Positions 1 through 64,000 of a DNA stretch of 64,000 bases are shown here, in pieces. The stretch is from the NCBI RefSeq assembly GCF_023343835.1, contig NC_064433.1, forward strand, positions 65,618,032-65,682,031, given 5' to 3'. The first letter of the stretch is position 1. The number at the start of each line of letters is the position of its first letter. The notes under the pieces were generated by a model. That model did no database searches. It was not told where the DNA came from and saw only the letters and a list, made by a program, of their open reading frames with translations. The stretch comes from Lagopus muta (lineage: Eukaryota; Chordata; Aves; Galliformes; Phasianidae). The translations under genes were made by a program, and so were the position numbers.

Positions 1-104
1 GGATTCTTCTTAAATGAAACAGACCCAGAAAATGTTCTCCAAAGTCACACCTCAAGCATTCTGGCTGCAAATTGGTGTTCAGATAGAAGCGACTTAATCA
101 TATA

Positions 105-327
105 ATAGAATCACATAATGGTTTGAATGGGAAGGAACGTTAATGGCCAGCCAGCTCCAACTCCCTGCCGTGGGCAGGATTGCTGTCCACCAAATCAGGC
201 TGATCAGGGCTTCATCCTACCCATCCTTGAATGCCCCCAGGGATGGGGCACCCACAGCTTCTCTGGGTAGCTTGTGTCAGCATCTCGCTGACCTTTGAAT
301 AAAGATCTTCCTACTGAAATCTAACAC
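105..327 (-). mobile_element. CR1-type LINE, 3'-end fragment
   Basis: The segment begins with an AGAATCA-type terminus followed by the usual antisense CR1 landmarks in order: a GGAAGGAACGTTAA stretch, CAGCTCCAACTCCCTGCC, ACCAAATCAGGCTG, CCTTGAATGCCCCCAGGGATGGGGCACCCACAGC, and AAAGATCTTCCTACTGAAATCTAAC. CR1 is the dominant LINE of birds and most copies are 5'-truncated, so only the 3' tail is present. It lies reversed relative to the window. Divergence from the consensus as I remember it is high, which suggests an old copy. It has no coding capacity. This is one of the two pieces of evidence for an avian genome. Confidence 0.85.
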
Positions 328-330
328 TTT

Positions 331-688
331 GGAGCAGTCCACTGGTGAAACGCCTTTTTCCCAGCATATTGATCTGCCCAATTGCTACAGATCTGTCCAT
401 TGCTGCAGAGCATGGAGGTATGTTATCTGTGTTATTAGTCCTAAAATGTGTCAGAAAATCCACCCCACTGCCACTGTGTGCTCTGTCAACTCCTGAACTC
501 ACCTGGCACCAAGCCTGCCTGTATGAACTGCTGCTGTCATTCCATAGGGTTAGTGGTCTGCCCAGGGAGAAGTGACAGTGGGTGGGAGAGTTTGGACTTT
601 GCACCAGGAACTATAATGACGGCACACAGATGCAATGGTCTTTTTTCCTTGTAAACAGAAATTCAATTAAGTTTTCTGTGTATATTTC
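331..688. other. Unique flanking sequence, nothing recognised
   Basis: Between the two CR1 fragments there is AT/GC-balanced sequence. Its open frames are below 100 codons, overlap on both strands and show no recognisable domain. I see no tandem structure, RNA gene or clear regulatory site. Confidence 0.5.
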
Positions 689-800
689 ATAGAATCATAG
701 ATAGGCTGAGGTTCCAAGGGACCCTAAAGATCATAAAGCTCCAATCCCTGCAGCAGACAGAGCGGCCATCCACCAGGTCTGGCTGCCCAGGGCAGCTGCC
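689..800 (-). mobile_element. CR1-type LINE, second 3'-end fragment
   Basis: A second antisense CR1 tail starts with ATAGAATCATAGATAGGCTG and continues with the standard CR1 landmarks GGTTCCAAGGGACC, AAAGATCATAAAGCTCCAA, CCACCAGGTCTGGCTGCCCA. Similarity fades after about position 800. It is a short, truncated, non-autonomous fossil with the same orientation as the copy at 105-327. Confidence 0.8.
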
Positions 801-1440
801 CAAGTGAGACACATCCTACATCTACAGTGAGTCAATAATGGGTTCAGTTAAACCACGTAAATATATGCTATTTTCATAGAAACATAGTGATATGAAGCAA
901 AATCCATTTGAAGCATTTAAGGACACACACATCCCACACTTCTGATTCTCAATTTTAGTTTGGTTATTACACACTGAGTTCCTCACATCACAGGAAGGGC
1001 ATCAAGAATCAAGTTGTGGGGGGGTCCAGTTCAAGGTGACTGGAAGACACCAGTATCCGTACGTCTATGAACTTTGTCTATGGGCTTCAAAAACTTTTGA
1101 TGTATCTCTGCTACACAGAGCAGATGTGAAAGATGGCGCTGCTCAGGTTGAGAGGCACTATGTATCTTATCCCCTACATTGCTCAGGGACCAGGACTGCA
1201 TTCCTGTTGGCCTCACAAACGGGCTGAATTACTGCATAACACCCAGCAGAGGCACAGTTCCACAGGTGAAGGCAAAACAGCAACAGGAGATACTAACAGA
1301 ACGTTTCTAATACTGCCTTCTCAACCTGCCTTCAGCCTACACCCGGGGAGAGCTGCTGAGGTGAGCTGTTCTAAAGCCCCTGAGACAGGCTGAGGGGGCA
1401 GGGAGAGTCCTGGGTTCAGCTAAGAGGTGCTAACACCACA
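801..1440. other. Unique sequence upstream of the promoter-like cluster
   Basis: No repeat, RNA gene or recognisable coding exon is visible. Open frames on both strands (for example 1,036-1,227 and 1,133-1,393) are short, overlap each other and show no known domain. The base composition becomes more GC-rich toward 1,340-1,440, leading into the promoter-like cluster. Confidence 0.45.
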
Positions 1441-1469
1441 CCCGTTCCTGCTGAGTGACTGAAGCAGAG

Positions 1470-1660
1470 CCTGGCCAATCACAGCTGCTGGTTCGGGTGG
1501 AGCCGCTGCAATGATGGGCAAAAGCAGGAGTGGGGCGGGGCCAAGGGCAGTGCTGCCATTGGTCAGGGGCCGTTCCAAACCATTGTGATGTCACAAAGGC
1601 ACTGTGAAGCTGTGGGCAGGGGCAAAGGCAGCCCCTCTCTGGCAGTTAGTTGGTCAGTGG
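1470..1660 (+). promoter_or_regulatory. TATA-less promoter-like cluster: CCAAT, GC box, CRE, MYB
   Basis: Several vertebrate promoter elements are packed into about 180 bp. There is CCAATCA at 1,475-1,481, an E-box CAGCTG at 1,482-1,487, a GC box GGGGCGGGGCC at 1,532-1,542, an inverted CCAAT box (ATTGG) at 1,558-1,562, a CRE-like TGATGTCA at 1,586-1,593 and a MYB-type site GGCAGTTA at 1,641-1,648. No TATA box is evident. CCAAT boxes occur in both orientations, so bidirectional firing is possible. A consensus splice donor follows at 1,718 on the + strand, favouring rightward transcription into the repeats. CRE plus MYB sites are typical of, though not exclusive to, germ-cell promoters. That the cluster is active is inference. 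Confidence 0.5.
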
Positions 1661-1717
1661 TGGCCCTGCAGTGCGCAGCATTTGGCAAGCACTGGAATTT
1701 ATGGCATGCATTGGTCG
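1650..1717 (+). other. Candidate first exon ending at a splice donor
   Basis: Downstream of the promoter-like cluster, the sequence CG|GTGAGT gives a consensus 5' splice site with the intron starting at 1,718. A second donor, TG|GTGAGTAA, starts at 1,725. An ATG at 1,701 opens a frame that reaches the first donor without a stop and leaves two bases of a codon. With the second donor that frame meets TGA at 1,719-1,721. The exon start is not defined by sequence; 1,650 is a guess based on the position of the MYB site. Confidence 0.3.
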
Positions 1718-2408
1718 GTGAGTGGTGAGTAATTGCGTTGTGGCTACGGTTGCTGTTGTGTTTTTGATGCTGTTTTCTTCTGCTATCATGGTATTGAACT
1801 CTTTCTCAACCTATGGGGTTTATCGCATTTCCAGGTGGCTTGTTCACCCCACTGGGGGAGACTGAGCAGCTGTGGGGTTACAGGGCAGCTCAGAGCCACT
1901 AGGGCCCAACCGTGGCTGTGCTGGGTATCCTTGTGTATAGGAAAGAGGCAGTAGTGCAAAATAAGGTGCATCTCAGGCCCAGTCCTTAAAAGCTGAGCTG
2001 CTAAACAGATTTGTAATGGCGGGTAGTTTCTTGAAATAGAAAATAACCCCTCCAGTAAAAACTTAAAATGGAAGATGCCAGAGTGTATGGCAGAACTGTA
2101 GGACATGGATGAAGAGCTAATAGAAAATCTATGCTAAACCATTCTCTGGGATGAGGATTTTCAGGGAAGTCTGAAATATATAACAGTGTTCTGTAAGAAG
2201 TACAAGTAGAATGACGCTTTTTAATTCTGTCCTGAATGTAGTTGTAATCAGTGCGCTGCCCTCTTGCTGCAAGTCTCCATCTACTGTAATATTGTAACAG
2301 TATGTAGTCTAACATGACTGGATAAGGAACTGCTATGACACAAGGGACTAAAAAAAAAAAAAAAAAAAAAAAAAGTACTTAGATTGCTTCTGCCTTGATT
2401 TCTGACAG
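1718..2408 (+). other. Candidate intron 1 (no gene seen)
   Basis: About 690 bp lie between the donor at 1,718 and an acceptor ending in TTTCTGACAG at 2,408. Short antisense frames inside (for example 1,786-2,106 and 2,001-2,315) resemble no known protein. The segment is AT-rich relative to the promoter and contains the poly-A tract at 2,350-2,374. Nothing else is recognisable in it. Confidence 0.3.
2350..2374. repeat. Poly-A tract (25 A)
   Basis: A run of 25 uninterrupted A. It could be a retroposon tail or a simple repeat. The sequence upstream does not match a retroposon I recognise and I see no target-site duplication, so a simple mononucleotide tract is the safer label. It sits 34 bp before the candidate splice acceptor. 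Confidence 0.9.
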
Positions 2409-2622
2409 ATGGAAACAAAGAGAAGGGGCACCAAGAGGCCTGGGATCCATGATGGATATCTGCCCAGAGTTGTCCTCTCACAGAGCAAAAGTGCCAATTA
2501 TGAAGAAAAGTAACTCGATGATGACAACACAGTTGTGTCACAATGAGCATGTGCTCATTGTCGATGTGGCAATGATGCAGAGTACTGCTAAACCAATCAG
2601 TTCTACAATGGGGAGAGACTGA
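2409..2622 (+). other. Candidate exon 2 with short open frame
   Basis: The segment follows a good 3' splice site: pyrimidine-rich TTGCTTCTGCCTTGATTTCTGACAG ending at 2,408. If joined to the donor at 1,718, the ATG at 1,701 would read in frame through this exon to TGA at 2,620-2,622, giving 76 codons plus stop. The predicted peptide is hydrophilic at its start and Met/Ser/Thr-rich later, and I recognise no family. The same frame continues after the TGA as Pro/Ala/Ser-rich peptide repeats (from about 2,659), so the stop may be a later mutation or the exon may end earlier. A noncoding exon is equally possible. Confidence 0.22.
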
Positions 2623-2639
2623 GGGCCTCACAGCCTTGC

Positions 2640-3364
2640 TTCCAGCTTCCTCTTCATCAGGGGAATACAACCTCCTGCTTCGCTGTCTTCATCCACTCAG
2701 GGAATACCTAGTCCTGATGCTGCTACACCAGCATCATCCGTCGGGGGAGTGCAGCGTCCTGATGATTCTCCAGCATCATCCGTAACGTAGCATATCATCC
2801 TGCTTCTTCAGCTTCATGACCTGCAGGATGCTGCCTCTCCAGTATGGTCCGACGTGGGAGTGCCATCTCCTTCTGCTTCTAAAGCATCGTCCATTGTGAG
2901 AGCACCCACTCCTTATGCTCCTCCAGCGTCATCCGTCGTGGGAGCGCCCACTCCTTCTGCTTCTCCAGCATCGTCCTTTGTGGGAGCACCCTCTCCTTAC
3001 GCTTCTACAGCATCATCTATCACAGAAGCACCCACTCCATTGCCCTCTTCAGCATTGTCCATTCCCAGAGCTCCCTTCTCTGTTGCCCTCTAGAGAGTCA
3101 TCCATTGCAGTAGGGCCATCTCTGTAGTCCTTTCCAGCATCGTACATCATAGGAGTTTCCACTCCCATTTCTCCAATGTCATAGTGTCCTCTCTTTCTGC
3201 TTCTCCAGCATCATCCTTTGCAGGAGTGCCCTCTCCTTATAATTATACAGTGTCATTCATCTTGAGGGCGCCCCCTCCATTGCCCAATTCAGCATTGTCT
3301 ATTGCCCAAGCAATGTTGCCGTACCCCGTTACAGCAACATCCACTGTGGGAGCAATAGATTATC
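2640..3364. repeat. Degenerate 42-bp minisatellite (14-codon monomer)
   Basis: The recurring core is TTCTCCAGCATCATCC then TGTGGGAGC then CCCACTCCTTCTGC. Spacing between successive GTGGGAGC blocks is 42-43 bp at 2,895-3,060. Read in one + frame, the best stretch (2,854-3,093) gives consecutive 14-residue modules of the type APTPxAxPASSxVG with no stop. Flanking monomers have lost length and frame (TAG at 2,788-2,790, and several stops after 3,093). This is the decayed outer edge of the macrosatellite and the only part without obvious 1.7-kb organisation. The modules resemble low-complexity mucin-like Pro/Ser/Ala repeats, but no gene can be assigned. Confidence 0.8.
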
Positions 3365-3482
3365 CTTATTGTGAGCAGCATCTTTTGTAGAGCCACTGGC
3401 AATGACTATCTGGTGAACACCATCTCCTGCACTGCTTCAGTTTAATTGTTCTGATTAGAGGTTTTGGAACTGCCTCCTCAGG
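3365..3482. repeat. Macrosatellite: tail of a truncated leftmost HOR unit
   Basis: From about 3,365 the sequence aligns with the end of the 1.7-kb unit: TGTGAGCAGCATCTTTTGT, GCCACTGGCA, CACCATCTCCTGCAC, GCTTCAGTTTAAT and GTTCTGATTA occur in the same order as at 5,062-5,172. It is clearly more diverged than internal copies, as expected at an array edge. Confidence 0.75.
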
Positions 3483-5172
3483 CATTGTCCATTGGCTAAG
3501 TGTATTCTACAGCAACATCTACAGCATCATCTATCATGGGAGCTCCTTTCAGTGCAGCTTGTCAGCATCATCCACCAGACGAGCGCCGCTTTCTGTTTCT
3601 CCAGCATTGTCTGTTGGCAGACTGCCCTCTCCAGCACCACCCGTCGTGGGAGCAACCATCTCCAGTGCCTTCACCAGTGTCGCCTGTCACAGGAGCGCCC
3701 TCTCCATTGCATCTCCAGCATCATCCATCACGGCAGTACCCGCTCCATTTTCCTCTCAAGCTACGTCTGCAGACGTGTCCAAAGCTTGCGCTTTTCCAGC
3801 GTCGCCTGTGGTGGTGCGCTGTCTTTTTAGGCTTCTCCAGTGTCATCCTTCATGGGAGCAGCCTCTTGATTGCCCTCTTCAGCATTCTCCATCGTGTGAT
3901 CACCCTCTCCGTTGCCATCTCCAGCGCCATGCGTTGCAGGAGCACTCTCTTGGTTGAGCTCTCCAGCACCATGTGTCATGGTTGCTCCGTCTTCATTGCC
4001 TTCCCTTCGAGTGTGCACCATTCCTGGCACCATCTGTGGCATCGTTCTTCTGGTGAGCACCGCCTCTAGCATAGTCCTTACTATGAGCAGCACCTTTTGT
4101 AGTGTTGCTAGCATCGTGTATGTGGTGAGCACCGTCTCCAGCACCAGCTCTGGTGTAATCTTTCTGAATAGCGCTTCCTGGAGCACTGCCTCTGGCATCG
4201 TCCATTGGCGAAGGGCCTTCTCCAACATCTACAGCATCATCCGTTGGGGGAGCTCCTTTTTGTGCAGCTTGTCAGCATCAACCACCAGACGAGCGCTGCT
4301 TTCTGTATCTCCAGCACTGTCCCTAGGCAGACTGCCCTTTCCAGCATCACCTGTCCCGGGAGCAACCGTCTCCAGCATAGTCCATCGTGAGACCAACCTC
4401 TCAGTTGCCCTTTATAGCATCTTCTCCCAAGGGAGAGCACTCTCATTCGCATTCTCCAATTTCATCCATCAGACGAGCACCCTCTCCTGCTTATCCAGCA
4501 TCCACCTTCACGGGAGCACCCCCACCTTACGCTTCTCCTTTGTCGCCTGTCGTGGGAGCAATGCCTCATGCTGCATTTTCAGCTGCATCTGCCATTGGAA
4601 GACCACATCCTGCTGCTTCCTCAGCTTTGTTCACTGGAAAAGTTATGCGCCGCCCTGCTTCAGCAGCACTGCCTGTCTCAGGTGCCCCATCACCTTCTCT
4701 GTACTTCTGGAGTATGCCCTGTCAGGCACCGCCTCTAGCATCGTTGTTCTGATGTGTGCCATCTCCTGCACTACCTCTTGCCTTGTCCTTCTGGTGAGCA
4801 CATCTACGGTTTTGCCTTCAGCATTATCCTTCCAGTGAGCACCATCTCTGGTGCCGCCCCTTGCTTGGTCCTCCTGGTAAGCGCCATCAGCAGAGCCACC
4901 AGTCCCAGAAGCGCCCAGGGCAGCGTGGATTGTTGCAGGAGCGCTGTTTATGGCCTCACGTGTGGCATCGTCCTTGTGGATGGTGCAATCTCCTGTGCTA
5001 CCTGTGACATTGTCCTTCTGGCGAGCCATCTCCAGCACTGCCTCTTGCACTGCCCTGATTGTGAGCAGCATCTTTTGTTGTGCCACTGGCACTGTCTTTC
5101 TGGCGAGCACCATCTCCTGCACCGCTTCAGTTTAATCGTTCTGATTATCGCTTTCGGCAGTGCCTCCTCTGG
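3483..5172. repeat. Macrosatellite HOR copy 1 (left block, 1,690 bp)
   Basis: This is the first full higher-order unit, counted from CATTGTCCATTGGCTAAG. The 12-bp CACCATC repeat site is absent; the unit instead reads ATTCTACAGCAACATCTACAGC, as in the second half of the HOR. It carries the left-block haplotype CCTCTCCTGCTTATCCAGC near 4,487. The late segment at 4,427-4,452 is type A (CTTCTCCCAAGGGAGAG). A splice-donor-like CTGGTAAGC lies at 4,874-4,882. No protein product is supported. Confidence 0.9.
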
Positions 5173-6862
5173 CATAGTCCATTGCCTAAGTGCACTCTAC
5201 ACCATCCTCTGCACCATCCATCATGGGAGCTCCTTTCGGTGCAGCTTCTCAGCATCATCCACCAGGCGAGCGCCGCTTTCTGTTTCTCCAGCATTGTATG
5301 TTGGCAGACTGCCCTCTCCAGCACCACCCGTCGTGGGAGTAACCCTCTCCAGTGCCTTCACCAGTGTCGCCTGTCACAGGAGCGCCCTCTCCATTGCATC
5401 TCCAGCATCATCCATCACGGCAGTACCCGCTCCATTTTCCTCTCAAGCTACGTCTGCAGACGTGTCCAATGCTTGCGCTTTTCCAGCGTCGCCAGTGGTG
5501 GTGCGCTGTCTTTTTAGGCTTCTCCAGTGTCATCCTTCATGGGAGCAGCCTCTTGATTGCCCTCTTCAGCATTCTCCATCGTGTGATCACCCTCTCCGTT
5601 GCCATCTCCAGCGCCATGCGTTGCAGGAGCACTCTCTTGGTTGAGCTCTCCAGCACCATGTGTCATGGTTGCTCCGTCTTCATTGCCTTCCCTTCGAGTG
5701 TGCACCGTTCCTGGCACCATCTGTGGCATCGTTCTTCTGGTGAGCACCGCCTCTAGCATAGTCCTTACTATGAGCAGCACCTTTTGTAGTGTTGCTAGCA
5801 TCGTGTATGTGGTGAGCACCGTCTCCAGCACCAGCTCTGGTGTAATCTTTCTGAATAGCGCTTCCTGGAGCACTGCCTCTGGCATCGTCCATTGGCGAAG
5901 GGCCTTCTCCAACAACATCTACAGCATCATCCGTTGGGGGAGCTCCTTTTTGTGCAGCTTGTCAGCATCAACCACCAGACGAGCGCTGCTTTCTGTATCT
6001 CCAGCACTGTCCCTAGGCAGACTGCCCTTTCCAGCATCACCTGTCCCGGGAGCAACCGTCTCCAGCATAGTCCATCGTGAGACCAACCTCTCAGTCGCCC
6101 TTTATAGCATCTTCTCTCACAGGAGAGCACTCTCATTTGGATTCTCCAATTTCATCCATCAGACGAGCACCCTCTCCTGCTTATCCAGCATCCACCTTCA
6201 CGGGAGCACCCCCACCTTACGCTTCTCCTTTGTCGCCTGTCGTGGGAGCAAAGCCTCATGCTGCATTTTCACCTGCATCTGCCATTGGAAGACCACATCC
6301 TGCTGCTTCCTCAGCTTTGTTCACTGGAAAAGTTATGCGCTGCCCTGCTTCAGCAGCACTGCCTGTCTCAGGTGCCCCATCACCTTCTCTGTACTTCTGG
6401 AGTATGCCCTGTTAGGCACCGCCTCTAGCATCGTCGTTCTGATGTGTGCCATCTCCTGCACTACCTCTTGCCTTGTCCTTCTGGTGAGCACCATCTACGG
6501 TTTTGCCTTCAGCATTATCCTTCCAGTGAGCACCATCTCCGGTGCCGCCCCTTGCTTGGTCCTCCTGGTAAGCGCCATCAGCAGAGCCACCATTCCTGAA
6601 GCGCCCAGGGCAGCGCGGATTGATGCAGGAGCGCTGTTTATGACCTCATTTGTGGCATCGTCCTTGTGGATGGTGCAATCTCCTGTGCTACCTGTGACAT
6701 TGTCCTTCTGGTGAGCCGTCTCCAGCACCGCATCTTGCACTGTCCAGATTTTGAGCAGCATCTTATATCGTGCCACTGGCACTGTCTATCTGGTGAGCAC
6801 CATCGTCTACCCCACATCAGTTTAAACGTTGTGAGTATCGCTTTCGGCAGAGCCTCCTTTGG
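5173..6862. repeat. Macrosatellite HOR copy 2 (left block, 1,690 bp)
   Basis: Same length as copy 1 and colinear with it. The 12-bp repeat site near 5,204 holds two CACCATCC elements. It keeps the left-block haplotype near 6,174 but is type B at 6,113-6,140 (CTTCTCTCACAGGAGAG, then CATTTGG). It contains the longest open frame in the window (5,599-6,714, 371 codons), which exists because this copy lost stops present in others. That frame shows drifting 14-residue periodicity and no known domain, so I do not call it a gene. Confidence 0.9.
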
Positions 6863-6892
6863 CATAGTCCATTGCCTAAGTGCACTCTACAC
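6863..6892. repeat. Macrosatellite HOR copy 3, left fragment (split by the CAC array)
   Basis: The unit starts normally with CATAGTCCATTGCCTAAG then TGCACTCTACACCA. Where other copies continue TCCTCTGCACCATCC, this one runs into CCACCCTCTCACACACACC. The missing remainder of the same unit reappears at about 42,311. Confidence 0.9.
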
Positions 6893-7394
6893 CACCACCC
6901 TCTCACACACACCACCACCACCACCCTCTCACACACACCACCACCACCACCCTCTCACACACACCACCACCACCCTCTCACACCACCACCACCACCCTCC
7001 CACACACACCACCACCACCCTCTCACACACACCACCACCACCCTCTCACACACACCACCACCACCCTCCTCTCACACACACCACCACGACCACCACCACC
7101 CTCTCACACACACCACCACGACCACCACCACCCTCTAACACACACCACCACGACCACCACCACCCTCTAACACACACCACCACGACCACCACCACCCTCT
7201 AACACACACCACCACGACCGCCACCACCCTCTAACACACACCACCACGACCACCACCACCCTCTAAAACACACCAACACCACCATCACCATCCTCTAACA
7301 CACACCACCATCACCACCACCACTCTCTAACGCACACCACCACCAGCCTCTAACACACCACCAGCCTCAAACACACCACCAGCCTCTAACACAC
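6891..7394. repeat. Left edge of the satellite, CTCTCACACAC and CACGACC variants
   Basis: From 6,900 to about 7,117 the units read CCCTCTCACACACACC instead of CCCTCTAACACACACC, so the CTAAC core is absent here. From about 7,131 to 7,260 regular 32-bp units with CACCACGACCACCACCA follow. The CTCTCAC variant recurs elsewhere only at the junction near 19,745, which links the two places. Confidence 0.85.
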
Positions 7395-8596
7395 CACCAG
7401 CCTCTAACACACACCACCAGCCTCTAACACACACCACCAGCGCCACCACCACCCACTAACACACACCACCAGCACCACCAGTCTCTAACACACAACAGCA
7501 CAACCACCAACAACCCTCTAACACACACCTCCAACACCACCACCCTCTAACACACACCACCACCAGCACCACCCTCTAACACACACCACCACCAGCACCA
7601 CCACCCTCTAACAAACACCACCACCATCCTCTAAAAAACACCACCATCACCACCATCTAAAATACTCTACCACCACCACCACCACCACCACCTAAAATAC
7701 TCTACCACCACCACCACTGCCAGCCTCTAACACTCAGCACCACCACCACCACCCTCTAACACACACCACCACCACCCTCTAACACACACCACCACCACCA
7801 CCCACTAACACACACCACCACCACCAGCCTCTAACACACACCACCACCACCAGCCTCTAACACACACCACCACCACCAGCCTCTAACACACACCACCACC
7901 AGCCTCTAACACACACCACCACCACCACCACACACCACCACCACCACACACCACCACCACCACCACTCTTTAACACACTCCACCACCACCACCACCAACC
8001 CTCTAACATACACCACCACCACCACCCTCTAACAAACACCACCACCCTCTAACACACACCACCACCCTCTAACACACACCACCACCACCACCCTCTAACA
8101 CACACCACCACCACCGTCACCACCATCTAAAATACTCTACCACCACCACCACCACCACCCTCTAACACACACCACCACCTTCTAACACACACCAACAACC
8201 GCCACCGTATAACACACACCACCAACACCACCAACACACACCACCACCTCCACAACCATCTAAAATACACTACCACCACCACCGCCGCCACCCACTAACA
8301 TTCATCACCACCACCCCCTAAAACACACACCACCACCAGCCTCTAACACGCACCACCACCAGCCTCTAACACGCACCACCACCACCACCAGCCTCTAACA
8401 CGCACCACCACCACCACCAGCCTCTAACACGCACCACCACCACCACCAGCCTCTAACACGCACCACCACCACCACCAGCCTCTAACACGCACCACCACCA
8501 CCACCAGCCTCTAACACACACCACCACCACCACCAGCCTCTAACACACACCACCACCACCACCAGCCTCTAACACACACCACCACCACCACCAGCC

Positions 8597-8785
8597 TCTA
8601 ACACGCACCACCAGCCTCTAACACACACCACCAGCCTCTAACACACACCACCAGCCTCTAACACACACCACCAGCCTCTAACACACACCACCAGCCTCTA
8701 ACACACACCACCAGCCTCTAACACACACCACCAGCCTCTAACACACACCACCAGCCTCTAACACACACCACCAGCCTCTAACACA
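8597..8785. repeat. Homogeneous 20-bp run, CCTCTAACACACACCACCAG
   Basis: About nine near-identical 20-bp units in a row after a stretch of longer units with CACCACCACCACCAG. The duplicate run lies at 20,820-21,025. Each unit contains the CTAAC core and ends in CAG. Confidence 0.9.
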
Positions 8786-9521
8786 CACCACCACCACCAC
8801 CACTCTTTAACACACTCCACCACCACCACCACTCTTTAACACACTCCACCACCACCACAACCAACCCTCTAACACACACCTCCAACACCACCACCCTCTA
8901 ACACACACCACCACCACCCTCTAACACACACCACCACGACCACCACCACCATCTAAAATACTCTACCACCACCACCACCGCCACCCTCTAACACTCAGCA
9001 CCACCACCACCACCCTCTAACACACACCACCACCTTCTAACACACACCAACAACCGCCACCGTATAACACACACACACCACCACCAACACACACCACCAC
9101 CTCCACAACCATCTAAAATACACTACCACCACCACCGCCGCCACCCACTAACATTCACCACCACCACCACCCCCTAACACGCACCACCACCACCACCACC
9201 CTCTAACACGCACCACCACCACCACTCTCTAACACACACCACCACCACGCACACAACCTCCCTCTAACACACACCACCACGAACACCACCACCACCACCC
9301 TCTAACACACAACACCACGACAACCACCACCCTCTAACACACAACACCATCACCACCCTCTAACACACAACACCACCCCCTAACACAAACCACCACCACC
9401 CACTAACACAAACTACCACCACCACCACCCACTAACACACACCACCACCACCGTCACCATCCTCTAACACACACCACCATCACCACCACCACTCTCTAAC
9501 GCACACCAGCACCACCACCAG

Positions 9522-9721
9522 CCTCTGACACACACCACCAGCCTCTGACACACACCACCAGCCTCTGACACACACCACCAGCCTCTGACACACACCACCA
9601 GCCTCTGACACACACCACCAGCCTCTGACACACACCACCAGCCTCTGACACACACCACCAGCCTCTGACACACACCACCAGCCTCTGACACACACCACCA
9701 GCCTCTGACACACAGCACCAG
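9522..9721. repeat. 20-bp run with CTCTGACAC variant (10 units)
   Basis: Ten units of CCTCTGACACACACCACCAG. They differ from the common form by A to G in CTAAC, giving CTGAC. The duplicate at 21,764-21,943 has nine units. Because 20 is not a multiple of three, all three antisense frames stay open and cycle with a 20-residue period, which creates long but meaningless frames. Confidence 0.92.
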
Positions 9722-12700
9722 CACCACCACCACCCACTAACAGAAACCACCAGCACCACCACTCTCTAACACACACCACCACCAGCACCACCCTCTAACA
9801 CACACCACCACGACCACCACCACCCTCTAACACACACCACCACCACCCTCTAAAAAACACCACCACCACCACCATCTAAAATACTCTACCACCACCACCA
9901 CCACCTCCTAAAATACTCTACCATCACCACCACTGCCAGCCTCTAACACTCAGCACCACCACGCACACAACCTCCCTCTAACACACACCACCACGAGCAC
10001 CACGACCACCACCCTCTAACACAAAACACCATCACCACCACCACACTCTAACACACAACACCACCAGCCCGTAACACACACCACCATGACCAGCACCACC
10101 ACGAGCCTCTAACACACACCACCTCGAGGCTCTAATACACACCAACACCACCCTCTAACACACACAACCGCCACCACCCTCTAACACACACCACCGCCAC
10201 CACCACCACCATCTAAAATACACTACCACAACCACCACCACCACCACCCTCTAACACACACCACCACCACCACCCTCTAACACACACCACCACCACCACC
10301 CTCTAACACACACCACCACCACCACCCTCTAACACACACCACCACCACCACCCTCTAACACACACCACCACCACCACCCTCTAACACACACCACCACCAC
10401 CACCCTCTAACACACACCACCACCACCCTCTAACACACACCACCACCACCCTCTAACACACACCACCACCACCCTCTAACACACACCACCACCACCACCA
10501 GCCTCTAGCACACACCACCACCACCACCAGCCTCTGACACACACCACCAGCCTCTGACACACACCACCAGCACCACCACCACCCACTAACACACACCACC
10601 AGCACCACCACTCTCTAACACACAACACCACCACCACCAACAACCCTCTAAGACACACCTCCAACACCACCACCCTCTAACACACACCACCACCAGCACC
10701 ACCCTCTAACACACACCACCACGACCACCACCACCCTCTAACACACACCACCACGAACACCACCATCACCACCCTCTAACACACACCACCACGACCACCA
10801 CCCTCTAACACAAAACACCATCACCACCGCCACACGCTAACACACAACAACACCACCAGCCTATAACACACACCACCATGACCAGCACCACCACGAGCCT
10901 CTAACACACACCACCTCGAGACTCTAACACACACCACCACGAGCCTCTAACACACACCACCACCACCACCAACACACACCACCACCCTCTAACACACAGC
11001 ACCACCACCACCAGCCTCTAACACACACCACCACCACCAGCCTCTAACACACACCACCACCACCAACACTCTTTAACACACACCACCACCACCACCCTTG
11101 AACACACACCACCACCACCAACCTCTAACACACACCACCACAACCATCCTCTAACACACACCACCACAACCATCCTCTAACACACACCACCACAACCATC
11201 CTCTAACACACACCACCACAACCATCCTCTAACACACACCACCACCACCACCATCTAAAATACACTACCAGCACCACCACCGCCACCCACTAACATTCAC
11301 CACCACCACCACCCTCTAACACACACCACCACCAGCCTCTAACACACAACACCACCAACTCCAACACCCTCTAACAAACACCACTTCCACCACCCTGCAA
11401 CACACACCACCACAAGCAAAAACCTCTAACACACACCACCACGACCACCACCACCCTCTAACATACACCATCACCACCACCACCACCCTCTAACACTCAG
11501 CACCACCACCACCACCCTCTAACACTCAGCACCACCTTCTAACACACACCACCACCACCCTCTAACACACACCACCGCCACCAACACACACCACCACCTC
11601 CACAACCATCTAAAATACACTACCACCACCACCGCCGCCACCCACTAACACTCACCACCACCACCACCCCCTAACACGCACCACCACCACCACCACCCTC
11701 TAACACGCACCACCACCACCACTCTCTAACACACACCACCACCACGCACACAACCTCCCTCTAACACACACCACCACGAACACCACCACCACCACCCTCT
11801 AACACACAACACCACGACAACCACCACCCGCTAACACACACCACCACCACCACCACCCACTAACACACTCCACCACCACCACCACCATCCTCTAACACAC
11901 ACCACCATCACCACCACCACTCTCTAACGCACACCACCACCAGCCTCTAACACACACCACCAGCCTCTAACACACACCACCAGCCTCTAACACACACCAC
12001 CAGCCTCTAACACACACCACCAGCCTCTAACACACACCACCAGCCTCTAACACACACCACCAGCGCCACCACCACCCACTAACACACACCACCAGCACCA
12101 CCAGTCTCTAACACACAACACCACAACCACCAACAACCCTCTAAAACACACCTCCAACACCACCACCCTCTAACACACACCACCACAAGCACCACCCTCT
12201 AACACACACCACCACGACCACCACCACCCTCTAACACACACCACCACCACCCTGTAAAAAACACCACCACCACCACCATCTAAAATACTCTACCACCAAC
12301 ACCACCACCACCTAAAATACTCTACCATCACCACCACTGCCAGCCTCTAACACTCAGCACCACCACCACCACCCTCTATCACACACCTCCACCACCACCA
12401 CCCTCTAACACAAAACACCATCACCACCACCACACTCTAACACACAACAACACCACCTGCCGGTAACACACACGACCATGACCAGCACCACCACCAGCCT
12501 CTAACACACACCACCACCACCACCCTCTATCACACACCTCCACCACCACCACCCTCTAACACAAAACACCATCACCACCACCACACTCTAACACAAAACA
12601 CCATCACCACCACCACACTCTAACACACAACACCACCACCTGCCGGTAACACACACGACCATGACCAGCACCACCACCAGCCTCTAACACACACCACCAC

Positions 12701-13224
12701 CACCACCCACTAACACACACCACCACCACCACCCACTAACAAACACCACCACCACCACCAGCCTCTAACACACACCACCACCAACACCAGCCTCTAACAC
12801 ACACCACCACCACACACCACCACCACCAACACACACCACCACCACCACCACTCTTTAACACACTCCACCACCACCACCACCAACCCTCTAACACACACCT
12901 CCAACACCACCACCCTCTAACACACACCACCACCACCACCCTCTAACACACACCACCACCACCACCCTCTAACACACACCACCACCACCACCCTCTAACA
13001 CACACCACCACCACCACCCTCTAACACACACCAACAACCGCCACCATATAACACACACCACCACCAACACACACCACCACCTCCACAACCATCTAAAATA
13101 CACTACCACCACCACCGCCGCCACCCACTAACATTCACCACCACCACCAGCCTCTAACACTCACCACCACCAGCCTCTAACACTCACCACCACCACCAGC
13201 CTCTAACACTCACCACCACCACCA

Positions 13225-13544
13225 GCCTCTAACACGCACCACCAGCCTCTAACACGCACCACCAGCCTCTAACACGCACCACCAGCCTCTAACACGCACC
13301 ACCAGCCTCTAACACGCACCACCAGCCTCTAACACGCACCACCAGCCTCTAACACGCACCACCAGCCTCTAACACGCACCACCAGCCTCTAACACGCACC
13401 ACCAGCCTCTAACACGCACCACCAGCCTCTAACACGCACCACCAGCCTCTAACACGCACCACCAGCCTCTAACACGCACCACCAGCCTCTAACACGCACC
13501 ACCAGCCTCTAACACGCACCACCAGCCTCTAACACGCACCACCA
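13225..13544. repeat. 20-bp run with CACGC variant (16 units)
   Basis: Sixteen units of CCTCTAACACGCACCACCAG, each carrying one CpG, so CpGs are spaced exactly 20 bp apart. The duplicated run at 25,463-25,722 has 13 units. Upstream is the recurrent module TAAAATACACTACCACCACC then GCCGCCACCCACTAACATTC. Confidence 0.92.
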
Positions 13545-14504
13545 CCACCACCAGCCTCTAACACACACCACCACCACCAGCCTCTAACACACTCCACCAC
13601 CACCACCACTCTTTAACACACTCCACCACCACCACCACTCTTTAACACACTCCACCACCACCACCACCAACCCTCTAACACACACCTCCAACACCACCAC
13701 CCTCTAACACACACCACCACCATCCTCTAACACACACCACCACGACCACCACCACCATCTAAAACACTCTACCACCACCACCACCACCAACCCTCTAACA
13801 CACACCTCCACCACCACCACCCTCTAACACAAAACACCATCACCACCACCACACTCTAACACACAACACCACCACCTGCCGGTAACACACACGACCATGA
13901 CCAGCACCACCACCAGCCTCTAACACACACCACCACCACCACCCACTAACACACACCACCACCACCACCAGCCTCTAACACACACCACCACCACCACCAG
14001 CCTCTAACACACACCACCACCACACACCACCACCACCACGCACCACCACCACCAACACGCACCACCACCACCACCACTCTTTAACACACTCCACCACCAC
14101 CACCACCAACCCTCTAACACACACCTCCAACACCACCACCCTCTAACACACACCACCACCACCACCCTCTAACACACACCACCACCACCACCCTCTAACA
14201 CACACCACCACCACCACCCTCTAACACACCACCACCACCCTCTAACACACACCAACAACCGCCACCGTATAACACACACCACCACCACCACCAACACACA
14301 CCACCACCTCCACAACCATCTAAAATACACTACCACCACCGCCGCCACCCACTAACATTCACCACCACCACCAGCCTCTAACACTCACCACCACCACCAG
14401 CCTCTAACACTCACCACCACCACCAGCCTCTAACACACACCACCACCACCAGCCTCTAACACACACCACCACCACCAGCCTCTAACACACACCACCACCA
14501 CCAG

Positions 14505-14804
14505 CCTCTAACACGCACCACCAGCCTCTAACACGCACCACCAGCCTCTAACACGCACCACCAGCCTCTAACACGCACCACCAGCCTCTAACACGCACCA
14601 CCAGCCTCTAACACGCACCACCAGCCTCTAACACGCACCACCAGCCTCTAACACGCACCACCAGCCTCTAACACGCACCACCAGCCTCTAACACGCACCA
14701 CCAGCCTCTAACACGCACCACCAGCCTCTAACACGCACCACCAGCCTCTAACACGCACCACCAGCCTCTAACACGCACCACCAGCCTCTAACACGCACCA
14801 CCAC
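14505..14804. repeat. 20-bp CACGC run (15 units)
   Basis: Fifteen CpG-bearing 20-bp units. The counterpart at 26,705-27,044 has 17. The run is preceded by the same GCCGCCACCCACTAACATTC module as its neighbours and followed by units with CACACTCC. Confidence 0.92.
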
Positions 14805-15422
14805 CACCACCAGCCTCTAACACACTCCACCACCACCACCAGCCTCTAACACACTCCACCACCACCACCAGCCTCTAACACACTCCACCACCACCACCAC
14901 TCTTTAACACACTCCACCACCACCACCACCAACCCTCTAACACACACCTCCAACACCACCACCCTCTAACACACACCACCACCACCACCCTCTAACACAC
15001 ACCACCACCACCACCCTCTAACACACACCACCACCACCACCCTCTAACACACCACCACCACCCTCTAACACACACCAACAACCGCCACCGTATAACACAC
15101 ACCACCACCACCAACACACACCACCACCTCCACAACCATCTAAAATACACTACCACCACCGCCGCCACCCACTAACATTCACCACCACCACCAGCCTCTA
15201 ACACTCACCACCACCAGCCTCTAACACTCACCACCACCAGCCTCTAACACTCACCACCACCACCAGCCTCTAACACTCACCACCACCACCAGCCTCTAAC
15301 ACTCACCACCACCACCAGCCTCTAACACACACCACCACCACCAGCCTCTAACACACACCACCACCACCAGCCTCTAACACACACCACCACCACCAGCCTC
15401 TAACACACACCACCACCACCAG

Positions 15423-15682
15423 CCTCTAACACGCACCACCAGCCTCTAACACGCACCACCAGCCTCTAACACGCACCACCAGCCTCTAACACGCACCACC
15501 AGCCTCTAACACGCACCACCAGCCTCTAACACGCACCACCAGCCTCTAACACGCACCACCAGCCTCTAACACGCACCACCAGCCTCTAACACGCACCACC
15601 AGCCTCTAACACGCACCACCAGCCTCTAACACGCACCACCAGCCTCTAACACGCACCACCAGCCTCTAACACGCACCACCAC
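15423..15682. repeat. 20-bp CACGC run (13 units)
   Basis: Thirteen CpG-bearing units. The counterpart at 27,637-27,936 has 15 units. It lies in the shortest of the local composite modules (about 0.82 kb before it, about 1.33 kb after). Confidence 0.9.
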
Positions 15683-16758
15683 CACCACCAGCCTCTAACA
15701 CACACCACCACCACCACCAGCCTCTAACACACTCCACCACCACCACCACTCTTTAACACACTCCACCACCACCACCACTCTTTAACACACTCCACCACCA
15801 CCACCACCAACCCTCTAACACACACCTCCAACACCACCACCCTCTAACACACACCACCACCATCCTCTAACACACACCACCACGACCACCACCACCATCT
15901 AAAACACTCTACCACCACCACCACCACCAACCCTCTAACACACACCTCCACCACCACCACCCTCTAACACAAAACACCATCACCACCACCACACTCTAAC
16001 ACACAACACCACCACCTGCCGGTAACACACACGACCATGACCAGCACCACCACCAGCCTCTAACACACACCACCACCACCACCCACTAACACACACCACC
16101 ACCACCACCAGCCTCTAACACACACCACCACCACCACCAGCCTCTAACACACACCACCACCACACACCACCACCACCACGCACCACCACCACGCACCACC
16201 ACCACCAACACGCACCACCACCACCACCACTCTTTAACACACTCCACCACCACCACCACCAACCCTCTAACACACACCTCCAACACCACCACCCTCTAAC
16301 ACACACCACCACCACCACCCTCTAACACACACCACCACCACCACCCTCTAACACACACCACCACCACCACCCTCTAACACACCACCACCACCCTCTAACA
16401 CACACCAACAACCGCCACCGTATAACACACACCACCACCACCAACACACACCACCACCTCCACAACCATCTAAAATACACTACCACCACCGCCGCCACCC
16501 ACTAACATTCACCACCACCACCAGCCTCTAACACTCACCACCACCACCAGCCTCTAACACTCACCACCACCACCAGCCTCTAACACTCACCACCACCACC
16601 AGCCTCTAACACACACCACCACCACCAGCCTCTAACACACACCACCACCACCAGCCTCTAACACACACCACCACCACCAGCCTCTAACACACACCACCAC
16701 CACCAGCCTCTAACACACACCACCACCACCAGCCTCTAACACACACCACCACCACCAG

Positions 16759-17078
16759 CCTCTAACACGCACCACCAGCCTCTAACACGCACCACCAGCC
16801 TCTAACACGCACCACCAGCCTCTAACACGCACCACCAGCCTCTAACACGCACCACCAGCCTCTAACACGCACCACCAGCCTCTAACACGCACCACCAGCC
16901 TCTAACACGCACCACCAGCCTCTAACACGCACCACCAGCCTCTAACACGCACCACCAGCCTCTAACACGCACCACCAGCCTCTAACACGCACCACCAGCC
17001 TCTAACACGCACCACCAGCCTCTAACACGCACCACCAGCCTCTAACACGCACCACCAGCCTCTAACACGCACCACCAC
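16759..17078. repeat. 20-bp CACGC run (16 units)
   Basis: Sixteen CpG-bearing units. The counterpart at 28,961-29,280 also has 16, so this run has not changed length since the 12-kb duplication. Confidence 0.9.
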
Positions 17079-18941
17079 CACCACCAGCCTCTAACACACA
17101 CCACCACCACCACCAGCCTCTAACACACTCCACCACCACCACCACTCTTTAACACACTCCACCACCACCACCACTCTTTAACACACTCCACCACCACCAC
17201 CACCAACCCTCTAACACACACCTCCAACACCACCACCCTCTAACACACACCACCACCATCCTCTAACACACACCACCACGACCACCACCACCATCTAAAA
17301 CACTCTACCACCACCACCACCACCAACCCTCTAACACACACCTCCACCACCACCACCCTCTAACACAAAACACCATCACCACCACCACACTCTAACACAC
17401 AACACCACCACCTGCCGGTAACACACACGACCATGACCAGCACCACCACCAGCCTCTAACACACACCACCACCACCACCCACTAACACACACCACCACCA
17501 CCACCAGCCTCTAACACACACCACCACCACCACCAGCCTCTAACACACACCACCACCACACACCACCACCACCACGCACCACCACCACCAACACGCACCA
17601 CCACCACCACCACTCTTTAACACACTCCACCACCACCACCACCAACCCTCTAACACACACCTCCAACACCACCACCCTCTAACACACACCACCACCACCA
17701 CCCTCTAACACACACCACCACCACCACCCTCTAACACACACCACCACCACCACCCTCTAACACACCACCACCACCCTCTAACACACACCAACAACCGCCA
17801 CCGTATAACACACACCACCACCACCACCAACACACACCACCACCTCCACAACCATCTAAAATACACTACCACCACCGCCGCCACCCACTAACATTCACCA
17901 CCACCACCAGCCTCTAACACTCACCACCACCAGCCTCTAACACTCACCACCACCAGCCTCTAACACTCACCACCACCACCAGCCTCTAACACTCACCACC
18001 ACCACCAGCCTCTAACACACACCACCACCACCAGCCTCTAACACACACCACCACCACCAGCCTCTAACACACACCACCAGCCTCTAACACACACCACCAG
18101 CCTCTAACACACACCACCAGCCTCTAACACACACCACCAGCCTCTAACACACACCACCAGCCTCTAACACACACCACCAGCCTCTAACACACACCACCAG
18201 CCTCTAACACACACCACCAGCCTCTAACACACACCACCACCACCCTCTAACACACACCACCACGACCACCACCACCATCTAAAATACTCTACCACCACCA
18301 CCACCGCCACCCTCTAACACACACCACCACCTTCTAACACACACCAACAACCGCCACCGTATAACACACACCACCACCACCAACACACACCACCACCTCC
18401 ACAACCATCTAAAATACACTACCACCACCACCACCGCCACCCTCTAACACTCAGCACCACCACCACCACCCTCTAACACACACCACCACCTTCTAACACA
18501 CACCAACAACCGCCACCGTATAACACACACCACCACCACCAACACACACCACCACCTCCACAACCATCTAGAATACACTACCACCACCACCGCCGCCACC
18601 CACTAACATTCACCACCACCACCACCCCCTAACACGCACCACCACCACCACCACCACCCTCTAACACGCACCACCACCACCACTCTCTAACACACACCAC
18701 CACCACGCACACAACCTCCCTCTAACACACACCACCACGAACACCACCACCACCACCCTCTAACACACAACACCATCACCACCCTCTAACACACAACACC
18801 ACCCCCTAACACAAACCACCACCACCCACTAACACAAACTACCACCACCACCACCCACTAAGACACACCACCACCACCGTCACCATCCTCTAACACACAC
18901 CACCATCACCACCACCACTCTCTAACGCACACCAGCACCAC

Positions 18942-19250
18942 CACCAGCCTCTGACACACACCACCACCACCACCAGCCTCTGACACACACCACCACCACC
19001 ACCAGCCTCTGACACACACCACCAGCCTCTGACACACACCACCAGCCTCTGACACACACCACCAGCCTCTGACACACACCACCAGCCTCTGACACACACC
19101 ACCAGCCTCTGACACACACCACCAGCCTCTGACACACACCACCAGCCTCTGACACACACCACCAGCCTCTGACACACACCACCAGCCTCTGACACACACC
19201 ACCAGCCTCTGACACACACCACCAGCCTCTGACACACACCACCAGCCTCT
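18942..19250. repeat. 20-bp run with CTCTGACAC variant, long form
   Basis: The first units are extended to 26-29 bp by extra ACC triplets, followed by about a dozen 20-bp CCTCTGACACACACCACCAG units that revert to CTAAC at the right end. The counterpart at 31,155-31,430 is about two units shorter and has a CTAAC unit interrupting the CTGAC run. Confidence 0.88.
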
Positions 19251-19738
19251 AACACACACCACCAGCCTCTAACACACACCACCAGCCTCTAACACACACC
19301 TCCAGCCTCTAACACACACCACAACGACCACCAACACCATCTAAAATACTCTACCACCACCACCAACAACAACCCTCTAACACACACCTCCAACACCACC
19401 ACCCTCTAACACACACCACCACCACCCTCTAACACACACCACCACCACCCTCTAACACACACCACCACGACCACCACCACCATCTAAAATACTCTACCAC
19501 CACCACCACCGCCACCCTCTAACACACACCACCACCTTCTAACACACACCAACAACCGCCACCGTATAACACACACCACCACCACCAACACACACCACCA
19601 CCTCCACAACCATCTAAAATACACTACCACCACCACCGCCGCCACCCACTAACATTCACCACCACCACCACCCCCTAACACGCACCACCACCACCACCAC
19701 CACCCTCTAACACGCACCACCACCACGCACACAACCTC

Positions 19739-19765
19739 GATCTTCTCTCACACTCTCACACCACC
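19739..19765. repeat. Junction between the two 12-kb blocks
   Basis: After ACAACCTC the sequence reads GATCTTCTCTCACACTCTCAC and then resumes with CACCACCACCAGCCTCTAAC. The GATCTT piece is found nowhere else in the array. The CTCTCACACTCTCAC part resembles the left edge (6,897-7,117), as if array-edge sequence was carried along or filler was added at the breakpoint. Confidence 0.8.
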
Positions 19766-22700
19766 ACCAGCCTCTAACACACACCACCAGCCTCTAACAC
19801 ACACCACCAGCGCCACCACCACCCACTAACACACACCACCAGCACCACCAGTCTCTAACACACAACAGCACAACCACCAACAACCCTCTAACACACACCT
19901 CCAACACCACCACCCTCTAACACACACCACCACCAGCACCACCCTCTAACACACACCACCACCAGCACCACCACCCTCTAACACACACCACCACCACCCT
20001 CTAACACACACCACCACCACCACCCACTAACACACACCACCACCACCAGCCTCTAACACACACCACCACCACCAGCCTCTAACACACACCACCACCACCA
20101 GCCTCTAACACACACCACCACCAGCCTCTAACACACACCACCACCACCACCACACACCACCACCACCACACACCACCACCACCACCACTCTTTAACACAC
20201 TCCACCACCACCACCACCAACCCTCTAACATACACCACCACCACCACCCTCTAACAAACACCACCACCCTCTAACACACACCACCACCCTCTAACACACA
20301 CCACCACCACCACCCTCTAACACACACCACCACCACCGTCACCACCATCTAAAATACTCTACCACCACCACCACCACCACCCTCTAACACACACCACCAC
20401 CTTCTAACACACACCAACAACCGCCACCGTATAACACACACCACCAACACCACCAACACACACCACCACCTCCACAACCATCTAAAATACACTACCACCA
20501 CCACCGCCGCCACCCACTAACATTCATCACCACCACCCCCTAAAACACACACCACCACCAGCCTCTAACACGCACCACCACCAGCCTCTAACACGCACCA
20601 CCACCACCACCAGCCTCTAACACGCACCACCACCACCACCAGCCTCTAACACGCACCACCACCACCACCAGCCTCTAACACGCACCACCACCACCACCAG
20701 CCTCTAACACGCACCACCACCACCACCAGCCTCTAACACACACCACCACCACCACCAGCCTCTAACACACACCACCACCACCACCAGCCTCTAACACACA
20801 CCACCACCACCACCAGCCTCTAACACGCACCACCAGCCTCTAACACACACCACCAGCCTCTAACACACACCACCAGCCTCTAACACACACCACCAGCCTC
20901 TAACACACACCACCAGCCTCTAACACACACCACCAGCCTCTAACACACACCACCAGCCTCTAACACACACCACCAGCCTCTAACACACACCACCAGCCTC
21001 TAACACACACCACCAGCCTCTAACACACACCACCACCACCACCACTCTTTAACACACTCCACCACCACCACCACTCTTTAACACACTCCACCACCACCAC
21101 AACCAACCCTCTAACACACACCTCCAACACCACCACCCTCTAACACACACCACCACCACCCTCTAACACACACCACCACGACCACCACCACCATCTAAAA
21201 TACTCTACCACCACCACCACCGCCACCCTCTAACACTCAGCACCACCACCACCACCCTCTAACACACACCACCACCTTCTAACACACACCAACAACCGCC
21301 ACCGTATAACACACACACACCACCACCAACACACACCACCACCTCCACAACCATCTAAAATACACTACCACCACCACCGCCGCCACCCACTAACATTCAC
21401 CACCACCACCACCCCCTAACACGCACCACCACCACCACCACCCTCTAACACGCACCACCACCACCACTCTCTAACACACACCACCACCACGCACACAACC
21501 TCCCTCTAACACACACCACCACGAACACCACCACCACCACCCTCTAACACACAACACCACGACAACCACCACCCTCTAACACACAACACCATCACCACCC
21601 TCTAACACACAACACCACCCCCTAACACAAACCACCACCACCCACTAACACAAACTACCACCACCACCACCCACTAACACACACCACCACCACCGTCACC
21701 ATCCTCTAACACACACCACCATCACCACCACCACTCTCTAACGCACACCAGCACCACCACCAGCCTCTGACACACACCACCAGCCTCTGACACACACCAC
21801 CAGCCTCTGACACACACCACCAGCCTCTGACACACACCACCAGCCTCTGACACACACCACCAGCCTCTGACACACACCACCAGCCTCTGACACACACCAC
21901 CAGCCTCTGACACACACCACCAGCCTCTGACACACAGCACCAGCACCACCACCACCCACTAACAGAAACCACCAGCACCACCACTCTCTAACACACACCA
22001 CCACCAGCACCACCCTCTAACACACACCACCACGACCACCACCACCCTCTAACACACACCACCACCACCCTCTAAAAAACACCACCACCACCACCATCTA
22101 AAATACTCTACCACCACCACCACCACCTCCTAAAATACTCTACCATCACCACCACTGCCAGCCTCTAACACTCAGCACCACCACGCACACAACCTCCCTC
22201 TAACACACACCACCACGAGCACCACGACCACCACCCTCTAACACAAAACACCATCACCACCACCACACTCTAACACACAACACCACCAGCCCGTAACACA
22301 CACCACCATGACCAGCACCACCACGAGCCTCTAACACACACCACCTCGAGGCTCTAATACACACCAACACCACCCTCTAACACACACAACCGCCACCACC
22401 CTCTAACACACACCACCGCCACCACCACCACCATCTAAAATACACTACCACAACCACCACCACCACCACCCTCTAACACACACCACCACCACCACCCTCT
22501 AACACACACCACCACCACCACCCTCTAACACACACCACCACCACCACCCTCTAACACACACCACCACCACCACCCTCTAACACACACCACCACCACCACC
22601 CTCTAACACACACCACCACCACCACCCTCTAACACACACCACCACCACCACCCTCTAACACACACCACCACCACCCTCTAACACACACCACCACCACCCT

Positions 22701-25700
22701 CTAACACACACCACCACCACCCTCTAACACACACCACCACCACCACCAGCCTCTAGCACACACCACCACCACCAGCCTCTGACACACACCACCAGCCTCT
22801 GACACACACCACCAGCACCACCACCACCCACTAACACACACCACCAGCACCACCACTCTCTAACACACAACACCACCACCACCAACAACCCTCTAACACA
22901 CACCTCCAACACCACCACCCTCTAACACACACCACCACCAGCACCACCCTCTAACACACACCACCACGACCACCACCACCCTCTAACACACACCACCACG
23001 AACACCACCATCACCACCCTCTAACACACACCACCACGACCACCACCCTCTAACACAAAACACCATCACCACCGCCACACGCTAACACACAACAACACCA
23101 CCAGCCTATAACACACACCACCATGACCAGCACCACCACGAGCCTCTAACACACACCACCTCGAGACTCTAACACACACCACCACGAGCCTCTAACACAC
23201 ACCACCACCACCACCAACACACACCACCACCCTCTAACACACAGCACCACCACCACCAGCCTCTAACACACACCACCACCACCAGCCTCTAACACACACC
23301 ACCACCACCAACACTCTTTAACACACACCACCACCACCACCCTTGAACACACACCACCACCACCAACCTCTAACACACACCACCACAACCATCCTCTAAC
23401 ACACACCACCACAACCATCCTCTAACACACACCACCACAACCATCCTCTAACACACACCACCACAACCATCCTCTAACACACACCACCACCACCACCATC
23501 TAAAATACACTACCAGCACCACCACCGCCACCCACTAACATTCACCACCACCACCACCCTCTAACACACACCACCACCAGCCTCTAACACACAACACCAC
23601 CAACTCCAACACCCTCTAACAAACACCACTTCCACCACCCTGCAACACACACCACCACAAGCAAAAACCTCTAACACACACCACCACGACCACCACCACC
23701 CTCTAACATACACCATCACCACCACCACCACCCTCTAACACTCAGCACCACCACCACCACCCTCTAACACTCAGCACCACCTTCTAACACACACCACCAC
23801 CACCCTCTAACACACACCACCGCCACCAACACACACCACCACCTCCACAACCATCTAAAATACACTACCACCACCACCGCCGCCACCCACTAACACTCAC
23901 CACCACCACCACCCCCTAACACGCACCACCACCACCACCACCCTCTAACACGCACCACCACCACCACTCTCTAACACACACCACCACCACGCACACAACC
24001 TCCCTCTAACACACACCACCACGAACACCACCACCACCACCCTCTAACACACAACACCACGACAACCACCACCCGCTAACACACACCACCACCACCACCA
24101 CCCACTAACACACTCCACCACCACCACCACCATCCTCTAACACACACCACCATCACCACCACCACTCTCTAACGCACACCACCACCAGCCTCTAACACAC
24201 ACCACCAGCCTCTAACACACACCACCAGCCTCTAACACACACCACCAGCCTCTAACACACACCACCAGCCTCTAACACACACCACCAGCCTCTAACACAC
24301 ACCACCAGCGCCACCACCACCCACTAACACACACCACCAGCACCACCAGTCTCTAACACACAACACCACAACCACCAACAACCCTCTAAAACACACCTCC
24401 AACACCACCACCCTCTAACACACACCACCACAAGCACCACCCTCTAACACACACCACCACGACCACCACCACCCTCTAACACACACCACCACCACCCTGT
24501 AAAAAACACCACCACCACCACCATCTAAAATACTCTACCACCAACACCACCACCACCTAAAATACTCTACCATCACCACCACTGCCAGCCTCTAACACTC
24601 AGCACCACCACCACCACCCTCTATCACACACCTCCACCACCACCACCCTCTAACACAAAACACCATCACCACCACCACACTCTAACACACAACAACACCA
24701 CCTGCCGGTAACACACACGACCATGACCAGCACCACCACCAGCCTCTAACACACACCACCACCACCACCCTCTATCACACACCTCCACCACCACCACCCT
24801 CTAACACAAAACACCATCACCACCACCACACTCTAACACAAAACACCATCACCACCACCACACTCTAACACACAACACCACCACCTGCCGGTAACACACA
24901 CGACCATGACCAGCACCACCACCAGCCTCTAACACACACCACCACCACCACCCACTAACACACACCACCACCACCACCCACTAACAAACACCACCACCAC
25001 CAGCCTCTAACACACACCACCACCAACACCAGCCTCTAACACACACCACCACCACACACCACCACCACCAACACACACCACCACCACCACCACTCTTTAA
25101 CACACTCCACCACCACCACCACCAACCCTCTAACACACACCTCCAACACCACCACCCTCTAACACACACCACCACCACCACCCTCTAACACACACCACCA
25201 CCACCACCCTCTAACACACACCACCACCACCACCCTCTAACACACCACCACCACCCTCTAACACACACCAACAACCGCCACCATATAACACACACCACCA
25301 CCAACACACACCACCACCTCCACAACCATCTAAAATACACTACCACCACCACCGCCGCCACCCACTAACATTCACCACCACCACCAGCCTCTAACACTCA
25401 CCACCACCAGCCTCTAACACTCACCACCACCACCAGCCTCTAACACTCACCACCACCACCAGCCTCTAACACGCACCACCAGCCTCTAACACGCACCACC
25501 AGCCTCTAACACGCACCACCAGCCTCTAACACGCACCACCAGCCTCTAACACGCACCACCAGCCTCTAACACGCACCACCAGCCTCTAACACGCACCACC
25601 AGCCTCTAACACGCACCACCAGCCTCTAACACGCACCACCAGCCTCTAACACGCACCACCAGCCTCTAACACGCACCACCAGCCTCTAACACGCACCACC

Positions 25701-28700
25701 AGCCTCTAACACGCACCACCACCACCACCAGCCTCTAACACACACCACCACCACCAGCCTCTAACACACTCCACCACCACCACCACTCTTTAACACACTC
25801 CACCACCACCACCACTCTTTAACACACTCCACCACCACCACCACCAACCCTCTAACACACACCTCCAACACCACCACCCTCTAACACACACCACCACCAT
25901 CCTCTAACACACACCACCACGACCACCACCACCATCTAAAACACTCTACCACCACCACCACCACCAACCCTCTAACACACACCTCCACCACCACCACCCT
26001 CTAACACAAAACACCATCACCACCACCACACTCTAACACACAACACCACCACCTGCCGGTAACACACACGACCATGACCAGCACCACCACCAGCCTCTAA
26101 CACACACCACCACCACCACCCACTAACACACACCACCACCACCACCAGCCTCTAACACACACCACCACCACCACCAGCCTCTAACACACACCACCACCAC
26201 ACACCACCACCACCACGCACCACCACCACCAACACGCACCACCACCACCACCACTCTTTAACACACTCCACCACCACCACCACCAACCCTCTAACACACA
26301 CCTCCAACACCACCACCCTCTAACACACACCACCACCACCACCCTCTAACACACACCACCACCACCACCCTCTAACACACACCACCACCACCACCCTCTA
26401 ACACACCACCACCACCCTCTAACACACACCAACAACCGCCACCGTATAACACACACCACCACCACCACCAACACACACCACCACCTCCACAACCATCTAA
26501 AATACACTACCACCACCGCCGCCACCCACTAACATTCACCACCACCACCAGCCTCTAACACTCACCACCACCAGCCTCTAACACTCACCACCACCACCAG
26601 CCTCTAACACTCACCACCACCACCAGCCTCTAACACACACCACCACCACCAGCCTCTAACACACACCACCACCACCAGCCTCTAACACACACCACCACCA
26701 CCAGCCTCTAACACGCACCACCAGCCTCTAACACGCACCACCAGCCTCTAACACGCACCACCAGCCTCTAACACGCACCACCAGCCTCTAACACGCACCA
26801 CCAGCCTCTAACACGCACCACCAGCCTCTAACACGCACCACCAGCCTCTAACACGCACCACCAGCCTCTAACACGCACCACCAGCCTCTAACACGCACCA
26901 CCAGCCTCTAACACGCACCACCAGCCTCTAACACGCACCACCAGCCTCTAACACGCACCACCAGCCTCTAACACGCACCACCAGCCTCTAACACGCACCA
27001 CCAGCCTCTAACACGCACCACCAGCCTCTAACACGCACCACCACCACCACCAGCCTCTAACACACTCCACCACCACCACCAGCCTCTAACACACTCCACC
27101 ACCACCACCAGCCTCTAACACACTCCACCACCACCACCACTCTTTAACACACTCCACCACCACCACCACCAACCCTCTAACACACACCTCCAACACCACC
27201 ACCCTCTAACACACACCACCACCACCACCCTCTAACACACACCACCACCACCACCCTCTAACACACACCACCACCACCACCCTCTAACACACCACCACCA
27301 CCCTCTAACACACACCAACAACCGCCACCGTATAACACACACCACCACCACCAACACACACCACCACCTCCACAACCATCTAAAATACACTACCACCACC
27401 GCCGCCACCCACTAACATTCACCACCACCACCAGCCTCTAACACTCACCACCACCAGCCTCTAACACTCACCACCACCAGCCTCTAACACTCACCACCAC
27501 CACCAGCCTCTAACACTCACCACCACCACCAGCCTCTAACACTCACCACCACCACCAGCCTCTAACACACACCACCACCACCAGCCTCTAACACACACCA
27601 CCACCACCAGCCTCTAACACACACCACCACCACCAGCCTCTAACACGCACCACCAGCCTCTAACACGCACCACCAGCCTCTAACACGCACCACCAGCCTC
27701 TAACACGCACCACCAGCCTCTAACACGCACCACCAGCCTCTAACACGCACCACCAGCCTCTAACACGCACCACCAGCCTCTAACACGCACCACCAGCCTC
27801 TAACACGCACCACCAGCCTCTAACACGCACCACCAGCCTCTAACACGCACCACCAGCCTCTAACACGCACCACCAGCCTCTAACACGCACCACCAGCCTC
27901 TAACACGCACCACCAGCCTCTAACACGCACCACCACCACCACCAGCCTCTAACACACACCACCACCACCACCAGCCTCTAACACACTCCACCACCACCAC
28001 CACTCTTTAACACACTCCACCACCACCACCACTCTTTAACACACTCCACCACCACCACCACCAACCCTCTAACACACACCTCCAACACCACCACCCTCTA
28101 ACACACACCACCACCATCCTCTAACACACACCACCACGACCACCACCACCATCTAAAACACTCTACCACCACCACCACCACCAACCCTCTAACACACACC
28201 TCCACCACCACCACCCTCTAACACAAAACACCATCACCACCACCACACTCTAACACACAACACCACCACCTGCCGGTAACACACACGACCATGACCAGCA
28301 CCACCACCAGCCTCTAACACACACCACCACCACCACCCACTAACACACACCACCACCACCACCAGCCTCTAACACACACCACCACCACCACCAGCCTCTA
28401 ACACACACCACCACCACACACCACCACCACCACGCACCACCACCACGCACCACCACCACCAACACGCACCACCACCACCACCACTCTTTAACACACTCCA
28501 CCACCACCACCACCAACCCTCTAACACACACCTCCAACACCACCACCCTCTAACACACACCACCACCACCACCCTCTAACACACACCACCACCACCACCC
28601 TCTAACACACACCACCACCACCACCCTCTAACACACCACCACCACCCTCTAACACACACCAACAACCGCCACCGTATAACACACACCACCACCACCAACA

Positions 28701-31700
28701 CACACCACCACCTCCACAACCATCTAAAATACACTACCACCACCGCCGCCACCCACTAACATTCACCACCACCACCAGCCTCTAACACTCACCACCACCA
28801 CCAGCCTCTAACACTCACCACCACCACCAGCCTCTAACACTCACCACCACCACCAGCCTCTAACACACACCACCACCACCAGCCTCTAACACACACCACC
28901 ACCACCAGCCTCTAACACACACCACCACCACCAGCCTCTAACACACACCACCACCACCAGCCTCTAACACGCACCACCAGCCTCTAACACGCACCACCAG
29001 CCTCTAACACGCACCACCAGCCTCTAACACGCACCACCAGCCTCTAACACGCACCACCAGCCTCTAACACGCACCACCAGCCTCTAACACGCACCACCAG
29101 CCTCTAACACGCACCACCAGCCTCTAACACGCACCACCAGCCTCTAACACGCACCACCAGCCTCTAACACGCACCACCAGCCTCTAACACGCACCACCAG
29201 CCTCTAACACGCACCACCAGCCTCTAACACGCACCACCAGCCTCTAACACGCACCACCAGCCTCTAACACGCACCACCACCACCACCAGCCTCTAACACA
29301 CACCACCACCACCACCAGCCTCTAACACACTCCACCACCACCACCACTCTTTAACACACTCCACCACCACCACCACTCTTTAACACACTCCACCACCACC
29401 ACCACCAACCCTCTAACACACACCTCCAACACCACCACCCTCTAACACACACCACCACCATCCTCTAACACACACCACCACGACCACCACCACCATCTAA
29501 AACACTCTACCACCACCACCACCACCAACCCTCTAACACACACCTCCACCACCACCACCCTCTAACACAAAACACCATCACCACCACCACACTCTAACAC
29601 ACAACACCACCACCTGCCGGTAACACACACGACCATGACCAGCACCACCACCAGCCTCTAACACACACCACCACCACCACCCACTAACACACACCACCAC
29701 CACCACCAGCCTCTAACACACACCACCACCACCACCAGCCTCTAACACACACCACCACCACACACCACCACCACCACGCACCACCACCACCAACACGCAC
29801 CACCACCACCACCACTCTTTAACACACTCCACCACCACCACCACCAACCCTCTAACACACACCTCCAACACCACCACCCTCTAACACACACCACCACCAC
29901 CACCCTCTAACACACACCACCACCACCACCCTCTAACACACCACCACCACCACCCTCTAACACACCACCACCACCCTCTAACACACACCAACAACCGCCA
30001 CCGTATAACACACACCACCACCACCACCAACACACACCACCACCTCCACAACCATCTAAAATACACTACCACCACCGCCGCCACCCACTAACATTCACCA
30101 CCACCACCAGCCTCTAACACTCACCACCACCAGCCTCTAACACTCACCACCACCAGCCTCTAACACTCACCACCACCACCAGCCTCTAACACTCACCACC
30201 ACCACCAGCCTCTAACACACACCACCACCACCAGCCTCTAACACACACCACCACCACCAGCCTCTAACACACACCACCAGCCTCTAACACACACCACCAG
30301 CCTCTAACACACACCACCAGCCTCTAACACACACCACCAGCCTCTAACACACACCACCAGCCTCTAACACACACCACCAGCCTCTAACACACACCACCAG
30401 CCTCTAACACACACCACCACCACCCTCTAACACACACCACCACGACCACCACCACCATCTAAAATACTCTACCACCACCACCACCGCCACCCTCTAACAC
30501 ACACCACCACCTTCTAACACACACCAACAACCGCCACCGTATAACACACACCACCACCACCAACACACACCACCACCTCCACAACCATCTAAAATACACT
30601 ACCACCACCACCACCGCCACCCTCTAACACTCAGCACCACCACCACCACCCTCTAACACACACCACCACCTTCTAACACACACCAACAACCGCCACCGTA
30701 TAACACACACCACCACCACCAACACACACCACCACCTCCACAACCATCTAGAATACACTACCACCACCACCGCCGCCACCCACTAACATTCACCACCACC
30801 ACCACCCCCTAACACGCACCACCACCACCACCACCACCCTCTAACACGCACCACCACCACCACTCTCTAACACACACCACCACCACGCACACAACCTCCC
30901 TCTAACACACACCACCACGAACACCACCACCACCACCCTCTAACACACAACACCACGACAACCACCACCCTCTAACACACAACACCATCACCACCCTCTA
31001 ACACACAACACCACCCCCTAACACAAACCACCACCACCCACTAACACAAACTACCACCACCACCACCCACTAAGACACACCACCACCACCGTCACCATCC
31101 TCTAACACACACCACCATCACCACCACCACTCTCTAACGCACACCAGCACCACCACCAGCCTCTGACACACACCACCACCACCACCAGCCTCTGACACAC
31201 ACCACCACCACCACCAGCCTCTGACACACACCACCAGCCTCTGACACACACCACCAGCCTCTGACACACACCACCAGCCTCTGACACACACCACCAGCCT
31301 CTGACACACACCACCAGCCTCTGACACACACCACCAGCCTCTGACACACACCACCAGCCTCTAACACACACCACCAGCCTCTGACACACACCACCAGCCT
31401 CTGACACACACCACCAGCCTCTAACACACACCACCAGCCTCTAACACACACCACCAGCCTCTAACACACACCTCCAGCCTCTAACACACACCACAACGAC
31501 CACCAACACCATCTAAAATACTCTACCACCACCACCAACAACAACCCTCTAACACACACCTCCAACACCACCACCCTCTAACACACACCACCACCACCCT
31601 CTAACACACACCACCACCACCCTCTAACACACACCACCACGACCACCACCACCATCTAAAATACTCTACCACCACCACCACCGCCACCCTCTAACACACA

Positions 31701-31910
31701 CCACCACCTTCTAACACACACCAACAACCGCCACCGTATAACACACACCACCACCACCAACACACACCACCACCTCCACAACCATCTAAAATACACTACC
31801 ACCACCACCGCCGCCACCCACTAACATTCACCACCACCACCACCCCCTAACACGCACCACCACCACCACCACCACCCTCTAACACGCACCACCACCACGC
31901 ACACAACCTC
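19765..31910. repeat. 12.1-kb block, copy 2 of the tandem duplication
   Basis: Colinear with 7,395-19,738. It lacks about 148 bp present in copy 1 at roughly 7,610-7,760 (the stretch with two TAAAATACTCTACC motifs). It differs in the number of 20-bp units in several runs. Unlike copy 1, which is cut at ACAACCTC (19,738), this copy runs on past the equivalent point (31,910) into CCTCTAACACAC, the usual continuation. Confidence 0.9.
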
Positions 31911-34900
31911 CCTCTAACACACACCACCACGAACACCACCACCACCACCCTCTAACACACAACACCACGACAACCACCACCCTCTAACACACAACACCAC
32001 GACAACCACCACCCTCTAACACACAACACCATCACCACCCTCTAACACACAACACCACCCCCTAACACAAACCACCACCACCCACTAACACAAACTACCA
32101 CCACCACCACCCACTAAGACACACCACCACCACCGTCACCATCCTCTAACACACACCACCATCACCACCACCACTCTCTAACGCACACCAGCACCACCAC
32201 CAGCCTCTGACACACACCACCACCAACACCAGCCTCTGACACACACCACCAGCCTCTGACACACACCACCAGCCTCTGACACACACCACCAGCCTCTGAC
32301 ACACACCACCAGCCTCTGACACACACCACCAGCACCACCACCACCCACTAACAGAAATCAACAGCACCACCACTCTCTAACACACACCACCACCAGCACC
32401 ACCCTCTAACATACACCATCACCACCACCACCACCACCCTCTAACACACACCACCACCTTCTAACACACACCACCACCACCCTCTAACACACACCACCAC
32501 TACCAACACACACCACCACCTCCACAACCATCTAAAATACACTACCACCACCACCGCCGCCACCCACTAACACTCACCACCACCACCCTCTAACACGCAC
32601 CACTACCACCACCACCCTCTAACACGCACCACCACCACCACCACTCTCTAACACACAACACCACCACGCACACAACCTCCCTCTAACACACACCACCACG
32701 AACACCACCACCACCACCCTCTAACACACAACACCACGACAACCACCACCCGCTAACACACACCACCACCACCACCACCCACTAACACACTCCACCACCA
32801 CCACCACCCTCTAAAACACACCACCACCACCATCACCATCCTCTAACACACACCACCATCACCACCACCACTCTCTAACGCACACCACCACCAGCCTCTA
32901 ACACACACCACCAGCCTCTAACACACACCACCAGCGCCACCACCACCCACTAACACACACCACCAGCACCACCAGTCTCTAACACACAACACCACAACCA
33001 CCAACAACCCCCTAAAACACACCTCCAACACCACCACCCTCTAACACACACCACCACAAGCACCACCCTCTAACACACACCACCACGACCACCACCACCC
33101 TCTAACACACACCACCACCATCCTCTAAAAAACACCACCACCACCACCACCTAAAATACTCTAGCACCACCACCACCACCACCTAAAATACTCTACCACC
33201 ACCACCACTGCCAGCCTCTAACACTCAGCACCACCACCACCACCCTCTAACACACACCACCACCACCACCGTCTATCACACACATCCACCACCACCACCC
33301 TCTAACACAAAACACCATCACCACCACCACACTCTAACACACAGCAACACCACCGGCCGGTAACACACACGACCATGACCAGCACCACCACCAGCCTCTA
33401 ACACACACCACCACCACCACCCTCTATCACACACCTGCACCACCACCACCCTCTAACACAAAACACCATCACCACCACCACACTCTAACACACAACACCA
33501 CCACCTGCCGGTAACACACACGACCATGACCAGCACCACCACCAGCCTCTAACACACACCACCACCAGCCTCTAACACACACCACCACCAGCCTCTAACA
33601 CACACCACCACCAGCCTCTAACACACACCACCACCAGCCTCTAACACACACCACCACCACCAGCCTCTAACACACACCACCACCACCACCCACTAACACA
33701 CACCACCACCACCACCCACTAACACACACCACCACCACCACCCACTAACACACACCACCACCACCACCAGCCTCTAACACACACCACCACCACCACCAGC
33801 CTCTAACACACACCACCACCACACACCACCACCACCACGCACCACCACTACCAACACACACCACCACCACCACCACTCTTTAACACACTCCACCACCACC
33901 ACCAACCCTCTAACACACACCTCCAACACCACCACCCTCTAACACACACCACCACCACCACCCTCTAACACACACCACCACCACCACCCTCTAACACACA
34001 CCACCACCACCACCCTCTAACACACACCACCACCACCACCCTCTAACACACACCACCACCACCACCCTCTAACACACACCAACAACCGCCACCGTATAAC
34101 ACACACCACCACCACCACCACCACACACCACCACCTCCACAACCATCTAAAATACACTACCACCACCACCGCCGCCACCCACTAACATTCACCACCACCA
34201 CCAGCCTCTAACACTCACCACCACCAGCCTCTAACACTCACCACCACCAGCCTCTAACACTCACCACCACCAGCCTCTAACACTCACCACCACCAGCCTC
34301 TAACACTCACCACCACCAGCCTCTAACACTCACCACCACCACCCTCTAACACTCACCACCACCACCTTCTAACACACACCACCACCACCCTCTAACACAC
34401 ACCACCACCACCCTCTAACACACACCACCACCACCAACACACACCACCACCTCCACAACCATCTAAAATACACTACCACCACCGCCGCCGCCACCCACTA
34501 ACACTCACCACCACCACCCTCTAACACGCACCACTACCACCACCACCGTCTAACACGCACCACCACCACCACCACTCTCTAACACACACCACCACCACGC
34601 ACACAACCTCCCTCTAACACACACCACCACGAACACCACCACCACCACCCTCTAACACACAACACCACGACAACCACCACCCGCTAACACACACCACCAC
34701 CACCACCACCCACTAACACACTCCACCACCACCACCACCATCCTCTAACACACACCACCATCACCACCACCACTCTCTAACGCACACCACCACCAGCCTC
34801 TAACACACACCACCAGCCTCTAACACACACCACCAGCGCCACCACCACCCACTAACACACACCACCAGCACCACCAGTCTCTAACACACAACACCACAAC

Positions 34901-35266
34901 CACCAACAACCCTCTAAAACACACCTCCAACACCACCACCCTCTAACACACACCACCACAAGCACCACCCTCTAACACACACCACCACGACCACCACCAC
35001 CCTCTAACACACACCACCACCATCCTCTAGAAACACCACCACCACCACCACCTAAAATACTCTACCACCACCACCACCACTGCCAGCCTCTAACACTCAG
35101 CACCACCACCACCACCCTCTAACACACACCACCACCACCACCCTCTATCACACACCTCCACCACCACCACCCTCTAACACAAAACACCATCACCACCACC
35201 ACACTCTAACACACAACACCACCACCTGCCGGTAACACACACGACCATGACCAGCACCACCACCAG

Positions 35267-35703
35267 CCTCTAACACACACCACCACCAGCCTCTAACACA
35301 CACCACCACCAGCCTCTAACACACACCACCACCAGCCTCTAACACACACCACCACCAGCCTCTAACACACACCACCACCAGCCTCTATCACACACCACCA
35401 CCAGCCTCTAACACACACCACCACCAGCCTCTAACACACACCACCACCAGCCTCTAACACACACCACCACCAGCCTCTAACACACACCACCACCAGCCTC
35501 TAACACACACCACCACCAGCCTCTAACACACACCACCACCAGCCTCTAACACACACCACCACCAGCCTCTAACACACACCACCACCAGCCTCTAACACAC
35601 ACCACCACCAGCCTCTAACACACACCACCACCAGCCTCTAACACACACCACCACCAGCCTCTAACACACACCACCACCAGCCTCTAACACACACCACCAC
35701 CAC
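35267..35703. repeat. 23-bp run (19 units)
   Basis: Nineteen units of CCTCTAACACACACCACC plus ACCAG, i.e. the 20-bp unit with one extra ACC. One unit near 35,384 has CTATCAC instead of CTAACAC. The run starts directly after a CACCTGCCGGTAACACAC marker, and a shorter run of the same type occupies 33,547-33,665. Confidence 0.9.
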
Positions 35704-36354
35704 CACCCACTAACACACACCACCACCACCACCCACTAATACACACCACCACCACCACCCACTAACACACACCACCACCACCAGCCTCTAACACACACCA
35801 CCACCAGCAGCCTCTAACACACACCACCACCACCACCACCACGCACCACCACTACCAACACACACCACCACCACCACCACTCTTTAACACACTCCACCAC
35901 CACCACCAACCCTCTAACACACACCTCCAACACCACCACCCTCTAACACACACCACCACCACCACCCTCTAACACACACCACCACCACCACCCTCTAACA
36001 CACCACCACCACCCTCTAACACACACCAACAACCGCCACCGTATAACACACACCACCACCACCACCACACACCACCACCTCCACAACCATCTAAAATACA
36101 CTACCACCACCACCGCCGCCACCCACTAACATTCACCACCACCACCAGCCTCTAACACTCACCACCACCACCAGCCTCTAACACTCACCACCACCACCAG
36201 CCTCTAACACTCACCACCACCACCAGCCTCTAACACTCACCACCACCACCAGCCTCTAACACTCACCACCACCACCAGCCTCTAACACTCACCACCACCA
36301 CCAGCCTCTAACACTCACCACCACCACCAGCCTCTAACACACACCACCACCACC

Positions 36355-36605
36355 AGCCTCTAACACACACCACCAGCCTCTAACACACACCACCAGCCTC
36401 TAACACACACCACCAGCCTCTAACACACACCACCAGCCTCTAACACACACCACCAGCCTCTAACACACACCACCAGCCTCTAACACACACCACCAGCCTC
36501 TAACACACACCACCAGCCTCTAACACACACCACCAGCCTCTAACACACACCACCAGCCTCTAACACACACCACCAGCCTCTAACACACACCACCAGCCTC
36601 TAACA
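36355..36605. repeat. 20-bp run, CCTCTAACACACACCACCAG
   Basis: About twelve identical 20-bp units, preceded by a run of CTCTAACACTCACCACCACC units. It is followed by the CACTCTTTAACACACTCC motif, as in the 8.8-kb and 21.0-kb regions. Confidence 0.9.
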
Positions 36606-37287
36606 CACACCACCACCACCACCACTCTTTAACACACTCCACCACCACCACCACTCTTTAACACACTCCACCACCACCACCACCAACCCTCTAACACACA
36701 CCTCCAACACCACCACCCTCTAACACACACCACCACCACCCTCTAACACACACCACCACGACCACCACCACCATCTAAAATACTCTACCACCACCACCAC
36801 CGCCACCCTCTAACACTCAGCACCACCACCACCACCCTCTAACACACACCACCACCTTCTAACACACACCAACAACCGCCACCGTATAACACACACCACC
36901 ACCACCAACACACACCACCACCTCCACAACCATCTAAAATACACTACCACCACCACCGCCGCCACCCACTAACATTCACCACCACCACCACCCTCTAACA
37001 TGCACCACCACCACCACTCTCTAACACACACCACCACCACGCACACAACCTCCCTCTAACACACACCACCACGAACACCACCACCACCACCCTCTAACAC
37101 ACAACACCACGACAACCACCACCCTCTAACACACAACACCACGACATCCACCCTCTAACACACAACACCACCCCCTAACACAAACCACCGCCACCCACTA
37201 AGACACACCACCACCACCGTCACCATCCTCTAACACACACCACCATCACCACCACCACTCTCTAACGCACACCAGCACCACCACCAG

Positions 37288-37500
37288 CCTCTGACACACA
37301 CCACCAGCCTCTGACACACACCACCAGCCTCTGACACACACCACCAGCCTCTGACACACACCACCAGCCTCTGACACACACCACCAGCCTCTGACACACA
37401 CCACCAGCCTCTGACACACACCACCAGCCTCTGACACACACCACCAGCCTCTGACACACACCACCAGCCTCTGACACACACCACCAGCCTCTGACACACA
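37288..37500. repeat. 20-bp run with CTCTGACAC variant
   Basis: About eleven identical units. The left side matches the sequence preceding the 9,522 run (CTCTAACGCACACCAGCACC). The right side jumps to CACCACCACCCTCTAAAAAACA, so the run's right boundary differs from that of the 9.5-kb and 21.8-kb copies. Confidence 0.88.
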
Positions 37501-39149
37501 CCACCACCACCCTCTAAAAAACACCACCACCACCACCATCTAAAATACTCTACCACCACCACCACCTAAAATACTCTACCATCACCACCACTGCCAGCCT
37601 CTAACACTCAGCACCACCACCACCACCCTCTAAAACACACCACCACCACCACCCTCTAACACACACCACCACCACGCACACAACCTCCCTCTAACACACA
37701 CCACCACGAACACCACGACCACCACCCTCTAACACAAAACACAATCACCACCACCACACTCTAACACACAACAACCACCACCAGCCTGTAACACACACCA
37801 CCATGACCAGCACCACCACGAGCCTCTAACACACACCACCTCGAGACTCTAACACACACCACCACGAGCCTCTAACACAAACCACCACCAGCCTCTAACA
37901 TACACCACCACCAGCCTCTAATATACACCACCACCAGCCTCTAACACACACCACCACCACCACCCTCTAACACACACCACCACCACCACCCTCTAACACT
38001 CACCACCACCACCACCACCCTCTAACACGCACCACCACCACCAACCTCTAACACACACCACCACAACCATCCTCTAAAACACACCACCACCACCACCACC
38101 TAAAATACACTGCCAGCACCACCACCGCCACCCACTAACATTCACCACCACCACCACCCTCTAACACTCACCACCACCACCCTCTAACACACACCACCAC
38201 CACCACCACCCTCTAACACACAACACCATCACCACCACGCTCTAACACACAACACCACCAGCCTGTAACACACACCACCACCAGCCTCTAACACACAACA
38301 CCACCACCTCCAACAACCTCTAACACACAACACCTCCACCACCCTGCAACAAACACCAACACGACCCTGCAACACACACCACCACAAGCACAAACCTCTA
38401 ACACACACCACCACGACCACCACCACCCTCTAACATACACCATCATGACCACCACCACCTTCTAACACTCACCACCACCACCACCGCCACCCTCTAACAC
38501 ACACCACCACCGCCACCGTATAACACACACCACCACCTTCTAACACACACCACCACCACCACCGCCACCCTCTAACACACACCACCACCGCCACCGTATA
38601 ACACACACCACCACCACCAACACACACCACCACCTCCACAACCATCTAAAATACACTACCACCACCACCGCCGCCACCCACTAACATTCACCACCACCAC
38701 CACCCTCTAAAACGCACCACCACCACCCTCTAACACGCACCACCACCACACACCACCACCACGCACCACCACCACCAACCCTCTAACACACACCTCCAAC
38801 ACCACCACCCTCTAACACACACCACCACCACCACCCTCTAACACACACCACCACCACCACCCTCTAACACACACCACCACCACCACCCTCTAACACACCA
38901 CCACCACCCTCTAACACACACCAACAACCGCCACCGTATAACACACACCACCACCACCACCAACACACACCACCACCTCCACAACCATCTAAAATACACT
39001 ACCACCACCACCGCCGCCACCCACTAACACTCACCACCACCACCAGCCTCTAACACTCACCACCACCACCAGCCTCTAACACTCACCACCACCACCAGCC
39101 TCTAACACACACCACCACCACCAGCCTCTAACACACACCACCACCACCA

Positions 39150-39505
39150 GCCTCTGACACACACCACCACCACCAGCCTCTGACACACACCACCACCACC
39201 AGCCTCTGACACACACCACCACCACCAGCCTCTGACACACACCACCACCACCAGCCTCTGACACACACCACCACCACCAGCCTCTGACACACACCACCAC
39301 CACCAGCCTCTGACACACACCACCAGCCTCTGACACACACCACCAGCCTCTGACACACACCACCAGCCTCTGACACACACCACCAGCCTCTGACACACAC
39401 CACCAGCCTCTGACACACACCACCAGCCTCTGACACACACCACCAGCCTCTGACACACACCACCAGCCTCTGACACACACCACCAGCCTCTGACACACAC
39501 CACCA
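39150..39505. repeat. 26-bp then 20-bp CTCTGACAC run
   Basis: Six or seven 26-bp units (20-bp unit plus two ACC triplets) give way to about ten 20-bp units with the same CTGAC variant. The abrupt change of length with unchanged base variant shows that triplet number and point variants spread independently. Confidence 0.88.
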
Positions 39506-40196
39506 GCACCACCACCACCCACTAACACACACCACCACGACCACCAGCACCCTCTAACATACACCATCATGACCACCACCACCTTCTAACACACACCACC
39601 ACCTTCTAACACACACCACCACCACCACCGCCACCCTCTAACACACACCACCACCGCCACCGTATAACACACACCACCACCTTCTAACACACACCACCAC
39701 CACCACCGCCACCCTCTAACACACACCACCACCGCCACCGTATAACACACACCACCACCACCAACACACACCACCACCTCCACAACCATCTAAAATACAC
39801 CACCACCACCACCGCCGCCACCCACTAACATTCACCACCACCACCACCCTCTAAAACGCACCACCACCGCCACCACCCTCTAACACGCACCACCACCACC
39901 ACTCTCTAACACACACCACCACCACGCACACAACCTCCCTCTAACACACACTACCACGAACACCACCACCACCACCCTCTAACACACAACACCACGACAA
40001 CCACCACCCTCTAACTCACAACACCATCACCACCCTCTAACACACAGCACCACCCCCTAAAACAAACCACCACCACCCACTAACACACACCACCACCACC
40101 ACCACCCACTAACACACACCACCACCACCGTCACCATCCTCTAACACACACCACCATCACCACCACCACTCTCTAACGCACACCAGCACCACCACC

Positions 40197-40480
40197 GGCC
40201 TCTGACACACACCACCAGCCTCTGACACACACCACCAGCCTCTGACACACACCACCAGCCTCTGACACACACCACCAGCCTCTGACACACACCACCAGCC
40301 TCTGACACACACCACCAGCCTCTGACACACACCACCAGCCTCTGACACACACCACCAGCCTCTGACACACACCACCAGCCTCTGACACACACCACCAGCC
40401 TCTGACACACACCACCAGCCTCTGACACCCCACCAGCCTCTGACACACACCACCAGCTTCTGACACACACCACCAGCGCC
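40197..40480. repeat. 20-bp CTCTGACAC run with a 4-bp-deleted unit
   Basis: About fourteen 20-bp units. One unit near 40,425 reads CTCTGACACCCCACCAG, shorter and with a CCC; another near 40,456 has CAGCTTCTGAC. These private changes mark the right end of the run. Confidence 0.85.
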
Positions 40481-41989
40481 ACCACCACCCACTAACACAC
40501 ACCACCAGCACCACCAGTCTCTAACACACAACAGCACAACCACCAACAACCCTCTAACACACACCTCCAACACCACCACCCTCTAACACACACCACCACC
40601 AGCACCACCACCCTCTAACACACACCACCACCACCCTGTAAAAAACACCACCACCACCATCTAAAATACTCTACCACCACCACCACCACCACCTAAAATA
40701 CTCTACCATCACCACCACTGCCAGCCTCTAACACTCAGCACCACCACCACCACCCTCTAACACACACCACCACCACGCACACAACCTCCCTCTAACACAC
40801 ACCACCACGAACACCACGACCACCACCCTCTAACACAAAACACCATCACCACCACCACACTCTAACACACAACAACACCACCAGCCTGTAACACACACCA
40901 CCATGACCAGCACCACCACGAGCCTCTAACACACACCACCTCGAGCCTCTAACACACACCACCTCGAGCCTCTAACACACACCACCACCAGCCTCTAACA
41001 CACACCACCACCAGCCTCTAACACACACCACCACCAGCCTCTAACACACACCACCACCAGCCTCTAACACACACCACCACCACCACCCACTAACATCTAC
41101 CACCACCACCACCCTCTAACACGTACCACCACCACCACCACCCTCTAACACTCACCACCACCACCACCACCCTCTAACACGCACCACCACCACCAACCTC
41201 TAACACACACCACCACAACCATCCTCTAAAACACACCACCACCACCACCATCTAAAATACACTACCAGCACCACCACCGCCACCCACTAACATTCACCAC
41301 CACCACCACCCTCTAACACTCACCACCACCACCACCCTCTAACACGCACCACCACCACCACCCTCTAACACGCACCACCACCACCACCCTCTAACACGCA
41401 CCACCATCACCACCACCACGCTCTAACACACACCAACACCACCAGCCTCTAAAACACACCACCACCAGCCTCTAACACACACCACCACCACCACCAGCCT
41501 CTAACACACACCACCTCCACCACCCTGCAACACACACCAACACGACCCTGCAACACACACCACCACAAGCACAAACCTCTAACACACACCACCACGACCA
41601 CCACCACCCTCTGACATACACCATCACGACCAACACCACCCTCTAACACACACCACCACGACCACCACCACCATCTAAAATACTCTACCACCACCACCAC
41701 CTCCACCCTCTAACACTCAGCACCACCACCACCACCCTCTAACACACACCACCACCTTCTAACACACACCACCACCACCACCCTCTAACACACACCACCA
41801 CCAGCACCACCCTCTAACACACACCATCACGACCACCACCACCCTCTAACACACACCAACACCATCCTCTAAAAAACACCACCACCACCACCATCTAAAA
41901 TACTCTACCACCACCACCACCACCACCTAAAATACTCTACCATCACCACCACTGCCAGCCTCTAACACTCAGCACCACCACCACCACAC

Positions 41990-42310
41990 TCTAACACACA
42001 CCACCACCACCACCACCCTCTAACATGCACCACCACCACCACCACCCTCTAACACGCTCCACCACCCCCACCACCCTCTAACACACTCCACAACCCCCAC
42101 CCTCTAACACACACCACCACCCCCACCCTCTAACACACACCACAACCATCCCCAACCTCTAACACACACCACAAACCCCACCCTCTAACAAACATGACAA
42201 ACCCCAACCTCTAACACACACCACAACCACCACCCTCTATCACACATCACCAGAACCACCCCCCACTAACAGACACCAACACCACCAACCTCTAACACTC
42301 ACCATCCTCT
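41990..42310. repeat. Decayed right edge of the satellite
   Basis: Units diverge progressively (CCACCCCCACC, CCACAACCATCC, AACATGACAAACC, CTCTATCACACATC). The final unit, CTCTAACACTCACCATCCTC, merges with the macrosatellite sequence. The last CTAAC (42,292-42,296) followed by TCCTCTCCACAG (ending 42,316) makes a strong 3' splice-site-like arrangement. Confidence 0.85.
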
Positions 42311-43963
42311 CCACAGTGCAGCGTCGGAGATCCGTTTGGTTCAGCTTCTCAGCATCATCCACCAGAGAAACGACTCTTTCTGTTTCCCCAGCATTGTCTT
42401 TTGGCAGACTGCCCTCTCCAGCACCACCCGTTGTGGGAGTAACCCTCTCCAGTGCCTTCACCAGTGTCGCCTGTCACAGGAGCGCCCTCTCCATTGCATC
42501 TCCAGCATCATCCATCACGGCAGTACCCGCTCCATTTTCCTCTCAAGCTACGCCTGCAGACGTGTCCAATGCTTGCGCTTTTCCAGTGTCGCCTGTGGTG
42601 GTGCGCTGTCTTTTTAGGCTTCTCCAGTGACATCCTTCATGGGAGCAGCCTCTTGATTGCCCTCTTCAGCATTCTCCATCATGTGATCACCCTCTCCGTT
42701 GCCACCTCCAGTGCCATGCGTTGCAGGAGCACTCTCTTGGTTGAGCTCTCCAGCACCATGTGTCATGGTTGCTCCGTCTTCATTGCCTTCCCTTCGAGTG
42801 TGCACCGTTCCTGGCATCATCTGTGGCATCGTTCTTCTGGTGAGCACCGCCTCTAGCATAGTCCTTACTATGAGCAGCACCTTTTGTAGTGTTGCTAGCA
42901 TCGTGTATGTGGTGAGCACCGTCTCCAGCACCAGCTCTGGTTTAATCTTTCAGAATCGCACTTCCTAGAGCACTGCCTCTGGCATCGTCCATTGGCGAAG
43001 CGCCTACTCCAACAACATCTACAGCATCATCCGTTGAGAAAGCTCCTTTTTGTGCAGCTTGACAGCATCAACCACCAGACGAGCGCTGCTTTCTGTATCT
43101 CCAGCACTGTCCCTAGGCAGACCGCCCTTTCCAGCATCACCTGTCCCGGGAGCAACCGTCTCCAGCATAGTCCATCATGAGACCAACCTCTCAGTTGCCC
43201 TTCATAGCATCTTCTCCCAAGGGAGAGCACTCTCATTCGCATTCTCCAATTTCATCCATCAGACGAGCACCCTCTCCTTCTGCTTATCTAGCATTCACCT
43301 TCACGGGAGCACCCCCACCTTACGCTTCTCCTTTGTCGCCTGTCGTGGGAGCAAAGCCTCATGCTGCATTTTCAGCTGCATCTGCCATTGGAAGACCACA
43401 TCCTGCTGCTTCCTCAGCTTTGTTCACTGGAAAAGTTATGCGCCGCCCTGCTTCAGCAGCACTGCCTGTCTCAGGTGCCCCATCACCTTCTCTGTACTTC
43501 TGGAGTATGCCCTGTCAGGCACCGCCTCTAGCATCGTCGTTCTGATGTGTGCCATCTCCTGCACTACCTCTTCCCTTGTCCTTCTGGTGAGCACATCTAC
43601 GGTTTTGCCTTCATCTTTATCCTTCCAGTGAGCACCATCTCCGGTGCCGCCCCTTGCTTGGTCCTCCTGGTAAGCGCATCAGCAGAGCCACCAGTCCCAG
43701 AAGCGCCCAGGGCAGCGTGGATTGTTGCGGGAGCGCTGTTTATGGCCTCACGTGTGGCATCGTCCTTGTGGATGGTGCAATCTCCTGTGCTACCTGTGAC
43801 ATTGTCCTTCTGGCGAGCCATCTCCAGCACCGCCTCTTGCACTGTCCTGATTGTGAGCAGCATCTTTTGTTGTGCCACTGGCACTGTCTTTCTGGCGAGC
43901 ACCATCTCCTGCACCGCTTCAGTTTAATCGTTCTGATTATCGCTTTCGGCAGTGCCTCCTCTG
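42311..43963. repeat. Macrosatellite HOR copy 3, right fragment
   Basis: This is the continuation of the unit interrupted at 6,890. A diverged 30-bp stretch (TCGGAGATCCGTTTGG aligns with TGGGAGCTCCTTTCGG) leads into CAGCTTCTCAGCATCATCC at 42,342, equal to 5,242 in copy 2. From there 1,622 bp run to the next unit start. With the missing 68 bp of unit start this equals 1,690 bp, a normal length. It is type A (CTTTCAGAATCGCACTTCC near 42,950; CTCCCAAGGGAGAG near 43,214). Confidence 0.9.
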
Positions 43964-45667
43964 GCATAGTGCATTGCCTAAGTGATTCTACACCATCCTC
44001 TGCACCATCCGCTGCACCATCCATTGTGGGAGCTCCTTTCGGTGCAGCTTGTCAGCATCATCCACCAGACAAGCGCCGCTTTCTGTTTCTCCAGCATTGT
44101 CTGTTGGCAGACTGCCCTCTCCAGCACCACCCGTCGTGGGAGTAACCCTCTCCAGTGCCTTCACCAGTGTCGCCTGTCACAGGAGCGCCCTCTCCATTGC
44201 ATCTCCAGCATCATCCATCACGGCAGTACCCGCTCCATTTTCCTCTCAAGCTACGCCTGCAGACGTGTCCAATGCTTGCGCTTTTCCAGTGTCGCCTGTG
44301 GTGGTGCGCTGTCTTTTTAGGCTTCTCCAGTGACATCCTTCATGGGAGCAGCCTCTTGATTGCCCTCTTCAGCATTCTCCATCATGTGATCACCCTCTCC
44401 GTTGCCACCTCCAGCGCCATGCGTTGCAGGAGCACTCTCTTGGTTGAGCTCTCCAGCACCATGTGTCATGGTTGCTCCGTCTTCATTGCCTTCCCTTCGA
44501 GTGTGCACCGTTCCTGGCACCATCTGTGGCATCGTTCTTCTGGTGAGCACCGCCTCTAGCATAGTCCTTACTATGAGCAGCACCTTTTGTAGTGTTGCTA
44601 GCATCGTGTATGTGGTGAGCACCGTCTCCAGCACCAGCTCTGGTGTAATCTTTCTGAACAGCACTTCCTGGAGCACTGCCTCTGGCATCGTCCATTGGCG
44701 AAGCGCCTACTCCAACAACATCTACAGCATCATCCGTTGAGGGAGCTCCTTTTTGTGCAGCTTGTCAGCATCAACCACCAGACGAGCGCTGCTTTCTGTA
44801 TCTCCAGCACTGTCCCTAGGCAGACTACCCTTTCCAGCATCGCCTGTCCCGGGAGCAACCGTCTCCAGCATAGTCCATCATGAGACCAACCTCTCAGTTG
44901 CCCTTCATAGCATCTTCTCTCACAGGAGAGCACTCTCATTTGGATTCTCCAATTTCATCCATCAGACGAGCACCCTCTCCTTCTGCTTATCTAGCATTCA
45001 CCTTCACGGGAGCACCCCCACCTTACGCTTCTCCTTTGTCGCCTGTCGTGGGAGCAAAGCCTCATGCTGCATTTTCAGCTGCATCTGCCATTGGAAGACC
45101 ACATCCTGCTGCTTCCTCAGCTTTGTTCACTGGAAAAGTTATGCGCCGCCCTGCTTCAGCAGCACTGCCTGTCTCAGGTGCCCCATCACCTTCTCTGTAC
45201 TTCTGGAGTATGCCCTGTCAGGCACCGCCTCTAGCATTGTCGTTCTGATGTGTGCCATCTCCTGCACTACCACTTGCCTTGTCCTTCTGGTGAGCACATC
45301 TACGGTTTTGCCTTCAGCATTATCCTTCCAGTGAGCACCATCTCCGGTGCCGCCCCTTGCTTGGTCGTCCTGGTAAGCGCATCAGCAGAGCCACCAGTCC
45401 CAGAAGCGCCCAAGGCAGCGTGGATTGTTGCGGGAGCGCTGTTTATGGCCTCACGTGTGGCATCGTCCTTGTGGATGGTGCAATCTCCTGTGCTACCTGT
45501 GACATTGTCCTTCTGGCGAGCCATCTCCAGCACCGCCTCTTGCACTGTCCTGATTGTGAGCAGCATCTTTTGTTGTGCCACTGGCACTGTCTTTCTGGTG
45601 AGCACCATCTCCTGCACCGCTTCAGTGTAATCGCTCTGACTATCGCTTTCGGCAGTGCCTCCTCTGG
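43964..45667. repeat. HOR copy 4, 1,704 bp, type B
   Basis: The unit start is altered to CATAGTGCATTGCC. The 12-bp site has three CACCATCC elements and the following block reads CCATTGTGGG. Type B markers: CTTTCTGAACAGCACTTCC near 44,653 and CTCTCACAGGAGAG near 44,916. Confidence 0.92.
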
Positions 45668-47395
45668 CATAGTCCGTTGCCTAAGTGCACTCTACACCAT
45701 CCGCTGCACCATCCGCTGCACCATCCGCTGCACCATCCGCTGCACCATCCATCGTGGGAGCTCCTTTCGGTGCAGCTTGTCAGCATCATCCACCAGACAA
45801 GCGCCGCTTTCTGTTTCTCCAGCATTGTCTGTTGGCAGACTGCCCTCTCCAGCACCACCCGTCGTGGGAGTAACCCTCTCCAGTGCCTTCACCAGTGTCA
45901 CCTGTCACAGGAGCGCCCTCTCCATTGCATCTCCAGCATCATCCATCACGGCAGTACCCGCTCCATTTTCCTCTCAAGCTACGTCTGCAGACGTGTCCAA
46001 TGCTTGCGCTTTTCCAGCGTCGCCAGTGGTGGTGCGCTGTCTTTATAGGCTTCTCCATTGTCATCCTTCATGGGAGCAGCCTCTTGATTGCCCTCTTCAG
46101 CATTCTCCATCGTGTGATCACCCTCTCCGTTGCCATCTCCAGCGCCATGCGTTGCAGGAGCACTCTCTTGGTTGAGCTCTCCAGCACCATGTGTCATGGT
46201 TGCTCCGTCTTCATTGCCTTCCCTTCGAGTGTGCACCGTTCCTGGCACCATCTGTGGCATCGTTCTTCTGGTGAGCACCGCCTCTAGCATAGTCCTTACT
46301 ATGAGCAGCACCTTTTGTAGTGTTGCTAGCATCGTGTATGTGGTGAGCACCGTCTCCAGCACCAGCTCTGGTTTAATCTTTCAGAATCGCACTTCCTAGA
46401 GCACTGCCTCTGGCATCGTCCATTGGCGAAGTGCCTTCTCCAACAACATCTACAGCATCATCCGTTGGGGGAGCTCCTTTTTGTGCAGCTTGTCAGCATC
46501 AACCACCAGACGAGCGCTGCTTTCTGTATCTCCAGCACTGTCCCTAGGCAGACTGCCCTTTCCAGCATCACCTGTCCCGGGAGCAACCGTCTCCAGCATA
46601 GTCCATCGTGAGACCAACCTCTCAGTTGCCCTTTATAGCATCTTCTCCCAAGGGAGAGCACTCTCATTCGCATTCTCCAATTTCATCCATCAGACGAGCA
46701 CCCTCTCCTTCTGCTTATCTAGCATTCACCTTCACGGGAGCACCCCCACCTTACGCTTCTCCTTTGTCGCCTGTCGTGGGAGCAAAGCCTCATGCTGCAT
46801 TTTCAGCTGCATCTGCCATTGGGAGACCACATCCTGCTGCTTCCTCAGCTTTGTTCACTGGAAAAGTTATGCGCCGCCCTGCTTCAGCAGCACTGCCTGT
46901 CTCAGGTGCCCCATCACCTTCTCTGTACTTCTGGAGTATGCCCTGTCAGGCACCACCTCTAACATCGTCGTTCTGATGTGTGCCATCTCCTGCACTACCT
47001 CTTGCCTTGTCCTTCTGGTGAGCACATCTACGGTTTTGCCTTCAGCATTATCCTTCCAGTGAGCACCATCTCCGGTGCCGCCCCTTGCTTGGTCCTCCTG
47101 GTAAGCGCATCAGCAGAGCCACCAGTCCCAGAAGCGCCCAGGGCAGCGTGGATTGTTGCGGGAGCGCTGTTTATGGCCTCACGTGTGGCATCGTCCTTGT
47201 GGATGGTGCAATCTCCTGTGCTACCTGTGACATTGTCCTACTGGCGAGCCATCTCCAGCACCGCCTCTTGCACTGTCCTGATTGTGAGCAGCATCTTTTG
47301 TTGTGCCACTGGCACTGTCTTTCTGGCGAGCACCATCTCCTGCACCGCTTCAGTTTAATCGTTCTGATTATCGCCTTCGGCAGTGCCTCCTCTGG
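45668..47395. repeat. HOR copy 5, 1,728 bp, type A
   Basis: Five CACCATCC elements at 45,696-45,751, tied for the most in the window. They account exactly for the extra 24 bp over a three-element unit. Type A at both diagnostic sites (near 46,380 and 46,640). It shares CTTTATAGGCTTCTCCATTG near 46,040 only with copy 10. Confidence 0.92.
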
Positions 47396-49099
47396 CATAG
47401 TCCATTGCCTAAGTGAACTCTACACCATCCGCTGCACCATCCGCTGCACCATCCATCGTGGGAGCTCCTTTCGGTGCAGCTTGTCAGCATCATCCACCAG
47501 ACAAGCGCCGCTTTCTGTTTCTCCAGCATTGTCTGTTGGCAGACTGCCCTCTCCAGCACCACCCGTTGTGGGAGTAACCCTCTCCAGTGCCTTCACCAGT
47601 GTCGCCTGTCACAGGAGCGCCCTCTCCATTGCATCTCCAGCATCATCCATCACGGCAGTACCCGCTCCATTTTCCTCTCAAGCTACGTCTGCAGACGTGT
47701 CCAATGCTAGCGCTTTTCCAGCGTCGCCTGTGGTGGTGCGCTGTCTTTTTAGGCTTCTCCAGTGTCATTCTTCACGGGAGCAGCCTCTTGATTGCCCTCT
47801 TCAGCATTCTCCATCGTGTGATCAGCCTCTCCGTTGCCATCTCCAGCGCCATGCGTTGCAGGAGCACTCTCTTGGTTGAGCTCTCCAGCACCATGTGTCA
47901 TGGTTGCTCCGTCTTCACTGCCTTCACTTCGAGTGTGCACCGTTCCTGGCACCATCTGGGGCATCGTTCTTCTGGTGAGCACCGCCTCTAGCATAGTCCT
48001 TATTATGAGCAGCACCTTTTGTAGTGTTGCTAGCATCGTGTATGTGGTGAGCACCGTCTCCAGCACCAGCTCTGGTGTAATCTTTCTGAACAGCACTTCC
48101 TGGAGCACTGCCTCTGGCATCGTCCATTGGCGAAGCGCCTACTCCAACAACATCTACAGCATCATCCGTTGAGGGAGCTCCTTTTTGTGCAGCTTGTCAG
48201 CATCAACCACCAGACGAGCGCTGCTTTCTGTATCTCCAGCACTGTCCCTAGGCAGACTGCCCTTTCCAGCATCACCTGTCCCGGGAGCAACCGTCTCCAG
48301 CATAGTCCATCGTGAGACCAACCTCTCAGTTGCCCTTTATAGCATCTTCTCTCACAGGAGAGCACTCTCATTTGGATTCTCCAATTTCATCCATCATACG
48401 AGCACCCTCTCCTTCTGCTTATCTAGCATTCACCTTCACGGGAGCACCCCAACCTTACGCTTCTCCTTTGTCGCCTGTCGTGGGAGCAAAGCCTCATGCT
48501 GCATTTTCAGCTGCATCTGCCATTGGAAGACCACATCCTGCTGCTTCCTCAGCTTTGTTCACTGGAAAAGTTATGCGCTGCCCTGCTTCAGCAGCACTGC
48601 CTGTCTCAGGTGCCCCATCACCTTCTCTGTACTTCTGGAGTATGCCCTGTCAGGCACCGCCTCTAGCATCGTCGTTCTGATGTGTGCCATCTCCTGCACT
48701 ACCTCTTGCCTTGTCCTTCTGGTGAGCACATCTACGGTTTTGCCTTCAGCATTATCCTTCCAGTGAGCACCATCTCCGGTGCCGCCCCTTGCTTGGTCGT
48801 CCTGGTAAGCGCATCAGCAGAGCCACCAGTCCCAGAAGCGCCCAGGGCAGTGTGGATTGTTGCGGGAGCGCTGTTTATGGCCTCACGTGTGGCATCGTCC
48901 TTGTGGATGGTGCAATCTCCTGTGCTACCTGTGACATTGTCCTTCTGGCGAGCCATCTCCAGCACCGCCTCTTGCACTGTCCTGATTGTGAGCAGCATCT
49001 TTTGTTGTGCCACTGGCACTGTCTTTCTGGCGAGCACCATCTCCTGCACCGCTTCAGTTTAATCGTTCTGATTATCACTTTCGGCAGTGCCTCCTCTGG
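47396..49099. repeat. HOR copy 6, 1,704 bp, type B
   Basis: Three CACCATCC elements. Private or rare changes include CAATGCTAGCGC (47,702) and CACTGCCTTCACTTCGAG (47,917), the latter shared with copy 9. Type B at both diagnostic sites. Confidence 0.92.
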
Positions 49100-50803
49100 C
49101 ATAGTCCATTGCCTCAGTGAACTCTACACCATCCGCTGCACCATCCGCTGCACCATCCATCGTGGGAGCTCCTTTCAGTGCAGCTTGTCAGCACCATCCA
49201 CCAGACAAGCGTCGCTTTCTGTTTCTCCAGCATTGTCTGTTGGCAGACTGCCCTCTCCAGCACCACCCGTCGTGGGAGTAACCCTCTCCAGTGCCTTCAC
49301 CAGTGTCGCCTGTCACAGGAGCGCCCTCTCCATTGCATCTCCAGCATCATCCATCACGGCAGTACCCGCTCCATTTTCCTCTCAAGCTACGTCTGCAGAC
49401 GTGTCCAATGCTTGCGCTTTTCCAGCGTCGCCTGTGGTGGTGCGCTGTCTTTTTAGGCTTCTCCAGTGTCATTCTTCACGGGAGCAGCCTCTTGATTGCC
49501 CTCTTCAGCATTCTCCATCGTGTGATCAGCCTCTCCGTTGCCATCTCCAGCGCCATGCGTTGCAGGAGCACTCTCTTGGTTGAGCTCTCCAGCACCATGT
49601 GTCATGGTTGCTCTGTCTTCATTGCCTTCCCTTCGAGTGTGCACCGTTCCTGGCACCATCTGTGGCATCGTTCTTCTGGTGAGCACCGCCTCTAGCATAG
49701 TCCTTACTATGAGCAGCACCTTTTGTAGTGTTGCTAGCATCGTGTATGTGGTGAGCACCGTCTCCAGCACCAGCTCTGGTGTAATCTTTCTGAACAGCAC
49801 TTCCTGGAGCACTGCCTCTGGCATCATCCATTGGCGAAGCGCCTACTCCAACAACATCTACAGCATCATCCGTTGAGGGAGCTCCTTTTTGTGCAGCTTG
49901 TCAGCATCAACCACCAGACGAGCGCTGCTTTCTGTATCTCCAGCAGTGTCCCTAGGCAGACTGCCCTTTCCAGCATCGCCTGTCCCGGGAGCAACCGTCT
50001 CCAGCATAGTCCATCGTGAGACCAACCTCTCAGTTGCCCTTTATAGCATCTTCTCTCACAGGAGAGCACTCTCATTTGGATTCTCCAATTTCATCCATCA
50101 TACGAGCACCCTCTCCTTCTGCTTATCTAGCATTCACCTTCACGGGAGCACCCCAACCTTACGCTTCTCCTTTGTCGCCTGTCGTGGGAGCAAAGCCTCA
50201 TGCTGCATTTTCAGCTGCATCTGCCATTGGGAGACCACATCCTGCTGCTTCCTCAGCTTTGTTCACTGGAAAAGTTATGCGCTGCCCTGCTTCAGCAGCA
50301 CTGCCTGTCTCAGGTGCCCCATCACCTTCTCTGTACTTCTGGAGTATGCCCTGTCAGGCACCGCCTCTAGCATCGTCGTTCTGATGTGTGCCATCTCCTG
50401 CACTACCTCTTGCCTTGTCCTTCTGGTGAGCACATCTACGGTTTTGCCTTCAGCATTATCCTTCCAGTGAGCACCATCTCCGGTGCCGCCCCTTGCTTGG
50501 TCCTCCTGGTAAGCGCATCAGCAGAGCCACCAGTCCCAGAAGCGCCCAGGGCAGCGTGGATTGTTGCGGGAGCGCTGTTTATGGCCTCACGTGTGGCATC
50601 GTCCTTGTGGATGGTGCAATCTCCTGTGCTACCTGTGACATTGTCCTACTGGCGAGCCATCTCCAGCACCGCCTCTTGCACTGTCCTGATTGTGAGCAGC
50701 ATCTTTTGTTGTGCCACTGGCACTGTCTTTCTGGCGAGCACCATCTCCTGCACCGCTTCAGTTTAATCATTCTGATTATCGCTTTCGGCAGTGCCTCCTC
50801 TGG
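49100..50803. repeat. HOR copy 7, 1,704 bp, type B
   Basis: Three CACCATCC elements and GCCTCAGTGAACTC near the start. It carries CAGCACCATCCACC, shared with copy 10. Type B at both diagnostic sites. Its neighbour copy 6 is also type B, breaking simple A-B alternation. Confidence 0.92.
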
Positions 50804-52495
50804 CATAGTCCATTGCCTAAGTGAACTCTACACCATCCGCTGCACCATCCATCGTGGGAGCTCCTTTCGGTGCAGCTTGTCAGCATCATCCACCAGACAA
50901 GCGCCGCTTTCTGTTTCTCCAGCATTGTCTGTTGGCAGACTGCCCTCTCCAGCACCACCCGTCGTGGGAGTAACCCTCTCCAGTGCCTTCACCAGTGTCG
51001 CCTGTCACAGGAGCGCCCTCTCCATTGCATCTCCAGCATCATCCATCACGGCAGTACCCGCTCCATTTTCCTCTCAAGCTACGCCTGCAGACGTGTCCAA
51101 TGCTTGCGCTTTTCCAGCGTCGCCTGTGGTGGTGCGCTGTCTTTTTAGGCTTCTCCAGTGTCATTCTTCACGGGAGCAGCCTCTTGATTGCCCTCTTCAG
51201 CATTCTCCATCGTGTGATCAGCCTCTCCGTTGCCATCTCCAGCGCCATGCGTTGCAGGAGCACTCTCTTGGTTGAGCTCTCCAGCACCATGTGTCATGGT
51301 TGCTCCGTCTTCATTGCCTTCCCTTCGAGTGTGCACCGTTCCTGGCACCATCTGGGGCATCGTTCTTCTGGTGAGCACCGCCTCTAGCATAGTCCTTACT
51401 ATGAGCAGCACCTTTTGTAGTGTTGCTAGCATCGTGTATGTGGTGAGCACCGTCTCCAGCACCAGCTCTGGTTTAATCTTTCAGAATCGCACTTCGTAGA
51501 GCACTGCCTCTGGCATCGTCCATTGGCGAAGCGCCTTCTCCAACAACATCTACAGCATCATCCGTTGGGGGAGCTCCTTTTTGTGCAGCTTGTCAGCATC
51601 AACCACCAGACGAGCGCTGCTTTCTGTATCTCCAGCACTGTCCCTAGGCAGACTGCCCTTTCCAGCATCACCTGTCCCGGGAGCAACCGTCTCCAGCATA
51701 GTCCATCCTGAGACCAACCTCTCAGTTGCCCTTTATAGCATCTTCTCCCAAGGGAGAGCACTCTCATTCGCATTCTCCAATTTCATCCATCAGACGAGCA
51801 CCCTCTCCTTCTGCTTATCTAGCATTCACCTTCACGGGAGCACCCCCACCTTACGCTTCTCCTTTGTCGCCTGTCGTGGGAGCAAAGCCTCATGCTGCAT
51901 TTTCAGCTGCATCTGCCATTGGGAGACCACATCCTTCTGCTTCCTCAGCTTTGTTCACTGGAAAAGTTATGCGCCGCCCTGCTTCAGCAGCACTGCCTGT
52001 TTCAGGTGCCCCATCACCTTCTCTGTACTTCTGGAGCATGCCCTGTCAGGCACCGCCTCTAACATCGTTGTTCTGATGGGTGCCATCTCCTGCACTACCT
52101 CTTGCCTTGTCCTTCTGGTGAGCACAACTATGGTTTTGCCTTCAGCATTATCCTTCCAGTGAGCACCATCTCCGGTGCCGCCCCTTGCTTGGTCGTCCTG
52201 GTAAGCACATCAGCAGAGCCACCAGTCCCAGAAGCGCCCAGGGCAGCGTAGATTGTTGCGGGAGCACTGTTTATGGCCTCACGTGTGGCATCGTCCTTGT
52301 GGATGGTGCAATCTCCTGTGCTACCTGTGACATTGTCCTACTGGCGAGCCATCTCCAGCACCGCCTCTTGCACTGTCCTGATTGTGAGCAGCATCTTTTG
52401 TTGTGCCACTGGCACTGTCTTTCTGGCGAGCACCATCTCCTGCACCGCTTCAGTTTAATCGTTCTGATTATCGCTTTCGGCAGTGCCTCCTCTGG
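50804..52495. repeat. HOR copy 8, 1,692 bp, type A
   Basis: Only two CACCATCC elements, which explains the 12-bp shortfall. Type A at both diagnostic sites, with CACTTCGTAG instead of CACTTCCTAG at 51,490. Confidence 0.92.
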
Positions 52496-54210
52496 CATAG
52501 TCCATTGCCTAAGTGCACTCTACACCATCCTCTGCACCATCCGCTGCACCATCCGCTGCACCATCCATCGTGGGAGCTCCTTTCGGTGCAGCTTGTCAGC
52601 ATCATCCACCAGACAAGCGCCGCTTTCTGTTTCTCCAGCATTGTCTGTTGGCAGACTGCCCTCTCCAGCACCACCCGTCGTGGGAGTAACCCTCTCCAGT
52701 GCCTTCACCAGTGTCGCCTGTCACAGGAGCGCCCTCTCCATTGCATCTCCAGCATCATCCATCACGGCAGTACCCGCTCCATTTTCCTCTCAAGCTATGT
52801 CTGCAGACGTGTCCAATGCTTGCGCTTTTCCAGCGTCGCCTGTGGTGGTGCGCTGTCTTTTTAGGCTTCTCCAGTGTCATTCTTCACGGGAGCAGCCTCT
52901 TGATTGTCCTCTTCAGCATTCTCCATCATGTGATCACCCTCTCCGTTGCCATCTCCAGCGCCATGCGTTGCAGGAGCACTCTCTTGGTTGAGCTCTCCAG
53001 CACCATGTGTCATGGTTGCTCCGTCTTCACTGCCTTCACTTCGAGTGTGCACCGTTCCTGGCACCATCTGGGGCATCGTTCTTCTGGTGAGCACCGCCTC
53101 TAGCATAGTCCTTACTATGAGCAGCACCTTTTGTAGTGTTGCTAGCATCGTGTATGTGGTGAGCACCGTCTCCAGCACCAGCTCTGGTGTAATCTTTCTG
53201 AACAGCACTTCCTGGAGCACTGCCTCTGGCATCGTCCATTGGCGAAGCGCCTACTCCAACAACATCTACAGCATCATCCGTTGAGGGAGCTCCTTTTTGT
53301 GCAGCTTTCAGCATCAACCACCAGACGAGCGCTGCTTTCTGTATCTCCAGCACTGTCCCTAGGCAGACTGCCCTTTCCAGCATCGCCTGTCCCAGGAGCA
53401 ACCATCTCCAGCATATTCCATCCTGAGACCAACCTCTCAGTTGCCCTTTATAGCATCTTCTCCCAAGGGAGAGCACTCTCATTCGCATTCTCCAATTTCA
53501 TCCATCAGACGAGCACCCTCTCCTTCTGCTTATCTAGCATTCACCTTCACGGGAGCACCCCCACCTTACGCTTCTCCTTTGTCGCCTGTCGTGGGAGCAA
53601 AGCCTCATGCTGCATTTTCAGCTGCATCTGCCATTGGGAGACCACATCCTTCTGCTTCCTCAGCTTTGTTCACTGGAAAAGTTATGCGCCGCCCTGCTTC
53701 AGCAGCACTGCCTGTCTCAGGTGCCCCATCACCTTCTCTGTACTTCTGGAGTATGCCCTGTCAGGCACCGCCTCTAGCATTGTCGTTCTGATGTGTGCCA
53801 TCTCCTGCACTACCTCTTGCCTTGTCCTTCTGGTGAGCACATCTACGGTTTTGCCTTCAGCATTATCCTTCCAGTGAGCACCATCTCCGGTGCCGCCCCT
53901 TGCTTGGCCGTCCTGGTAAGCACATCAGCAGAGCCACCAGTCCCAGAAGCGCCCAGGGCAGCGTAGATTGTTGCGGGAGCGCTGTTTATGGCCTCACGTG
54001 TGGCATCGTCCTTGTGGATGGTGCAATCTCCTGTGCTACCTGTGACATTGTCCTTCTGGCGAGCCATCTCCAGCACCGCCTCTTGCACTGTCCTGATTGT
54101 GAGCAGCATCTTTTGTTGTGCCACTGGCACTGTCTTTCTGGCGAGCACCATCTCCTGCACCGCTTCAGTTTAATCGTTCTGATTATCGCTTTCGGCAGTG
54201 CCTCCTCTGG
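52496..54210. repeat. HOR copy 9, 1,715 bp, B/A hybrid
   Basis: Four CACCATCC elements predict 1,716 bp; a one-base deletion (GCAGCTTTCAGC for GCAGCTTGTCAGC at about 53,305) gives 1,715. Markers are type B up to CCGTTGAGGGAGC (53,278) and type A from CATATTCCATCC (53,410), so the switch lies within about 130 bp. Confidence 0.92.
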
Positions 54211-55902
54211 CATAGTCCATTGCCTAAGTGAACTCTACACCATCCGCTGCACCATCCGCTGCACCATCCATCGTGGGAGCTCCTTTCAGTGCAGCTTGTC
54301 AGCACCATCCACCAGACAAGCGTCGCTTTCTGTTTCTCCAGCATTGTCTGTTGGCAAACTGCCCTCTCCAGCACCACCCGTCGTGGGAGTAACCCTCTCC
54401 AGTGCCTTCACCAGTGTCGCCTGTCACAGGAGCGCCCTCTCCATTGCATCTCCAGCATCATCCATCACGGCAGTACCCGCTCCATTTTCCTCTCAAGCTA
54501 CGCCTGCAGACGTGTCCAATGCTTGCGCTTTTCCAGCGTCGCCAGTGGTGGTGCGCTGTCTTTATAGGCTTCTCCATTGTCATCCTTCATGGGAGCAGCC
54601 TCTTGATTGCCCTCTTCAGCATTCTCCATCGTGTGATCACCCTCTCCGTTGCCATCTCCAGCGCCATGCGTTGCAGGAGCACTCTCTTGGTTGAGCTCTC
54701 CAGCACCATGTGTCATGGTTGCTCCGTCTTCATTGCCTTCCCTTCGAGTGTGCACCGTTCCTGGCACCATCTGTGGCATCATTCTTCTGGTGAGCACCGC
54801 CTCTAGCATAGTCCTTACTATGAGCAGCACCTTTTGTAGTGTTGCTAGCATCGTGTATGTGGTGAGCACCGTCTCCAGCTTCAGCTCTGGTTTAATCTTT
54901 CAGAATCGCACTTCCTCTGGCATCGTCCATTGGCGAAGCGCCTTCTCCAACAACATCTACAGCATCATCCGTTGGGGGAGCTCCTTTTTGTGCAGCTTGT
55001 CAGCATCAACCACCAGACGAGCGCTGCTTTCTGTATCTCCAGCACTGTCCCTAGGCAGACTGCCCTTTCCAGCATCACCTGTCCCGGGAGCAACCATCTC
55101 CAGCATATTCCATCCTGAGACCAACCTCTCAGTTGCCCTTTATAGCATCTTCTCCCAAGGGAGAGCACTCTCATTCGCATTCTCCAATTTCATCCATCAG
55201 ACGAGCACCCTCTCCTTCTGCTTATCTAGCATTCACCTTCACGGGAGCACCCCCACCTTACGCTTCTCCTTTGTCGCCTGTCGTGGGAGCAAAGCCTCAT
55301 GCTGCATTTTCAGCTGCATCTGCCATTGGGAGACCACATCCTTCTGCTTCCTCAGCTTTGTTCACTGGAAAAGTTATGCGCCGCCCTGCTTCAGCAGCAC
55401 TGCCTGTCTCAGGTGCCCCATCACCTTCTCTGTACTTCTGGAGTATGCCCTGTCAGGCACCGCCTCTAGCATCGTCGTTCTGATGTGTGCCATCTCCTGC
55501 ACTACCTCTTGCCTTGTCCTTCTGGTGAGCACATCTACGGTTTTGCCTTCAGCATTATCCTTCCAGTGAGCACCATCTCCGGTGCCGCCCCTTGCTTGGC
55601 CGTCCTGGTAAGCACATCAGCAGAGCCACCAGTCCCAGAAGCGCCCAGGGCAGCGTAGATTGTTGCGGGAGCGCTGTTTATGGCCTCACGTGTGGCATCG
55701 TCCTTGTGGATGGTGCAATCTCCTGTGCTACCTGTGACATTGTCCTTCTGGCGAGCCATCTCCAGCACCGCCTCTTGCACTGTCCTGATTGTGAGCAGCA
55801 TCTTTTGTTGTGCCACTGGCACTGTCTTTCTGGCGAGCACCATCTCCTGCACCGCTTCAGTTTAATCGTTCTGATTATCGCTTTCGGCAGTGCCTCCTCT
55901 GG
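54211..55902. repeat. HOR copy 10, 1,692 bp, type A
   Basis: Three CACCATCC elements predict 1,704 bp. A 12-bp deletion at about 54,915 (CACTTCCTCTGGC for CACTTCCTAGAGCACTGCCTCTGGC) gives 1,692. The deletion removes the in-frame stop of other type-A copies and fuses two frames into 306 codons (54,649-55,569). Confidence 0.92.
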
Positions 55903-57618
55903 CATAGTCCATTGCCTAAGTGCACTCTACACCATCCTCTGCACCATCCGCTGCACCATCCGCTGCACCATCCATCGTGGGAGCTCCTTTCGGTGCAGCT
56001 TGTCAGCATCATCCACCAGACAAGCGCCGCTTTCTGTTTCTCCAGCATTGTCTGTTGGCAGACTGCCCTCTCCAGCACCACCCGTCGTGGGAGTAACCCT
56101 CTCCAGTGCCTTCACCAGTGTCGCCTGTCACAGGAGCGCCCTCTCCATTGCATCTCCAGCATCATCCATCACGGCAGTACCCGCTCCATTTTCCTCTCAA
56201 GCTACGTCTGCAGACGTGTCCAATGCTTGCGCTTTTCCAGCGTCGCCTGTGGTGGTGCGCTGTCTTTTTAGGCTTCTCCAGTGTCATTCTTCACGGGAGC
56301 AGCCTCTTGATTGCCCTCTTCAGCATTCTCCATCGTGTGATCACCCTCTCCGTTGCCATCTCCAGCGCCATGCGTTGCAGGAGCACTCTCTTGGTTGAGC
56401 TCTCCAGCACCATGTGTCATGGTTGCTCCGTCTTCATTGCCTTCCCTTCGAGTGTGCACCGTTCCTGGCACCATCTGTGGCATCGTTCTTCTGGTGAGCA
56501 CCGCCTCTAGCATAGTCCTTACTATGAGCAGCACCTTTTGTAGTGTTGCTAGCATCGTGTATGTGGTGAGCACCGTCTCCAGCACCAGCTCTGGTGTAAT
56601 CTTTCTGAACAGCACTTCCTGGAGCACTGCCTCTGGCATCGTCCATTGGCGAAGCGCCTACTCCAACAACATCTACAGCATCATCCGTTGAGGGAGCTCC
56701 TTTTTGTGCAGCTTGTCAGCATCAACCACCAGACGAGCGCTGCTTTCTGTATCTCCAGCAGTGTCCCTAGGCAGACTACCCTTTCCAGCATCGCCTGTCC
56801 CGGGAGCAACCGTCTCCAGCATAGTCCATCGTGAGACCAACCTCTCAGTTGCCCTTTATAGCATCTTCTCTCACAGGAAAGCACTCTCATTTGGATTCTC
56901 CAATTTCATCCATCATACGAGCACCCTCTCCTTCTGCTTATCTAGCATTCACCTTCACGGGAGCACCCCAACCTTACGCTTCTCCTTTGTCGCCTGTCGT
57001 GGGAGCAAAGCCTCATGCTGCATTTTCAGCTGCATCTGCCATTGGGAGACCACATCCTGCTGCTTCCTCAGCTTTGTTCACTGGAAAAGTTATGCGCTGC
57101 CCTGCTTCAGCAGCACTGCCTGTCTCAGGTGCCCCATCACCTTCTCTGTACTTCTGGAGTATGCCCTGTCAGGCACCGCCTCTAGCATCGTCGTTCTGAT
57201 GTGTGCCATCTCCTGCACTACCTCTTGCCTTGTCCTTCTGGTGAGCACATCTACGGTTTTGCCTTCAGCATTATCCTTCCAGTGAGCACCATCTCCGGTG
57301 CCGCCCCTTGCTTGGTCGTCCTGGTAAGCGCATCAGCAGAGCCACCAGTCCCAGAAGCGCCCAGGGCAGCGTGGATTGTTGCGGGAGCGCTGTTTATGGC
57401 CTCACGTGTGGCATCGTCCTTGTGGATGGTGCAATCTCCTGTGCTACCTGTGACATTGTCCTTCTGGCGAGCCATCTCCAGCACCGCCTCTTGCACTGTC
57501 CTGATTGTGAGCAGCATCTTTTGTTGTGCCACTGGCACTGTCTTTCTGGCGAGCACCATCTCCTGCACCGCTTCAGTTTAATCGTTCTGATTATCGCTTT
57601 CGGCAGTGCCTCCTCTGG
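55903..57618. repeat. HOR copy 11, 1,716 bp, type B
   Basis: Four CACCATCC elements. Type B at both sites, with the CACAGGAAAGCAC sub-variant (56,873) that it shares only with copy 13. Confidence 0.92.
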
Positions 57619-59346
57619 CATAGTCCATTGCCTAAGTGCACTCTACACCATCCTCTGCACCATCCGCTGCACCATCCGCTGCACCATCCGCTGCACCATC
57701 CATCGTGGGAGCTCCTTTCGGTGCAGCTTGTCAGCATCATCCACCAGACAAGCGCCGCTTTCTGTTTCTCCAGCATTGTCTGTTGGCAGACTGCCCTCTC
57801 CAGCACCACCCGTCGTGGGAGTAACCCTCTCCAGTGCCTTCACCAGTGTCGCCTGTCACAGGAGCGCCCTCTCCATTGCATCTCCAGCATCATCCATCAC
57901 GGCAGTACCCGCTCCATTTTCCTCTCAAGCTACGCCTGCAGACGTGTCCAATGCTTGCGCTTTTCCAGCGTCGCCTGTGGTGGTGCGCTGTCTTTTTAGG
58001 CTTCTCCAGTGTCATTCTTCACGGAAGCAGTCGCCTGATTGCCCTCTTCAGCATTCTCCATCGTGTGATCACCCTCTCCGTTGCCATCTCCAGCGCCATG
58101 CGTTGCAGGAGCACTCTCTTGGTTGAGCTCTCCAGCACCATGTGTCATGGTTGCTCCGTCTTCATTGCCTTCCCTTCGAGTGTGCACCGTTCCTGGCACC
58201 ATCTGTGGCATCGTTCTTCTGGTGAGCACCGCCTCTAGCATAGTCCTTACTATGAGCAGCACCTTTTGTAGTGTTGCTAGCATCGTGTATGTGGTGAGCA
58301 CCGTCTCCAGCACCAGCTCTGGTTTAATCTTTCAGAATCGCACTTCCTAGAGCACTGCCTCTGGCATCGTCCATTGGCGAAGCACCTTCTCCAACAACAT
58401 CTACAGCATCATCCGTTGGGGGAGCTCCTTTTTGTGCAGCTTGTCAGCATCAACCACCAGACGAGCGCTGCTTTCTGTATCTCCAGCACTGTCCCTAGGC
58501 AGACTGCCCTTTCCAGCATCACCTGTCCCGGGAGCAACCGTCTCCAGCATAGTCCATCCTGAGACCAACCTCTCAGTTGCCCTTTATAGCATCTTCTCCC
58601 AAGGGAGAGCACTCTCATTCGCATTCTCCAATTTCATCCATCAGACGAGCACCCTCTCCTTCTGCTTATCTAGCATTCACCTTCACGGGAGCACCCCCAC
58701 CTTACGCTTCTCCTTTGTCGCCTGTCGTGGGAGCAAAGCCTCATGCTGCATTTTCAGCTGCATCTGCCATTGGGAGACCACATCCTTCTGCTTCCTCAGC
58801 TTTGTTCACTGGAAAAGTTATGCGCCGCCCTGCTTCAGCAGCACTGCCTGTCTCAGGTGCCCCATCACCTTCTCTGTACTTCTGGAGTATGCCCTGTCAG
58901 GCACCGCCTCTAGCATTGTCGTTCTGATGTGTGCCATCTCCTGCACTACCTCTTGCCTTGTCCTTCTGGTGAGCACATCTACGGTTTTGCCTTCAGCATT
59001 ATCCTTCCAGTGAGCACCATCTCCGGTGCCGCCCCTTGCTTGGTCCTCCAGGTAAGCGCATCAGCAGAGCCACCAGTCCCAGAAGCGCCCAGGGCAGCGT
59101 GGATTGTTGCGGGAGCGCTGTTTATGGCCTCACGTGTGGCATCGTCCTTGTGGATGGTGCAATCTCCTGTGCTACCTGTGACATTGTCCTTCTGGCGAGC
59201 CATCTCCAGCACCGCCTCTTGCACTGTCCTGATTGTGAGCAGCATCTTTTGTTGTGCCACTGGCACTGTCTTTCTGGCGAGCACCATCTCCTGCACCGCT
59301 TCAGTTTAATCGTTCTGATTATCGCTTTCGGCAGTGCCTCCTCTGG
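57619..59346. repeat. HOR copy 12, 1,728 bp, type A
   Basis: Five CACCATCC elements account for the length. A private cluster, GGAAGCAGTCGCCTGATTG (58,024), replaces GGGAGCAGCCTCTTGATTG of the other copies. Type A at both diagnostic sites. Confidence 0.92.
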
Positions 59347-61050
59347 CATAGTCCATTGCCTAAGTGCACTCTACACCATCCTCTGCACCATCCGCTGCAC
59401 CATCCATCGTGGGAGCTCCTTTCGGTGCAGCTTGTCAGCATCATCCACCAGACAAGCGCCGCTTTCTGTTTCTCCAGCATTGTCTGTTGGCAGACTGCCC
59501 TCTCCAGCACCACCCGTCGTGGGAGTAACCCTCTCCAGTGCCTTCACCAGTGTCGCCTGTCACAGGAGCGCCCTCTCCATTGCATCTCCAGCATCATCCA
59601 TCACGGCAGTACCCGCTCCATTTTCCTCTCAAGCTACGTCTGCAGACGTGTCCAATGCTTGCGCTTTTCCAGCGTCGCCTGTGGTGGTGCGCTGTCTTTT
59701 TAGGCTTCTCCAGTGTCATTCTTCACGGGAGCAGCCTCTTGATTGCCCTCTTCAGCATTCTCCATCGTGTGATCACCCTCTCCGTTGCCATCTCCAGCGC
59801 CATGCGTTGCAGGAGCACTCTCTTGGTTGAGCTCTCCAGCACCATGTGTCATGGTTGCTCCGTCTTCATTGCCTTCCCTTCGAGTGTGCACCGTTCCTGG
59901 CACCATCTGTGGCATCGTTCTTCTGGTGAGCACCGCCTCTAGCATAGTCCTTACTATGAGCAGCACCTTTTGTAGTGTTGCTAGCATCGTGTATGTGGTG
60001 AGCACCGTCTCCAGCACCAGCTCTGGTGTAATCTTTCTGAACAGCACTTCCTGGAGCACTGCCTCTGGCATCGTCCATTGGCGAAGCGCCTACTCCAACA
60101 ACATCTACAGCATCATCCGTTGAGGGAGCTCCTTTTTGTGCAGCTTGTCAGCATCAACCACCAGACGAGCGCTGCTTTCTGTATCTCCAGCAGTGTCCCT
60201 AGGCAGACTACCCTTTCCAGCATCGCCTGTCCCGGGAGCAACCGTCTCCAGCATAGTCCATCGTGAGACCAACCTCTCAGTTGCCCTTTATAGCATCTTC
60301 TCTCACAGGAAAGCACTCTCATTTGGATTCTCCAATTTCATCCATCATACGAGCACCCTCTCCTTCTGCTTATCTAGCATTCACCTTCACGGGAGCACCC
60401 CAACCTTACGCTTCTCCTTTGTCGCCTGTCGTGGGAGCAAAGCCTCATGCTGCATTTTCACCTGCATCTGCCATTGGAAGACCACATCCTGCTGCTTCCT
60501 CAGCTTTGTTCACTGGAAAAGTTATGCGCTGCCCTGCTTCAGCAGCACTGCCTGTCTCAGGTGCCCCATCACCTTCTCTGTACTTCTGGAGTATGCCCTG
60601 TCAGGCACCGCCTCTAGCATCGTCGTTCTGATGTGTGCCATCTCCTGCACTACCTCTTGCCTTGTCCTTCTGGTGAGCACATCTACGGTTTTGCCTTCAG
60701 CATTATCCTTCCAGTGAGCACCATCTCCGGTGCCGCCCCTTGCTTGGTCGTCCTGGTAAGCGCATCAGCAGAGCCACCAGTCCCAGAAGCGCCCAGGGCA
60801 GCGTGGATTGTTGCGGGAGCGCTGTTTATGGCCTCACGTGTGGCATCGTCCTTGTGGATGGTGCAATCTCCTGTGCTACCTGTGACATTGTCCTTCTGGC
60901 GAGCCATCTCCAGCACCGCCTCTTGCACTGTCCTGATTGTGAGCAGCATCTTTTGTTGTGCCACTGGCACTGTCTTTCTGGCGAGCACCATCTCCTGCAC
61001 CGCTTCAGTTTAATCGTTCTGATTATCGATTTCGGCAGTGCCTCCTCTGG
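59347..61050. repeat. HOR copy 13, 1,704 bp, type B
   Basis: Three CACCATCC elements. Type B with CACAGGAAAGCAC. It carries TTTTCACCTGCATCTGCC (60,457), otherwise seen in left-block copy 2 (6,267), a variant shared across the satellite. Confidence 0.92.
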
Positions 61051-62766
61051 CATAGTCCATTGCCTAAGTGCACTCTACACCATCCTCTGCACCATCCGCT
61101 GCACCATCCGCTGCACCATCCATTGTGGGAGCTCCTTTCGGTGCAGCTTGTCAGCATCATCCACCAGACAAGCGCCGCTTTCTGTTTCTCCAGCATTGTC
61201 TGTTGGCAGACTGCCCTCTCCAGCACCACCCGTCGTGGGAGTAACCCTCTCCAGTGCCTTCACCAGTGTCGCCTGTCACAGGAGCGCCCTCTCCATTGCA
61301 TCTCCAGCATCATCCATCACGGCAGTACCCGCTCCATTTTCCTCTCAAGCTACGTCTGCAGACGTGTCCAATGCTTGCGCTTTTCCAGCGTCGCCTGTGG
61401 TGGTGCGCTGTCTTTTTAGGCTTCTCCAGTGTCATTCTTCACGGGAGCAGCCTCTTGATTGCCCTCTTCAGCATTCTCCATCGTGTGATCAGCCTCTCCG
61501 TTGCCATCTCCAGCGCCATGCGTTGCAGGAGCACTCTCTTGGTTGAGCTCTCCAGCACCATGTGTCATGGTTGCTCCGTCTTCATTGCCTTCCCTTCGAG
61601 TGTGCACCGTTCCTGGCACCATCTGTGGCATCGTTCTTCTGGTGAGCACCGCCTCTAGCATAGTCCTTACTATGAGCAGCACCTTTTGTAGTGTTGCTAG
61701 CATCGTGTATGTGGTGAGTACCGTCTCCAGCACCAGCTCTGGTGTAATCTTTCTGAACAGCACTTCCTGGAGCACTGCCTCTGGCATCATCCATAGGCGA
61801 AACGCCTACTCCAACAACATCTACAGCATCATCCGTTGAGGGAGCTCCTTTTTGTGCAGCTTGTCAGCATCAACCACCAGACGAGCGCTGCTTTCTGTAT
61901 CTCCAGCACTGTCCCTAGGCAGACTACCCTTTCCAGCATCGCCTGTCCCGGGAGCAACCGTCTCCAGCATAGTCCATCGTGAGACCAACCTCTCAGTTGC
62001 CCTTTATAGCATCTTCTCTCACAGGAGAGCACTCTCATTTGGATTCTCCAATTTCATCCATCATACGAGCACCCTCTCCTTCTGCTTATCTAGCATTCAC
62101 CTTCACGGGAGCACCCCAACCTTACGCTTCTCCTTTGTCGCCTGTCGTGGGAGCAAAGCCTCATGCTGCATTTTCAGCTGCATCTGCCATTGGAAGACCA
62201 CATCCTGCTGCTTCCTCAGCTTTGTTCACTGGAAAAGTTATGCGCTGCCCTGCTTCAGCAGCACTGCCTGTCTCAGGTGCCCCATCACCTTCTCTGTACT
62301 TCTGGAGTATGCCCTGTCAGGCACCGCCTCTAGCATCGTCGTTCTGATGTGTGCCATCTCCTGCACTACCTCTTGCCTTGTCCTTCTGGTGAGCACATCT
62401 ACGGTTTTGCCTTCAGCATTATCCTTCCAGTGAGCACCATCTCCGGTGCCGCCCCTTGCTTGGTCGTCCTGGTAAGCGCATCAGCAGAGCCACCAGTCCC
62501 AGAAGCGCCCAGGGCAGCGTGGATTGTTGCGGGAGCGCTGTTTATGGCCTCACGTGTGGCATCGTCCTTGTGGATGGTGCAATCTCCTGTGCTACCTGTG
62601 ACATTGTCCTTCTGGCGAGCCATCTCCAGCACCGCCTCTTGCACTGTCCTGATTGTGAGCAGCATCTTTTGTTGTGCCACTGGCACTGTCTTTCTGGCGA
62701 GCACCATCTCCTGCACCGCTTCAGTTTAATCGTTCTGATTATCGCTTTCGGCAGTGCCTCCTCTGG
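61051..62766. repeat. HOR copy 14, 1,716 bp, type B
   Basis: Four CACCATCC elements ending CCATTGTGGG, as in copy 4. Private changes include CATCCATAGGCGAAACGCC (61,788). Type B at both diagnostic sites. Confidence 0.92.
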
Positions 62767-64000
62767 CATAGTCCATTGCCTAAGTGAACTCTACACCATC
62801 CGCTGCACCATCCATCGTGGGAGCTCCTTTCGGTGCAGCTTGTCAGCATCATCCACCAGACAAGCGCCGCTTTCTGTTTCTCCAGCATTGTCTGTTGGCA
62901 GACTGCCCTCTCCAGCACCACCCGTCGTGGGAGTAACCCTCTCCAGTGCCTTCACCAGTGTCGCCTGTCACAGGAGCGCCCTCTCCATTGCATCTCCAGC
63001 ATCATCCATCACGGCAGTACCCGCTCCATTTTCCTCTCAAGCTACGCCTGCAGACGTGTCCAATGCTTGCGCTTTTCCAGCGTCGCCTGTGGTGGTGCGC
63101 TGTCTTTTTAGGCTTCTCCAGTGTCATTCTTCACGGGAGCAGCCTCTTGATTGCCCTCTTCAGCATTCTCCATCGTGTGATCACCCTCTCCGTTGCCATC
63201 TCCAGCGCCATGCGTTGCAGGAGCACTCTCTTGGTTGAGCTCTCCAGCACCATGTGTCATGGTTGCTCCGTCTTCATTGCCTTCCCTTCGAGTGTGCACC
63301 GTTCCTGGCACCATCTGTGGCATCGTTCTTCTGGTGAGCACCGCCTCTAGCATAGTCCTTACTATGAGCAGCACCTTTTGTAGTGTTGCTAGCATCGTGT
63401 ATGTGGTGAGCACCGTCTCCAGCACCAGCTCTGGTGTAATCTTTCTGAACAGCACTTCCTGGAGCACTGCCTCTGGCATCGTCCATTGGCGAAGCGCCTA
63501 CTCCAACAACATCTACAGCATCATCCGTTGGGGGAGCTCCTTTTTGTGCAGCTTGTCAGCATCAACCACCAGACGAGCGCTGCTTTCTGTATCTCCAGCA
63601 CTGTCCCTAGGCAGACTGCCCTTTCCAGCATCACCTGTCCCGGGAGCAACCGTCTCCAGCATAGTCCATCCTGAGACCAACCTCTCAGTTGCCCTTTATA
63701 GCATCTTCTCCCAAGGGAGAGCACTCTCATTCGCATTCTCCAATTTCATCCATCAGACGAGCACCCTCTCCTTCTGCTTATCTAGCATTCACCTTCACGG
63801 GAGCACCCCCACCTTACGCTTCTCCTTTGTCGCCTGTCGTGGGAGCAAAGCCTCATGCTGCATTTTCAGCTGCATCTGCCATTGGGAGACCACATCCTTC
63901 TGCTTCCTCAGCTTTGTTCACTGGAAAAGTTATGCGCCGCCCTGCTTCAGCAGCACTGCCTGTCTCAGGTGCCCCATCACCTTCTCTGTACTTCTGGAGT
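62767..64000. repeat. HOR copy 15, cut by the window end, B/A hybrid
   Basis: Two CACCATCC elements. Markers are type B up to GAAGCGCCTACTCC (63,493) and type A from CCGTTGGGGGAGC (63,524) onward. Its switch point thus lies in a roughly 30-bp interval different from that of copy 9. The array continues beyond the window. Confidence 0.92.

Follow-up and report, generated by a model that had tools for sequence, protein, structure and literature searches.

The origin of a satellite array is as a rule reconstructed when its seed has long since disappeared. In Lathyrus sativus, nine satellites are reported to have been born from short tandem arrays located inside LTR retrotransposons (Vondrak et al. 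2019, PMC7004042). The locus analyzed in the current work resembles those satellites in that a short tandem repeat within a longer repeated element is associated with a long satellite array, and differs in that the Lathyrus host is a dispersed retrotransposon, whereas the host here is a tandem macrosatellite present at one locus (PMC7004042).

The macrosatellite and its interrupted unit

The positions given below refer to the window, being the whole stretch of 64,000 nt of Lagopus muta DNA that was analyzed, and the features first required are the following:

3481..5170, + strand: macrosatellite unit 1, 1,690 bp, with a degenerate 12-bp site (blastn unit map and site list)
5171..6860, + strand: macrosatellite unit 2, 1,690 bp, whose 12-bp site is CTCTACACCATC + CTCTGCACCATC
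6861..6894, + strand: host unit 3, left part, ending in CACTCTACACCA
6895..42304, + strand: CAC-rich secondary satellite of CAC/CTCTAACAC type, 35,410 bp, with monomers anchored on CTCT
42305..43962, + strand: host unit 3, right part, in register
43963..64000, + strand: macrosatellite units 4 onward, continuing to ~74.6 kb in window coordinates

The 1.7-kb macrosatellite is a head-to-tail tandem array of kilobase units at a single locus. Genome-wide pattern searches covered the 1.03-Gb assembly (165 contigs, 1,026,658,476 bases), in which each of the 20 exact occurrences of a unit 21-mer lies at this locus, on the same strand, and in which 14 of the 14 matches to a 24-mer of the 12-bp site are also found here. 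A DNA search for the unit returned eight places, all at this locus, yet missed most of the known units, and therefore the single-locus claim rests on the pattern searches instead. According to the 21-mer count there are 20 units including the host, the long array being present in one of these and the other 19 being array-free; 17 of 19 measured array-free units have a length of 1,690-1,728 bp. The macrosatellite extends 10.6 kb past the window, where its final unit is partial and 88.6% identical, and the blastn unit map positions the host unit near the left edge.

Two other identities were considered for the unit and rejected: a retrotransposon-derived satellite of the Lathyrus type, since the host unit is not dispersed (unit 21-mer and site 24-mer at this locus only), and a protein-coding unit, since, in the unit chosen for translation (47394-49097), every one of the six frames contains stops. 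Pfam returned nothing significant for three translations (one match at E 0.12, below the cut-off) or for one flank ORF, and Rfam, searched for structured RNA, returned no family at gathering score within the window.

PASSVVGAP-like pieces at 2848-3063 suggest a 42/84-bp repeat that was once coding, or is merely in phase.

An earlier note on this DNA had placed a 35-kb satellite within one unit of a different macrosatellite, and this is confirmed, both junctions being in register with the unit. On the left, the host unit reads like the neighbouring units up to and including CACTCTACACCA, which ends at 6894. On the right, the resumption that had been positioned at 42,342 was found to occur 42 bp earlier, at 42300 with CACCATCCTCT; the sequence from 42311 to 42341 is divergent from the other units yet collinear and in register (compared with unit 2, 20 of 101 bases differ from 42300 on, followed by 4 of 199). 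The further statement that excision leaves a unit of about 1,690 bp with nothing lost also stands: removal of 6895-42304 (35,410 bp) generates a unit of exactly 1,692 bp, which aligns to 50802-52493 with 0 gaps and 1,636 of 1,692 identical bases, and with 6 and 13 gap positions to unit 2 and to 43963-45665, respectively. The array begins and ends exactly at the short 12-bp repeat of the host unit, and the only repeat flanking it on both sides is CACCA.

The 12-bp site and the monomers of the array

Copies of the 12-bp repeat were counted by hand from printed sites and range from 2 to 15 among units. The two features referred to here are:

6895..7391, + strand: left edge of the array, with CTCTCACACACACC monomers
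45688..45750, + strand: example of a 12-bp repeat site, 5 copies, in the unit starting at 45666

The previous description of a tandem 12-bp element present two to five times in neighbouring copies applies to the window units that have the element (2-5 whole 12-mers), the site being degenerate in unit 1. The exact 12-bp word quoted at the time, CTGCACCATCCG, is less general, occurring 0-3 times per window unit, and the left neighbour (5171) contains CTCTACACCATC + CTCTGCACCATC instead. Beyond the window, the site reaches 15 copies in unit 69545 and 6 copies in unit 73233, the latter with its own CTGTGCACCATC variant.

Within the array, the commonest monomers are 20, 26, 29, 32 and 23 bp in length (880 of 1,174), and in 749 of 916 simple monomers the length leaves a remainder of 2 when divided by 3, so that these monomers differ from one another in whole triplets (the two blocks D1 and D2 described below both being counted). 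The first monomer of the left edge is an intermediate, CTCTACACCACCACC, and CTCTCA occurs eight times in the first 1.5 kb of the array, twice near 19.7 kb and nowhere else in it.

The 12-bp repeat and the array have in common their strand and the CTCT...CACCA register. Each unit other than the host, 69545 and 73233 (18 of the 21) was searched for the place most similar to the array monomer. In all eight units of the CTCT class, in which the second 12-mer begins with CTCT and to which the host remnant belongs, the 12-mer represents the best match of the unit, with a local score of 10.5-11.5 versus 9.5 at the next best place, and in each of the eight none of the 521-534 other windows reaches the score of the site. 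The site is the best match in none of the nine CGCT-class units, nor in the degenerate unit 1, meaning that it is not the best match in 10 of the 18 scored units overall. When 60-bp windows were scored by a similar scheme, 15 of 5,730 background windows reach at least 11 (the best being 15.5), and the site is absent from the eight best places of the excised host; the unit-2 row of this scoring is invalid, its window reaching 60 bp into the real array. On these scores, the likeness of the 12-mer to the monomer of the array is modest, and base composition accounts for part of it.

Flanking substitutions and internal history of the array

The flanks of the array carry an excess of substitutions, here named the divergence halo:

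6597..6860, no strand: left divergence halo (positions derived by hand from alignment columns)
42311..42400, no strand: right divergence halo, in the flank of the host unit's right part

Substitutions were counted, with gaps excluded, against a consensus of 16 of the 20 rows (3481, 5171, 6861 and 71393 being left out); the right row of the host was begun two bases late, which introduced two spurious gaps and caused one mismatch to be missed. On the left, 28 substitutions are present in the last 300 alignment columns (9.3%) versus 0-6 in the 19 other rows, and 26 of these are found in no other unit; the ~35 columns immediately adjoining the array are unchanged. On the right, the first 100 columns contain 11 substitutions versus 0-4 in the 19 other rows, 10 of them private, bringing the private substitutions of both halos to 36 of 39. 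Tested within the same rows, and in windows picked after seeing the data, the excess has a binomial p of ~3e-9 on the left side and of ~3e-5 on the right. The halo is composed of 16 transitions and 23 transversions, the corresponding counts for the 16 consensus units being 173 and 149. Outside the halo, the end branch of the host right row measures 0.020 versus a median of 0.0086, and a tree of the units from which the halo columns were removed has no starred branch, and therefore neither places nor dates the host unit.

The unchanged ~35 columns are unexpected under simple distance-dependent mutagenesis, and the halo also agrees with the flanks of a long-standing array having escaped homogenisation. 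It is a serious possibility, if one falling somewhat short of even odds, that the array, although grown in place, is old and predates the homogenisation of the present copies, with the halo representing sequence no longer within reach of gene conversion. The mostly private substitutions on both sides, the longer host end branch and the proximity of the host to the left edge of the macrosatellite argue for such an age; against it, 9% divergence would take some 25 million years at a galliform neutral rate of about 1.9e-9 per site and year, and the halo is only ~100-300 bp wide. An old array is compatible with birth in situ, and is a rival only with respect to the age of the array and the cause of the halo.

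The array itself is divided as follows:

7392..19737, + strand: block D1 of a 12.3-kb internal tandem duplication
19738..19761, + strand: sequence between D1 and D2, 24 nt, without counterpart at the block ends, possibly filler (read by eye)
19762..31909, + strand: block D2, aligned to D1
31910..42304, + strand: older diverged part of the array, 10.4 kb, ~74-80% to D1 with ambiguous alignments

Approximately 70% of the array thus corresponds to a recent 12.3-kb tandem duplication, D2 being distinguished from D1 by 2-3 substitutions in 11,993 aligned bases and by 16-17 indels. Nine of 16 indels measure 20, 23, 26 or multiples (40, 52, 60), two are a single CAC, and the remaining five measure 148, 32, 14, 5 and 2. 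This duplication and the halo on both flanks are new relative to the earlier note, whose expression of a "direct view" of satellite birth is too strong, since the array, with its older 10.4-kb part and recent 12.3-kb duplication, has a long internal history. Considering that the 12-kb blocks are near-identical, the length of the array is predicted to vary among living birds.

So few differences between D1 and D2 would also be expected if the array were real but its length partly an assembly artefact, the blocks being two alleles placed in tandem, and bLagMut1, should it be the assembly used here, derives from one diploid bird. This is nonetheless unlikely: the window contains no N, the longest exact repeat within the array (2,105 bp) is within the reach of HiFi reads, bLagMut1 is described as having gone through purge_dups, and a 24-nt junction sequence would not be expected from a simple joining of alleles. 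Such an artefact bears on the size of the array, not on its junctions.

Proposed origin and comparison with known systems

Four exact array motifs (17-27 bp) are present in 424, 391, 87 and 6 copies, all in this array and on one strand, and no exact copy of them was found elsewhere in the whole 1.03-Gb assembly, both strands being searched. No donor array was therefore found, in a search by exact motif that leaves room for a diverged donor, and since the 424 genome-wide matches of the 17-mer equal the 424 in the array, on one strand, they do not represent chance. An array inserted from elsewhere (by transposition, eccDNA reintegration or translocation), and arriving by chance at the 12-bp site, could account for CACCA at both sides and for the modest likeness to the 12-mer; however, these four motifs are without exact copy elsewhere, CACCA is the array's own motif and so provides no evidence for a target-site duplication, and hitting the variable 12-bp site would be a coincidence of ~1-2% from position alone (24-36 bp of 1,690, our own estimate), making this origin very improbable. 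An inserted mobile element was rejected as a candidate for the same two reasons, i.e. the lack of further exact motif copies and the identity of the flanking CACCA. A false join of two unrelated arrays by the assembler, as the source of the junctions, is barely credible: long simple arrays are a known risk for assemblers, but the window is without N, the unit resumes in register with 0 gaps, and a chance join would not restore it.

Growth in place out of the 12-base repeat, as the earlier note had proposed, is the most likely origin of the array. Birth in situ is the best supported explanation of the sequence yet unproven: the exact site without gaps, the confinement of the exact motifs to one locus and one strand, the shared strand and register, the CTCT seed class, the other expansions at the site, the sizes of the steps and the two almost identical blocks are direct observations, whereas the likeness of 12-mer and monomer is modest. 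To the explanation as a whole, i.e. a two-copy 12-bp seed followed by growth in place by small steps and kilobase jumps, we assign a probability of roughly 0.7. The process would have started in one unit of the single-locus macrosatellite with a two-copy 12-bp repeat, CTCTACACCATC-CTCTGCACCATC, the putative ancestor of the array. By acquiring CAC triplets and CA dinucleotides, this repeat would have become a monomer of the form CTCTA(AC)n(CAC)n, 20-32 bp long. The array would then have grown in place by single-triplet or single-monomer steps and by kilobase jumps, the latest jump presumably being the 12.3-kb tandem duplication. Small steps may be due to slippage and large ones to the repair of breaks, by break-induced replication or by unequal exchange, and the halo may result from repair at the unstable array or, alternatively, from flanks escaping gene conversion. 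The stronger version, in which a very large secondary satellite that arose in one macrosatellite unit from its 12-bp repeat continues to expand in 12-kb jumps, while repeated error-prone repair at the array has mutated 100-300 bp of adjoining host sequence, is tentative and to be regarded with some doubt; if true, one locus records a satellite's seed, its growth steps and its collateral mutation. The 19 array-free sister units serve as internal controls for the seed, the exact site and the local divergence. If mutagenic in origin, the halo would be a natural measure of flank damage by an unstable repeat; if due to conversion escape, it would measure the reach of homogenisation past an insertion.

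A literature search by title and start of abstract, with subscription journals mostly outside its coverage, retrieved no paper describing this locus. Long tandem arrays on galliform chromosomes are also formed by the chicken Z-macrosatellite, PO41 (41-bp repeats) and CNM (PMC7397634, PMC7151628); compared by description only, the parts of these papers considered here describe no secondary array within the unit. Break-induced replication at microsatellites (PMC11161834) likewise involves an unstable repeat, with flanking substitutions and template switches there, but concerns ectopic repeats in human cells, eccDNA and kilobase flanks, compared with a natural locus and a halo of ~100-300 bp here. 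Human minisatellite VNTRs and large tandem families (PMC8096271, PMC2588610) similarly comprise variable-number repeats of minisatellite size and kilobase-scale families, which are there compared between people or over the human genome, whereas in the current work the comparison of copy number is between the units of one assembly.

Junctions of the array with its host unit

The host unit, being the 1.7-kb macrosatellite copy that holds the CAC-rich array, agrees with its neighbours up to 6,894 (CACTCTACACCA); past the array it picks up again at 42,300 (CACCATCCTCT), not at 42,342 as the earlier note had placed it. Removal of the array (6,895-42,304) leaves 1,692 bp, a length shared with five other units, which bears out the claim that excision yields an intact unit of ~1,690 bp; the excised host and the 50,802 unit form a gap-free alignment, with 1,636 identical positions and 56 mismatches. 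The presence of a 35-kb array inside one unit of another macrosatellite is real. The flanking CACCA, considered as a sign of transposition, is the same as the array's own motif and hence uninformative in this respect.

The window contains no N. The macrosatellite extends on a single strand from 3,481 to ~74.6 kb (coordinates above 64,000 lie beyond the right edge of the window), and its left and right edges are diverged. When the assembly (1,026,658,476 bases, 165 contigs) was searched for exact motifs, a 21-mer of the unit returned 20 matches; every one lies at this locus, and the host unit accounts for one. The following features are referred to below:

2848-3063: older 42/84-bp sub-repeat
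7,392-19,737: block D1 of the 12.3-kb duplication inside the array
19,762-31,909: block D2 of the same duplication
69,545-69,754 (outside the window): 15 copies of the 12-bp repeat, in the unit at 69,545
72,415-72,533 (outside the window): ~120-bp insertion in the macrosatellite unit at 71393

The sub-repeat at 2848-3063 reads, in one frame, as PASSVVGAPTPSAS-like repeats interrupted by stops; repeats of this type seem to be the building blocks of the 1.7-kb unit. Past the last unit, degenerate sub-repeats such as CTCCAGCATCATCCRTCRGGGGAGC span more than 4 kb (74,600-79,000, outside the window). The ~120-bp insertion is bracketed by direct copies of TCCTTCTG and resembles a CR1 3' end. Upstream of the macrosatellite, inspection by eye of 1440-2500 (+ strand) revealed GTGATGTCAC, a donor-like GTGAGT and a CAG ahead of an ATG at 2409, a possible promoter with first exons from which the whole domain may be transcribed.

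Composition and internal duplication of the array

The array (C 52.5%, G 3.8%) is composed of monomers of the form CTCTAACACACACC(ACC)n and relatives, with lengths of 20, 26, 29, 32 and 23 bp accounting for 880 of 1,174; among simple monomers, 749 of 916 have a length equal to 2 modulo 3, and length differences are therefore triplets. The G-rich strand carries 936 predicted two-tetrad G4-like motifs, a density of 26 per kb where the macrosatellite has 2.9 per kb; three-tetrad motifs are absent from it.

D1 and D2 together make up 69% of the array, the remaining 10.4 kb being older and mosaic. Across 11,993 aligned bases they differ by 2 substitutions and 17 gaps, or by 3 and 16 in a second alignment; nine of those 16 indels measure 20, 23, 26 or multiples, two are a single CAC triplet, and the others measure 148, 32 (also a common monomer length), 14, 5 and 2. 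Galliform DNA gains about 1.9e-9 substitutions per site each year; at that pace, 3 differences in 11,993 would mean a duplication dating back on the order of 0.1 million years, or fewer, provided that conversion did not reset it. The 24-nt sequence separating the blocks may point to end joining or template switching instead of a clean crossover. The main doubt is that two alleles may have been falsely placed in tandem by the assembly, against which would count the length of the longest exact repeat in the array, 2,105 bp. Within D1, 13,200-17,900 comprises several sub-blocks (lags of ~0.9-3.5 kb, exact matches reaching 831 bp), which are nested duplications of earlier date.

Divergence beside the array

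Counted against a consensus of 16 units, the host carries 28 substitutions in the final 300 columns before the array (0-6 in 19 other rows; 26 of the 28 absent from every other unit) and 11 in the initial 100 columns past it (0-4 in 19 others; 10 private). Farther away, counts drop into the range of other rows; the end branch of the host's right row (0.020, versus a median of 0.0086 and a largest of 0.026) is still long away from this halo. Such a halo was found neither beside the 15-copy repeat (5 left, 0 right in the same windows) nor beside the CR1-like insertion. Two causes fit the halo: error-prone repair at an unstable array, of the kind that a study of human cells reports for break-induced replication at microsatellites (PMC11161834), or a failure of gene conversion beside a large heterology. 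The ~35 clean columns at the left edge agree simply with neither cause. Under error-prone repair the array could be young, whereas under lost conversion it must be old.

Probable origin from the 12-bp repeat

The 12-bp element, described earlier as occurring 2-5 times, does so in those window units that possess it (it is degenerate in unit 1, at 3481..5170), but reaches 15 copies at 69,545 and 6 at 73,233 beyond the window. Each of these expansions has its own variants (CCGCACCATCCG in later copies of the former), and the site has therefore probably expanded more than once. That at 69,545 is mid-sized, separate and at the same site of the unit.

Of 18 scored units, 8 have a second 12-mer that begins CTCT (the CTCT class); in each of these, no other place in the unit matches the array monomer as well as this site does, with scores of 10.5-11.5 (next best place 9.5) and the top score in unit 2, the host's left neighbour; in nine CGCT-class units and unit 1 the best match lies elsewhere. 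The host remnant is CTCT-class. On a similar, though not the same, score, 15 of 5,730 background windows reach at least 11. Four exact array motifs (424, 391, 87 and 6 genome matches, equal to their counts within the array) had no match outside it in the whole assembly, in a search that would miss a diverged donor, and none on the opposite strand genome-wide.

The proposed birth from the 12-bp repeat has in its favour the exact site, the CTCT-class seed match and the lack of an exact donor; sequence similarity would support descent of the monomer from the 12-mer, but by a small match margin. Growth in situ from this repeat is the best explanation, to which we assign a probability of roughly seven in ten. 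The closest precedent seen is Lathyrus, where short arrays within retrotransposons are reported to have expanded into satellites (PMC7004042). The likeness would lie in a short internal array giving rise to a satellite; the host here, unlike a retrotransposon, is itself a tandem repeat, and thus provides sister units as controls.
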